NCBI RefSeq assembly: GCF_017302315.1
Contig: NZ_JAFLDT010000023.1
Location: 1-49,686, forward strand
From: Zoogloea sp.
Lineage (GTDB): Bacteria; Pseudomonadota; Gammaproteobacteria; Burkholderiales; Rhodocyclaceae
Length of the DNA: 49,686 nucleotides
Reading direction: 5' to 3'
Below, piece after piece: positions 1 to 49,686 of this stretch (its first letter is position 1; each line of letters starts with the position of its first letter). The position numbers were made by a program, and so were the translations under genes. Below the pieces are notes generated by a model. It did not search any database. It saw nothing but the letters and a program-made list of their open reading frames with translations, and was not told the DNA's origin.

Positions 1-128
1 CATGCAGGGATATGGGCATCAAAACAGTTGCCGTATATTCCGAAGCAGATAAAGAATCTCTGCACGTCAGGTTTGCTGACGAGGCGGTATGTATCGGTCC
101 GCCGCCATCGAGAGAGAGTTATTTAAGG
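1..128 (+). pseudogene. Fragment of biotin carboxylase (AccC-like), open at the left edge and cut at the right
   Basis: The frame read from base 3 gives about 41 residues that match the first Rossmann-like part of biotin carboxylase/acetyl-CoA carboxylase subunits. Recognisable pieces are [33 protein letters not shown] and ESYL, which correspond to roughly residues 22-63 of AccC. The similarity stops at about base 125-128, and from there the plus frame is only the antisense of the next gene. G+C is 61 of the first 120 bases by my count, well below the neighbouring genes. No ATP-grasp domain is present, so this piece cannot function. It is either a contig-end assembly chimera or the scar of a real rearrangement. 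The family call is confident, but its biological reality here is doubtful. Confidence 0.7.
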
Positions 129-857
129 CTCCTCGTACGAGGGCACGGTCAGCGCCTCGAGGCCGTGCTCGGCGCACAGCTCGGCGACGCGCCGGCGCAC
201 GACGTGGTTCGCCGACGGCAGCGCGATGATCACCTTGCGTACGCCGTAGCGGCGCGCCCACGCCGGCAGCTCGGCGATCGGTCCCAGCACCGCGACGTTG
301 CGGATGTAGCGGCGATGCTTGCGCGGATCGTCGTCGAGCAGCCCGACGACACGCCACTGGCGGCTGCGGGCGAGTTCCTTGGTGGGCCGCGCGCCCGCCT
401 CCCCCGCGCCGGCGACCAGCACCGGCTCGCCCAGCGCCGCGAGCGGGCTGTAGAGGCGGTGCTCCTTCCAGATCCGGTAGGCGAACCGGTTGCCGGCCAT
501 CAGGAAGATGAGGACCAGCGGATAGAGGATCAGCACGCTGCGCGGCACGGACGCCTGCAGCTGCAGCATCACGATCACCAGCGGGATCAGGATCGCGCCC
601 AGGCCCGCGGAGAGCACGATCCGCTGGAGATCGAGGATCGACGCGAAGCGCCACAGGCCCCGGTACAGGCCGAAGCCCAGGAAGATGGCCGCCTGCAGCG
701 GCAGGATCCACGCGAGCGACGCCATCAGGTCGGCGACCTGCGGGTCGGGCACGTCGAAGTTGAACCGCAGCCCGTAGAGCAGCGACCAGGCGATGCCGGC
801 CGCGCACACGTCGTGCGCGAACGCGAGGAGGGCTCGCCAGTTGGTCTTCACGGTCAT
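123..857 (-). CDS. Truncated WbpM/FlaA1/CapD-like nucleotide-sugar 4,6-dehydratase, N-terminal part only
   Basis: The start at 857 (MTVKTNW) shares an ATGA overlap with the stop of the upstream wbpL-like gene. The product is about 244 residues. It has four hydrophobic segments in the first 130 residues, as in the membrane anchor of WbpM/CapD, and then the first nucleotide-binding-like domain ([10 protein letters not shown], followed by VVGLLDDDP). It stops right after VPSYEEP, exactly where family members (usually over 600 residues) lead into the catalytic SDR domain. The dehydratase active site is therefore absent. The stop codon lies inside the foreign biotin carboxylase sequence. Full-length relatives turn UDP-GlcNAc into UDP-4-keto-6-deoxy-GlcNAc for O-antigen. 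The gene is probably intact in the genome and cut here by a junction or assembly error. Confidence 0.8.
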
Positions 858-1849
858 GATGTCGGGCGACGGCCCCAATGATAATCAATCGCCGCGAACA
901 CGAGGGCGATGATCGCGCACCAGGCCCCCAGCGCCCAGGGGCCGGCCGCCGGCAGTCCGACGGCGCAGGCCACCGCCGTCGACGCGCAGCCGACCATCAG
1001 AGCCCCGTAGAGCGCCAATGTTCCCCGGTGTCCGGCGCCCAGCCGGACCAGCCGCTGGTAGTAGTGGGTGCGGTGGGCCTCCCACACCCGCTCGCCCCGC
1101 AGGGCACGGCGCAACAGGGTCACGGTGGCATCCAGAATGAAGGGGGCAAAGACCAGCAGCGGAAACCACAGGGGCCAGGCGCCGCTCTCCCGCCCGGCCA
1201 GCCCCAGGGCGCCCGCCAGAAAACCCAGGGGCACCGACCCGGCATCCCCCATGAAGATCCGCGCCGGATGGAAGTTGAATACGAGGAAACCGGCCGCCGC
1301 AGCCGCCACCCCGGCACTCACCAGGGCCAGCCCTTCCTCGCCGGCCAGGGCCGCCGCCACGGCGAAGGCTGAAAAGCCGAACAGGGCCATCCCCCCGGCC
1401 AGGCCGTCCGACCCGTCCATGAAATTGTAGAGATTACCCATCCAGACCAGCCCCACGCCAAAGGCCAGCACCTCAAGCCAAGCACCGGAAGTACCCAGCA
1501 GGGCCAGATACGCCCCCGCCACCAGTACCTGCGCGAGAAGCCGCAGCCGCGCCGACAGACCAAACCGGTCATCCGCAAGGCCCACCAGGGCCAGCCCGCC
1601 CGCACCCGCCAGGGCCGCCCCCAGGGGCAGGCCGCCCAGACCGCCAACCCCCACCAGCACGCCTCCCGCCAAGAGCCCCGCCATCACGCCCACCCCACCG
1701 GTACGGGGCGTGGGTGTGACGTGCAGGGAACGCGCATTGGGCTGATCGAGGAAATACAGCCAGGAGCCCGGCCGGCAACACACGCGGGTCACCCCCCAGG
1801 CCACCGCGAAGGCCAGCACCGGCGCCAGCAGGGCCATCAGCTCACGCAT
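854..1849 (-). CDS. wbpL: WbpL/WecA-family undecaprenyl-phosphate N-acetylhexosamine-1-phosphate transferase
   Basis: This is a polytopic inner-membrane enzyme of 331 residues that starts glycan synthesis by moving a HexNAc-1-phosphate (or QuiNAc/FucNAc-1-P) from UDP to undecaprenyl phosphate. Family motifs are clear: the Asp pair LADD (residues 91-94), [11 protein letters not shown] (142-152), RIFMGDAGS (197-205) and HRTHYYQRL (259-267). The ATG at 1849 is chosen over longer in-frame starts because it overlaps the upstream epimerase stop by 8 bases and gives the usual hydrophobic N terminus. The 3' end overlaps the wbpM-like gene by ATGA. In Pseudomonas aeruginosa WbpL primes both Wzy-type and ABC-exported O-polysaccharides. 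With wzm/wzt further along, it is the likely initiating enzyme here. Its exact sugar is not readable from sequence. Confidence 0.9.
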
Positions 1850-2810
1850 GCAGCATCTCCCGAAGGCCGGCTTCCAGCCCCATACCCGCCCGCCAGCCCA
1901 GCTCGGCCTCGATGCGCGCCGGCGAGTAGCAGGCCGACGCCAGCAGGCGGGCCAGCGCTTCGCTGTCCAGGGGCACGCGCCGCCGGACCAACCCTTCCAC
2001 AAGGTCGCCACAGCGGGCCAGCCCATGCAGCACCGCCCGGGGCACGGCCCAGCCGACCTGCGGCATGCCCATGCTCCGGCGCAAGGCGTCGTACAAAGCG
2101 CGGCCCGACGGGGTCACCGGATGGGCCACGATGTAGGTTCGACCCGCTGCCCGGGCATCCGCCGCCACCAGGCGCATGGCTGCCACCAGATCACTCACAT
2201 GCACGAGGGAGCGCCGGTTGCCCGTTTCCGGCAAGGGTGGAAAGAAACCACGCCGCACCAGGGCGGCCATGCGCTCGAGATTGCCGCGGCCACCGGCGCC
2301 GAACACCATGGCCGGACGCAGCACCGTGACCCGCATGCCGTAGCGCTCACCTGCGGCCAGCACCGCCGCCTCGGCCGCCCGCTTGGCACGGCCGTAGGCA
2401 GAATCGGGCGGCACCGGCCAGTCCTCGTCCACGCAGGCCTCGCCGGGCTCCCCCACCGCCTTGACGCTGGACAGAAACACGAAGCAGGCCACGCCGGCCC
2501 GGCCTGCGGCCTCGGCCAAGGCCTGGCTGCCTTCAAAATTGACCTGCCAGTGGCGCGCCTCCTCCTCCGCCCCAAGAGCACCGAAGGCATGCGCATGGCC
2601 CGCGCAGTGGAACACCGTCTCGATGCCGGAGCAGGCCAGATCGAGGGCGGCCCGGTCCGTCAGATCCGTCAGGTCGCCCTGCACCTCATCCGCCTCCGGC
2701 TGGTCGCGGGTCAACACCCGCGGGACAATGCCGTCGGCCCGCAGCGCCATGACCAAGCGCCGGCCGATGAAGCCGCGCCCGCCGGAGACGAGGATCCGAT
2801 GGCTGCTCAA
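1842..2810 (-). CDS. wbpV: WbpV-like NAD(P)-dependent nucleotide-sugar reductase/epimerase (SDR)
   Basis: This is an extended short-chain dehydrogenase of 322 residues. The nucleotide-binding motif GGRGFIG lies at residues 10-16, the catalytic Ser region FLSSVKA near 112-118, and the YGRAK catalytic Tyr/Lys at 139/143. The order wbpV-wbpL-wbpM is the same as in P. aeruginosa serotype O6-type clusters, where WbpV (Rhizobium WreQ) reduces UDP-4-keto-6-deoxy-GlcNAc to UDP-QuiNAc. The role follows from this context; a C4 epimerase acting on another UDP-HexNAc is the main alternative. The start is TTG at 2810, forming a TTGA overlap with the ligase stop and preceded by GGGAGG four bases upstream. 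Confidence 0.82.
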   Translation of the reverse strand: MSSHRILVSGGRGFIGRRLVMALRADGIVPRVLTRDQPEADEVQGDLTDLTDRAALDLACSGIETVFHCAGHAHAFGALGAEEEARHWQVNFEGSQALAEAAGRAGVACFVFLSSVKAVGEPGEACVDEDWPVPPDSAYGRAKRAAEAAVLAAGERYGMRVTVLRPAMVFGAGGRGNLERMAALVRRGFFPPLPETGNRRSLVHVSDLVAAMRLVAADARAAGRTYIVAHPVTPSGRALYDALRRSMGMPQVGWAVPRAVLHGLARCGDLVEGLVRRRVPLDSEALARLLASACYSPARIEAELGWRAGMGLEAGLREMLHA

Positions 2811-3673
2811 AAGGCCTCCCGGCGGCGCAGATAGCTGGCGAAGCGCGGCACGCCGTCCGGCGTCAGGGCGCGATACTGGTAAGTGACGAGGGCGCCCACA
2901 GGCGGCGGGTTGCGCCGCTCCGCATCGCTCAAGCCAGTGCCGAGCTCGAAGCGCAGGCCCGCGGGCGTCTCCACCTGCAGCGCCCCCAGCAGGCCGCTCA
3001 GACGCCCCTTGCCGGGCAGATGCGCGACCACCCGGGCCTCGGCATCGAGCAGCGGCTTGAGCTTGAGCAGCGCGTCGCTGCGGCCGGTCAGGTAGGGAGC
3101 GTCATCCCGGTGCAGCATCAGGCCTTCACCACCGCCCGCCACCACCTCGTCGAGGCGGGCCTGCAGGGCCGTGCGGTCCGCCACGCGAAGCTGCTCCACC
3201 ATCTGCAACCAGGGCACCCCGGCCCGGGCGACGATGTCGCGCAGGCTTTCGATCCGGTCGGTAAAGGTGCCCGCCCCGTCGGGCTGCTCGAACACCATGT
3301 ACTTGACCTGCCGCCAGTCGGCATCACGGGGCACCTGGCGACGCACGATGCCCGACAGCGCATCAAAACGCCCTCGGGCGATCCATAACTCCCCGTCCAA
3401 GGGCTCGGGCGGCAAACCGGCGATGAACCAGGCCGGCGCATGAACCGGCCGGCCGCTGCGAAAACGCAGGCTGCGCCCATCCCACACCGCCCGGGCGCCA
3501 TCCAGCTTCTCGCTGACCCAGTAGCGACGCACATCCACGTCGCCATGCAAAACCTCGGCCAGAAGTAGCGGCGGTGGCACCGGATCGACAGCCCGCACCT
3601 GGGGAACTGCCCCAAGAAGGGCCAGCACGCAGGCACTCCGGCACAACCAGCCCCACCCGACAAAAGGACTCAT
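2807..3673 (-). CDS. Exported minimal ATP-dependent DNA ligase (LigE-like)
   Basis: The product is about 288 residues. It begins with a hydrophobic signal-like segment ending near VRA (residue 28). The adenylation domain has the active-site lysine in KLDGAR (56-61), followed by LDGELWI (motif III), YMVFEQPDG (IIIa), GEGLMLH (IV) and LLKLK (V). An OB-fold-like C-terminal part follows, and no extra DNA-binding or LigD-type domains are present. This matches the small periplasmic Lig E class of Proteobacteria, which seals nicks and is suspected to act on DNA taken up or lying outside the cell. The start at 3673 is preferred because GGAG lies just upstream; ATG at 3688 is possible. The gene heads the O-antigen operon and overlaps the next gene by TTGA, an unusual place for a DNA ligase. 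Confidence 0.85.
   Translation of the reverse strand: MSPFVGWGWLCRSACVLALLGAVPQVRAVDPVPPPLLLAEVLHGDVDVRRYWVSEKLDGARAVWDGRSLRFRSGRPVHAPAWFIAGLPPEPLDGELWIARGRFDALSGIVRRQVPRDADWRQVKYMVFEQPDGAGTFTDRIESLRDIVARAGVPWLQMVEQLRVADRTALQARLDEVVAGGGEGLMLHRDDAPYLTGRSDALLKLKPLLDAEARVVAHLPGKGRLSGLLGALQVETPAGLRFELGTGLSDAERRNPPPVGALVTYQYRALTPDGVPRFASYLRRREAF
2815..2820 (-). promoter_or_regulatory. Ribosome binding site deciding a TTG start
   Basis: On the minus strand GGGAGG lies four bases before TTG at 2810-2808, inside the end of the DNA ligase gene. It is the strongest Shine-Dalgarno match nearby and supports the TTG start of the wbpV-like gene. Translation is probably coupled to the ligase. Confidence 0.6.
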
Positions 3674-3823
3674 CCTCACCCGCTCCATGCCAAAACACCA
3701 TGCCACCCGTACCGAATGGCCTAAAAAAGACATCATCATCCCGACTCCCAGCCCTCGACATGATGCACCATCGGCTGCCCGGCCACCCATGCCGGGTACC
3801 GGCCACGCCGCAAAAGGCGGGCT

Positions 3824-3854
3824 GGCAACGCCCTGCAATGATAAAATCGTTGCC
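3824..3854. promoter_or_regulatory. Inverted repeat in the divergent ligase/glycosyltransferase intergenic region
   Basis: GGCAACG at 3824-3830 and CGTTGCC at 3848-3854 are perfect 7-base inverted arms around a 17-base AT-richer centre. The centre contains TAAAAT (3842-3847), a possible -10 element for the plus-strand cluster. No good -35 hexamer was found. The gap between the divergent genes is about 260 bases and must hold both promoters. An operator is possible but unproven. Confidence 0.35.
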
Positions 3855-3933
3855 CTGATTCGGGGTCCGCGAGAGTGTAAGCCGACCTTTCGGCCCCCTT
3901 CCACGACCCACCCGACGACTTGCCTGGAACCCG

Positions 3934-6891
3934 GTGAACCTTCCTCCGATTGACGTCATCGTTCCCATCTACCGGGGTCTGGCAGAAACGCAGCGCTGCA
4001 TCAACAGCGTGCTGCATGCGGGCCAGCAGACCGCCTTCGAACTGATCGCCATCAATGATGCCAGCCCCGAACCTGCGCTGACCGCATGGCTGCACGAGCT
4101 GGCCGCCGAGGGCCGCCTCACCCTGCTGGAGAACGAAGCCAACCTGGGCTTCGTGCGCACGGTGAATCGTGGCATGTCCCTACACGCCGACCGGGATGTG
4201 ATCCTCCTCAATAGCGACACCGAAGTGGCCAACGACTGGCTCGACCGCCTCGCCGCCTGTGCCGCGCGCAATCCCCGGGCCGGCACCCTGACGCCCTTCT
4301 CCAACAACGCCACCATCTGCTCCTACCCCTTCGAGGGCTGGACCGGCGGCGTCCCCGGCACCCTCGGCCTGGCCGGCCTGGACAGCCTGATCGCCACTAC
4401 CCTGGCCGGGCAGGTTGTCCATATCCCCACCGGGGTGGGCTTCTGCATGTACATCCGGCGCACTTGCCTGGATGAAGTCGGCCTCTTCGATGCCGAACGC
4501 TTCGGCCGCGGCTATGGCGAAGAGAACGACTTCTGCCGCCGCGCCGCCGCCCGGGGCTGGCACAACCTGCTGGTCGCCGACGTCTTCGTGTTCCACGAGG
4601 GCGGGGTGAGCTTCTCCGCAGAGCGCGCAGCCCTCCAGGACCATGCCATGAAGCAGCTCCTGGAGGCCCACCCCGACTACCTGGAGGTCGTGGGCGCCTA
4701 CATCGCCCGCGACCCCGCCGCCCGCCTGCGCCGCGCCGTGGACCAGGCCCGCAGCGCCTGCGGAGGCGCCGAGGAGGCCGCCGTGCTCGGCGAACGCAGC
4801 GGCCCCAGCCCCTTGCCGACACCGGCGCCACGGCCCGCCCGCCCGGTGCAACTGCACATCAGCCATAGCTGGGGTGGTGGCACCGACCGCTGGATCCTCG
4901 ACTACTGCCGCACCGACACCACCCGGCGCAACCTGCTGCTCCGCTCCCGCAGCCATCGCAACGCCGCCGGCTTCCGCCTGGAACTGGTCGAGCCGGCGGT
5001 GGATGCGCCGCCCCTGCTGGCCTGGGATCTGGCCCTGCCGATCCGCGCCTGCGCGCCATCCCACCCCGAATACGCGGCCCTGCTCGACGCCGTTCTCACC
5101 GACTTCCAGGTGGGCAGCATCCTCGTCTCGTCCCTCATCGGGCACAGTCTCGAAGCCCTCTCCAGCGGCTTGCCCACCGTGGTGGTGCTCCACGACCTGT
5201 TCCCCTTCTGTCCGGCCCTGTTCGCCTGCTTTGACGGCGCCTGCAGTGATTGCCCGCCTTCCCGGCTCACCACCTGCCTGCAGGGCAACCCGCTCAACGT
5301 CTTCTGGCACAACACCGTGGACGCCGACTGGCACCGGCTGCGCAGCGCCTACGCGGCTCTGATCGCCCGGCCCGAGGTGCAGGTGGTGGCCCCGAGCCGC
5401 AGCATCCATGACCGCTGGGCAACCCTGCAGCCCAGCCTGGCCGACAAGGCGTGGACGCGCATCGAGCATGGCATCGCCCTCCCGGCCGCCACCTCCCCCG
5501 GCGCCCCCAACCCCACGGGGCGCCGCCCCCGCCTCCTGGTGCCTGGCCGGCTGGCGCCCCACAAGGGCCTCAATCTGTTGCGCCAGGCCCTGCCGGCCCT
5601 GTGCCGGGACGCCGACATCCTGCTCCTGGGCAGCGGCGACTTCGGTCGCGCCTTCAAGGGCATTACGGGTATCGAGGTCATCGAACACTACGAGCACACC
5701 GAACTCCCGCGTATCGTCCGCGACTTCGCCCCCGACCTGGCCCTGCTCGTCTCGGTACTGCCGGAGTCCTTCAGCTACACCCTGAGCGAGATGTTCGCCC
5801 TCGGCGTTCCGGTGGCCGCAACACGCATCGGCGCCTTTGCCGAGCGCATCGACAACGGCCTCACCGGCCTTCTCTTCGCCCCCGATGCCGACGCCCTGGT
5901 CCGTACCGTTAGCGACTGCCTTACCGGCGCCGGGCAACTCGAGGCCCTGCGCCGGAACCTGGCGGCCCGCCCGATACGCGGGCTCGACGACATGGTGGCC
6001 GACTACAACGCCCTGCTCCCGCCCCCCGGCACCGGGCCTGAAGCAAGCACGGCCGGGCGGCGCCTGGACGCCCTCCACCGGCGGGCGATCGAAGACGCCC
6101 GCCTTCACCAGGAAGCCAGCGCCGTGCGCGATACCGTGCGGCACCAGGCCGCCGCCCTGAGTGCCCGGGATGAGCGGATCACTCACTTGGAAGCGCAGGT
6201 CCACCATCTGGATACCCGCCTGCGCGAGCTCCACGCCTCCCGCTCCTGGCGACTCTCCGCCCCCTTGCGCGTCCTTGGCCGCGGCGCCCGCCGCTTCGCC
6301 GGGCCAGCGCTGCCGGAGCCTGCTGTCGCCCCCGCGCCCCAAACCATGGCCGCGGCCCCCCACCCGCTGCCCGTGCTCGACGCCGCCGCCCGGCGCGAGG
6401 TGCGCGGGCGGGTGCGCCACTGGTTCGGCATTCCCGACCAGGGGCGGATCCTGCTGTCCCTCGGCGCGCCGGCCGACAGCGCCACGGCCCAGCGCTATCT
6501 GGCCCTCGTCCAACCCCTCACCGCCGCCCGCAACGACCTCTGCGCCATCATCGCCGGCGTCACCCCGGACGCACCGTGCTGGCACGACTGCCGCGAAGAC
6601 ATGGCCACCCTGGTCGCCACCCGGCAACTCTTCCTGGCCGAGTCCCTCTACGACCGGGACGCCTTCCTGCTCGCTGCCGACGCCTTTCTGGCCCTCGACG
6701 CTGCCAGCCTGGAGCGGGACGGCGCCAACGCCCTTGAAGCCGGCCTCCTCATCCTGCGCCCGGCCGGCTGCACCACGCCGGGCTGGCAGCCCGAAGCACC
6801 CAGCCAAGTCATCGACGCCCCGTCTGCTGAAGCAGCCCGCCTCGCCCTGCAGACATGGCTCGACGGTCATCGCCAGGACCCAGCACCATGA
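3934..6891 (+). CDS. Large multidomain glycosyltransferase: GT2 domain, GT4 domain, coiled coil and extra C-terminal region
   Basis: The protein has 985 residues and a GTG start. Residues 1-245 are a GT2 (GT-A) domain with DVIVPIYRG, LLNSDTEV and a GRGYGEENDFC acceptor/base region. From about 308 (HSWGGGTDRW) to 690 there is a GT-B domain of the GT4 type, with LVPGRLAPHKG near 534 and PESFSYTLSEMFALG near 609. A predicted coiled coil at 730-768 (ITHLEAQVHHLDTRL) ends in the SRSWRLSAPLR motif common in polysaccharide transferases. The last 190 residues look like the beginning of a further transferase module without its active site. Acting in the cytoplasm, it probably adds two sugars to the O-antigen backbone, with the coiled coil serving as scaffold or length ruler. 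The donor sugars are unknown. It overlaps the next gene by ATGA. Confidence 0.85.
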   Translation: MNLPPIDVIVPIYRGLAETQRCINSVLHAGQQTAFELIAINDASPEPALTAWLHELAAEGRLTLLENEANLGFVRTVNRGMSLHADRDVILLNSDTEVANDWLDRLAACAARNPRAGTLTPFSNNATICSYPFEGWTGGVPGTLGLAGLDSLIATTLAGQVVHIPTGVGFCMYIRRTCLDEVGLFDAERFGRGYGEENDFCRRAAARGWHNLLVADVFVFHEGGVSFSAERAALQDHAMKQLLEAHPDYLEVVGAYIARDPAARLRRAVDQARSACGGAEEAAVLGERSGPSPLPTPAPRPARPVQLHISHSWGGGTDRWILDYCRTDTTRRNLLLRSRSHRNAAGFRLELVEPAVDAPPLLAWDLALPIRACAPSHPEYAALLDAVLTDFQVGSILVSSLIGHSLEALSSGLPTVVVLHDLFPFCPALFACFDGACSDCPPSRLTTCLQGNPLNVFWHNTVDADWHRLRSAYAALIARPEVQVVAPSRSIHDRWATLQPSLADKAWTRIEHGIALPAATSPGAPNPTGRRPRLLVPGRLAPHKGLNLLRQALPALCRDADILLLGSGDFGRAFKGITGIEVIEHYEHTELPRIVRDFAPDLALLVSVLPESFSYTLSEMFALGVPVAATRIGAFAERIDNGLTGLLFAPDADALVRTVSDCLTGAGQLEALRRNLAARPIRGLDDMVADYNALLPPPGTGPEASTAGRRLDALHRRAIEDARLHQEASAVRDTVRHQAAALSARDERITHLEAQVHHLDTRLRELHASRSWRLSAPLRVLGRGARRFAGPALPEPAVAPAPQTMAAAPHPLPVLDAAARREVRGRVRHWFGIPDQGRILLSLGAPADSATAQRYLALVQPLTAARNDLCAIIAGVTPDAPCWHDCREDMATLVATRQLFLAESLYDRDAFLLAADAFLALDAASLERDGANALEAGLLILRPAGCTTPGWQPEAPSQVIDAPSAEAARLALQTWLDGHRQDPAP

Positions 6892-8204
6892 CCACCCCCA
6901 AGCTCAGCGTGATCGTTCCGGCCTTCAACCACGAGGCCTACATCGTCGCTGCCCTGCACAGCGTCCTGAGCCAGACCCTTGGCGACCTGGAGCTGATCGT
7001 CATCGACGACGCCTCGCGGGACGGCACCTGGGACGCCATCCAGTCGATCCGCGACCCACGCCTGCGCGCCTTGCGCCACGAACACAACCGGGGCGCCCAC
7101 GCCACCCTCAACGAAGGCCTGAGCCTGGCCCACGGCGACTACCTGGCCATCCTCAACTCCGACGACGCCTTCCACCCAGAACGGCTCGAACGGCTGGTAA
7201 ACGCCCTCGGCAACACCCCACGCCTGGCCTTCAGCGACGTGGCCTTCATCGACGGCCATGGCCAGCCGGCCCCCGACCATGAACGGGCCCGGGACTACGC
7301 CGCCGCCCGCACCCTGTGCGCAGCCCAGCCCCCCGCCAGTTGGCTGCTCACCAGCAACCTGGCCATCACCACCTCCAACTTCGTCTTTCCACGGGCACTG
7401 CTCCGGCAGGTCGGCGACTTCTCGGACCTGCGCTACACCCACGACTGGGAGTGGGCCCTGCGGGCCAGCGCCGGTGAGCCCCCCGTGTGGCTGCGCGAGC
7501 CCCTGATGTGCTACCGCGTGCACCCCACCAACACCCTGGCCGAAGACGACGTGTGGCGGCACGTCCACGAAAACGCCTACATCCAGACCCTGGCACTGGC
7601 TGGCAAACTGAACGGCCTCGGCGCCACCGGCGCCTGCACCGCCCTGCTCCACAACACCAGCCTCGCCCCCCTTGCGACCCTGTGCTTCAGCATCGCCGCC
7701 CGCAGCCTGGCCGATGACGCCGCCCTGCGCACACTCACCCGTCCGGGGCCCGATGGCTGGTTCCTCCGCGGCCTGGCCCAGGCCACCGGCCTGGACGAAC
7801 GGATCTTCCTGTCGGCACGGCATCTGTCAGAACAACAGGTTGCCCTCGAAACCCAGGCGGCCCTCATTGAGGAACGCTGGGCAACCATCCAGCAGATGAG
7901 CTCGACGATCGCCGAGCGCGACACCGCCCTCCAGGCTCAGGCCGAACTGATAGAAGAGCGCGCCCGGGCCATCGCCCACATGAGCGCCGAGATCGCCCAC
8001 CGGGACGAAGCCATCGCCGCCCAGGCACAACTTCTGGAAGAGCGCTTCGCTGCAATGGAGGCGATGGGACGGGAGATCCATGGGCGCGAGCGGATCATTG
8101 CAGAACTGGGTGCCGAGACAGTCCGACAGAGAACCGAAATTGCCCGACTGATGAATACTCCCTGGAACCGCTTACGGCGCTTACTTGGAGGACAAAGGGG
8201 CTGA
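6888..8204 (+). CDS. GT2 glycosyltransferase with repeated C-terminal coiled coil
   Basis: The protein has 438 residues. Residues 5-230 form a GT2 fold: VIVPAFNHE at 8-16, VIDDASRDGT near 36-45 and LNSDDAF as the metal-binding DxD-type site near 90. A THDWEW acceptor-side motif follows. From about 305 to 425 the chain is a long amphipathic helix with near-repeats of the form QAxLIEERxxxIxxMSxxIAxRD. It ends in TPWNRLRRLLG, typical of coiled-coil tailed polysaccharide transferases. The start at 6888 makes an ATGA overlap with the upstream transferase, so the two are probably made together and may form a complex through their coils. Donor and acceptor sugars cannot be told. Confidence 0.85.
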   Translation: MTTPKLSVIVPAFNHEAYIVAALHSVLSQTLGDLELIVIDDASRDGTWDAIQSIRDPRLRALRHEHNRGAHATLNEGLSLAHGDYLAILNSDDAFHPERLERLVNALGNTPRLAFSDVAFIDGHGQPAPDHERARDYAAARTLCAAQPPASWLLTSNLAITTSNFVFPRALLRQVGDFSDLRYTHDWEWALRASAGEPPVWLREPLMCYRVHPTNTLAEDDVWRHVHENAYIQTLALAGKLNGLGATGACTALLHNTSLAPLATLCFSIAARSLADDAALRTLTRPGPDGWFLRGLAQATGLDERIFLSARHLSEQQVALETQAALIEERWATIQQMSSTIAERDTALQAQAELIEERARAIAHMSAEIAHRDEAIAAQAQLLEERFAAMEAMGREIHGRERIIAELGAETVRQRTEIARLMNTPWNRLRRLLGGQRG

Positions 8205-8360
8205 CACGCTTGAGAGGCGGATGCTGCAGTGCAAGACAAGTCCGTCAATCAGCGATAGGATGCAGGCATCTTCCTGACAACATGTCGGACACGTCGGCAG
8301 CCTGCCCTGATTCGCCTTCCCGATCATGGAATACCGCTTTCACGTTCCAGCATCCATGCA

Positions 8361-9410
8361 ATGATGAGCCGCCACCCTGATCTGGCAGACGGCAGCGCAC
8401 CTTCCGCCCTCAACCATGACAGCCGACGCGCACCCGCGCTGCTCTCGGTGATCATCCCCTGCTTCAACGAAGAGGAGGTCATCGGCGAGACCATCAAGCG
8501 CCTGCGCAGCTTCTGCGCCAGCCTGACCGATCTGGATGTGGAACTGATCTTCGTGGACGACGGCAGCCGTGACCGTACCCGCATCCTGCTCAAGGGCTTT
8601 GCCACGGAAGACGCCCGCATCAAGCTGATCTGCTTTGCCCGGAATTTTGGCCACCAGATTGCGGTGAGCGCCGGCATCGATGCCGCCCGCGGCGACGCGG
8701 TAGTCCTCATCGATGCCGATCTCCAGGATCCACCCGAGGTGATCCTGGAAATGGTGGAAAAGTGGCGCGAAGGCTACGACGTGGTCTATGGCACACGCAC
8801 CGAGCGGCCGGGGGAGTCCCGTTTCAAACTGGCCACGGCACGCGGCTTCTACCGGCTCCTGAACCGTCTTTCGGAAGTGCCCATTCCGCTGGACACGGGG
8901 GATTTCAGACTCATGAGCCGGGATGTGGTGAGCACGCTGAAGGCAATGCCGGAGCGGGATCGCTTTGTGCGCGGCATGGTCAGCTGGGTGGGCTTCAACC
9001 AGATCGCCCTGCCCTACCGACGTGCCGAGCGCTTTGCCGGCGAGAGCAAATACCCCCTGCGCAAGATGATCCGTTTTGCCACCGACGGAATCCTGTCCTT
9101 TTCCAGCAAACCCCTGCAGATATCCGTGGCCATGGGCATGACCAGTGCGACGATGGCGATCCTGGGCATTTTCTATGCCTTGGCAATGCGCCTGTTCACC
9201 GACATCTGGGTCGAAGGCTGGACCGCGCTGATGATCGCGGTGCTCTTCCTCGGCGGTGTCCAGCTCATCAGCGTGGGCATCCTCGGCGAGTACATCGGGC
9301 GGATCTACAACGAGATCAAGGGCCGGCCCCTCTACGTAGTCAAGGAGTACGTGGGTTTCAAGGCAGAGGGCCCGGCCACCTCCCGCAGCCCCGTGGTAAA
9401 AAGCCTGTGA
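8361..9410 (+). CDS. Polyprenyl-phosphate glycosyltransferase (DPMS/ArnC/GtrB-like GT2)
   Basis: The protein has 349 residues. The cytoplasmic GT2 domain carries VIIPCFNEEEV, FVDDGSRDRT, FARNFGHQIAVSAGID and IDADLQDPPE near residue 117. The C terminus has two membrane helices (about 245-270 and 285-308) followed by GEYIGRIYNEIKGRP, the signature ending of undecaprenyl-phosphate sugar transferases such as GtrB, ArnC and YkcC. It probably loads one sugar from a nucleotide donor onto undecaprenyl phosphate for later use on the periplasmic side. About 155 bases separate it from the upstream gene and I saw no convincing promoter there. ATG at 8361 or 8364 could start it. It overlaps the next gene by GTGA and begins a four-gene cassette. 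Confidence 0.88.
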   Translation: MMSRHPDLADGSAPSALNHDSRRAPALLSVIIPCFNEEEVIGETIKRLRSFCASLTDLDVELIFVDDGSRDRTRILLKGFATEDARIKLICFARNFGHQIAVSAGIDAARGDAVVLIDADLQDPPEVILEMVEKWREGYDVVYGTRTERPGESRFKLATARGFYRLLNRLSEVPIPLDTGDFRLMSRDVVSTLKAMPERDRFVRGMVSWVGFNQIALPYRRAERFAGESKYPLRKMIRFATDGILSFSSKPLQISVAMGMTSATMAILGIFYALAMRLFTDIWVEGWTALMIAVLFLGGVQLISVGILGEYIGRIYNEIKGRPLYVVKEYVGFKAEGPATSRSPVVKSL

Positions 9411-10393
9411 ACGCGAGGAAAGCCCTCAAACTGATTTTCGGTGTCAGCCTGGCAGGCTTCTTTCTCTGGCTGGTCGTGCGTCAGATCAGCCTGACCGAGC
9501 TTCAACAATCGTTCGCCAGCGCCCACGCGGGCTGGATCGCCATGGCCCTGCTGGCCTTCCTGGCCGGCTACGCCTGCCGGATCGAGCGCTGGCGCCTGAT
9601 GCTCGTGCGCTCCAATCCCGAACTGGGCTGGCGCCAATGCGCCGGCCCGCTGCTGGCCAGCGTGGCCGCCAACAACGTGCTGCCTTTCCGGGCCGGTGAC
9701 CTGATCCGGGCCTTTGGTTTCAACCGGCGTCTCAAGATCAGCGCCAACACGGCCATCATCACCCTGTTTGCCGAACGCCTTCTCGACCTGCTGATGGTGC
9801 TGCTGTTCCTGGGGCTGGCGCTGGGGCATTTCGGCGCCGACATCAACCGCCTCGCCGGCATCGGCGGCCTGGCGCCGATGGCCGCCGCGGCGGTCATCCT
9901 GGCCATCCTGTTGTTCCCTCGGGTGTTTGCGGCGCCGGGGCGCGCTCTGGCCCAGGCCGTCATGCGCGTCGCTCCGACGCTCGGGCGGAAAATTCTCGAC
10001 GAAGTGGACAAGGGTCTGAATACCCTTGAGCTGTTTTCAGCGGGCCACACGATGATCCGGCTGATCCTGTGGTCCTTCCTCGCCTGGCTGGCCGAAGGCG
10101 CGGTGTTCTGGTTTGCAGCCCTTGCCCTGCCCGCCCTCGGCGCGCCACTTGCGGGCTGGCTGGCCCTGCCAATCGGCACCCTGGCCACGCTGATCCCCAG
10201 TACGCCCGGCTACATCGGCACCTTCGACTACTTCACCGCCCGCGCCATGACCGAGCTTGGCAACGATGCGGGGGCGGCCACCGCCTTCGCGCTCCTGGTG
10301 CACATCCTGCTGTGGCTCCCACCCACCGTGATCGGTGGCATCTACCTTCTCCTGAATCCCACCCGAACCTCGCAAGAAGCCAAGGCATCCTGA
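9407..10393 (+). CDS. YbhN/lysylphosphatidylglycerol-synthase-like transmembrane protein (flippase-type)
   Basis: The protein has 328 residues and a GTG start overlapping the previous stop (GTGA). It has seven to eight hydrophobic helices and family landmarks: GYACRIERWRLML, NNVLPFRAGDLIRAF, FAERLLDLL and IPSTPGYIGTFDYF. These belong to the LPG_synthase_TM family (UPF0104), which includes the flipping half of MprF and many orphan proteins near polyprenyl-phosphate glycosyltransferases. No lysyl-transferase domain is attached. Sitting directly between an Und-P-sugar synthase and two downstream enzymes, it may flip the lipid-linked sugar across the inner membrane. That role is inferred from neighbourhood, not proven for the family. 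Confidence 0.82.
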   Translation: MNARKALKLIFGVSLAGFFLWLVVRQISLTELQQSFASAHAGWIAMALLAFLAGYACRIERWRLMLVRSNPELGWRQCAGPLLASVAANNVLPFRAGDLIRAFGFNRRLKISANTAIITLFAERLLDLLMVLLFLGLALGHFGADINRLAGIGGLAPMAAAAVILAILLFPRVFAAPGRALAQAVMRVAPTLGRKILDEVDKGLNTLELFSAGHTMIRLILWSFLAWLAEGAVFWFAALALPALGAPLAGWLALPIGTLATLIPSTPGYIGTFDYFTARAMTELGNDAGAATAFALLVHILLWLPPTVIGGIYLLLNPTRTSQEAKAS

Positions 10394-10395
10394 CC

Positions 10396-11724
10396 ATGAC
10401 CCTCAACCACACCAGCCGGGCAACCATTGTCGGTGGCGGCTTCACCGGCCTGACTGCCGCCTACGAACTCGCCTCCCGTGGCATTCCGGTCACGGTGCTC
10501 GAAGCGGAAAGCGAGATTGGCGGGCTGGCAGCGGCATTCGATGTGGGTGGCGAGAAGCTCGACCGCTTTTACCACCACTGGTTCACCAATGACCTGGAGG
10601 TCATGCAACTGATCAGTGAGCTGGGTCTCGACAGTCGGGTCGAGATCAACCCGACCAATACCGGCGTGTATTACGCCAACAACTTCTTCAAGCTGTCCAC
10701 GCCCTGGGATCTGCTCAACTTCACCCCCCTGGGGTTCGCCGACCGCATCCGCCTGGGCCTGCTGGCCCTGCGTGCCCGCCGGGTGGACGACTGGATGAGC
10801 CTCGAGAGCCGGACGGCCCACGACTGGCTGCGGCAGCTTGGGGGCGACAAGGTCTACCAGGTCGTCTGGCAACCCCTGCTCAAGGGCAAGTTCGGCCCCT
10901 ATGCCGAAGACATCTCCGCGGTCTGGTTCTGGAACAAGCTCAAGCTGCGGGGCGGCAGCCGTGGCAAAGGTGGCGAGGAACGTCTCGCCTACTTCAAGGG
11001 TGGCTTCGTGGCCCTGGCCGAAAAACTCGCCGAGCGCATTCGCGAACTCGGCGGGCGGATCGAACTCAACGCCCCGGTGTCGGCCATTGCCCACCGGGAC
11101 GGGGCCTGGCATGTGACCACGCCCCGCGGCGTGGTGCGCTCGGAACGTGTCATCGCCACCACGGCGCTGCCGCTTCTGGCGGACATGGTCCGGGCCTGGG
11201 CGAGCCCCGACTACATCCGGAGCCTGGAGCAGATCCAGTACATCGGCAACGTCTGCCTGGTCCTGGAGCTGGATCGCTCCCTCTCCAAGACCTACTGGCT
11301 GAACGTCAACGACCCAAGCTTTCCTTTTGTCGGCGTGATCGAGCACACCAACTTCGAACGCCCGGAAACCTACGGCGGCAAGCACATCGTCTATCTGTCC
11401 AAGTACCTGCCCCACACCGACGCCCTGTACGCGATGGACGCGGATGCCTTCCTGGACTATGCCCTGCCCTTCCTGAAAACCATGTTCCCCGCCCTGGAGC
11501 GCTCCTGGATCCAGGCCCATCACCTGTGGCGCGCCCGCTGGTCACAACCGGTTGTCGCCAGGCACTACAGCAAGCTCATCCCCGCGGAAGACGGCCCGGT
11601 GGAAGGGCTGCATGTATGCTCCATGGCCCAGATCTATCCGGAAGACCGGGGCACCAACTACGCCATCCGTGAAGGGCGACGCATCGGCAAGCGCCTTGCC
11701 GGCCTCTTGGAGGAGAAGGCCTGA
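10396..11724 (+). CDS. FAD-dependent oxidoreductase/mutase-like protein (UDP-galactopyranose mutase / amine oxidase superfamily)
   Basis: The protein has 442 residues. The dinucleotide-binding motif GGGFTG lies at residues 13-18, followed by an acidic end of strand 2 (LEAESEIGGLA), as in FAD-binding NAD(P)-binding_8/amino-oxidase proteins. Further family-like pieces are DRFYHHWFTND, WQPLLKGKFGPYAEDISAVWFW and the C-terminal FAD-contact strand DRGTNYAIREGRRIG. There is no signal peptide or membrane helix. Such proteins recur in polysaccharide loci next to DPMS-like transferases. A redox or ring-contraction step on a nucleotide- or lipid-linked sugar is likely, but the substrate is unknown. The stop overlaps the next ATG (TGATG). 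Confidence 0.82.
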   Translation: MTLNHTSRATIVGGGFTGLTAAYELASRGIPVTVLEAESEIGGLAAAFDVGGEKLDRFYHHWFTNDLEVMQLISELGLDSRVEINPTNTGVYYANNFFKLSTPWDLLNFTPLGFADRIRLGLLALRARRVDDWMSLESRTAHDWLRQLGGDKVYQVVWQPLLKGKFGPYAEDISAVWFWNKLKLRGGSRGKGGEERLAYFKGGFVALAEKLAERIRELGGRIELNAPVSAIAHRDGAWHVTTPRGVVRSERVIATTALPLLADMVRAWASPDYIRSLEQIQYIGNVCLVLELDRSLSKTYWLNVNDPSFPFVGVIEHTNFERPETYGGKHIVYLSKYLPHTDALYAMDADAFLDYALPFLKTMFPALERSWIQAHHLWRARWSQPVVARHYSKLIPAEDGPVEGLHVCSMAQIYPEDRGTNYAIREGRRIGKRLAGLLEEKA

Positions 11725-13301
11725 TGTCTCCGGATGGGTGGCCGGCACCCGGGCGTCTGGGCGAGACCCTGCTCGCCTTCGTGCTCAGCCTGGGGCTCTA
11801 CTTGCTCATCATGACTTCGATCCACATGGCTGCGCTAGGGGTCGCTCAGGCGGAATACACGCAGGGATCGATGCCGGCACGAGATGTAGTCCAGGGCAAG
11901 CTCATCCAGCGCAGCTATGGGGACATCCACGTCCGCATCGAGAAACACCGAGGTGGCCCCAAGCCCATTTTCAAGAGTATCGGCTGGCTGGCCCTTTTCA
12001 TTGCTTCCGTCATTGCCGTTCGCAGGTCCCCTTCCCTGCAGGCGGTCCACGGCACACTCCGCCACGGTCTGCGCCGGATCCACCCGCTCGAACTGATCGG
12101 CTTTGCCGCGGCGGCACTGCTGATCTATTACAAGCCGGGGATCATCGACATGCGCCCCCTCGGTGAGGTGATAGGCGGTATCCGGGAAGGCATCAACTTC
12201 TATACCGTCAGCACCCTCCAGGGGCAGGGCGGCAGCCTTCCGATCTTCCCCTACAACCCGCCAGCTTACTTCCTGATGGGCGTGCTTTCCGAAGCCCACG
12301 GGGTGCTCACCTCCCTTGGCCTCCCTCCGCCCCAGCCCCACGCCCTGCTGCAGCTACTGCTCTTCGTCACCTATGCCGGGCTCGCCGCCCGCCTCGCGAC
12401 CATCGCCAGCGAGCTGGGCCTACCCCTGCTGCGTGGTCGCAGGCTGTACTACTTCATCCTGCTCAATCCCCTGGGCCTCTACTACACGGTCTTCCTGGGG
12501 CAGATCGACCTGATCGCCATCGCCTTGCTGATCTCCGGACTCTACCGGCTCCACGCTCGAAGGGCGACGGGATCGGCCTTCCTGTTGCTGCTGGCCGGGC
12601 TGACCTTTGCCAAACCCCAGCATCTGCTGGCATTGCCCGCGCTGTTCCTGCTCGGGATCGGGCTGAGCGACCCCAAGGAGGCCCGGCGGCATCACCTCTT
12701 CGTCCTCGCCCTCGCCCTCGCCTGCGGCCTGACCTACCTGGCCTTCAGTCTGGCGCCCGGCTTCTACACCGCCCTTGGCACAAACCCCCAGACGCCGCGT
12801 CTGGCCTGGTCCACCTGGTGGACCATGCTGTCCGACAGCATCGTCATCAACCGCCCGGTCGGCTACGCCCTGATCTCATCCCTGCTGCTCATACATCTGA
12901 TGCCCGAGCGCGTTCCCAGCCGGCACCAGCTCATCGCCGTCGGTGCCCTGGGCATCGCCTTCACCGTGGCCGCGTTCCAGGCGTCCTTTGCCCACACCTT
13001 CGGGCTTGCCATTTTCTTGTATCCCGCGGTGATCATTCTCTGTGCAAGCACCCGGAGCCTGCTCAAAGCCAGCTTGCTCAGCATCGCATCCTGGGGTCTG
13101 GTCGCCGCCTGGGGGACTGGCGTGGTCGACGATTTCACGGCGGCCTTCGGGCTGAAGGCCCTGGCTTCCCTGCCCGACAGCGTGCTTGCCGACATCCGCT
13201 ACCCCTCCCTCGTCCAGACCATCGAAACATCCCTCCATCTTGCCTTCGCAGTGCTCTTCATCGTCCAGCTCGCCCGCCCGCCGGCATCCTCCAGGCCCTG
13301 A
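11724..13301 (+). CDS. Polytopic GT-C-type glycosyltransferase-like membrane protein
   Basis: The protein has 525 residues and about eleven hydrophobic segments. A conserved-looking extramembrane loop around residues 150-180 contains EGINFYTV and PIFPYNPPAYF, reminiscent of GT-C (GT87/ArnT-like) enzymes. Later come LLNPLGLYYTVFLGQIDLIAIAL and AGLTFAKPQHLLALP, which resemble the LTFKPQ region of bacterial mannosyltransferase-like proteins. GT-C enzymes take a sugar from polyprenyl phosphate and attach it on the periplasmic side. It is the last gene of the coupled four-gene set, so it probably uses the lipid-linked sugar made by the gene at 8361. Downstream is a 162-base gap with a small CCCCC/GGGGG hairpin (13352-13364) and no clear promoter. 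Confidence 0.72.
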   Translation: MSPDGWPAPGRLGETLLAFVLSLGLYLLIMTSIHMAALGVAQAEYTQGSMPARDVVQGKLIQRSYGDIHVRIEKHRGGPKPIFKSIGWLALFIASVIAVRRSPSLQAVHGTLRHGLRRIHPLELIGFAAAALLIYYKPGIIDMRPLGEVIGGIREGINFYTVSTLQGQGGSLPIFPYNPPAYFLMGVLSEAHGVLTSLGLPPPQPHALLQLLLFVTYAGLAARLATIASELGLPLLRGRRLYYFILLNPLGLYYTVFLGQIDLIAIALLISGLYRLHARRATGSAFLLLLAGLTFAKPQHLLALPALFLLGIGLSDPKEARRHHLFVLALALACGLTYLAFSLAPGFYTALGTNPQTPRLAWSTWWTMLSDSIVINRPVGYALISSLLLIHLMPERVPSRHQLIAVGALGIAFTVAAFQASFAHTFGLAIFLYPAVIILCASTRSLLKASLLSIASWGLVAAWGTGVVDDFTAAFGLKALASLPDSVLADIRYPSLVQTIETSLHLAFAVLFIVQLARPPASSRP

Positions 13302-13463
13302 ATCAGAATACCGCCGCAGGCCTCCCGATCTGGTGCATGGGAGACTGACATCCCCCACGGGGGGCATGCGATAATCGCGGCCCATACGCACCGGGCCGGT
13401 GCATCGCATCCTTGCCGGCTCCGTCGCCTCGAACAATCACGACACGCCACACCGCACACCCTC

Positions 13464-14678
13464 ATGGCCACTATCGCCTGGCTCATCCCGAGGCTGATCG
13501 AAGGTTCGGGCGGGCATCGGACGATGCTCGAACACGCCCTCGCCCTCGAACGGCACGGACACCGCTGCCACCTCTACCTCGAAGGCACCCACACCGACCC
13601 GGATAAGGGCAGCCAGCTGATCGAACAGATCTTCGGCTACACCTTCGAGCGGGTGAGCTTCGGCTGGGACGCCATCGAGCCCGCCGACGCGGCCATCGCC
13701 ACGATCTGGTACTCCGCCGCCTTCGTGCGCGACCTGCCCTTCCCGTGCCGCAAGCTGTACTTCGTCCAGGATTACGAAGCCTGCTTCAACCCCATGGGCG
13801 ACGCCTTCCTGATGGCGGAGAACTCCTACCGCTACGGGCTCACGCCGGTCACCATCGGGCGCTGGCTGCGTCATGAGCTGGGCGAGCGCTTCGGCGTGCC
13901 GGCCTACCACTTCGACTTCGGCGCCAATCTGGACATCTACCGGCCCCTGCCCGACGTGCAGAAGGAGCTGGCCGTGTGCTTCATCCACCAGCCCGACAAG
14001 CCGCGCCGCTGCAGCCGGCTGGGCCTGGAGGCGCTGGGCATCGTCAAGCACCGCATGCCCGAGGTGAAGATCTACCTGTACGGCTCGCCGGCCCGGGACA
14101 AGGGCGCGATCTGGTTCGAGCACGAACACCTGGGCCTGCTCAAGCTGCAGGACTGCAACGCCCTCTACAACCGCAGCGCAGTAGGCCTGTGCCTGAGTGC
14201 CTCCAACCCCTCGCGGATCCCCTTCGAGATGATGGCTGCCGGCCTGCCGGTGGTGGAGATGTGGCGCGAGAACACCCTCTACGACTTTCCTCCGGAAGCC
14301 GTGACCCTGGCCAACCAGACCCCCGAGTGCATCGCCGAGAGCATCCTGCGCCTGCTCGACCAGCCCGCCACCCGCACCGCCATGAGCCAGGCCGGCACCC
14401 GCTTCATGGCCGACCGCCCCCTGAGCGTGGAGACCGACCAGTTCCGCGATGCCGTCGAGCGGGTGCTGAAGGGCCACACGCCCGACCCGGCCGGCATTGA
14501 ACGCCTGTACACCGCCGCCGCGGAGACCTCGCAGCACTACGTGGGCACCCTGCCGGCCAGCATCCAGAAGCGCCTGTCGTCACCGCCCAACGCCTACGTC
14601 AACGCCCTGCCGCCGCGCCTGCGCCGCTTTGTCGGCTGGGGTGCCCGGGTGGCGCGACGGATGCTCGAGAACCGATAA
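13464..14678 (+). CDS. WsaF-like GT-B glycosyltransferase
   Basis: The protein has 404 residues. The N-terminal half begins IAWLIPRLIEGSGGHRTML, followed by KLYFVQDYEACFNPMGD and SYRYGLTPVTIGRWL. This is the pattern of WsaF-type rhamnosyltransferases and related GT4 proteins. The C-terminal half has the nucleotide-binding fold, with VGLCLSASNPSRIPFEMMAAGLP as the donor-contact glutamate motif. It is cytosolic, with a basic and hydrophobic tail (about 385-404) that could touch the membrane. It likely adds a deoxyhexose or other sugar to the O-chain; specificity is not deducible. It is separated from the next gene by only 14 bases, so the two are co-transcribed. Confidence 0.85.
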   Translation: MATIAWLIPRLIEGSGGHRTMLEHALALERHGHRCHLYLEGTHTDPDKGSQLIEQIFGYTFERVSFGWDAIEPADAAIATIWYSAAFVRDLPFPCRKLYFVQDYEACFNPMGDAFLMAENSYRYGLTPVTIGRWLRHELGERFGVPAYHFDFGANLDIYRPLPDVQKELAVCFIHQPDKPRRCSRLGLEALGIVKHRMPEVKIYLYGSPARDKGAIWFEHEHLGLLKLQDCNALYNRSAVGLCLSASNPSRIPFEMMAAGLPVVEMWRENTLYDFPPEAVTLANQTPECIAESILRLLDQPATRTAMSQAGTRFMADRPLSVETDQFRDAVERVLKGHTPDPAGIERLYTAAAETSQHYVGTLPASIQKRLSSPPNAYVNALPPRLRRFVGWGARVARRMLENR

Positions 14679-14692
14679 AGGCCCCCTGCCGC

Positions 14693-16753
14693 ATGTACAA
14701 GCTCAAGACGCTCGATGTCTGGGACACCCTGCTCCGACGCAAATGCCACCCGGACTTCATCAAGCTCACCGCCGCGCGGCATCTGCAACTGCGCTTCAGC
14801 GCGCACCTGGCCGATGGCTTTGGCGACCACTGGGCGATCTTCCGCGAACGCTGCCAGATCGAGGGCGAGCTGGCCCGCGCCGCGGCAAAGGCAGGCACGG
14901 ATGACGAATACACCCTGCATCATGTTCTCGAACACCTGGTGCAGCGGGTCGTCACCGCCCCGGGCATTAATCCCGAACGGGTGGCCGACGAGCTCGCCGC
15001 CGCCGAGCTGGCCCTCGAGAAGGCCAACACCTTCCCCGACCCCCAGTGCCGCGAGGTGATCGGCCAGTACCCGGCCGAACGCACCCTGTTCCTGTCCGAC
15101 TTCTACATGCCGGCCGGCATGCTCAACGCGCTCCTGCAGCACCACGGCCTCGACGACATCGCCGCCGACGGCATCAGCTCCTGCGACATCCGCCTCAACA
15201 AGCGCTCCGGCCAGCTCTTCCGGCACGTCCATGAGGCCTTCGCCGTAGCCCCGGAACATCACGTCCATATCGGCGACAACCGCCACTCCGACGTCACCAT
15301 CCCCGGCGCCATCGGCATCACCTCGGTGCACTACCTGCCCGAACAGCCCCACGCCGAACGCGAACTGCGCGAGAGCCTGTTTGCCGACCGGGCCACCCTC
15401 TTCGGCCACCTGGAACGCATCATCGCCGACGGGCGCGACGCCGCCCTCGACGGCCGCCATGGCGACGCCCGGGCCGCCTTCCTGCTCGGCACCCAGGCTG
15501 CACCCCTGTGGGTGGGTTTCTGCCTGTCGGTGGCCGAGCAGTGCGTCATGCACGAACTCGACCGCCTGTTCTTCTTCACCCGCGAAGGCGAATTCTTCGT
15601 CCAGATCTTCGAGCGCCTCTTCCCCAACGGAAAGATCGCCGGCCTGCCCCTGCCCCCCCACGGCATTCTCGAAGTCAGCCGCCTGGCCACCTTCTGCGCC
15701 TCCCTGCGCGAGGTGAGCACCGCCGAGCTGATGCGCATGTGGAATCTCTACAGCACCCAGTCCATGTTCGCCCTGGCCCGCTCCCTGGGCCTCGAACCCG
15801 CTGCGCTGGAAGGGCTGTGCAGCCGGCACGGGCTGCCCATCGGCGAGGAGGTGGTTTACCCCTGGCAGGACGCCCGCGTCCAGGCCCTGTTTGCCGACCC
15901 GGACTTCCAGCAGCTGATTGAAGGCAAGTCCACCGGCGACGCCCAGCGCCTCCTCGCCTACATCGAGCAGAAGGGCCTCGCCTCCAGCGACAGCCGCATC
16001 GGCATCGTGGACATCGGCTGGCGCGGCACCATCCAGGACAACCTGGCCCACGTCCTGCCCGAGAAGACCCTCTTCGGCCACTACCTCGGTCTGGCCCGAG
16101 TGCTCAACGAACAGCCGGTCAACTGCCGCAAGCACGCCTTCGGCCCCGACCTCAACCAGCACCCCGAGGCCAGCCACCTCCTGGACGCCGTGGCCCCCCT
16201 GGAGATGCTCAGCAACTCCCCCAACGGCAGCGTCGAAGGCTACCGCCTGCTGCCCTCGGGCAAGATCGAAGCCCAGCGCCTGATCGACGAGGAAGAGAAC
16301 ACCGTCTTCCACAGCTATGTGTCCCATTTCCAGCAAGGCGTGCTCTTCGCCGCCCAGGCCTGGGCCGACTACCTGGACAACCACGCTGTATCTAGCGCCG
16401 AGCTGCGCCCCCAGGCCCTCGCCATCTGGACCGCCCTCGTCACCCGCACTCCGGGCGAGATGCTCGAGGCCTACACCTCCCTGAGCCACAACGAAGTCTT
16501 CGGCGTCGGCCAGTTCGTGGAGCAAAGCGCCGTCCCCTCCATGGGCGTCCTGCTCCGCTCCCCCTTCATCCGCCGCGACCGCCACAGCCTGATCCAGTAC
16601 ATCCGCCAGTCCCAGTGGGCCGCCAGCCTGAAGAAGCGCACCGACCTGAACCCAATGCACAAGGCGCTGCTCAGCACGGCGGTGTCGGCGGGAAAGGTGT
16701 ACAAGTACGTGCGGGTGCGGTGGCAGCATCACCAGGCGAAGCGCGGCAACTAA
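14693..16753 (+). CDS. HAD-superfamily protein of COG5610 type, two-domain
   Basis: The protein has 686 residues. A HAD core begins at once: LDVWDTLL (D8 in the nucleophile position; W10 stands where many phosphatases have the acid Asp), LFLSDFYMP near 123 (motif II) and HIGDNRHSDV at about 191-200 (motif IV). The cap lies between. The remaining 450 residues are a second, conserved but uncharacterised region with RLFFFTREGEFFVQIFERLF and GIVDIGWRGTIQDNL. It ends in a basic tail. Proteins of this build sit in many capsule and O-antigen loci near glycosyltransferases, yet no reaction has been firmly assigned to my knowledge. A phosphatase or phosphotransferase acting on a sugar phosphate is plausible. 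It is cytoplasmic, with no signal peptide. Confidence 0.8.
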   Translation: MYKLKTLDVWDTLLRRKCHPDFIKLTAARHLQLRFSAHLADGFGDHWAIFRERCQIEGELARAAAKAGTDDEYTLHHVLEHLVQRVVTAPGINPERVADELAAAELALEKANTFPDPQCREVIGQYPAERTLFLSDFYMPAGMLNALLQHHGLDDIAADGISSCDIRLNKRSGQLFRHVHEAFAVAPEHHVHIGDNRHSDVTIPGAIGITSVHYLPEQPHAERELRESLFADRATLFGHLERIIADGRDAALDGRHGDARAAFLLGTQAAPLWVGFCLSVAEQCVMHELDRLFFFTREGEFFVQIFERLFPNGKIAGLPLPPHGILEVSRLATFCASLREVSTAELMRMWNLYSTQSMFALARSLGLEPAALEGLCSRHGLPIGEEVVYPWQDARVQALFADPDFQQLIEGKSTGDAQRLLAYIEQKGLASSDSRIGIVDIGWRGTIQDNLAHVLPEKTLFGHYLGLARVLNEQPVNCRKHAFGPDLNQHPEASHLLDAVAPLEMLSNSPNGSVEGYRLLPSGKIEAQRLIDEEENTVFHSYVSHFQQGVLFAAQAWADYLDNHAVSSAELRPQALAIWTALVTRTPGEMLEAYTSLSHNEVFGVGQFVEQSAVPSMGVLLRSPFIRRDRHSLIQYIRQSQWAASLKKRTDLNPMHKALLSTAVSAGKVYKYVRVRWQHHQAKRGN

Positions 16754-16787
16754 GACAACAAGCCCAACCCCAAAAATCAGGCACGCC

Positions 16788-17663
16788 ATGAAACCCGGCA
16801 ACGATCTTCTCCCCCTCGCCCGAGACCTCATCGCCCAGGGCCGCCTGGCCCAGGCCAGCCATTGCCTGCAGGCGCTACTCCGGCTCCAGCCGACGCACCT
16901 GGAGGCGCACAACCTCCTGGAAACCCACCGGCTTGACGGCAACTTCACGGACGCCTTCGGCATTGAGTCCCGGATTTCGCCGGACGACGACATCTTCCGC
17001 TTCTTCGCGAACCACCCCAGCTGCACCAACCCGATTCGCGACTACCTGTCGGACGGGTGGCGCACCATGGTCGAACTGAGCCGCCTGCTGGAAAGTCTGG
17101 ACCGCCCCCTGGGGCGTTGCCGCAGTTTTCTCGAGTTCGCCAGCGGTTTCGGCCGCTTCAGCCGGCACCTGGCCAAGGCGCTGCCCGAAGGGGCGCTGCA
17201 TGTTTCCGACGTGGTCCCGGGCAGCGTGGACTTCCTGAAGCAGCACCTGGGCGTGGATGGCTTCTACTCCGTCAGCGACCCCGGAAAGCTGGCGCCCCCC
17301 AGGAAGTATGAAGTCATCTTCGTGCTGTCCCTGTTCAGCCACCTGCCGGAAAGCACCTGGACCAGCTGGCTCACCCGGCTCTACGACACCCTCGAAGACA
17401 ACGGCATCCTGATCATCACCACGCACGGCGAGAAATGCGCCCGGCTGATGGGGGTGAGCTTTCCGCCCAACGGCTTCCTGTTCATCCCCTCCAGTGAATC
17501 CAAGGCCCTGCCCGGTGAGGAGTACGGCTCCACCTTCACCTCGACCGACTACGTGCGCCAGGCCATTTCCCGCCATCTGCGCAACGCGGCGATCCATGAG
17601 TTTCCGGCTCATTTCTGGGGCAATCAGGACGGCTTCGCCATCGTCAAGGGCAGACAGGCCTGA
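16788..17663 (+). CDS. Class I SAM-dependent methyltransferase with short N-terminal TPR-like segment
   Basis: The protein has 291 residues. Residues 8-45 form a helical TPR-like pair (DLIAQGRLAQASHCLQALL, then LQPTHLEAHNLL). The methyltransferase core starts near 113 with the SAM motif FLEFASGFGRFSRHL, then an acidic strand-2 end (VSDVVPG) and strand 4 VIFVLSLFSHLPE. This resembles the next protein from that point on. A sugar O-methyltransferase that modifies or caps the O-chain is likely; the substrate is unknown. AGG six bases before ATG 16788 serves as a weak ribosome binding site. The stop and the next ATG overlap (TGATG). Confidence 0.82.
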   Translation: MKPGNDLLPLARDLIAQGRLAQASHCLQALLRLQPTHLEAHNLLETHRLDGNFTDAFGIESRISPDDDIFRFFANHPSCTNPIRDYLSDGWRTMVELSRLLESLDRPLGRCRSFLEFASGFGRFSRHLAKALPEGALHVSDVVPGSVDFLKQHLGVDGFYSVSDPGKLAPPRKYEVIFVLSLFSHLPESTWTSWLTRLYDTLEDNGILIITTHGEKCARLMGVSFPPNGFLFIPSSESKALPGEEYGSTFTSTDYVRQAISRHLRNAAIHEFPAHFWGNQDGFAIVKGRQA

Positions 17664-18943
17664 TGCCGATGATCGACACCCTCACCGAAGAACAGCTTCA
17701 GGCGGCAGCGAATGCGGCCGCCCAGGGGCCGCACTTCCGGCAAGCCCTGTGGCCGCACTGCAACTATGTTGGCCGGGATGTGGGGTCGGAGCGACTGAAG
17801 ACGCGCATCCACCCCGGCGACCAGATGCTGCTGCATTCGCTGAAGCACTTCCACGAGATCAACAAGCCCCTGAGCCAGTACTTCAACGTAGCCCTGCAGC
17901 AGCATCACGCCGCCCAGCAGATCCTGCGACATTTTTTCCCGGCCCCACCGGAAACCCTGAAGGTCCTGGATTTCGCCTGCGGTTACGGGCGCCTGCTGCG
18001 CTTCCTGAGTCTCAGCATTCCTCCGGAAAACATCTGGGCCGCCGAGATCCAGGAAGAGGCCGTCAATTTCGTCGTCAGTGAATACGGAGTGAATGGGCTG
18101 CTTTCCGAGACGGATCCCGCCGGCTTCAATCCGGAGCAGCGTTTTGACTTCATCTGGGTGGCGTCCCTGTTCTCCCATTTGCCGGAGCCGCTTTTCCGGG
18201 CCTGGGTTGGCAAGCTGCACAGTCTCCTGAGCCCCAGGGGTGTGCTGTGCTTCAGCGTTCATGACGAATGCCTGCTCCCGGCCGGCTCGTCGCTACCCCC
18301 GGGCGGCATCCATTTCGTGCCCCACAGCGAAAATGCCGACCTGGACACCTGCACCTACGGCACGACCTACGTGGGCGAGTCCTTCGTCAGCCGGGCCATC
18401 GGCGAGAGCGTGCAGCAGCCCGATCACCCCTACTTCCGGATTCCCCGCGGGCTGGCCAACGAGCAGGATCTTTACGTGGTCCCCGCCAATGCCAAGACCG
18501 ATCTGAGCGGGCTCTCCGGTTTTCGTCATGGCCCCTGGGGCTGGGTCGATGGCATCGAGGTGAGCGACGCGGGCATGCTGGAAATGCACGGATGGATTGC
18601 CTCCCTCGATGACGGCCCGCTGGAGACCGTAAGCATCTCGGTGGATGGGCAGGTGAGCCGCATATCCACTGGCGAGGCCCGCCCTGATGTGGCACGGGTC
18701 CTCGGGGATGAACGCCTGCACGGATCGGGCTGGCGCTTCAACTTGGCGCTGGCACCCGGAAAGGACAGCGTCTTCGTCCAGGTGTCCGGCAGCACGGCCA
18801 GGGACGAGAAGACCCTGCTTTACGCCGGCTTTGTGGCGGTGCCGGAACGCCAGCCCTCTGTTCCCCCGGCGGAGCCAGCCGCGGAGGAAAAAGGGCTACT
18901 GGGCTTTGTCCGGCGCCTGCTGTCGAAACAGCACCGGCGCTGA
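17663..18943 (+). CDS. Class I methyltransferase with C-terminal beta-sandwich accessory domain
   Basis: The protein has 426 residues. The Rossmann methyltransferase core spans about 70-270, with VLDFACGYGRLLRFL near 101 (SAM site) and FIWVASLFSHLPE near 170. It is clearly related to the preceding protein (the shared FSHLPE and the FxP region). From about 285 to 395 there is an extra domain, GWVDGIEVSDAGMLEMHGWIAS, then SISVDGQV and RPDVARVLG. This pattern of Gly-Trp, 'VDG' and 'RPDV' is a beta-sandwich module found attached to many glycan enzymes, probably carbohydrate-binding or for docking. The tail is proline- and lysine-rich. It is the last gene of the plus-strand cluster, before convergent transcription. 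Confidence 0.82.
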   Translation: MPMIDTLTEEQLQAAANAAAQGPHFRQALWPHCNYVGRDVGSERLKTRIHPGDQMLLHSLKHFHEINKPLSQYFNVALQQHHAAQQILRHFFPAPPETLKVLDFACGYGRLLRFLSLSIPPENIWAAEIQEEAVNFVVSEYGVNGLLSETDPAGFNPEQRFDFIWVASLFSHLPEPLFRAWVGKLHSLLSPRGVLCFSVHDECLLPAGSSLPPGGIHFVPHSENADLDTCTYGTTYVGESFVSRAIGESVQQPDHPYFRIPRGLANEQDLYVVPANAKTDLSGLSGFRHGPWGWVDGIEVSDAGMLEMHGWIASLDDGPLETVSISVDGQVSRISTGEARPDVARVLGDERLHGSGWRFNLALAPGKDSVFVQVSGSTARDEKTLLYAGFVAVPERQPSVPPAEPAAEEKGLLGFVRRLLSKQHRR

Positions 18944-18950
18944 GGCCTCA

Positions 18951-18971
18951 CGCCGGGTGCATGGCCCGGCG
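18951..18971. terminator. Hairpin between convergent operons
   Basis: CGCCGGG (18951-18957) pairs with CCCGGCG (18965-18971) across a 7-base loop, in the 49-base gap between two convergent genes. Neither side has a long T run, so it would be an imperfect bidirectional terminator. Confidence 0.45.
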
Positions 18972-18992
18972 CGCCCCATATCCCCTGGAACC

Positions 18993-19865
18993 CTAACTCC
19001 GCAGGAGACGGCGCAGAAAGCCCTTCAAGTGCTCCGCTGCGGAGAGCTCCCGGGGCGCAGGGACGGCAGCGAGGCGCTGCTCCAGTTCGGCCACCCTTGC
19101 CCCCAGCTGCCGGTTTTCTGCGTAAGTCCGGCTCCACTCGGCGTACACCGAGTGATGCCGGTCGGTCACCAGGCTGAGGCTGGGCACCACCTGGTCCAGC
19201 ACGGCGGCCTCCTTCGCGCAGGCCACCAGGAAGTACAGCTCCGCCGGGTAGGCGTCGTCACCGTCGATGGCAAGCACCCGGTTCTCCACTGCCGGGCCTT
19301 CAAGGGACCACAGCATCGACTGAAAGCACGGCCGCTGGGCAAACCAGTGCTGGGCGGGGAAATGGCGGTTCAGCAAGCTGCGCAGCTCGGGGCCGTCCAG
19401 CTCCTTGACGTGGAACTCGTTGCGATAGCCGGTGCGATCGGAATACTCGACGCGATTGGGCGACGAGATCATGAACAGCCCCCCCGGCGCCAGCAGGCGT
19501 GACACCTCGCCCATGAAGGCGTCGTGCTCGGTCATGTGCTCGATGGTCTCGAAGGAGACGATCACATCGAAACTGGCGTCCGGCAGGGGAATGCTGGCGC
19601 AACTGGCGCAGAGATAATTGAGGTTGGCGCCGCCGCCGTAGCGCTCACTGGCGTGCCTCACCGCCTCGGGGGAGATGTCGACACCGGTGACACTGGCCGC
19701 CTGGGCGGCCATCAGGGCACTGCCGTAACCCTCGCCACTGGCCACGTCGAGCACCCGCTTGCCGGCCACGTATTGGCGGGCAAAGAGGTATCGGTGCCAA
19801 TGTTCGTAGATCATTTCCCCCTCGCAGCTGGGGAGGAAGCGTTCGCCGGTAAACGTCAGTGTCAT
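18993..19865 (-). CDS. Class I SAM-dependent methyltransferase with C-terminal coiled segment
   Basis: The protein has 290 residues. It begins [21 protein letters not shown], typical of methyltransferases in polysaccharide loci. SAM motif I is VLDVASGEGYGSALM (38-52), followed by VTGVDISPEAV and FDVIVSFETIEHM, with GGLFMISSPN as motif III. The last 50 residues contain an amphipathic stretch (RQLGARVAELEQRLAAV) and a basic end. It is the last gene of the minus-strand wzm operon and overlaps GtrA by ATGA. It probably methylates a sugar of the O-chain, perhaps as a terminal cap recognised by Wzt, which is inference. Confidence 0.84.
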   Translation of the reverse strand: MTLTFTGERFLPSCEGEMIYEHWHRYLFARQYVAGKRVLDVASGEGYGSALMAAQAASVTGVDISPEAVRHASERYGGGANLNYLCASCASIPLPDASFDVIVSFETIEHMTEHDAFMGEVSRLLAPGGLFMISSPNRVEYSDRTGYRNEFHVKELDGPELRSLLNRHFPAQHWFAQRPCFQSMLWSLEGPAVENRVLAIDGDDAYPAELYFLVACAKEAAVLDQVVPSLSLVTDRHHSVYAEWSRTYAENRQLGARVAELEQRLAAVPAPRELSAAEHLKGFLRRLLRS

Positions 19866-20311
19866 GAATCTGCATCCGAAAAAGGGGTGACCGGAGGGGG
19901 TTGGCGTACCTCAGCACCGGACGACGCGCCCTGCCTCCGCCCCCGAAAAAACAATCGATTGAGCCCAAAACTGAAGGGCACCACGAGCAGGCTGGCCAGC
20001 GGCCCGGCCAGCCAGGCAGCAAGGCCCAGCCCGATCAGGCCGGCGAGCAGCCACTGCCCCACGGCCCAGGAAGGCAGATACACCAGCGGGTAGAGCGCCA
20101 GGCTGGCCCGCTGCGGGCGGGTGGCAAAGGTGAAGCGCCCGTTCATCCACCACGCCAACCCGATGCCGGACACGAAGGCCGCGGCAAAGCTCGATGCCGG
20201 GCTCAGGCCCACTGCCAGCAGGCCCCAGTAAAACACGGTGGTCGCCAGGGTATTGAGGGCGCCGACGAGGATGAAGCGCAGCAACTCCGGCCGAACAGTG
20301 CCACTGCTCAT
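19862..20311 (-). CDS. gtrA: GtrA-family membrane protein
   Basis: The product is about 149 residues with four membrane helices: [44 protein letters not shown], and two more in the C-terminal half ending in [10 protein letters not shown]. These are the hallmarks of the GtrA/DPMS-associated family, thought to flip Und-P-sugars. The ATG at 20311 is chosen over longer starts because it forms an ATGA overlap with the WxcM-like stop. The positively charged tail after residue 130 is cytoplasmic. With the GtrB-like transferase at 21278 and the GT-C-like protein at 23378, it completes a GtrABC-like set. Confidence 0.85.
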
Positions 20312-21288
20312 GTGGCCGGGCCGGAGCCGGCCGCGACGGTATCGAGAAAGCACTGATAGTCGCGGATGTAGTCATCGGCGTCGTAATAATGGGAGGCGAA
20401 GACCAGCAACAGGGCATCAGCAGAATGCTTGTATTGCACGCCCCAGGTCATCGGCGGCAGGTACAGCCCCAGGGTCGGGTCGTCCAGGGTGAACTCACGC
20501 CGGACGCTGCCGTCGTCGGTCATCACCTGACAGCGGCCGCGCACGCACAGCAGAAGCTGCTCACATTCCCGGTGGGCGTGCTCGCCGCGCACTTCCTGGC
20601 TGGGTACGTTCATCACCATGAAGTAGCGACGCGGGGTGAAGGGCAGGGAGCGGCCGAATTCGCCGACGGTCAGATCGCCCCGCATGTCCTTGACCAGGGG
20701 CAGCCGGATCAGCTGCACGCCCCCTGCAACGGCGGGCGCCACGGGCCCCGAAGACACGCCGGGCTCGGCCTGCCCCAGCGTATCCACATAACCGACGATG
20801 CGCGCCGGATTGCCGACCACGACGGCGTTGGGCGGCACCGAACGGGTCACCACCGCGCCGGCGCCCACCATGGCGTTGCGCCCGATGGTGAGACCGGGCA
20901 ACACCGTCGCGTTGGCCCCGATAGAAGCGCGGGCCTCGACCCGTGTCTTCAGGTACTCCGCCGGGTAGCACTTGCTGCGGGGCATGCGGTCGTTGCAGAA
21001 GGTGGCATTGGGGCCGATGAACACGTCATCCCCCAGCTCGATCCCGTCCCACAACTGCACCCCACACTTGATGGTGACCCGGTCGCCCACCACCACATCG
21101 TTCTCGATGAAGACGTGGTCGCAGACATTGCAGTCGGCCCCCAGACGCGCACCGGGCAGGATGTGGGCAAAGGCCCAGACCCGCGAGCCCGGCCCCACCT
21201 GACGGCTCTCACAGAGCGCCCGGGCATGCACGAAGACCCCTTCCGGCGCGGCCAATGCGGCCTCCGGCGTTTGCCCATCATCGACCAT
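20308..21288 (-). CDS. Bifunctional sugar N-acetyltransferase / 3,4-ketoisomerase (WxcM/FdtD-like)
   Basis: The protein has 326 residues in two modules. Residues 10-165 are a left-handed beta-helix acetyltransferase with hexapeptide runs ([36 protein letters not shown]). Residues 190-320 are a cupin of the FdtA/WxcM family ([48 protein letters not shown]). Such fusions convert dTDP-4-keto-6-deoxyglucose to the 3-keto isomer and acetylate the amino group added at C3. The matching aminotransferase is two genes upstream. RmlA/RmlB, which supply the precursor, are not in the window. The start at 21288 (MVDDGQ) has GGGGAGG six bases upstream; ATGs at 21294 and 21312 are poorer. Confidence 0.87.
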
Positions 21289-22243
21289 TGGCATCCTCCC
21301 CACTAAAATCATGCTGCTTCAGAACCAGCGCCAGCGGGCGCTGCTTGCTGTTCTCGTAAGCCCGCCAGGCGTAGGAACCGATCAGCCCGAGCCCGAGGGC
21401 GTTGAGGCCGGCAAAGAAGGTCATCGCCACCATCAGCGCGGCATAGCCCGGCACCGGCACCTTGCCCGTCAGCTTGGCCACCACCACCACGAGCCCCAGC
21501 ACCAGGGCCAGCCCCAGCCCCAGGGCGCCCAGAACGAGCAGCACCCGGATGGGTAGATCGGAGAATGCAAACAGGCTGTCGGACAGATAGGCCAGCTTGC
21601 GCCGGAAACTCCAGGCGCTGGCACCGTGCTCCCGGGCCAACCGGGTGTAGCCGAACACCTTGCGCCGGTGCCCCAGCCAGAAGAGCTGGCCCACCAGGGA
21701 GCTGCGGGCCTCGGGCAGGGCCACCAGATGGGACGCGAAACCCCGCGTGCAGCCGAACACGTCGACACCGCCCGGGGGAATCTCGGGGTTGATCAGGCGC
21801 CGATAGGCTGACCAGAACAGTTGTGCCGGCAGGCGCTGCAGCCAGGGGTCGTCACGCCCCTCCCGGCTGCCCACCACCACGTCGGCCTCATCGGCGGCGA
21901 GGGCGGTGAAGAAGCGCTCCATCAGCTCGATCGGCTCCTGCAGATCTGCGGCCATCACCGCCAGATAGTCGCCCTTCGCCTCGCGCAAGCCCTCGCGAAT
22001 CGCCGCGAAGGAGCCGAAGTTGCGCGCCAGCAGCAGCAACTGACTGTCAAAAGGCTGCTGGGGAAGGTGCTCGAGGAGGTAGCCATAGGAGCCGTCCGGG
22101 CTGGCATCGACCACCATGACCAGCTCCAGCGCCCCGGGCAGACGTTCGGCCAGCGCCCCCACCTGCCGCAACAACTCTGGCAAGGAGCCCTGGTTGCGGT
22201 ACACCGGGATGACCAACGAGAAAATCGGGCGCCCAGTCTCCAT
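21278..22243 (-). CDS. GtrB-like polyprenyl-phosphate glycosyltransferase (GT2)
   Basis: The protein has 321 residues. The GT2 catalytic part has [38 protein letters not shown] and [10 protein letters not shown], with D100 as the metal-site Asp. The ending has two membrane helices (about 228-255 and 262-290), then [15 protein letters not shown], as in GtrB/YfdH enzymes. It probably transfers the 3-acetamido-3,6-dideoxyhexose made by its neighbours to undecaprenyl phosphate. The ATG at 22243 shares its A with the upstream TGA and has GGGAGG seven bases before it (22251-22256). It belongs to the same superfamily as the protein at 8361, but the two are clearly different in sequence. Confidence 0.86.
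21295..21301 (-). promoter_or_regulatory. Ribosome binding site choosing the WxcM-like start
   Basis: GGGGAGG on the minus strand lies six bases before ATG 21288 but directly abuts ATG 21294, so the shorter start is favoured. It sits inside the end of the upstream GT2 gene. Confidence 0.55.
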
Positions 22244-23367
22244 CACCAAACCTCCCGCAAGGCGTCACACACCCGCTGCACCTGCCCGGCATCCAGGCTG
22301 GGATGGCAGGGCAGGCTGAACACCTCGGCGCAGGCTGCCTCGCTCACCGGCAGGGCGCCGGCCGGGGCCATGGGCGGCTCACCGAGGGCCGCCAGCCGGG
22401 CGATGAAACCCGGCTGAAGGTGGTCGGGCAGCGGGTAGTGGATGTCGGTCTGAATGCCCCGGGCCAGCAGCACTGCACGCAGCGCATCGCGCCGGGCATG
22501 GCGCAGCACGAAGAGGTGGGCCACATCGACGGCTTCGGTGGGTCGGGGCGGAAGGGCGCCGCCCGGCAATGCCCCGAGCACCGCGGAATACTGTGCTGCC
22601 ACCTGCTGCCGCGCGGCATTCAATGCCGGTAGCGCCGGGAGCAGGACGCGCAGGAAGGCCGCCTGGATTTCATCAAGGCGGCTGTTCATGCCCCCCGGAA
22701 TCTGCACCTGATACTTGGGTTGCCAACCGTACTGGCGCAACTGGCGCAGACGGGCGGCCAGACCGGCGTCGCCACAACACACCGCCCCACCATCGCCCAG
22801 GGCGCCAAGGTTCTTTGTCGGATAGAAACTGAAGCAGGCCAACTCGCCCCACGCCCCCGCCTGCCGCCCCGCCCAGCTGGCGCCGTGGGCCTGGGCAGCA
22901 TCCTCGATCACCGGGATGCCCGCCGCCCGGCAGATGGCGAGAATGGCCGGCATGGGTGCCATGCGGCCATACAGATGGGTGACGATGAGGGCCCGGGTAC
23001 GTGGGGTGAGCACGCCGCTGATAGCGGTCTCGTCGAGCAATAGCGAGTGGGGGTGGATATCCACGAACACCGGACGGGCGCCCACGGCAAGGATGGCCTG
23101 GGTGCTGTAGCCCCCGGCATTGGCCACGGTCAGCACCTCGTCACCGGGGCCGACCTCGAGCGCCCGCAAGGCAAGCTGCAAGGCATCGCTGCCATTGGCC
23201 ACACCAACGCAGTGCCCGGCGCCCACCTGCTCGGCCCAGGCGTGTTCAAATGCCTCCACCTCGGGGCCGAGAACCGTCCAGCCACTGGCAATGACCCGTG
23301 CCGCAGCGGCATTCAGGTCGGCCTGAAAGCGCGCGTACACGCCCCCCAGGCTGTTCATCGGGATCAC
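22243..23367 (-). CDS. DegT/DnrJ/EryC1 sugar aminotransferase (FdtB/QdtB-like)
   Basis: The PLP-dependent fold-I enzyme has 374 residues. GVANGSDALQLALRAL (55-70) binds phosphate, IEDAAQAHGA (154-163) carries the pyridine Asp156, and SFYPTKNLGALGDGG (180-194) contains the Schiff-base Lys185. GMNSRLDEIQAAFL is the active-site segment from the partner subunit. It would aminate a dTDP-3-keto-6-deoxyhexose at C3, using glutamate, after the ketoisomerase step of the protein at 20308. The GTG at 23367 (reading IPMNSLGG) is preferred because family members begin this way; ATG at 23358 is the alternative. It lies 10 bases after the stop of the upstream membrane protein. Confidence 0.87.
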   Translation of the reverse strand: MIPMNSLGGVYARFQADLNAAAARVIASGWTVLGPEVEAFEHAWAEQVGAGHCVGVANGSDALQLALRALEVGPGDEVLTVANAGGYSTQAILAVGARPVFVDIHPHSLLLDETAISGVLTPRTRALIVTHLYGRMAPMPAILAICRAAGIPVIEDAAQAHGASWAGRQAGAWGELACFSFYPTKNLGALGDGGAVCCGDAGLAARLRQLRQYGWQPKYQVQIPGGMNSRLDEIQAAFLRVLLPALPALNAARQQVAAQYSAVLGALPGGALPPRPTEAVDVAHLFVLRHARRDALRAVLLARGIQTDIHYPLPDHLQPGFIARLAALGEPPMAPAGALPVSEAACAEVFSLPCHPSLDAGQVQRVCDALREVW

Positions 23368-23377
23368 GGGCTGCACG

Positions 23378-25360
23378 TCAGGGCAGGAGTTGATAGACGA
23401 CATAGGCATCGCCAGACCGGAATGCCGGCTCCATGGGCAGGCGAGGATCGTCTGGCGCGGAAGGCGAGCCATCGACCATCGATAAAGGCCCCGCACTGTA
23501 CCATCGAATGCCCGCCTGCCGGAGGGCCTCCAGGCGCTCGGGTGGCGGCAGGGCGACCATGCGCTGCCATTCCTCGGCGCGCACGCGCACCGCTGCCGAG
23601 CTGCGGGGATGCAGGTTGAAACCGATCCAGTAGGGCGTACACGCAGCCAGCGCCGTGAGGCGGAAGCCAGGGTCGGCATCGGCGCCCTGGCAGACATCGC
23701 CAGGGCGGGCATGCTGCCGGATATGGGCGGCTGCCTCAACCAGCCCCTTCGGCAGTGCCGGACGCCCATCGATCTTGCCGGGACCACGCTGTATCTCGGG
23801 GCCCAGCCGAATTCCCGCCACGCAGCCCACCACCAGCACCAGTAACACGGCGGCAAAACCCCAGCCACGCCAACCCTGCGGGCGGTCGGACGACGGCACC
23901 AGGAAGGGCGCAGTGGTCAGCCACCACATGGGCAGCACCCACACCAGCGGACGGTGCTGGAGCTCTTCCGGCGTACCGGCACCGCCGCGCTTGTCCAGAT
24001 CCAGCCCCAGGGCAAACAGCAGATAACCCCCCACGACCAGCAGCATCCACACACGCACGGCCCGGGGCGCCCGCGACCAGGCCAAAATGCCGAGCAACAT
24101 CCAGCCCAGGGTGCCCACCAGAATGGCGATGGGGGCAAGGGCCGGCTCATGCAGGCCGGCCAGCCAGCCGGGAGCCTGCAGGTGCAGCAGCGCCGGCCAG
24201 TATTCGCGCCATCCGCCCCCGCCGAGATGGATCAGGGGCAGGCCGGGCAAGGGTATCCACAGCAGGACAAGCAGCGCCAGCAGGGTCATTCCCGCCACGA
24301 TCATCCTGCGTCGGAACGCAGGGCCAGGAAGGGTCAACGCCCACCAGAACAGCAGCAGTGGCCCGGCCAACAGAATGATCTGCGCCTTGAACAGCATGGC
24401 CACCGCCAGCCCCGCCAGCAACACCAGCAGGCTCCACACGGGGCGTGCTGCCGGATCCTGCTGCCGGCCATGCAGCCAGCTTGCCAGCAACAGGGCCACC
24501 GCGCACCCATACAGGCTGCCGGGGGAGATCGTCTGCAGCCAGTGCCACCCCAGGAAAGCCTGTCCGGACCCCAGCCCGGCCGCATCGGGCCAGAACAGCG
24601 TCAAGGGTAGCGCCAGCGCCAGCCAGGGCCGCTCGGGACGCAGACGAAAGACCCATTCCGACGCCGCGGCGAGCAGCAGCAGCATGCCGAGGGGCCACCA
24701 GACGATAAAGGCCAGATCAATGCCACGGGCGCCGCCAAGCGCCGACAGCCACCCCACCAGGCCATAGCCGAGATAGTGATAGGGCGCGAGGGGCAAACCC
24801 ACACCGCGCAGATCATGGACCGGGTGCAGACCTCCCTGCCCCAGCATGTCGATCAGCACCCCGTGAAAATACCAGTCCTGCCATATCCGCTGAGGCCCCC
24901 CGCCGGCAATGCCGGCCGATGCGCTCCACAGGCTTTCACCCCAGAAAGCCAGGGGCAAAGCGGCCAGAGCAAGGAGCAAGACAAGGGAAGACGAGGACGG
25001 TGGTGCAGATGAGGATGATGACTGCAGACTGCGGGAACGCCGCCGTCGGACGTACGGCGCAAGCAGGGCGGCCAGCATCAGCGCACTGCTGCCCACGGCC
25101 GGGAATCCCAGCACAGCGAGGATGGCGAGACTGGTCAGGACGAGCAGCACGGCCAGCACCCAGCCACCGGCGACGCTGACGAGGCCGGCCCTCCGGCGCA
25201 GGACGTCGGCCCAGGCCAGGGTAAGGGTCATGGGCAGGGTCAGACAGAGCGCAACCAGAACGGGCGCTCCCGCCAGGCCCGCGGCCAGGCCGAAGACAGC
25301 GCCGAAGGCCGGGGGCACCAGCAGGCTCAGACGGTGTTCCACCGATGGGGCAGCCGGCAC
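23378..25360 (-). CDS. Large GT-C-like integral membrane protein (GtrC-like candidate)
   Basis: The protein has up to 660 residues. There are roughly a dozen hydrophobic helices and then a soluble C-terminal domain of about 130 residues (from RLGPEIQ). After the third or fourth helix comes a loop with RIWQDWYFHGVLID, an acidic and aromatic first loop like those of GT-C transferases. A serine-rich stretch (about 112-124, SLQSSSSSAPPSSSS) interrupts the N-terminal part. No family is recognised with certainty. In the wzm operon with GtrA- and GtrB-like genes, the best guess is the periplasmic transferase that decorates the O-chain. The 5' end overlaps wzt by 34 bases from GTG 25360; GTG 25342 is an alternative start. 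Confidence 0.7.
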   Translation of the reverse strand: MPAAPSVEHRLSLLVPPAFGAVFGLAAGLAGAPVLVALCLTLPMTLTLAWADVLRRRAGLVSVAGGWVLAVLLVLTSLAILAVLGFPAVGSSALMLAALLAPYVRRRRSRSLQSSSSSAPPSSSSLVLLLALAALPLAFWGESLWSASAGIAGGGPQRIWQDWYFHGVLIDMLGQGGLHPVHDLRGVGLPLAPYHYLGYGLVGWLSALGGARGIDLAFIVWWPLGMLLLLAAASEWVFRLRPERPWLALALPLTLFWPDAAGLGSGQAFLGWHWLQTISPGSLYGCAVALLLASWLHGRQQDPAARPVWSLLVLLAGLAVAMLFKAQIILLAGPLLLFWWALTLPGPAFRRRMIVAGMTLLALLVLLWIPLPGLPLIHLGGGGWREYWPALLHLQAPGWLAGLHEPALAPIAILVGTLGWMLLGILAWSRAPRAVRVWMLLVVGGYLLFALGLDLDKRGGAGTPEELQHRPLVWVLPMWWLTTAPFLVPSSDRPQGWRGWGFAAVLLVLVVGCVAGIRLGPEIQRGPGKIDGRPALPKGLVEAAAHIRQHARPGDVCQGADADPGFRLTALAACTPYWIGFNLHPRSSAAVRVRAEEWQRMVALPPPERLEALRQAGIRWYSAGPLSMVDGSPSAPDDPRLPMEPAFRSGDAYVVYQLLP

Positions 25361-26526
25361 ACGCCAAGCTCGCGGCTCTCGCCGGTCACGGTCAGGTCGC
25401 AGACGATTTCGTCGAACAAGCGATAGCCCTCCGGATCCAGCGCATGTGTCTTGATGGTGTACTCGCCGGGCAGCAGCGACAACTCGGGCAACTCAAGCTC
25501 GAAGGCGAATTCGTTGTCGGCAACGCGCGACAGCACATGCCCCTCCATCTCCGACGACACACCATAGATCGGCATGCCATCCTTGCGCACAAAGCCCACC
25601 AGGGCCGTGGGAGCCCGACCATCCGGCGAGAACAGCCGCCCGGCGACACGCAGCGCGCGCCCTTCCTGCATGGTGACGCCTTCGTGGCCCGGACGCTCGT
25701 TTAGCGTCACGGACAGGACGGCATAGTGGCCGCTCTTGATGGCTGTGGCGTGATCCTGGGCCTTGGGAGCGTTGCGTGCGTCATGCCAGGCCAGGTATTC
25801 CCGCGTCACCCGGTTGGAATCACCATAGGCATTCAGGCGTCCGTCATGAATCCAGGCGGCTTTCTGGCAGAGCTTCTGGACATGGAACATGCTATGCGCA
25901 CAAAGCAGCAGCGTGCCGCCGTTGGCAAGATAGTTCTCCATCCAGGCAATGCACTTGCGCTGAAAGGATTCATCCCCCACCGCCAGCACTTCGTCAGTGA
26001 TCAGGATGTCCGGGCTGACCGTTGTGGCGACCGCGAATCCGAGGCGCACGATCATGCCCGAGGAGTAATGCTTGATCGGCTGGTCCACGTGCTCGCCGAT
26101 GTCGGCAAACGCCAGGATGTCATCAAGTCGCTCCCGCGTTTCCTGCTCGCTCAGGCCCATCAGGGCCGTGGCCAGAAACACGTTCTGACGCCCGGTGTAT
26201 TCCGGGTGAAAGCCTGCCCCCAGCTCCAGCAGGGCACTGATGCGGCCCCGCAGTTTCAGCTCACCCGCCGTCGGTTTGACCACACCGGCAATGATCTTCA
26301 GCAAGGTCGATTTGCCAGCACCGTTCACGCCGATCAAGCCCAGGGACTCACCCCTGCGCACGTCGAAACTGATGTCGGTCAGCGCATCGTAGCGCTCCGC
26401 GAAAGGTTGGCGGCGCAGCAGGGAATACAGGGTGCGGATACGCCCGGCGGCGGAATTCGCTATCGGATAGGACTTGCCGATGCCGGACAGGCTGATCAGC
26501 GGCGCTTCAACAGGACTCCCGCTCAT
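25327..26526 (-). CDS. wzt: Wzt, O-antigen ABC exporter ATPase with C-terminal glycan-binding domain
   Basis: The protein has 399 residues. Walker A is GVNGAGKST (66-74), the signature is YSSGM (154-158), and Walker B is ILITDE (174-179) with the downstream LAVGDESFQRKC typical of the TagH/Wzt/KpsT class. After residue 245 there is a beta-sandwich domain (SVTLNERPG, LRVAGRLFSP, GEYTIKTHALDPEG) like the Wzt C-terminal domain. That domain recognises the modified non-reducing end of the finished O-polysaccharide in E. coli O9a. Its presence implies a capped glycan, fitting the methyltransferases in this locus. Stop and start overlap wzm (TGATG), and the subunit works with it at the inner membrane. 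Confidence 0.93.
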   Translation of the reverse strand: MSGSPVEAPLISLSGIGKSYPIANSAAGRIRTLYSLLRRQPFAERYDALTDISFDVRRGESLGLIGVNGAGKSTLLKIIAGVVKPTAGELKLRGRISALLELGAGFHPEYTGRQNVFLATALMGLSEQETRERLDDILAFADIGEHVDQPIKHYSSGMIVRLGFAVATTVSPDILITDEVLAVGDESFQRKCIAWMENYLANGGTLLLCAHSMFHVQKLCQKAAWIHDGRLNAYGDSNRVTREYLAWHDARNAPKAQDHATAIKSGHYAVLSVTLNERPGHEGVTMQEGRALRVAGRLFSPDGRAPTALVGFVRKDGMPIYGVSSEMEGHVLSRVADNEFAFELELPELSLLPGEYTIKTHALDPEGYRLFDEIVCDLTVTGESRELGVCRLPHRWNTV

Positions 26527-27317
26527 CAGATGAAATCCTCGAAATAATCGGAGAGACGCCGGAACAACAGCACCGCAGCAAACGCGGCCGCGCCTCCACC
26601 CAGCACGAAAAGGGTCAACTGCCCAAAGGCCGCGAGATCCCCGTGCATCAGTCCGGCGCGGATAGGCTCGAGCAGGTGCACCAGGGGATTGAAGGCAACG
26701 ATCCAGCGCACTGACTCCGGCACCTGCGTGGTGGGATACAGAATAGGCGTGACATAGAACATGATCATCAGCGCCGGGCCCAGCATGTGGTCGATATCCT
26801 TCAGGAAGACCTGAAAGGATGCCGTCACCAGGGCTATCGCGGATGCCAGCAGCAGCAACGCCAGCCAGCCCATCAACACCACCGGCAGCCCGACAAACCG
26901 GAAGGGCTCGCCACCAAGGGCGAGGGCGCAGATGACCACCATGAAACCCACGAAGTGAATGAAGAAGGTGGCGCCAATTGACGCGAAAACCAGCAATTCG
27001 TGGGGAAAATGCACCTTTTTCACAAGGCCCGAATTGCCGACGACCGCGTGGGTCGCCCGTTGCACCCCTTCCTGGAAGGCCATCCACGGCCACAGGGCAC
27101 AGGCCACGAAGGCCACGAAACTGTGCTCACCCAGCTCGGGAAAGCCGACCTTGAAGACCTTCCGGAAGACGAATCCGTAGATCATCAACAGGAGCACGGG
27201 TTGACCAAGCGCCCACAATCCACCGGCAATCGTTCCGGAATAGCGGCTGGTGACCTCGCGTCGGACAAAGGTGAGGAACAACCAGCGCTGCTGCCACAGT
27301 TCGGTAAGGATATTCAT
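26526..27317 (-). CDS. wzm: Wzm, O-antigen ABC exporter permease
   Basis: The ABC-2 type permease has 263 residues and about six membrane helices. It begins LTELWQQRWLFLTFVRREVTSRYSG, the standard amphipathic lead-in of Wzm/KpsM/TagG proteins. Near residue 175 is FLKDIDHMLGPALMIMFYVTPILYP, the most conserved family stretch, followed by FNPLVHLLEPIRAGL. With Wzt it moves Und-PP-linked polysaccharide from the cytoplasm to the periplasm for WaaL ligation. It is the first gene of the eight-gene minus-strand operon. ATG 27317 is preferred to the upstream start at 27344 because the family start lies here. The leader contains a large inverted repeat. Confidence 0.92.
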   Translation of the reverse strand: MNILTELWQQRWLFLTFVRREVTSRYSGTIAGGLWALGQPVLLLMIYGFVFRKVFKVGFPELGEHSFVAFVACALWPWMAFQEGVQRATHAVVGNSGLVKKVHFPHELLVFASIGATFFIHFVGFMVVICALALGGEPFRFVGLPVVLMGWLALLLLASAIALVTASFQVFLKDIDHMLGPALMIMFYVTPILYPTTQVPESVRWIVAFNPLVHLLEPIRAGLMHGDLAAFGQLTLFVLGGGAAAFAAVLLFRRLSDYFEDFI

Positions 27318-27337
27318 TGAATCCGTCCGGCACTCAC

Positions 27338-27391
27338 GCTGCACAATCCATGTTTCGTCCCCTCGTGGACCGAGGCCATGGGCTGTGCAGC
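27338..27391 (-). promoter_or_regulatory. Structured leader/inverted repeat upstream of wzm
   Basis: Arms 27338-27352 and 27377-27391 pair over 15 positions in the minus-strand transcript with one G-U wobble and one mismatch. The intervening sequence contains a second hairpin, CCTCG/CGAGG (27361-27375). No T run follows, so a simple terminator is unlikely. The element ends about 20 bases before the wzm ATG. It could be an attenuator-like RNA structure or a protein operator. Confidence 0.45.
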
Positions 27392-27475
27392 GGGCGCGGG
27401 CATCAATAGCATCGCAACAGCATCCCCGGGGATCTGCTGCAGATGCACGGTACAGGCATGAGGGAGATGTGTGTG

Positions 27476-28369
27476 TTACTTGCTCACGGCCCGCCGCACG
27501 GCATCGGCGTCGATCTTGATCGTGGCAGGATCACGCAGCGGATCGGCAATCTTCTTGCGCACCTCACCACGCATGCGAGTGCGAACGCTCTCCATCAGGG
27601 CCTCCTTCACCTCGTCGAAGGGACGCAGCACCGGCGCCTGACGCTCTTCGAAACGGATGATGTGCAGCCCGAAGTTGGTCTCCACGATCCCGGACAGCTC
27701 GCCCGGCTTCTTCATGGCGAAGGCGACCGCCTCGAATTCGGGCACCATCGTGCCCTTCGGCTTCATCCCGAGATCACCACCCCGCTTGCCTGAGCCAGGA
27801 TCATCGGAGTACTGCCGGGCAAGTTCTTCGAAGGACTCGCCATTGCGCAGCTTTTCGAGCACGGACTCGGCCAGCGCACGGGAGGCGGACCGATCGCTGC
27901 CGCAAGCCCGGAAAAGAATGTGGCGCGCACGTACTTCCTCAGGCTTGGTGAATTTTTCCGGAAATGCCTTGTACTCATCGCGAGCGATGGCTTCCACCTG
28001 GCTCTCGGACACGGCTTTGGACTCGGCCTGCTCCATGTAGATCTCGTACAAGGCACGTTCTTCCGCCAACTTGAGGCGATCAAGAATGTCCTTGCGAGTG
28101 GCAAGCCCTTCCTCACGCGCTTTGTTCGCCACCAAGCGACGCAGCATGATGTCGGCAGCCATTCGCTCACCGGAAGGAGAACCGGGCTCGCGCATGCGCT
28201 TCAGCAACTCGGGCGATCGTCCGACCATATCAGCTTGCAGATCGGCGGCGGTAACAGCAGCCTTGCCATGAGTGGCAACGATCTCGTCACCCGCATGAGA
28301 CTGGTATGAAACAAGCGCGGCAAAAACAAAAGGAACGATGTGAAGATTCGACAACTTCAATTTGCTCAC
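27476..28369 (-). CDS. Periplasmic parvulin-type peptidyl-prolyl isomerase (SurA/PpiC family)
   Basis: The protein has 297 residues. The signal peptide ends near residue 27 (SYQSHA, then GDE). Next come a SurA-like helical chaperone segment and a parvulin domain at about 140-255. The parvulin domain has VRARHILFRA, ELARQYSDDPGSGKRGGDLGM and the ending NFGLHIIRFEERQ. Such enzymes assist folding or keep exported proteins competent in the periplasm. It lies 149 bases downstream of the surface protein gene, behind that gene's terminator hairpins, so it is either read through or separately transcribed. The GTG at 28369 is the listed start; TTG 28360 with GGAG eight bases upstream is possible. A dedicated helper for the neighbouring exported protein is likely. 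Confidence 0.85.
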   Translation of the reverse strand: MSKLKLSNLHIVPFVFAALVSYQSHAGDEIVATHGKAAVTAADLQADMVGRSPELLKRMREPGSPSGERMAADIMLRRLVANKAREEGLATRKDILDRLKLAEERALYEIYMEQAESKAVSESQVEAIARDEYKAFPEKFTKPEEVRARHILFRACGSDRSASRALAESVLEKLRNGESFEELARQYSDDPGSGKRGGDLGMKPKGTMVPEFEAVAFAMKKPGELSGIVETNFGLHIIRFEERQAPVLRPFDEVKEALMESVRTRMRGEVRKKIADPLRDPATIKIDADAVRRAVSK

Positions 28370-28447
28370 TCCGAATGGAAAAGCAGAAAAGACAACACCT
28401 GTTCAATGGAGGTTCATCACAAGCAATGGCCCTGAACTCGCAACAAA

Positions 28448-28482
28448 AATGACAAAGGCGGGACAAGCCCGCCTTTGTCATT
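28448..28482 (-). terminator. Strong rho-independent terminator of the surface protein gene
   Basis: A perfect 15-base stem (28448-28462 with 28468-28482) and a 5-base loop. On the minus strand it is followed by a T-rich run (ATTTTTGTTG). It lies 37 bases past the surface-protein stop. Confidence 0.85.
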
Positions 28483-28483
28483 C

Positions 28484-28503
28484 AACACCCCCGAAGGGGT
28501 GTT
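28484..28503 (-). terminator. Second hairpin just after the surface protein stop
   Basis: AACACCCC (28484-28491) pairs with GGGGTGTT (28496-28503) around a CGAA loop, which reads TTCG on the minus-strand RNA and is an extra-stable tetraloop. It sits 15 bases after the stop and directly before the main terminator. It probably protects the mRNA 3' end or adds to termination. Confidence 0.6.
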
Positions 28504-28518
28504 TAGGTACAGCTCAAC

Positions 28519-29955
28519 TTACCACTTCAGCGGCAGAACTTGGCCGTAGTTGGTGCCGGAGGCGCCAACGCTGGAGTTGAACACGTTCACCGCGGTGAAG
28601 CCGATAACCGGCAGCGGGCCGTTGGCGCTGGTGGTGCTCAGACGAACCAGACCATCATCGTAAGCAAAGGTGTAATCCTGAGCGGTGATGTTGGCCTTCA
28701 GAGCGCCGGACGGAGCGGAGCCGTTGTTGATGGACACAACGGACACTTCACCGATCAGGGTCCAGGTGGCGGAACCTTGCGGGTTCGGGGAGATCACGAT
28801 GCTGCTCTGATCAACCACGGTACGCTCTTCACGGTCATAGACGGTGGGAGCGCCGACGACCACGGAGTTGGTGGCAGCAGCCAGGCTGGCGTAGGGGCCA
28901 GTGGCGCCGGCAACGGTGGCCAGGGTGCGCAGCGGATCGGTGCCAGCAGCCGGGGTGTCGGTCCAGGTGTAGTAGTAACGACGGGTCGGCTGGGACAGGA
29001 CGACATCGGTAGCAGCAAGGATGTTATCAGCCGTGGCGTACTCGGTAACGACGGAACCCTTGGCCAGGATGCCTTGCAGCTCGGCCAGTTGAGCGGTCAC
29101 GTTGGCGGTGCCGTACGGGGTCGACAGGTCGGGCAGGTCGAATTCGTACATGCGCACGTTGCCGGTGGCGGTGTTGAACACACTGTCAGCGGTGGTGGCG
29201 GCGTCAAAGGCGATCAGCGGGAAGGACGCGGTGCCGGTGGTCAGGTTGGCCTGACGGGCGTAGCGAACGGGCACAGCGGAGCTCTGAACCAGGGCGGTAC
29301 CGGGGATGGTGAAGGCCTTGGAGGAAGCAACGTTGATGATGGTCGCGAAGGAGGTCAGACCGGAGGTCGGAGCCGACAGGGAGGCGGTCAGGTCGTTGGG
29401 CTCGACACCAGTACCGACCAGGACGGAAGAGGTGCAAGGAGCAACGCCATTCACGTGCTTGGTGGCAGTGAAGAGAGCGCCCTGAGCAGCGGAGCCACCG
29501 TTAGCGGTGCTGACGATGTCGCCCATGTTGATGATCTCAACATAGCCTTCACGGGTGCCTTGAGCCTTGTTGGCATCCAGCAGACGGGCGGTCACGAACT
29601 GCTGATTGACGCTGGTCGGCAGGGTGCAGGACTTGTCGCTGGTAGCCAGGCGGGCAACGGTGCCGTCCAGAGTCACAGCAGCGGTCCAGACGTCAGCCGG
29701 GGACAGGAAGACTTGGAAGTCAAAGACGTCGTCGGAGAACTGAGCGCCGCGGAAGCGGACCTTGACAGCCTTGCCGTTAACTTCGTCGGTGTTCGCGATA
29801 CTGATCAGGGTGGTGTTGCCGCTCTGAACAGAGTAGTACGGCAGGATGTTGATATGACCCACACCATTTTGCGCAACGGTGATCGCTGCGTTCGAAACTC
29901 CGGACAGCGCACCCAGAGTGGCCGCAACACCAACAGCAAGAAGCTTTTTCTTCAT
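28519..29955 (-). CDS. Exported abundant surface-layer-like protein, family not recognised
   Basis: The protein has 478 residues. A typical signal peptide (MKKKLLAVGVAATLGALSG) is cleaved near SNA-AIT, around residue 23. The mature part is rich in Ala, Thr, Val and Ser and poor in Lys. It has only two Cys (SDKSCTLP and APCTSS), which probably form a disulphide, and no membrane helix, lipobox, PEP-CTERM or porin-like ending. Expression signals are strong: an AGGAGT site, a near-consensus promoter, tandem 3' hairpins, and codon use that is more restricted and less GC-rich than its neighbours. All this suggests a major envelope or extracellular protein. The adjacent type II secretion operon and parvulin suggest how it leaves the cell. 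Calling it S-layer-like is inference. Confidence 0.75.
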   Translation of the reverse strand: MKKKLLAVGVAATLGALSGVSNAAITVAQNGVGHINILPYYSVQSGNTTLISIANTDEVNGKAVKVRFRGAQFSDDVFDFQVFLSPADVWTAAVTLDGTVARLATSDKSCTLPTSVNQQFVTARLLDANKAQGTREGYVEIINMGDIVSTANGGSAAQGALFTATKHVNGVAPCTSSVLVGTGVEPNDLTASLSAPTSGLTSFATIINVASSKAFTIPGTALVQSSAVPVRYARQANLTTGTASFPLIAFDAATTADSVFNTATGNVRMYEFDLPDLSTPYGTANVTAQLAELQGILAKGSVVTEYATADNILAATDVVLSQPTRRYYYTWTDTPAAGTDPLRTLATVAGATGPYASLAAATNSVVVGAPTVYDREERTVVDQSSIVISPNPQGSATWTLIGEVSVVSINNGSAPSGALKANITAQDYTFAYDDGLVRLSTTSANGPLPVIGFTAVNVFNSSVGASGTNYGQVLPLKW

Positions 29956-29960
29956 ACAGA

Positions 29961-29966
29961 ACTCCT
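29961..29966 (-). promoter_or_regulatory. Strong ribosome binding site of the surface protein
   Basis: AGGAGT on the minus strand, five bases before ATG 29955. It is one of the best Shine-Dalgarno sites in the window. Confidence 0.75.
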
Positions 29967-30014
29967 AAATAGCAAAAAATGAACGCAACGTAATCAAGTC
30001 TTACGCTGGATGAC

Positions 30015-30043
30015 ACCATAGCACAGACAGCAATTTTTTTGAA
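30015..30043 (-). promoter_or_regulatory. Likely sigma-70 promoter of the surface protein gene
   Basis: On the minus strand TTCAAA (30043-30038) and TATGGT (30020-30015) are separated by exactly 17 bases, and TGC just before the -10 makes an extended -10. Each hexamer matches four of six consensus positions. A start near 30008 would give a leader of about 50 bases, in an AT-rich gap. Confidence 0.55.
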
Positions 30044-30124
30044 CAGCCTGCAAACACAATTGCGTCATGCCCTGTTGCACAAAAACAACGAAATTTTACA
30101 TACACATACAGGCTATTCACAGGC

Positions 30125-30141
30125 TCGGGCCATGGGCCCGA
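30125..30141 (-). terminator. Compact GC hairpin after the lipoprotein gene
   Basis: TCGGGCC (30125-30131) pairs with GGCCCGA (30135-30141) around three bases, immediately past the lipoprotein stop at 30145. No T tract follows on the minus strand. It may mark the 3' end of the secretion operon, by stalling or protection rather than intrinsic termination. Confidence 0.4.
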
Positions 30142-30144
30142 AAA

Positions 30145-30597
30145 CTAGAATCGCTCGTACCGCCACCACTCACCTGCTTCGAGTATCCAACGCTCCTCGA
30201 GATCGGTCGTGGTTTCCGGGTAACCCCGTTGCAGAGGCGCAAAACCAATGCGCATGGTTACATCGCAGGTTGCGTCCTTGCATTTTACGTTAACGACATC
30301 TGCACTCTTAAGTTTAGCTGCGGGCGCGGAACGGCCGCGAAAACCGAAAAGATCAACGGCCTTGCGGTAAGCAGGCGTGGCGAAACTGTAGGCTTTCTCC
30401 CAGTTACCTGCAACCAGGGCATCCCACCTTGCCTGGGCACGCTCCCTTACATCCGCCTCCGGCTCGCGCGGCGCAAACGTGGCGCAGCCTCCCAATACGG
30501 AAAGACAGGCGGCCCCGATGATACCCCACGATCTGAGGCGCCCAAACCAGGAAAAAGTCACACCGGACCTAAAAAACATCATGACTTCATTCATCAT
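30145..30597 (-). CDS. Small putative lipoprotein following the secretin gene
   Basis: The product is about 150 residues. A hydrophobic signal ends in the lipobox LGGC (Cys38 from the first Met; Met7 may be the real start). The mature domain of about 110 residues has RERAQARWDALVAGNWEKAYSF and later WILEAGEWWRYE, which resembles small NTF2/SnoaL-like folds. A CKDATC pair may form a disulphide. It begins 53 bases after gspD, so it is likely the last gene of the secretion operon. Secretins often need a lipoprotein pilotin for insertion in the outer membrane. This gene is the only candidate in the window, though it is not recognisably GspS or AspS. Confidence 0.7.
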   Translation of the reverse strand: MMNEVMMFFRSGVTFSWFGRLRSWGIIGAACLSVLGGCATFAPREPEADVRERAQARWDALVAGNWEKAYSFATPAYRKAVDLFGFRGRSAPAAKLKSADVVNVKCKDATCDVTMRIGFAPLQRGYPETTTDLEERWILEAGEWWRYERF

Positions 30598-30650
30598 TTC
30601 ACCTTCTGGAACAATCCATGCGCTCCCGGGAAAGCAGATCTCGGGAACCG

Positions 30651-32975
30651 TCAGCGCTTGATACCCAGCAAAGGCTTGAGCCCCTGCATCTTGGACTTCA
30701 ACTCCGAGCCCACCTCACGAACATCCTGCTCGGTACGCACCACCCGCGGGGTGATCATCACCAACAGCTCCGTCCGGGTCTTGGACAAAGTGGTTGTGGA
30801 AAACAGGGCGCCGATCACCGGAATATCCTGGAGCCACGGAATACCCTGCTTGCCGTCACCCTTGTTGTCACGGATCAAGCCGCCGAGCACGATGGTTTCG
30901 CCCGAACGCACTGCCACCTTGCTGGCGATCATCCGCTGCAGGAAGCTGCGCTGACCGGTGGCCGAATCGATGCTCCCTACGTCGGAAATGCTCTGATTGA
31001 TCTGCATGGAGATCAGATTGCCGGCATTGACTGAAGGGGTCACCGAAAGAAGGACACCGGTATCCTTGTACTGGATCGATGAGGTGCTGACCCCGCCGTC
31101 GGTCACCGTCGTGGATGAACGGATCGGCTGCTGATCCCCCACCTGGATCGAAGCGGTCTGGTTGTCGAGCACCATGACCGACGGCGACGATATTACGTTG
31201 ACCAGTTGCTTGTCCGCCATGGCGTTAAGCACCGCACGGACCGCCCCGAGGGGATTGGTGACGGTGTAGGAGAAACCTTGCTGAGCGGTATTGATGGCGC
31301 CCGTTGAGGAATTTCCAAGCACGCCCGTACCACGCCAGCCGCCATTGCCTAGCCCGCCTTCAAAATACCATTGCAGACCATACTTGGTCTCGTCAGTCAG
31401 GGTGACCTCGACGATGCTCGCCTCGATAAGTACCTGGTTAGGGGTGATGTCAAGCTGGCGCAGGGCTGCCTCAATGCGTTTGTAGTCCCTGCGCGGAGCA
31501 TGGATCAACAATGCGTTGTTGTTGTTGTCGGCCACCACGCGCACATCCTTGCCCAGATTCACCTGGGTGACCGAGGAGGGAATGACCTGGGCATTCTGAC
31601 CCGACCGGGTCGAGGCGAGGTTGGTGGCCCCGGTTCCAAACCCCCCAGTCCCGGTCGTCAAGCCCAAGGTACCCGTCGTGGTTCCAAACCCCGTTGTACC
31701 CTGGGTTGCGGTCGCAAGGCCGGGGGCCACACCCGTTGCCGACTGGCCCGTGTTGGTCGATGACTGAGGTGCGTACAACCCATTGAGGAGATTGGCCAGA
31801 TGCTGGGCCGACCCGTTCTGGACAGGGTATACATATAGCTGCGCCTCGCCGTCCGACTCCATGGGCTTGTCCAGACGTTCGATCCAGGACTTGGCCTGCT
31901 CCAACATGTGGGCGCGGGGCGTGATCACAAGAAGCGCGTTGAGTCGCTCGATGCCGAGCACCCGGATCAGCCCGCCGAGGGGGCCCGCCATGCGCACTGC
32001 CGCAGAACCCGCATCATCCGTCTTTCCCGTGCCCGTCCCCGAAGAGGCGGGCTTTGCGGCAGAACCACCACCCGCCTCACCACTGGCAAAGAGCGAGCGT
32101 AGCGTCGTCTCGACTTCCTTGACCGAGGAGTTCTCAAGGGGAAAGAGCCCCACTGACATGCCCTTGAGCATGTCCACATCGAAGGTGGAGACAATCTCGA
32201 GCCATCCCTCGACCTGATTGCGGGAGCCCACCAGCACCAGCACGTTGCGCAGGACATCAACACGCACAAAGGCTTCAGGCCCGGCCACCGGACGGAGAAT
32301 GTCGGCCATCTCGGCCGCGCCGATATGCTGCAGGGGAATGATCACGCTGCCATATCCCGGCAGGTTGGAATCGGCCCGACGGGGAACGGGCACGGCACTC
32401 TTCATCGTCTCGGCCTTGCCGATGCGATAGCGCCCATTGACATCAGGCACCATGACAATGCCGTTGTTCAGAAGCAGGGACTCCAGAATGCCCAGCAGTT
32501 GATCCTTGGGCACTGCCCCCTGCGTATGCAGGGTGATGTCGCCGCTCAGCGGGGGCACAATGGCGTAATCGAGCTTGAGCAGATCCCCCATGATGAAGTG
32601 GATCACTTCCGTTACGGGGGCCTTCTCGAAACGAAGACCAACCCCCTTGTCATCCGACACCACCAGATTTCTCGTAGCGGGCAGCTTCAAGAGCTGGTCG
32701 TTTCCCTTGATGAGAACAGGCCCCGAGCGCTTGACCTTGGCGGCCTGCGCAGCAGAACTGGCCGGCGGTTCGGCTGACGGCACCGAACCATCCGCCCGAT
32801 AGGCGTCGACCGTTGCCGGCGCCTCGACGCCGGCCCTGCCCGAGGCCTCGGCCGACAGCAGGGGCGAGGTCTGGGCGTCGGGCACATCCTGGGCAAGCGC
32901 CCCCATCGACAGCGCCAGCCCCAGGGACCAGGCCAGTAAGACAGATTGCAGCCGATTCATCCGAAGGAAATCCAT
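30651..32975 (-). CDS. gspD: Type II secretion system secretin GspD
   Basis: The product is about 774 residues. After a signal peptide (ending near GALA-QDV) and a variable Ala/Pro-rich segment comes the N0 domain (LRFEKAPVTEVIHFIMGDLLKLDY), then N1-N3 domains, and the secretin barrel. Its signature is GIPWLQDIPVIGALFSTTTLSKTRTELLVMITPRVV near the C terminus, and VQVGDQQP-type and VLGGLIRDN motifs are also present. Between the N domains lies an unusually Gly/Thr-rich run (about 405-460; GTTGFGTTTGTLGLTTGTGG). It forms the outer-membrane gate. The start is uncertain: ATG 32975 is used, while GTG 32987 (overlapping the previous stop) and ATG 32960 are alternatives. Confidence 0.93.
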   Translation of the reverse strand: MDFLRMNRLQSVLLAWSLGLALSMGALAQDVPDAQTSPLLSAEASGRAGVEAPATVDAYRADGSVPSAEPPASSAAQAAKVKRSGPVLIKGNDQLLKLPATRNLVVSDDKGVGLRFEKAPVTEVIHFIMGDLLKLDYAIVPPLSGDITLHTQGAVPKDQLLGILESLLLNNGIVMVPDVNGRYRIGKAETMKSAVPVPRRADSNLPGYGSVIIPLQHIGAAEMADILRPVAGPEAFVRVDVLRNVLVLVGSRNQVEGWLEIVSTFDVDMLKGMSVGLFPLENSSVKEVETTLRSLFASGEAGGGSAAKPASSGTGTGKTDDAGSAAVRMAGPLGGLIRVLGIERLNALLVITPRAHMLEQAKSWIERLDKPMESDGEAQLYVYPVQNGSAQHLANLLNGLYAPQSSTNTGQSATGVAPGLATATQGTTGFGTTTGTLGLTTGTGGFGTGATNLASTRSGQNAQVIPSSVTQVNLGKDVRVVADNNNNALLIHAPRRDYKRIEAALRQLDITPNQVLIEASIVEVTLTDETKYGLQWYFEGGLGNGGWRGTGVLGNSSTGAINTAQQGFSYTVTNPLGAVRAVLNAMADKQLVNVISSPSVMVLDNQTASIQVGDQQPIRSSTTVTDGGVSTSSIQYKDTGVLLSVTPSVNAGNLISMQINQSISDVGSIDSATGQRSFLQRMIASKVAVRSGETIVLGGLIRDNKGDGKQGIPWLQDIPVIGALFSTTTLSKTRTELLVMITPRVVRTEQDVREVGSELKSKMQGLKPLLGIKR

Positions 32976-32983
32976 GTGTAGTG

Positions 32984-33646
32984 TCACTGCGCAGGAGGAG
33001 GCTTGTTGCCGCGAGCCAGAAGGGCCGCCTTGCGCGCGCGGCGCGCGGCAATTTCCTCATCCACTGTTCGCGACTGACCGTCGCTTCCCATTATCCGGGG
33101 CCCACCGTCGGCTCCGCCCCCCCCGCCCCCTTGGGCCAGAGCCCCATCCGGAGCCCCTTGCACCGCATGCTTGAGATCCAGTGAGCGCATCTCGCCGCCT
33201 GCACCCTTGAAGCGTGCGGTCTTGCCGTCCACGCCGTCAAGCGACCAAGCGCCCAGCGTCTGACCGACCATGACGCGGCGGAACCTGCCACCGGTAAGGG
33301 CAATCACGCCGCTTTGCTCGCCACCAATCATCAGACCAACCAGCCGGATATCCGCAAGGGGATCCGGCTCCTGCTCGGCATCCGATTTCACCGGCGGCGG
33401 CGGTGGCGGAGGCCTGCGGCTGGCCCAGAACAGGGGACGCTCACCCGTGCTGTTGAGCTGGGAAAGATCCCTCTGCAGTGGAGTGATCCGATGGACGGTG
33501 AGCGAGTCGGATGCAGGCGGAATCGCCACCGGAGCCCGCCAGAGAATATTCTTCAGGTCAAAATCCTCGTCCAGCCAAAGGGCGCCCAGCCCCCAGGCAA
33601 GCCCCAGATTCAAGGCCACAAGCACAGGCCAAAGCTTGATTCTCAT
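32984..33646 (-). CDS. gspN: GspN/GspC-like inner-membrane linker of the type II secretion system
   Basis: The protein has 220 residues. One N-terminal membrane helix (WPVLVALNLGLAWGLGALWL) is followed by a periplasmic part with a run of prolines (RRPPPPPPPVKS). Next is a homology-region-like small beta domain, DIRLVGLMIGGEQSGVIALTGGRFRRVMVGQTLGAWSLDGVDG, resembling the HR domain of GspC and the core of PilP. There is no PDZ domain; the tail is Gly-rich and basic. Its position just before gspD corresponds to xpsN in Xanthomonas, the GspC equivalent that links the inner-membrane platform to the secretin. It overlaps gspM by ATGA. Confidence 0.8.
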   Translation of the reverse strand: MRIKLWPVLVALNLGLAWGLGALWLDEDFDLKNILWRAPVAIPPASDSLTVHRITPLQRDLSQLNSTGERPLFWASRRPPPPPPPVKSDAEQEPDPLADIRLVGLMIGGEQSGVIALTGGRFRRVMVGQTLGAWSLDGVDGKTARFKGAGGEMRSLDLKHAVQGAPDGALAQGGGGGGADGGPRIMGSDGQSRTVDEEIAARRARKAALLARGNKPPPAQ

Positions 33647-34194
33647 GGCTGGATCCGCAGGGACATGACAACCATCGTCGCGGAAACCAGCTGGGGCTGC
33701 TTGGGATCACCGCGATCGATGGCCCGCAGGCTGAGCGTATCCACAAACAGGACCGGGGCATCACCGGCGAGTGCAGCGAGCGTCATCTGCAGGCCCTGGA
33801 GGCCGCCCTCAAGGGTGAGGGACACCGGTATCTGCTCGACGCCATTTTCCAAACGGACCGGCAGCACCTGACTACTGACGATGTTCATGCCCGATGCCTC
33901 TGCCGCCTTCCGCGCCCGCTGCTGCACGTCATTGCCCGCCTTGCCGGAATCCTGCTCGGCCGGATAGGCCCAGCGACGTAGACTCGCATAGGCATCGAGC
34001 ACCGTCTTCTTCAGGGGGCCATCAGCCCCCTGAAGCCCCAACAAGCGGGCATAGCGGGGCTCGATTTCCTCGATGACGGCCTGGGCGGCAAGATACCGCT
34101 CCCAGGCATAGCCCGCAGCCACCGCAACGACTGCGATGACAACGGCAAAGGTCACACCCACGGCAACGACCGCCCGATGACGAATCAGCTTCAT
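33643..34194 (-). CDS. gspM: Type II secretion protein GspM (GspM-b type)
   Basis: The protein has 183 residues. A single N-terminal membrane helix (VAVGVTFAVVIAVVAVAAGYAW) is followed by a coiled segment (EEIEPRYARLLGL) and a ferredoxin-like periplasmic domain. That domain carries EASGMNIVSSQVLPVRLENGVEQIPVSLTLEGGLQGLQMTL and ends LVSATMVVMSLR. This matches the T2SSM_b family of Xps-like systems rather than classical GspM. It partners with GspL in the inner-membrane platform. It is joined by ATGA overlaps to its neighbours on both sides. Confidence 0.85.
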   Translation of the reverse strand: MKLIRHRAVVAVGVTFAVVIAVVAVAAGYAWERYLAAQAVIEEIEPRYARLLGLQGADGPLKKTVLDAYASLRRWAYPAEQDSGKAGNDVQQRARKAAEASGMNIVSSQVLPVRLENGVEQIPVSLTLEGGLQGLQMTLAALAGDAPVLFVDTLSLRAIDRGDPKQPQLVSATMVVMSLRIQP

Positions 34195-35225
34195 TGAGCC
34201 TTCTCCGCCCGGTCGACCTTGAACTCAATCGTGAAGTACTCCTTGGCGCTGCCCTGCACCCGCGTGGTCGCTGTTGGTGCCTTGACCTCACTGTAACCAG
34301 GCTGCGCGGACAGCAGATCGAGAAGCCGGGCCGCGTTGGCGGCCTGGCCGGCAATGCGGACCGTATTGCCCTTGAACTCCAGGGAGTTAACAAGCACATC
34401 ATCAGGCAGCAGGCGCGACAACTCGTCCAGCGTCAGGAGGGGATTTCCGTAAGCCGCAACCGCGCTCCCCACCTTCTCGAGACTGGCATTGAACTTCATC
34501 AGATCCGCACGCAGATTGACCTGGGGCGATGAGGCCTTGGCGAGCTTCTGGCTGCGCACCACGGCGTCGAACATCCGTTCGCGCAACTGCAGCAGGGGCG
34601 TCAGTGCGATAGCCACCGCAAGGGCCACTGCCAGCACCAGCAAACCCCGATTCACCCAGCGGAGGCGCCGCCCCTCGCCCTCACCTTTGCCCTTCGCCTC
34701 GCCGAAACCGCGCACGACAACGGGCTGCTCTCCTCCCGCCCAGACCTCGCACAGGGAAGGCAGACCCTCCACCTGCAGATTTGCCAGATGACGCTCGATC
34801 AGCGCTCGCGACGAAAGCACGGACGCCACGTGCAGGACATCTCCTTCCCCCGCCGGGCGCAAAGCAAACCCCCACACCAGATCGCTTTCCGGAAAAGGAC
34901 TGGCGCTGCGGGCATCAAGGGCCACTGCAGCCTCCAGATCCCTGGCTGCCAGACGAGGCAGGATCAGACGCCGGCGCAGCACCAGATCTTCAGGCAGTTC
35001 GACGGCCGTCCGCTCCACCTTTCCCTTGAAATTAACCGGCGTGGCGGACACCCCGAGGCGCACGCTCGTCCGCCCGGTCTCATCCATCACGCGTACCGGT
35101 GGCTGCGGATTGAACCAGCGAAATAGCGGCCACGCAGCCGCATCCGCCCATCCGTCCCGGAAATAGCGGCCGACGGCCGCCAGGTCGAGCCCGAAAAGAT
35201 CGTATTGACTCTTGGAACTGCTCAT
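34191..35225 (-). CDS. gspL: Type II secretion protein GspL (PilN-like)
   Basis: The protein has 344 residues. The N-terminal cytoplasmic domain of about 190 residues is an actin/PilM-like remnant (ELPEDLVLRRRLILPRLAARDLEAAVALDARSASPF, as in GspL). A membrane helix at about 192-212 (GLLVLAVALAVAIALTPLL) leads to a periplasmic PilN-like ferredoxin domain, with DELSRLLPDDVLVNSLEFKGNTVRIAGQA. It recruits the GspE ATPase to the membrane. The start ATG abuts the gspK stop directly (TGA then ATG). Confidence 0.85.
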   Translation of the reverse strand: MSSSKSQYDLFGLDLAAVGRYFRDGWADAAAWPLFRWFNPQPPVRVMDETGRTSVRLGVSATPVNFKGKVERTAVELPEDLVLRRRLILPRLAARDLEAAVALDARSASPFPESDLVWGFALRPAGEGDVLHVASVLSSRALIERHLANLQVEGLPSLCEVWAGGEQPVVVRGFGEAKGKGEGEGRRLRWVNRGLLVLAVALAVAIALTPLLQLRERMFDAVVRSQKLAKASSPQVNLRADLMKFNASLEKVGSAVAAYGNPLLTLDELSRLLPDDVLVNSLEFKGNTVRIAGQAANAARLLDLLSAQPGYSEVKAPTATTRVQGSAKEYFTIEFKVDRAEKAQ

Positions 35226-36143
35226 TCAGCGCTGCGCCACGGAAGCACTTCCGTCAATGCCAAGGGCGCGCTCCGAACGCAGCACAACCCAAGGCAGACG
35301 GGAGGATGGAGGGGGCGCGGCGTCGACCGTCACCGTACGCACGATGGCACGCTCCGCGCCAAGGGGCACAAACGCCTTCAGCCGGAAACGCGACGAGGAG
35401 GATTGATCAGTGAATTCCTGCATCAGAGTGGTGGTATCTACCTGAACCTGCCCCGCATCTCGCGCGGCGGCAACCCTTTCGGCGACGGCGGCATTCCCCT
35501 GGGCAAGCACGAGCAAGACTTCGAAAGGCGCCGCAAGCGGATTCGTGCGCGCCGAACCACCATCCACGGTGATCAAGCCTCTGATTTTATCATAGGTTTC
35601 CAGGTCCATCCCAAGCACCTGCAGGAGGTCCTCGGGAGCCTCAAAAGCCCCGCCACGGGTACGAAACGGAACGCCTGCCGCGGCGTACTCCGGGTTTTCA
35701 CCCCCCCGGGGAAGGGCTGCGCCATCCGGATCGCGCCAGTCAATCACGCGCTGTGCCAGCGTCTGGGCTGTCGCCGGATCAAGACCGGCACCATGCGCAA
35801 ACAAGGCCGTCAGCAAGGGCTCCGGTGCAGCATTGATCGCCACCAGCCCGTTCAGGGGCGTCACAAGAACACGCACGCCCTCGCCGTCAAACTCGACATC
35901 CAAACTCCGCTGGGCCGAAAACTGCTTCACATCGGATGCAATGAAGCGCAAGGCCATCTGGATGGCGGCATCACCCCGGGCCTCGGCCAAAGCCGTGTCT
36001 CGAACCGCCGTCACGGTACGCAACTCGGTGCGGGCCTGGAAGACCAGCGCCGAGACAAGGAGCATCAAGGCACTGACCATCCACAGGACGGCCACCAGTG
36101 CATAACCCGCCTCGATTCTGCAAGGTGAGGAAGCACATCTCAT
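35226..36143 (-). CDS. gspK: Type II secretion minor pseudopilin GspK
   Basis: The protein has 305 residues. A short basic leader ends in Gly before YALVAVLWMVSALMLLVSALVF. As usual for GspK, the helix lacks the Glu at +5. The large globular domain contains the helical insertion AQTLAQRVIDWRDPDG, a GGENPEYAAAGVPFRTRGG loop and LLQVLGMD, all family landmarks. It caps the pseudopilus tip with GspI and GspJ. The ATG at 36143 forms an ATGA overlap with gspJ, which excludes the longer reading. Confidence 0.9.
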   Translation of the reverse strand: MRCASSPCRIEAGYALVAVLWMVSALMLLVSALVFQARTELRTVTAVRDTALAEARGDAAIQMALRFIASDVKQFSAQRSLDVEFDGEGVRVLVTPLNGLVAINAAPEPLLTALFAHGAGLDPATAQTLAQRVIDWRDPDGAALPRGGENPEYAAAGVPFRTRGGAFEAPEDLLQVLGMDLETYDKIRGLITVDGGSARTNPLAAPFEVLLVLAQGNAAVAERVAAARDAGQVQVDTTTLMQEFTDQSSSSRFRLKAFVPLGAERAIVRTVTVDAAPPPSSRLPWVVLRSERALGIDGSASVAQR

Positions 36144-36796
36144 GGCGATCCGGCTCCGGTCACAATGCGGCCGGACGCGCCCGCCGGCAACAGGCTGCGC
36201 ACCGGAAGAACCAGCAGCGGCCATTCGCTGCCGGCAGCCAGGATCGAAACACGGATACGGGCAAGGGTTCGCGGGTCCGGGCTGTTGCGCCATTCGCCGA
36301 GCCACTCGCCGCCATCATCAAGCTGGTAGGCCAGGGAAAACCCCTCCAGGCGCCCCACCAGAACCCGCTGCTCCGCCAGCGACCAGTCCGGCAGAACCTC
36401 GCCCCCGAAGTAGGGAAGGTATGACAAGAGCAATGCATCGCCGCCCGAACTGGTCAGCCCACGCTGAAGCCTGAAATGATGCAGTCCGCCAACGCCGTGC
36501 CGCGCCGGCATCACCCCGATCCACTCCAGCGCGGCAGGAGTACCGACAAACGTACTTTCGCCGGGCGTACCGGCCAGGGACTGGCGGGGACGGAGAACCA
36601 CCTGGCCAAGTACATCATCAAGGAATCCGGAGACCACCCGACGCTCATCCACCAGGGCGAGCCGCGCATCAAGCTTCTCCTCGGTCAAGCCAAGGGAGCG
36701 CATTGCGGTCAGCAAACCCACCATGATGATCGCCACGATCACCAGGGAAATGATCAATTCGATAACCGTGAAGCCGCCTTCCCGCCCTGCTTTCAC
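36140..36796 (-). CDS. gspJ: Type II secretion minor pseudopilin GspJ
   Basis: The protein has 218 residues and a GTG start overlapping the gspI stop. The prepilin site is REGG before FTVIELIISLVIVAIIMVGLL, with Glu at +5 of the mature protein. The rest is a beta-rich pseudopilin domain with MRSLGLTEEKLDARLALVDERR and a late ARIRVSILAAGSEWPLLVLPV strand pair. It forms the tip complex with GspI and GspK. The prepilin peptidase (GspO/PilD) is not encoded in this window, so it must be supplied elsewhere. Confidence 0.9.
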   Translation of the reverse strand: MKAGREGGFTVIELIISLVIVAIIMVGLLTAMRSLGLTEEKLDARLALVDERRVVSGFLDDVLGQVVLRPRQSLAGTPGESTFVGTPAALEWIGVMPARHGVGGLHHFRLQRGLTSSGGDALLLSYLPYFGGEVLPDWSLAEQRVLVGRLEGFSLAYQLDDGGEWLGEWRNSPDPRTLARIRVSILAAGSEWPLLVLPVRSLLPAGASGRIVTGAGSP

Positions 36797-37200
36797 CGGG
36801 GCGCTCCTGGGGGTGGCCGAAGTTGTGGCAACAGGCTCGACAGAACGACGGAGCGGGGATGCTCCGGATCTCCGAACCGGACCTCCACGTCCACCCGGTG
36901 CAATGGCACAGCAGGCCCGGGCAGCGGCGGCAAGGGGTAAGCCGCGGTGCGCATCTGCCAGCGCATCCCGCCATCCACCCCCTCCATGAAAAGCCCGGAC
37001 TCGGGAACCCCGTCCTGCAGTGCGAGCACCGAGCGGGCCGTGCGTACCGCCCGCTCGTAGTTCTCGGCATCGGCTACGGCGCGCACGCTGCCGCCACTGG
37101 TCCGGTACAGCACCGCGAGGGACAGGGCCATGATGGCGAAAGCAACGAGCACCTCAAGCAGGGAAAAGCCCCGCTGGGCGCGCGGGGAGCGCAGGCTCAT
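36793..37200 (-). CDS. gspI: Type II secretion minor pseudopilin GspI
   Basis: The protein has 135 residues. The prepilin motif is RAQRG before FSLLEVLVAFAIMALSLAVLY, with Glu at +5. The short pseudopilin domain ends VDVEVRFGDPEHPRSVVLSSLL. It sets the tip complex in motion by binding GspJ and GspK. The ATG at 37200 overlaps the gspH stop by ATGA. Confidence 0.9.
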   Translation of the reverse strand: MSLRSPRAQRGFSLLEVLVAFAIMALSLAVLYRTSGGSVRAVADAENYERAVRTARSVLALQDGVPESGLFMEGVDGGMRWQMRTAAYPLPPLPGPAVPLHRVDVEVRFGDPEHPRSVVLSSLLPQLRPPPGAPR

Positions 37201-37694
37201 CGGGAAATCGGCTCCTGGGTGACGGTTCCCAGCAGCCAATCAACCCGCAGGCGCACGCCGTCGCCGGTACGCTTGAGCACATCGACACTGCCACCGGTGG
37301 CGCCTCCCCCCGGATAGAAACGGATGCTGCCGCCACCTTGCCGCGACTCAATGCCCGCCACCACCAGGCGGACATCCACGGAGTCCGGCAAGGTGTGGTC
37401 CATCCGGCCCTGGGGGCCAAAAACCCGCTTTTCCGTGTCCACGGAAAACACCGTGCTCTGCCCGGTCTGGATGGACATCTGGCGCGCTGCCGTCATGCCG
37501 GCAAGCATGTGGCGCACCGTGCTGCGGTATTGGGAAGTCTCCATGAGCTTGCCGAAAGCCACCGGCGCAAGGCCCAGCAGCAATGCAATCACCGCAAAGG
37601 CAACGATCAGTTCGAGCAGGGTAAAACCGCTGAAGGCGCGGCGCGCCTTCGGGAGGCCCGGCCTGAGCGCCGGGCCCTCACTGCTACTTGCCAT
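37197..37694 (-). CDS. gspH: Type II secretion minor pseudopilin GspH
   Basis: The product is about 165 residues. The leader is longer than usual (about 27 residues), then the prepilin site AFSG before FTLLELIVAFAVIALLLGLAPVAF. The body carries the GspH family pattern TAARQMSIQTGQSTVFSVDTEKRVF, and the end is RLRVDWLLGTVTQEPI. It connects the tip to the main GspG pseudopilus. ATG 37694 is inside the end of gspG (11-base overlap). A start at 37769 would sit deep within gspG and is rejected. Confidence 0.9.
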   Translation of the reverse strand: MASSSEGPALRPGLPKARRAFSGFTLLELIVAFAVIALLLGLAPVAFGKLMETSQYRSTVRHMLAGMTAARQMSIQTGQSTVFSVDTEKRVFGPQGRMDHTLPDSVDVRLVVAGIESRQGGGSIRFYPGGGATGGSVDVLKRTGDGVRLRVDWLLGTVTQEPISR

Positions 37695-38124
37695 TGCGGA
37701 TGTCGGCGTTTTCACCCTCGCCACCCGGGGCGCCATCGGCCCCATAGGAGACGATCTCGACATCGGCACCGTTGGGGGAGCGCTTGTAACGGTAGGGGTT
37801 GTTCCACGGGTCCAGGGGCACCGAGCCCCCCTTCAGGTAGGGACCATCCCAGCCGTTGGCCGAGGCCGGCTTCTTGACCAGAGCCTCCAGCCCCTCCTCG
37901 TCCGACGGAAAGCGACCGACGCCGAGCTTGAAGAGTTCGACGGATTTCTCCAGATCGGCGATCTGGACACCGGCGGTCTTGCTCTTGGCACCGCCGAGCT
38001 GGCCGAGCATGCGCGGACCGACGAGGCCCACCAGCAGGGTCAGGATGGCCAGCACGACCAGCAGTTCGACCAGCGTGAAGCCGGCATTGCGCGCCACGCG
38101 CGAAGAACGGGATACGTACAGCAT
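37684..38124 (-). CDS. gspG: Type II secretion major pseudopilin GspG
   Basis: The protein has 146 residues. The prepilin site is RNAG before FTLVELLVVLAILTLLVGLVGPRM, the hallmark of the major pseudopilin. The calcium-site region is recognisable: FPSDEEGLEALVKKPASANGWDGPYLKGGSVPLDPWNNPYRYK, followed by VEIVSYGADGAPGGEGENADI. It polymerises into the piston-like pseudopilus. ATG 38124 with GGAG five bases upstream is chosen; GTG 38130 is possible. Confidence 0.95.
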   Translation of the reverse strand: MLYVSRSSRVARNAGFTLVELLVVLAILTLLVGLVGPRMLGQLGGAKSKTAGVQIADLEKSVELFKLGVGRFPSDEEGLEALVKKPASANGWDGPYLKGGSVPLDPWNNPYRYKRSPNGADVEIVSYGADGAPGGEGENADIRNGK

Positions 38125-38153
38125 TGGCACTCCGGATCTTGGATTGAAAAGTC

Positions 38154-39392
38154 TTACACCGCCAGATCGTTCACCGACAGGATGCCCATCAGGATCGATA
38201 CGATGATCCCGGCGATCATCACGCCGAGCGTCAGAATTAGCAAGGGTTCGAGGAGGGTCAGACCACGCTTGATGCTGGTCTCCACCTCCCGGTCGAGGAT
38301 GCGCGACAGCTCGAGCATCATGGTGTCGAGGCGGCCCGTCTCCTCCCCGACACGGACCAGATTGATCGCCATCGGTTCAAACAGCGCGGTCTTGTAGAGG
38401 GCATCGGTCATCCGCCCGCCGCCCTTCATGGCCGGCGCAATGCGTTCGAAAGCCGTGCGGACATGAACATTGCCGACCGTTTCGGTGGCGATGTTGAGGG
38501 CCGAGATCACCGGCACGCCATTGCCCAGCAGGGTGCCGAGGGAACGGGTGAAGCGGGTGATCTCGTATTTCAGGAAGATGGCCCCGAACACCGGCAGGCG
38601 CAGCGCCTTGCCCTGCCACCACAGGCGCCCGGCCGGGGAGGCAAACCAGCGGCTCAGGCCGGCCCCGAGCAGAAACACCACAACCCCCAGCAGCAGGCCG
38701 TAGTCGGTGAAGAAATGCCCGGTGGCCACCACGATGCGGGTGGGCGTGGGCAGGGCATCGCCCATGTCCTTGAACAGGGTCTCGAACTGGGGAACCACGA
38801 AGCCGAGCATGGCGATCACGGAAATCACCGCCACCAGCAGCAGGATTGCCGGGTAGATCATCGCCGAGATGACGCTCTCGCGCAGGGCCCGGATGCGCTC
38901 CAGGTGCTCCACCAGGCGCGTCAGCACTTCGCTCAGCTGGCCGCCGATCTCGCCGGAGCGGACCATGTTGATGTAAAAGTCGCCGAAGAAGTCGCGATGC
39001 GGTGCGATGGCGCGGCTCAGGGGCGCGCCGCCCTTGACGGCATCAAGCACACCAGCGAGAAGGCTCCCCACCGAAGCCTTGTGGCTCATGCCGATCAACA
39101 CCTTGAGCGCCCGGTCGAGGGACAGGCCCGCCCGCAACATGATGGCCAGCTCGGAGGTGAAGGCCAGCAGGTCGGCCTGGGTCGGCTTGCCCTTGGCCGG
39201 CGCCCGCCCGGTGGGCTGGGGAATGCCGTCCCTTGCCGCCTGCACCGCACCGGCCCCCGGGGGAGTGATGCGCAAGGGCGTCAGCCCCTTGGCCTTGAGG
39301 CTGCGCAGGGCCGCGTCTTCGCTGAGGGCGTCTATCACGCCGTCGCGGCGCACGCCCTTGGCATCGGCGGCCTGGTAGGCGAACTCAGGCAT
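38154..39392 (-). CDS. gspF: Type II secretion inner-membrane protein GspF
   Basis: The protein has 412 residues. It has the two repeated cytoplasmic helical domains of the GspF/PilC family. The first has FTSELAIMLRAGLSLDRALKVLIG, and the second has FTRSLGTLLGNGVPVISALNIATETVGN. Three membrane helices sit between and after them (about 175-200, 228-248, 380-405). The N terminus PEFAYQAADAKGVRRDGVIDALSEDAALR is standard. It is the platform around which the GspE ATPase turns. It overlaps gspE by eight bases. Confidence 0.95.
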   Translation of the reverse strand: MPEFAYQAADAKGVRRDGVIDALSEDAALRSLKAKGLTPLRITPPGAGAVQAARDGIPQPTGRAPAKGKPTQADLLAFTSELAIMLRAGLSLDRALKVLIGMSHKASVGSLLAGVLDAVKGGAPLSRAIAPHRDFFGDFYINMVRSGEIGGQLSEVLTRLVEHLERIRALRESVISAMIYPAILLLVAVISVIAMLGFVVPQFETLFKDMGDALPTPTRIVVATGHFFTDYGLLLGVVVFLLGAGLSRWFASPAGRLWWQGKALRLPVFGAIFLKYEITRFTRSLGTLLGNGVPVISALNIATETVGNVHVRTAFERIAPAMKGGGRMTDALYKTALFEPMAINLVRVGEETGRLDTMMLELSRILDREVETSIKRGLTLLEPLLILTLGVMIAGIIVSILMGILSVNDLAV

Positions 39393-41103
39393 TGCCCTGG
39401 TCCTGGGTCACGCGCAGGACTTCCTCCAGGCTGGTTTCACCGGCGGCCACCTTGCGCAGGCCGTCTTCATAGAGGGTGAACATGCCCGACTTGCGCGCCG
39501 TTTCATGCAGGGCAGTGGCGTCGGCACCCGAAATGATGGCCTGGTGCATGCTCTCGCCCAGCACGAACAGCTCGTGGATGCCGGTCCGCCCCGAATAGCC
39601 CGTCTGGCGGCATGCCGGGCAGCCCACCGGGTTGTAGACGCGGGTGCTCCCGCCCATGAAACGCTTCAGGCCGCTGCGTTCAAGCACGCTTTCATCGAGA
39701 TCCACCGGCGCCTTGCATGCCGTGCACAGGCGGCGCACCAGGCGCTGGGCCAGCACGCCATTCACCGACGAGGTGATCAGGTAGCGCTCCAGCCCCATGT
39801 CCTGCAGGCGGATCACCGCCCCGGCCGCCGTGTTGGTGTGCAGGGTGGACAGCACCAAGTGGCCGGTGAGCGCCGACTGCACGGCAATCTGGGCGGTTTC
39901 CCCGTCGCGCATTTCACCGATCATGATGATGTCCGGATCCTGACGCAGGATGGCACGCAGGGCGTTGGCAAAGCTCAGGCCGATCTGGGGATGAACCTGG
40001 ATCTGGTTGATGCCGCCCAACTGGTACTCCACCGGGTCTTCCACGGTGATGATCTTGGTGGCCTGGGCATCGAGCTTGCCGAGGGCAGCATACAGCGTGG
40101 TGGTCTTGCCCGAACCGGTGGGGCCGGTGACCAGCAGGATGCCGTGGGGCCGCTGCAGCAGCGACTCGAAGACTTCCAGCGTATCCCGGCTGAAGCCCAT
40201 CTCATGCAGGCTGAAGCGGATGCTGGCGCGATCAAGGACCCGCATCACCACGCTCTCGCCATGCACCGTCGGCACGGTGGACACCCGCAGATCCAGTTCG
40301 CGCCCCTTGATGCGCAGGTTGATCCGGCCGTCCTGGGGCAAGCGGCGTTCGGCGATATTGAGATGGGCCAGCAGCTTGATCCGCGACACCACCGCTGCTG
40401 ACATGGCCGGGGACACGGACTCGCCCATCTGGATCACCCCATCCACCCGATAGCGCACATGCAAACCGTCGTCGAAGGGTTCCAGATGAATGTCCGAGGC
40501 CTTCAGGTCGATGACCCGGGCCACGATCTGGTTCACCAGGCGGATCACCGGCGCTTCGCTGGCCAGATCCTTCAGATGCTCGATGAAGTCGCCGCCGGCT
40601 TCGAAATCATCCCCGCCGTCGACCTCGCCCTCCTCCTCGACAGGCGCCTCCAGCAGGCCTTTCAACCCAACCTCGATGTCGCCCTCAAGGCCCATGGCCA
40701 GTCGCACGTCCAGGCCCGTGGCAAGGCGCAGCGCCTTGGCGATGAAGCCGTTCTGCGGCTCGGCACAGACGACGGTGAGCACCCCACCCTCGTCGCGGAT
40801 GGGCAGCGCATGGTGAGACGTCAGGAAATCCGTCGAAATGCCCTCTGGCAATGGCAGATCGGCCGGAAAGGCGTCGGCAAGCACCAGGGGCACGTTTAGC
40901 TGGCGCGACAGGGCACGCGCCACATCCAGGTCGGAGACCACACCCAGACGGATCAACACCGATCCCAGCATGCCCCCCATCTCGGCCTGCGCCGACAGGG
41001 CACGCTCCAGATCCCGGGCACCGAGCTTGCCCTCGGCAACCAGCATCTCCCCGAGCATGGGACGCGGCGCTTGCAAGTCAGGGGAAAGAGTCTGTTCAGT
41101 CAT
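39385..41103 (-). CDS. gspE: Type II secretion ATPase GspE
   Basis: The protein has 572 residues. Two N-terminal MshEN/N1E-type segments come first (LGEMLVAEGKLGARDLERAL and FIAKALRLATGLDVRL). The ATPase core has Walker A GPTGSGKTTT near 326-335, the Asp box EDPVEYQLGGINQ, Walker B IIMIGEMRDGETA and the His box LVLSTLHTNTA. A zinc-binding four-Cys arm is present (LCTACK near 461, then CPACRQTGYSGRTGIHE near 495). It powers pseudopilus assembly as a hexamer at the cytoplasmic face. It starts 30 bases after the TPR gene, in the same direction. Confidence 0.95.
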   Translation of the reverse strand: MTEQTLSPDLQAPRPMLGEMLVAEGKLGARDLERALSAQAEMGGMLGSVLIRLGVVSDLDVARALSRQLNVPLVLADAFPADLPLPEGISTDFLTSHHALPIRDEGGVLTVVCAEPQNGFIAKALRLATGLDVRLAMGLEGDIEVGLKGLLEAPVEEEGEVDGGDDFEAGGDFIEHLKDLASEAPVIRLVNQIVARVIDLKASDIHLEPFDDGLHVRYRVDGVIQMGESVSPAMSAAVVSRIKLLAHLNIAERRLPQDGRINLRIKGRELDLRVSTVPTVHGESVVMRVLDRASIRFSLHEMGFSRDTLEVFESLLQRPHGILLVTGPTGSGKTTTLYAALGKLDAQATKIITVEDPVEYQLGGINQIQVHPQIGLSFANALRAILRQDPDIIMIGEMRDGETAQIAVQSALTGHLVLSTLHTNTAAGAVIRLQDMGLERYLITSSVNGVLAQRLVRRLCTACKAPVDLDESVLERSGLKRFMGGSTRVYNPVGCPACRQTGYSGRTGIHELFVLGESMHQAIISGADATALHETARKSGMFTLYEDGLRKVAAGETSLEEVLRVTQDQGNA

Positions 41104-41133
41104 GGGCTTGGGTCGGTGGGCAACGGCCCGGGG

Positions 41134-43539
41134 TCACTTCTGTTCGGCCTTGCTGCGGGCGAGGGCCTTGGCCGACTCCAGCATCTGCGTCACCGTGGCC
41201 CGCAGTTTGGCCGCTTCGGGCTTCCTGTCCACGATCACTTTGGCCCGCTCCAGCAAGGGCAGCGCGCCCTGGTGATCGCCGCGCGCGACACGTTCAGTCG
41301 CCACATTGTTGAGGGAGGTGGCCAGGTCCAGGTCGTCCACCGGACGGAGGGCTTCCCGGATGCGCAGGGCTTCAAGCAGGTGCTCGGCCGCTTCGGGCCC
41401 CGCGCGCCGCTCGAACAGGGAGACACCCAGGTTGTTTTCGGCATTGCCCAGCTCCGCGCTCACACCGCCGGTAGCCCGGCGGAGAATGGCGATGGCGCGG
41501 CGGTAGCACGGCTCGGCTTCGTCGGCGCGGCCCTGGAGGCGCCAGGATTCCCCCAGGTTGTTGAGGATCACGCCGGTCTGGGGATTGTCGTCATGGAGCA
41601 CCGCCGCCCGGGTTTCGAGCAGGAAACGGTAGTCGGTGGCGGCCTCGGCATAGCGCTGCTGGGCAAACGCCAGATCGGCGAGCATCAGGCGCAAGGTCAG
41701 GATGGAGGGATCCCGGTCGGCATTCGGGCGGGACTCCCGCAGGGTGAGCAGGCGCCGGTAAAGGCTCTCGGCCTCGACCATGTTGCCGTTGGCCTTGTGA
41801 ATGCCGGCCACCCGTTCGAGCAGAGCCTCGAAGGCCGGGCTGCCGGAGCCGAGCGTCAGCTCGCTCCCCGTCACCAGGCGCTTGTAGAGGGGCGCAGCAT
41901 CGCCGTAGCGCTTGCGGGCGAGATAGGCGTCCGCCTGGGTTTCAAGTAAGGCCAGAACGGTCGGATGATCCGGCCCGAGGAAGGCGGTCTGGATGGCCAG
42001 CAGGCGCGTGTTGTACCCGTCGAGTTCGCCCTGCTCACCATTGGCGAGGCTGATCGCGGCCAGGCCATTGAGGGGTGGCAGCAATTCGGGATGTTCCGGA
42101 CCGAAAACCTGCTCCAGTGAAGCAAGGGACTTCTTGAACCGGGGCGTCGCCTCCAGGTAGCGCCCCTGCAGACGGTAAAGCTCGGCCAGTTCGTAGCGGG
42201 CACGGGCCACGGCCGGATGGGCAGCAGGCAGATTCTTCTCGCGCATGGCAAGGGCGCGGCGGTACAGGGGCTCGGCCCGGGCAACATTGCCCTCGGCCAC
42301 GGCAACCCGCGCCCGCACGGACTCGGCCAGCACCAGCGCCGGGTGGTCGGACCACACCCCGTCCTGCAAGGCTAGGAAGGCCTCATCGAGAAGGACATCG
42401 GCCTCCTCATGGCGTCCCTGGGCGCTAACCACCGCAGCCTGCCGTGCCAGCACCTCGGCATAGTCCGGATGATCACGGCCAAGACGCTCCTCGCGGATGA
42501 TCACGGCCCGTTGCAGTGTGCGCTCGGCAAGCGCGTACTGACGCTGGTCGGCATACAGGGCAGCCAGCCGGATCAAGGCGGAAGCGACCTCGGGGTGAGT
42601 ACGGCCAAGGCGCTGCTCACGGATCTCCAGGGCACGTCGATACAGGGGCTCGGCAGCACTGAAACGATATTGGGACCGATACAGCTCGGCCGTCGCCAGC
42701 AGGGACAAGGCCACGTCGGGATGCCTGGCCCCCAGGGTACGCTCGCGGATGTCCATCGCCCGGAGACACAGCTTCCCGGCCTGGGCGTAGCGCCCTTGCT
42801 CGCGCAGGAGCTCGCATTGATCGCCCAGGGAGGCCGCCATGTCGGGGTGGTCGGCCGCAAGGGCCTTCTCGCGAATTGCCAGCGCCCGTGCCTGCAGGGG
42901 TTCGGCCGCCGGGAACAAGCCCTGGGCCCGGTACAGCTCGGCCAGGTTGCCGAGGGACATGGCCACGTCCGGGTGGGTGGGCGACAGGGCACGCTCGCGC
43001 AGATCAAGGGCGCGCTTGTGCAGCAGCGCCGACTTGGCGTAGTTACCCCTGGCCTTGTGGTAGGCCCCAAGATTGTTCAGCGAGTTGGCCACCTCAATGC
43101 TGGTGTAGCCGCGCACACCCTCACGGATGTCGAACGCGCGGTTGAGCAGCCCCTCCGCCTTGTCAAGACGGCCCTGCCCCAGATAGACCAGGCCGAGATT
43201 GTTCAGGGAGGTGGCGACGTCGGGATGATCCGGTCCGAGGCGGCTTTCGCGGAGGGACAGGGCCCGCTCGAAAACAGGCTCGGCGAGATCGAAATCCGCG
43301 TTGAGGACGTGGACCGAACCCAGCTCATTGAGGGCCGAAGCCAGTTTCAAGGCCCCTGCGCGCCCGCCTTGCTCGGCCGCCTCGACAGCGCCCAGGGCAG
43401 CCTTCAAGCGAGCATCGTAACCCTGGAAAGCCACCAGGGCAGTGGGCGCAGAGGCGGCAGTACTGGCGGGTAAGGCAGGCGCAGAAACAAGGCCCAGCAG
43501 GCTCACGGCGAGCATGCCGAGGGCGAAACGTGGTTTCAT
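41134..43539 (-). CDS. Exported tetratricopeptide-repeat protein leading the type II secretion operon
   Basis: The protein has 801 residues. The signal peptide spans about residues 1-26 (LAVSLLGLVSAPALPA). The rest is almost entirely repeats of about 42 residues of the kinesin-light-chain kind (TPR_10/TPR_12), for example LGPDHPDVATSLNNLGLVYLGQGRLDKAEGLLNRA. At least fifteen are visible, some of them degenerate. The protein should form a long superhelix in the periplasm and bind proteins. Only 30 bases separate it from gspE, so it is probably co-transcribed. An assembly factor for the pseudopilus or secretin, or a substrate adaptor, are reasonable but unproven roles. It is not a standard component of known type II systems. 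Confidence 0.82.
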   Translation of the reverse strand: MKPRFALGMLAVSLLGLVSAPALPASTAASAPTALVAFQGYDARLKAALGAVEAAEQGGRAGALKLASALNELGSVHVLNADFDLAEPVFERALSLRESRLGPDHPDVATSLNNLGLVYLGQGRLDKAEGLLNRAFDIREGVRGYTSIEVANSLNNLGAYHKARGNYAKSALLHKRALDLRERALSPTHPDVAMSLGNLAELYRAQGLFPAAEPLQARALAIREKALAADHPDMAASLGDQCELLREQGRYAQAGKLCLRAMDIRERTLGARHPDVALSLLATAELYRSQYRFSAAEPLYRRALEIREQRLGRTHPEVASALIRLAALYADQRQYALAERTLQRAVIIREERLGRDHPDYAEVLARQAAVVSAQGRHEEADVLLDEAFLALQDGVWSDHPALVLAESVRARVAVAEGNVARAEPLYRRALAMREKNLPAAHPAVARARYELAELYRLQGRYLEATPRFKKSLASLEQVFGPEHPELLPPLNGLAAISLANGEQGELDGYNTRLLAIQTAFLGPDHPTVLALLETQADAYLARKRYGDAAPLYKRLVTGSELTLGSGSPAFEALLERVAGIHKANGNMVEAESLYRRLLTLRESRPNADRDPSILTLRLMLADLAFAQQRYAEAATDYRFLLETRAAVLHDDNPQTGVILNNLGESWRLQGRADEAEPCYRRAIAILRRATGGVSAELGNAENNLGVSLFERRAGPEAAEHLLEALRIREALRPVDDLDLATSLNNVATERVARGDHQGALPLLERAKVIVDRKPEAAKLRATVTQMLESAKALARSKAEQK

Positions 43540-43606
43540 CGTTATCGGTTATCCAACAAATCCGGCCGACAGTTTAACCGACGCGGTATTGGACATTCAG
43601 AGAAAG

Positions 43607-43638
43607 TGGGCGCCCGACCCTTCCGGGTGGAGCGCCCA
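43607..43638 (-). terminator. Hairpin after the UDP-sugar epimerase gene
   Basis: Outer arms TGGGCGC (43607-43613) and GCGCCCA (43632-43638), plus inner ACCC/GGGT around TTCC, form a two-part stem 24 bases past the epimerase stop. On the minus strand a weak T-rich stretch (CTTTCTCTG) follows. It probably ends the epimerase transcript before the TPR/secretion operon begins. Confidence 0.55.
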
Positions 43639-43662
43639 CAGGCAGCCGGACTCGACCGAGGC

Positions 43663-44670
43663 TTACTTGCCGTAGTAGCCGCGATACCACTCGACGAAGC
43701 GGCCGATGCCAACCGGCACCGGAGTGGCCGGCACAAAGCCGGTCCAGGCGTTGAGGGCGTCGGTGTTGGCGTAGGTGGCCGGCACGTCGCCATCCTGCAG
43801 GGGCAGGAAGTTCTTCTCGGCCTTCTTGCCCAAGGCGCTCTCGATGGCCTCGACAAAGGCCATCAGCTCCACCGGGTTGTTGTTGCCGATGTTGAACACC
43901 CGGTAGGGCACGTTGCTGGTGCTGGGGTCGGGCTGATCGGCGTTGTAGGCGGCGTCCGGCTCGGCGGTGTGATCAAGGGTCTTGATGACACCCTGGACGA
44001 TGTCGTCCACATAGGTGAAGTCGCGCTTCATCTTGCCGTGGTTGAACACGTCGATGGGCTTGCCCTCGAGGATGGCCTTGGTGAACAGGAACAGAGCCAT
44101 GTCGGGACGGCCCCACGGGCCATACACGGTAAAGAAGCGCAGGCCGGTGGTGGGCAGACCAAACAGGTGGCTGTAGGTGTGGGCCATCAGCTCGTTGGCC
44201 TTTTTGGTGGCCGCGTACATGCTCACCGGGTGATCGACGCTGTCGTGCTCCGAGAAGGGCATGCGGGTGTTGCCACCGTACACGCTGGAGCTGGAGGCGT
44301 AGACCAGGTGCTGCACCTTGCTGTGACGGCAGCCTTCCAGGATGTTCATGAAGCCCACCAGGTTGCTCTCCACGTAGGCCTGGGGATTGACCAGGGAGTA
44401 ACGCACGCCGGCCTGGGCGGCCAGGTGGATCACCTTGTCGAACTTCTCCTCGGCAAAGAGCTTGGCCATGCCGGCGTTGTCCGCCACATCCATCTTCACG
44501 AAGCGGAAGTTCTCGTGGGGCGTCAGACGGGCCAGCCGGTCATGCTTGAGCTGGACTTCGTAGTAGTCGTTGAGGTTGTCGAGACCGACCACCTGATCGC
44601 CTCGCGCCAGCAGGAGCTGGCTGGTATGCATGCCGATGAATCCGGCAGCGCCGGTGACGAGAATTTTCAT
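43663..44670 (-). CDS. UDP-glucuronate 4-epimerase-like NAD-dependent epimerase
   Basis: The extended SDR protein has 335 residues. The NAD site is GAAGFIG (7-13). [14 protein letters not shown] near 126-139 and YAATKKA give the catalytic Tyr152 and Lys156. [28 protein letters not shown] and [16 protein letters not shown] are typical of the CapI/LspL UDP-GlcA epimerase branch, which makes UDP-galacturonate for LPS or capsule. It is soluble and cytoplasmic. It stands alone on the minus strand, divergent from waaA with a 191-base intergenic region. A UDP-GlcNAc/GalNAc epimerase is less likely given the GPWGRPDM signature. Confidence 0.88.
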
Positions 44671-44803
44671 GATCGCGGGGTACTCGAAGTTGAGGGAAGC
44701 AGGTCAGGCCGTGCCGGATTGCAAAGATGCCCCGATACGCCGTCAGCGGTCCGGCATTTTCTCACGGGAGCATGTCGGGGTAAATCGGCTGACCCCCGTG
44801 AAC

Positions 44804-44829
44804 GTGTCGTCTGTAACGACCGTTATACT
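44804..44829 (+). promoter_or_regulatory. Possible promoter with small inverted repeat before waaA
   Basis: TATACT (44824-44829) is a good -10 match about 32 bases before the waaA start, but the -35 region is poor. GTCGT/ACGAC arms (44806-44820) overlap the spacer and could bind a regulator. The divergent epimerase gene starts 153 bases to the left. Confidence 0.35.
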
Positions 44830-44861
44830 TTCAGGCTTCGGCAAGCCCCTGGCGCACCTCG

Positions 44862-46145
44862 TTGATACTCCGTCTTCTTTACTCCGCACTCTGGTACCTG
44901 GCCGTTCCGCTGATCGGTCTGCGCTTGGCCTGGCGTGCGCGCCGCCAACCCGAATACCTGCAGCACGTGGGGGAGCGTTTCGGGCGCTATCCGACGTCCA
45001 TGGTCGGCCCCCTCATCTGGCTCCATGCCGTGTCGGTGGGAGAAACCCGGGCCAGCGCACCGCTGGTGCATGCGCTGCTCGATGCCCATCCCGACTGCAG
45101 CCTGCTGCTCACCCACATGACCCCCACCGGCCGGGCCACCGCCGCCGAGATCTTCGGCAACCTGGGCCCGCGGGTGCAGAGCGCCTACCTGCCCTACGAC
45201 TTTCCCTGGGCCATCGCGCGCTTCCTGCGCCATTTCCGACCGCGCATCGGGGTGCTGATGGAAACCGAGCTGTGGCCCAACCTGGTGGAGGGCTGCCGCC
45301 GCACCGGCACCCCGTTGGCCATGGTCAATGCACGGCTGTCGGAGCGCTCCGCGCGGGGCTACCGGCGGGCCGGCAGCCTGGCCCGGGATGCCTTTGGCCA
45401 CCTGGCGGCCATCGGCGCCCAGACCGAGGCCGACGGTCGCCGCCTGACCGCCCTGGGCGCCCGCTGGCTGCAGGTCACCGGCAACATCAAGTTCGACATC
45501 ACCCCACCCGAGACCATGCTGGCCCTGGGCGAGGCATTCCGCAACCGCATCGGCCCGCGCCAGATCATTCTGGCGGCCAGCACCCGTGAAGGCGAGGAAG
45601 GCCCCCTGCTGGAAGCCTTCGCACGCCAATGCCCGCCAGGGGTGCTGCTCGTGCTGGTGCCACGCCACCCCCAGCGCTTTGACGAAGTGGCCAGGCTGAT
45701 CGGCCGAAGTGGACTCAAATTTCAGCGCCGCTCCGGCAACGAGCCGGTGATGGCCGACACGCGGGTCTGGCTGGGGGATTCGATGGGCGAGATGTACGCC
45801 TACTATGCCGCTGCCGACACGGCCCTGATCGGCGGCTCGTGGGAAAAGCTCGGCGGCCAGAACCCCATCGAAGCCACGGCGGTGGGCTGCCCGGTGGTGG
45901 TCGGCCCCCATACCTTCAATTTCAAAGCCGTCTGCGAGCAAGCCATCGAAGCCGGAGCGGCCCTGCGTGCCGACAACCTGGAGGATGGCCTCAAGCTGGC
46001 CCTGGAGATCATCCACAGCCCGGTCCGGCGCAAGAGCATGGGCGAAGCGGGACGCGATTTTGCCAGATCCCACCGGGGTGCGACGACGCGCACCCTCGCC
46101 CTGCTGGCCCCCCTGCTGCGCGGCGCCCAGGCCCGCAAGCGCTGA
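44862..46145 (+). CDS. waaA: 3-deoxy-D-manno-octulosonic acid (Kdo) transferase
   Basis: The protein has 427 residues. An N-terminal membrane anchor (LLYSALWYLAVPLIGLRL) is followed by the catalytic motif HAVSVGE, with Glu61 as base, then ETELWPNLV and NARLSERS in the first domain. The second GT-B domain has VTGNIKFD, LVPRHPQRF and GGSWEKLGGQNPIEATAVGCPVVVGPH as the CMP-Kdo binding region. It adds one or more Kdo units to lipid A precursor on the inner membrane and is normally essential. The listed start is TTG 44862; no better in-frame ATG precedes the anchor. It converges with ubiA, leaving 13 bases between them. Confidence 0.94.
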   Translation: MILRLLYSALWYLAVPLIGLRLAWRARRQPEYLQHVGERFGRYPTSMVGPLIWLHAVSVGETRASAPLVHALLDAHPDCSLLLTHMTPTGRATAAEIFGNLGPRVQSAYLPYDFPWAIARFLRHFRPRIGVLMETELWPNLVEGCRRTGTPLAMVNARLSERSARGYRRAGSLARDAFGHLAAIGAQTEADGRRLTALGARWLQVTGNIKFDITPPETMLALGEAFRNRIGPRQIILAASTREGEEGPLLEAFARQCPPGVLLVLVPRHPQRFDEVARLIGRSGLKFQRRSGNEPVMADTRVWLGDSMGEMYAYYAAADTALIGGSWEKLGGQNPIEATAVGCPVVVGPHTFNFKAVCEQAIEAGAALRADNLEDGLKLALEIIHSPVRRKSMGEAGRDFARSHRGATTRTLALLAPLLRGAQARKR

Positions 46146-46158
46146 CCCGGGAAGCCGT

Positions 46159-47040
46159 TCAGGCCATCGGCCGAGCGAGGTAATCCACCGCCCAGCCGGC
46201 GAAGATCACCGCCCCCACCCAGTTGTTGTGGAGGAAGGCCTTGAAGCATTTCGGCCGGTCACGCTCACGGATGAGGGTGTAGTGATAGACCATGATGCCG
46301 GCGGCCACCGCCAGCCCGGCTGCAAAGAACAGCCCTCCGCCGGTCATCAGGCCCACCCAGCCGAGCAGGGCCAGGGTGAGGACATAGCAGATCATCACGG
46401 CGGCCACGTCGAAACGGCCGAAGGTGATCGCCGAGGTCTTGATGCCGATCTTCAGGTCATCCGGGCGATCCACCATGGCGTACTCCGTGTCATAGGCCAC
46501 CGCCCAGAACACGTTGGCCAGCAGCATCAGCCAGGCCACCATCGGCACCTCACCCTGCAGGGCGGCGAAGGCCATGGGGATGCCGAAGCCGAAGGCGATG
46601 CCCAGATAGGCCTGGGGAATGGCCAGGAAGCGCTTGGTGAAGGGATAGCTGCCCGCCAGGAAGACCGCCGGCACGCTGAGGGCGATGGTCAGGGCGTTGA
46701 GGGGCAGCACCAGCAGGAAGGACAGCAGCGCAAGGCCTGCCGCCAGAGCCAGGGCCTCCTTCGGCGTGACTCGCCGGGCAGCCAGCGGCCGGTGACGGGT
46801 ACGCTCCACATGGCCATCGAAGTCCCGGTCGGCGTAGTCGTTGATCACACAACCCGCCGAGCGCATCAGCACCGTGCCCACCACGAAGATGGCCACCACA
46901 CCCAGCGCCGGCCGCCCAGCCCCGGCCACCCACAGGGCCCAAAGGGTCGGCCACATCAGCAGCAGGATGCCAATGGGCTTGTCGAGGCGCATCAGCTTCT
47001 TGTACTCGTCAAGGCGCTGGGGAAGGCTCAGGGTGCTCAT
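46159..47040 (-). CDS. ubiA: 4-hydroxybenzoate polyprenyltransferase
   Basis: The integral membrane enzyme has 293 residues and about eight helices. The two prenyl-diphosphate/magnesium motifs are [10 protein letters not shown] (67-76) and [13 protein letters not shown] (about 183-195). The start region [20 protein letters not shown] is highly typical of UbiA. It attaches the polyprenyl tail to 4-hydroxybenzoate in ubiquinone synthesis. ATG 47040 forms an ATGA overlap with ubiC, ruling out the much longer frame upstream. The product continues the pathway begun by UbiC. Confidence 0.95.
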
Positions 47041-47591
47041 GGGGCCAGATTCCGGATGGCAGGCAGGAAGACTTCGGTGATCAGCAAGGGCGCTCCGCCC
47101 CGCTGAAAGGCCGAACGGCGGGCCCACAGGGACGGCAGAGCGGGTTCGCCAGTGGCACGCGCCGCGTGATGCCAGCGGGAATCCCGGGTATCCAGACGCG
47201 CCGCCTCCAGGGGCGAACGCCGCACCCGGGGATCGTTGAACAATACGTTGGCCAGCGGCCGCCCGCCCAAGCCACGCAACAGATGCCAGGCGGCCGGAAT
47301 GGACGTCGTCGGCACCAGCGAGCGGGCAAAGACCACCGGTACGCCATCGGCCACCAACAGGACCTCCCGGATCCACAGGTCGCCATGATGTGCCACCCCC
47401 AGGGCGGCCCGCTCGTCGGGCATCACCCGCCCCTTGCCCTGACTCACCACCTGCAGGGAGAAGCGCCCGCAACGGGCGCGGATGCGGGCCGTGAGCGAGC
47501 TGTCATCGGTCAGCCACCCCCGCATGGGACGGGGGGCTTGCCAGGCAGCAATGCGGAAAGGGTCGCGGCCCGGGAAGTGGGCGAGGGTCAT
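47037..47591 (-). CDS. ubiC: Chorismate--pyruvate lyase
   Basis: The protein has 184 residues. [44 protein letters not shown] and [22 protein letters not shown] match the UbiC fold. The conserved Arg of VFARSL and a late Glu (LITEVFLP) are at the expected active-site places. It converts chorismate to 4-hydroxybenzoate and pyruvate, the first committed step to ubiquinone. It overlaps ubiA by ATGA. The 81-base gap to recG holds a possible promoter. Confidence 0.92.
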
Positions 47592-47621
47592 GGGGTGCGG
47601 GGCTTGAAGCAGGCGGGCCGT

Positions 47622-47627
47622 ATTGTA
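47622..47627 (-). promoter_or_regulatory. Possible -10 element of the ubiC-ubiA operon
   Basis: On the minus strand TACAAT matches five of six consensus bases, about 30 bases before the ubiC ATG. It sits at the centre of a CCGTA/TACGG inverted repeat. A convincing -35 was not found. Confidence 0.3.
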
Positions 47628-47672
47628 CGGGTCTTGCTGCGGGCGGCGGAAGAAGGCAGGCCGGGCAAGTCG

Positions 47673-49686
47673 CTAGGCCTTGAGCAACGACGCCCGTCCG
47701 CCGAACCAGCGCGCCGTAATGACGTCCGCCGCCCGCGGCGCGTCGCGCAGGATCTCCTCGGCCAGATCGCGGGCGATGTCCACCAGCACCGCGTCCTCCT
47801 CCAGGTCAGCGTAGCGCAGCAGGGGCACCCCGCTCTGGCGGGCGCCGATGAACTCGCCCGGCCCGCGGATGCGCAGATCCTCCCGGGCGATGATGAAACC
47901 GTCGGTGTGTTCGTAGATGGCCTTGAGGCGCTCCCGCCCGCTCTGGGAGAGGGGCTGGGCAAAGAGCAGGATGCACACGGACTCATGCACGCCACGACCG
48001 ACCCGCCCGCGCAGCTGATGCAGCTGGGCCAGGCCGAAGCGCTCGGCATGCTCGATCACCATCAGGCTGGCATTGGGAACGTCCACGCCCACCTCGATCA
48101 CCGTGGTGGCCACCAGCACCTGCACCTCGTTGGCAATGAAGGCCGCCATGGTGGCGGACTTCTCGTCATTCTTCAGGCGCCCATGCACCAGGCCGATCTT
48201 CAGCTCCGGCAGCGCCGCGGACAGCATCTCGAAGCTTTCCTCGGCGGTCTTCAGCTGGAGCGCCTCGGACTCCTCGATCAGCGGGCACACCCAGTAGGCC
48301 TGGCGGCCCTTCAGGCAGGCGTCGCGGACGCGCTGGATCACCTCGTCGCGGCGTTCGTCCTTGACCAGCTTGGTGACGATGGGGGTGCGCCCCGGCGGCA
48401 GCTCGTCGAGCACCGACACATCCAGGTCGGCGTAGTAGCTCATGGCCAGGGTGCGGGGGATGGGCGTGGCCGACATCATCAGCATATGGGGCGACTCGCC
48501 GGCCTGTCCCTTCTCGCGCAGGGCCAGGCGCTGGCGCACGCCGAAGCGGTGCTGCTCGTCCACCACCGCCAGGGCCAGCAGGGGCAGGGCCACCGGGTCT
48601 TCGATCAGGGCGTGGGTGCCCACCGCCAGCAGTACTTCGCCGGCGGCAAGGCGGGCCAGGGTGGCCTCCCGTTCCTTCTTCCGCCGGCTGCCGGACAGCC
48701 AGGCCACGGCGATGCCAAGGGGCGCCAGCCAGTCGGCAAGCTTGCGGTAGTGCTGCTCGGCGAGGATCTCGGTGGGCGCCATCAGCACTGCCTGGCGGCC
48801 GTTCTCGGCGGCCTGCAGCATGGCCAGCGCGGCAACGCAGGTCTTGCCGCTGCCCACATCGCCCTGTAGCAGGCGCTGCATGGGGTGGGGCGAGGCCAGG
48901 TCGCGGGCGATCTCGGCAAAGGCGCGGCTCTGGGCGCCAGTCAGCGCGAAGGGCAGTTGCTCCAGCAGGCTGCGGGTCAGGGTGTCGTGCAGGGGCAGGG
49001 CCGGGGCATTCTTGGCCCGGCGGGCGGCATAGGCACGGCGCAGGGAAATCTGCTGGGCGACGAGTTCATCCAGTTTGATGCGCTGCCAGGCCGGGTGGCC
49101 CCGGTCTTCCATATCCAGGGCCGACACCGACGGCGGCGGCGCATGCAGCAGGCGCAAGGCGTCCGGCAGCGAGGGCAGATGCAGGCGCTGCCGCAGGGCG
49201 TCGGGCAGGTCATCGTGCACCGGGTTGTGGCGCAGGGCACCGCCGATCAGCTTGCGCAGGGCCGACTGGGCCATGCCGGCGGTGGTCGGGTAGATGGGGG
49301 TGAGGCTGTCCGGCAGCGGCTCGCTGGCGGCCACCGGGCGCACCCGCGGATGGATCATCTCTGCCCCGAAAAAGCCCTCGCGCAACTCGCCAAAGATGCG
49401 CAGGCGCGCGCCTTCAGCCATCTGCTTCTGCTGGTTGGGGTAGAAATGCACGAAGCGCAGCATCACCTCGCCGCTGGCATCGGTGGCCCGCACCACCAGC
49501 TGGCGGCGCCCGCCATGGGTGATCTCGCAGGACTGCACCTCCACCTCGCACTGCACCGGCACACCCGGTCGGGCGTCGGCCAGCGGGGTCAGGCGGGTTT
49601 CATCCTCGTAGCGCAGGGGCAGATGCAGGATCAGATCTGCCGGCGCAAAGATGTCCAGCTTGGCCAGGCGCTCGGCGAGCTGCGGC
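47673..49686 (-). CDS. recG: ATP-dependent DNA helicase RecG, 5' end outside the window
   Basis: About 670 residues are visible, continuing without a stop to the right edge. The first readable residues are PQLAERLAKLDIFAPADLILHLPLRYED, typical of the RecG N terminus, so perhaps 15-25 residues are missing. The wedge (OB) domain follows. The helicase core has Walker A LQGDVGSGKT near 273-282, VVDEQHRFGV (DExH-type box), MMSATPIPRTLA (motif III), VATTVIEVGVDVPNA (motif V) and QLRGRVGRG (motif VI). The C-terminal end, RDAPRAADVITARWFGG, is standard. RecG reverses stalled replication forks and moves Holliday junctions. The recG-ubiC-ubiA order is seen in several betaproteobacteria. Confidence 0.95.
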   Translation of the reverse strand, partial: PQLAERLAKLDIFAPADLILHLPLRYEDETRLTPLADARPGVPVQCEVEVQSCEITHGGRRQLVVRATDASGEVMLRFVHFYPNQQKQMAEGARLRIFGELREGFFGAEMIHPRVRPVAASEPLPDSLTPIYPTTAGMAQSALRKLIGGALRHNPVHDDLPDALRQRLHLPSLPDALRLLHAPPPSVSALDMEDRGHPAWQRIKLDELVAQQISLRRAYAARRAKNAPALPLHDTLTRSLLEQLPFALTGAQSRAFAEIARDLASPHPMQRLLQGDVGSGKTCVAALAMLQAAENGRQAVLMAPTEILAEQHYRKLADWLAPLGIAVAWLSGSRRKKEREATLARLAAGEVLLAVGTHALIEDPVALPLLALAVVDEQHRFGVRQRLALREKGQAGESPHMLMMSATPIPRTLAMSYYADLDVSVLDELPPGRTPIVTKLVKDERRDEVIQRVRDACLKGRQAYWVCPLIEESEALQLKTAEESFEMLSAALPELKIGLVHGRLKNDEKSATMAAFIANEVQVLVATTVIEVGVDVPNASLMVIEHAERFGLAQLHQLRGRVGRGVHESVCILLFAQPLSQSGRERLKAIYEHTDGFIIAREDLRIRGPGEFIGARQSGVPLLRYADLEEDAVLVDIARDLAEEILRDAPRAADVITARWFGGRASLLKA

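Follow-up and report, generated by a model that had tools for sequence, protein, structure and literature searches.

Gene content of the locus

What is the role of a 478-residue protein encoded between a type II secretion system (T2SS) cluster and an O-antigen exporter? This question is raised by a 49,686-nucleotide stretch of Zoogloea sp. DNA (hereafter referred to as the window), for which a sequence-only reading had proposed an integrated surface-layer system, built on a protein of unrecognised family and representing a new surface-layer type. The analysis described here indicates that the block is very probably an NpdA-type surface-layer cassette, in which Sec export would be followed by folding, Xps-type secretion and anchoring to O-polysaccharide. 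The gene order is as that reading described it, with the TPR protein, gspE to gspD, the lipoprotein, the 478-residue protein, the parvulin, wzm, wzt and the sugar-decoration genes all on the minus strand. The features are listed below; signal peptides were judged by eye from the sequence.

41134-43539, minus strand: TPR-repeat protein, 801 aa (Pfam TPR_12, 2.7e-108; signal-like N-terminus)
39385-41103, minus strand: gspE, secretion ATPase, 572 aa (orthology to the annotated Comamonas gene, same place)
38154-39392, minus strand: gspF, 412 aa (orthologues in order; annotated Comamonas gene)
37684-38130, minus strand: gspG, major pseudopilin (TIGR01710, 1.9e-41, over the cut-off)
37197-37769, minus strand: gspH, Xps-like (best NCBIfam match XpsH, 3.4e-18, below the cut-off)
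36793-37239, minus strand: gspI, Xps-like (best NCBIfam match XpsI, 3.3e-14, below the cut-off)
36140-36796, minus strand: gspJ (weak NCBIfam matches, position)
35226-36305, minus strand: gspK (NF037980, 2e-12, below the cut-off; position)
34191-35225, minus strand: gspL (PilN domain only, 8.3e-14; position)
33643-34194, minus strand: gspM (T2SSM_b, 3.5e-21)
32984-33646, minus strand: gspN (named by its conserved position)
30651-32987, minus strand: gspD, secretin, 778 aa (TIGR02517, over the cut-off)
30145-30597, minus strand: NTF2-like lipoprotein, 150 aa (between gspD and npdA; conserved)
28519-29955, minus strand: npdA, surface-layer protein by homology, codon bias and composition, 478 aa
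28430-28518, minus strand: stem-loops after npdA, probable transcription terminator (folding energy)
27476-28369, minus strand: parvulin-type peptidylprolyl isomerase, 297 aa (Rotamase_3, 1e-30; signal-like N-terminus)
26526-27344, minus strand: wzm, ABC-2 exporter permease (ABC2_membrane, 8.9e-16)
25327-26526, minus strand: wzt, exporter ATPase (ABC_tran, 1.3e-21; C-terminal O-chain-binding-like domain, Wzt_C, 7.8e-6)
18993-25360, minus strand: O-chain decoration genes (660-aa ORF, DegT aminotransferase, GT2, hexapeptide-FdtA fusion, methyltransferase)

The T2SS core proteins GspD, E, F and G are encoded in one cluster, with D and G assigned by cut-off (GspD scores 449.6 bits against the TIGR02517 equivalog cut-off of 351.35, and GspG 141 bits against an NCBIfam cut-off of 88.85), and E and F by orthology to Comamonas. 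The product of gspN has no Pfam match, and no gspC was seen in the gene run from gspE to gspD (30651-41103). The order E-F-G-H-I-J-K-L-M-N-D is that of the Xps system. In Xps-type T2SSs, gspC is replaced by an XpsN-like protein, and the prepilin peptidase is encoded elsewhere.

Among the accessory proteins, the parvulin is clearly assigned, its Rotamase domain (PF13616) scoring 107.1 bits against a gathering score of 22.5. The Wzt_C match of Wzt is below the Pfam cut-off of 30.4 bits both in the protein search (26.4 bits) and in the genome search (30.2 bits); no other protein encoded in the genome matches Wzt_C at E<=0.001. Neither the small lipoprotein nor the 660-aa ORF of the decoration set has a Pfam match of its own. 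The modelled lipoprotein resembles an NTF2-like fold, and its fold neighbours do not suggest a secretin pilotin, although it may still act as one.

The 478-residue protein belongs to the NpdA family

Judging by its homology, the 478-residue protein is a member of NpdA, a family of surface-layer proteins reported from Delftia in 2011 (PMC3110197) and from Paracidovorax citrulli in 2023 (PMC10765051), where NpdA forms an S-layer. It is 78% identical to the protein of Zoogloea oleivorans, a listed npdA carrier (PMC10765051), and over its full length shows 41% identity to that of Acidovorax delafieldii 2AN, 39% to that of P. konjaci and 30% to that of Rudaea cellulosilytica. These last three organisms are on the cryo-EM list of the 2023 study, outside its two named exceptions (PMC10765051). 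Membership was established through these listed orthologues; the loci compared included neither the Delftia Cs1-4 nor the P. citrulli protein. An apparent signal peptide spans residues ~1–23, leaving a mature protein of ~455 residues (47 kDa, pI 4.7) of acidic, cysteine-poor composition.

The description of the family as unrecognised does not hold, although the NpdA family is without a model in Pfam or NCBIfam. The protein has no match to either database at E<=0.1, and 58 aligned family members give weak matches in single members only. The NpdA profile likewise has no match to PDB sequences at E<=1. As NpdA encoded beside a type II system is already in print, and the window protein is homologous to those of listed carriers, the proposal of a new surface-layer type must be abandoned.

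Strong expression had also been proposed, and is supported by codon usage, the one basis for it. Because no ribosomal gene was identified as a codon reference (a search of the assembly for ribosomal protein L4 gave no match, and no ribosomal gene was recognised by eye in the stretch holding a piece of EF-Tu), I used the effective number of codons. This is 31.3 for npdA, against 48.9 expected from its GC3, a gap of 17.5, while the gaps of 17 other, hand-chosen genes of the window are 3.5–9.5 (ubiA, the eighteenth row, was out of frame and dropped). The hairpins 3' of the npdA stop codon fold with -46.7 kcal/mol (z -6.1), and none of 200 shuffled sequences folds as well. A simple scan listed neither these hairpins nor any sigma-70-type promoter; the one terminator-like site that it reported lies upstream of npdA and does not exceed chance expectation.

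I infer from this homology that NpdA is located at the surface of this Zoogloea and forms an S-layer there. Alternatively, the protein could derive from NpdA but be secreted as a matrix component or adhesin, as broader relatives sharing only the first ~100–120 positions exist. Nonetheless, it aligns over its full length with the proteins of organisms from the cryo-EM list, and this, together with the very strong codon bias, the acidic, cysteine-poor composition and the complete, conserved export block, makes such a role highly improbable.

Conservation of the block in related genomes

The genomic neighbourhood of npdA was surveyed in the best 80 of 228 relatives, counting for each feature the loci with enough flanking sequence. 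Within this set, gspD lies within 5 kb upstream of npdA in 64/70 loci, the parvulin close downstream in 63/68, and wzm with wzt within 6.5 kb downstream in 57/65. All six genes (gspD, small lipoprotein, npdA, parvulin, wzm and wzt) are found together in 54 of 61 loci, in Beta- and Gammaproteobacteria. The block is therefore conserved in related genomes, and the picture that would have spoken against an integrated system, of homologues occurring widely away from any T2SS or parvulin, is not the one observed in these 80 relatives. As counted, the block is incomplete in 7/61 loci: the block is absent from the relatives L060 and L065, L085 is without parvulin and exporter, L067 and L069 are without exporter, L095 has it arranged otherwise, and L023 has gspD on the other strand. 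The notion of an integrated system is thus strongly supported, as a conserved block around a known protein family.

Two members require comment. Of 60 related genomes, 8 have the lipoprotein family, and these are exactly the 8 that have npdA. In a class sample, the NpdA profile matches in 10 genomes; 5 of them give no match to the lipoprotein, and in four of these 5 the NpdA match covers only the first ~100–120 positions of the profile. One genome (G121) has the lipoprotein without npdA. The TPR protein, which the sequence-only reading included, belongs to the exchanged block within Zoogloea, but its absence from the annotated Comamonas block rules it out as a universal member; it also had no match in 81 loci, most of which are too short to reach its place.

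A T2SS adjacent to npdA might be a general secretion machine, with NpdA one cargo among others. Several virulence-related traits of P. citrulli are reported to be diminished when gspG is deleted in both of its gsp clusters, an effect to which either cluster may have contributed. In Zoogloea, however, this gspD (E<=1e-60) is present in 5 of 23 genomes, all five of which have npdA, and a second gspD-gspE pair exists elsewhere in the genome studied here, so that I regard a general role as very unlikely. In a sixth npdA-carrying Zoogloea genome, the contig ends at the place of gspD. Mutation of the npdA-adjacent T2SS to test NpdA export has been named as future work (PMC10765051).

Apparent exchange of the cassette and the place of the O-antigen exporter

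In one Zoogloea genome (G004), identity to the window is 97–98% for the three closest flanking genes in common, but only 28–65% within the cassette; the block thus appears to have been exchanged as a unit among relatives, a process with which this divergence pattern fits. For example, gspE orthologues are 87–89% identical in three Zoogloea but 65% in G004, and the TPR protein 71–80% and 28%, respectively. In one relative from another genus, a divergent T2SS of opposite orientation stands next to the retained npdA, lipoprotein, parvulin, exporter and O-chain genes. The O-chain decoration set was found only with NpdA of at least 61% identity, once beside such a divergent T2SS.

Pairwise distances were compared over 61 loci and the window, a comparison dominated by the Beta/Gamma split and in which npdA and gspD of L024 are represented by pieces only. 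The distances of wzm and wzt correlate at 0.95 with each other, but only at 0.70–0.82 with those of gspD, lipoprotein, npdA and parvulin. Moreover, the wzm-wzt pair of the window is closer to Rudaea (0.37/0.46) than to Acidovorax (0.27/0.32), while gspD and npdA show the reverse. The history of wzm and wzt is partly different from that of the rest of the block, and the adjacency may therefore reflect only the site of the cassette in an O-antigen region. NpdA would then still be an S-layer protein, with parvulin and exporter as mere bystanders. O-antigen regions are a common place for surface-variation genes, and in L067, L069 and L085 the genes gspD, lipoprotein and npdA are present with no exporter nearby. 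I nevertheless consider this rather unlikely: the parvulin stays close by over two classes and its distances track those of npdA (r 0.87, a value that again largely reflects the Beta/Gamma split), the exporter seems to have been exchanged for another at an unchanged position, and the Delftia S-layer protein needs LPS to reassemble. The Aeromonas S-layer cluster also sits between wzm and wzt.

Proposed mechanism and significance

For the NpdA cassette, I propose that a Sec-like signal peptide would take NpdA to the periplasm, where it would fold with a probable Cys110-Cys174 disulfide and help from the adjacent parvulin. The Xps-type T2SS encoded upstream would carry it across the outer membrane, and it would polymerise on the surface into a lattice held by O-polysaccharide, made available by the adjacent Wzm-Wzt exporter. 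The small lipoprotein may act specifically in NpdA assembly, its likeliest site being the outer membrane close to the secretin.

A further suggestion, put forward tentatively, is that the transferable module exceeds the published pair of S-layer protein and T2SS: the NTF2-like lipoprotein, at the outer membrane, might receive NpdA at the secretin and pass it on to the cell surface, the dedicated parvulin prepare NpdA, and NpdA fit a single type of O-chain. Lattice and O-polysaccharide would then move jointly, as one surface-identity cassette that could be mounted on different T2SSs.

S-layers of the NpdA type occur widely among Beta- and Gammaproteobacteria, and the conserved block points to two putative helpers and a putative O-antigen partner of NpdA. 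If lattice and O-chain travel as one cassette, the whole outer coat could be changed in one recombination event; such coat exchange in environmental bacteria would bear on their interactions with phage and predators and in biofilms. Zoogloea forms flocs in activated sludge, where the NpdA coat may matter too.

Comparison with known S-layer and secretion systems

The closest systems are those of Delftia acidovorans Cs1-4 and Paracidovorax citrulli, with one protein family of similar size, an apparent signal peptide and an upstream gsp cluster (PMC3110197, PMC10765051). The wider block differs: in its main text, the P. citrulli study uses none of the terms peptidyl, isomerase, chaperone, lipoprotein, lipopolysaccharide, LPS or O-antigen, and "ABC transporter" in a reference title only, and therefore does not describe it (PMC10765051). 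I found no published description of the conservation of lipoprotein, parvulin and exporter.

In the Aeromonas salmonicida A-layer, as described in PMC4483657, the surface protein VapA is likewise encoded beside a T2SS (Sps), and the S-layer cluster is at the ABC O-antigen exporter genes wzm and wzt. The likeness is one of gene layout; the cluster there splits wzm from wzt, and order and placement differ. Similarly, the gene for the S-layer protein Slr4 of Pseudoalteromonas tunicata is directly downstream of a T2SS cluster, but Slr4 is described as a separate protein, reported to thread onto RsaA (PMC7821379).

Finally, the secretion genes resemble the Xps type of Xanthomonas, with XpsH and XpsI as best NCBIfam matches and the same gene order. 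In contrast to Xanthomonas, the cluster here is followed by the lipoprotein, NpdA and the parvulin, and apparently serves a single dedicated substrate.

Identification of the surface protein

The gene run named by the sequence-only reading (TPR protein, gspE-F-G-H-I-J-K-L-M-N-D, lipoprotein, 478-residue exported protein, parvulin, wzm, wzt and O-chain decoration genes) was found on the minus strand where that reading had placed it, in what is part of contig 82 of a 4.5 Mb draft genome. The protein of interest is encoded as follows:

28519–29955, minus strand: npdA, a 478-residue predicted surface-layer protein

This protein had been described as belonging to an unrecognised family. Pfam and NCBIfam indeed give it no family, and among 58 aligned members they yield weak matches in single members only, yet it is homologous to NpdA, with 78% identity to the Zoogloea oleivorans protein, the full-length identities being 41% for the Acidovorax delafieldii 2AN protein, 39% for that of P. 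konjaci and 30% for that of Rudaea cellulosilytica. In Delftia acidovorans Cs1-4 and in Paracidovorax citrulli, NpdA is reported to form the S-layer (PMC3110197, PMC10765051), and the latter paper counts orthologues in 62 beta- and 49 gammaproteobacterial species, including Z. oleivorans, with a largely conserved gsp cluster upstream. The three strains compared above are in its cryo-EM list, where a bead-like layer is described in most cultures; neither of the exceptions it names (P. valerianellae and S. psychrophila) is among them. The compared loci include neither Delftia Cs1-4 nor P. citrulli, so the tie to the two genetically proven NpdA proteins is indirect. Among the best 80 of 228 relatives, the closest locus is from a Zoogloea metagenome assembly (92–93% NpdA identity), with Z. 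dura and Z. oleivorans next (78–81%).

The window NpdA has an apparent signal peptide, and a mature part of ∼455 residues (47 kDa, pI 4.7). Codon bias in its gene far exceeds that in 17 other window genes, and a pair of strong stem-loops lies directly 3′ of it. Cys110 is invariant in the 58 aligned members and Cys174 is present in 51 of these; the position of Ile401 is a cysteine in 44 of the 58, and the Zoogloea-type protein may lack a second disulfide. The structural model is of good quality, with weak fold neighbours, almost all within the N-terminal half.

Conservation of the gene block

A scan of genome contigs identified 228 relatives, the best 80 of which were analysed with the window proteins as queries, at lower sensitivity for distant loci.

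Genes on the npdA strand, at loci with enough flanking DNA (best 80 of 228 relatives)
Lipoprotein, ≤2 kb upstream: 70/77
gspD, ≤5 kb upstream: 64/70
gspF, G, K, L and D, all ≤11 kb upstream: 52/58
Parvulin, downstream: 63/68 at ≤4.4 kb (centre to centre), 59/61 at ≤10 kb
wzm and wzt: 57/65 at ≤6.5 kb, 56/61 at ≤10 kb
gspD, lipoprotein, parvulin, wzm and wzt (last three at ≤10 kb): 54/61

The sequence-only reading had proposed conservation in related genomes as a check on the block, and the five-gene count bears it out; the loci are not independent samples, since several share one genus. They span Rhodocyclales, Burkholderiales, Candidatus Nitrotoga, Nitrincola, Haliea and Rhodanobacteraceae, and the seven failing the five-gene count are L023, L060, L065, L067, L069, L085 and L095. 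Outside the 80, a Comamonas odontotermitis plasmid carries the annotated block in order:

NZ_CP083452: rfbBDAC, gspE to gspD, hypothetical protein, "cell surface protein", peptidylprolyl isomerase, ABC permease, ABC ATPase

Several individual loci depart from this arrangement. L060 and L065 are NpdA relatives without the block nearby; Diaphorobacter aerolatus has two copies, L065 and L039, of which L039 has the block. Several gammaproteobacterial loci and one Nitrotoga locus (L068:11734–12384, L096:11829–12485, L072:11688–12749 and similar) have an extra gene between npdA and the parvulin gene, encoding an apparently exported protein of ∼217–418 residues, possibly a second layer component. L101 (genome G084, contig 2, 136500–156000) encodes three large NpdA-like proteins (703, 889 and 791 residues) adjoined by lipoprotein and parvulin genes, and its 19.5 kb yielded no gsp gene. 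In L024, a metagenome assembly, npdA is in several pieces, perhaps through sequencing indels or gene decay, and L094 is a divergent block in a metagenome bin labelled Bordetella parapertussis, a label that may be wrong.

The lipoprotein was matched at 74 loci; 43 members passed a start-site filter, and in the 41 aligned from these the lipobox is always present and two more cysteines are invariant. Its model predicts an NTF2-like fold.

Co-occurrence in genomes

Eight of 60 related genomes carry npdA, and the lipoprotein family was matched in exactly those eight. A window-type gspD (E ≤ 1e-60) occurs in five of 23 Zoogloea genomes, all npdA-bearing, some assemblies without npdA being 72–92% complete; in the sixth npdA-bearing Zoogloea the contig stops ∼0.4 kb beyond the lipoprotein match and holds a gspD piece only.

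The pattern is looser across 274 genomes sampled from the class, where the NpdA profile matched ten and the lipoprotein profile 17. Six lipoprotein matches are strong (E below 1e-15); five of them share a contig with npdA, and the sixth is in a genome (G121) that gave no npdA match. Five of the ten NpdA-matching genomes gave no lipoprotein match, absences that are weaker because at most 14 candidates per genome were scored; in four of these the NpdA match covers the first ∼100–120 positions only, whereas G175, the fifth, matches over most of the profile, split in two.

Six secretin matches occur in the genome. By NCBIfam, that on contig 104 is clearly a GspD (650 bits) and adjoins a GspE, so a separate general type II system seems to be present; others are PilQ and MshL. 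Such a system would be compatible with a dedicated role for the window cluster.

Apparent replacement between conserved flanks

The cassette is bordered by the following:

14693–16753, plus strand: 686-residue protein without Pfam match
43663–47472, other flank: sugar epimerase, Kdo transferase (plus strand), UbiA-type prenyltransferase

The 686-residue protein is 97% identical in the Zoogloea genome G004 and 78–88% in three others; the second flank is conserved in all four Zoogloea compared.

In G004, the nearest shared flanks (the epimerase gene, and two genes at 13464–16753) are 97–98% identical to the window, and genes farther out 89% (Kdo transferase), 82% (UbiA-type) and 72% (GT2 gene at 6855). 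Within the cassette, identity is 28% for the TPR protein, 65% for gspE, 55% for gspD, 36% for the lipoprotein, 35% for NpdA (genome search), 33% for the parvulin, 30% for wzm and 44% for wzt. With flanks at 97–98% against 28–65% inside, the stretch from the TPR to the O-chain genes therefore appears to have been replaced. The G004 stretches examined gave no match to the DegT, FdtA, methyltransferase and 660-residue genes, and a weak, partial one to the GT2 decoration gene. In seven Zoogloea that lack npdA, ∼19.5 kb beside the epimerase flank gave no match to gsp genes, lipoprotein, npdA or parvulin (an eighth stretch, of 787 bases, was left out); one of the seven carries a distant wzm-wzt.

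Locus L023, in genome G030 of another genus, is the converse of G004: the npdA side is kept (lipoprotein 49%, NpdA 61–67%, parvulin 48%, wzm 61%, wzt 73%, decoration genes 50–71%), and the type II genes, which lie on the opposite strand, are divergent (gspE 51%, gspD 39%). The decoration set (660-residue protein, DegT, GT2 and FdtA) was found at five of the 61 loci with at least 9 kb downstream (L020, L021, L023, L024 and L025, all with NpdA identity of at least 61%) and is absent from the other 56. L022 (NpdA 75%) ends too early for scoring, L026 (51–56%) has a weak FdtA match only, and a methyltransferase relative alone occurs at 21 loci. This suggests, from few carriers that are close relatives, that NpdA subtype tracks O-chain type more closely than the secretion machine.

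The cassette's wzt gene gives the sole Wzt_C family match in the genome, one below the Pfam cut-off. Across the 61 loci and the window, distance agreement of wzm-wzt with the other cassette proteins is 0.70–0.82, versus 0.82–0.87 among those themselves, which counts against a tight link between NpdA and O-chain.

Proposed mechanism and comparison with known systems

Alongside the observed homology, block conservation, co-occurrence and unit-exchange pattern, I propose that NpdA would leave the cell through the adjacent type II machine, that the parvulin and lipoprotein may serve it, and that it may bind the O-chain which the neighbouring Wzm-Wzt exports. In open-access literature searches, the lipoprotein, parvulin and O-antigen exporter were not found described as parts of the npdA locus; the text of PMC10765051, supplementary figures aside, contains none of the words peptidyl, isomerase, chaperone, lipoprotein, lipopolysaccharide, LPS or O-antigen.

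The suggestion of a new surface-layer type does not hold: the NpdA-type system is already known, and a Zoogloea species is already in the published list. For Delftia NpdA, reassembly is reported only with LPS (PMC3110197). The type II cluster for the S-layer of Aeromonas salmonicida is reported to have wzm on one side and wzt on the other, and that layer is described as LPS-tethered (PMC4483657).
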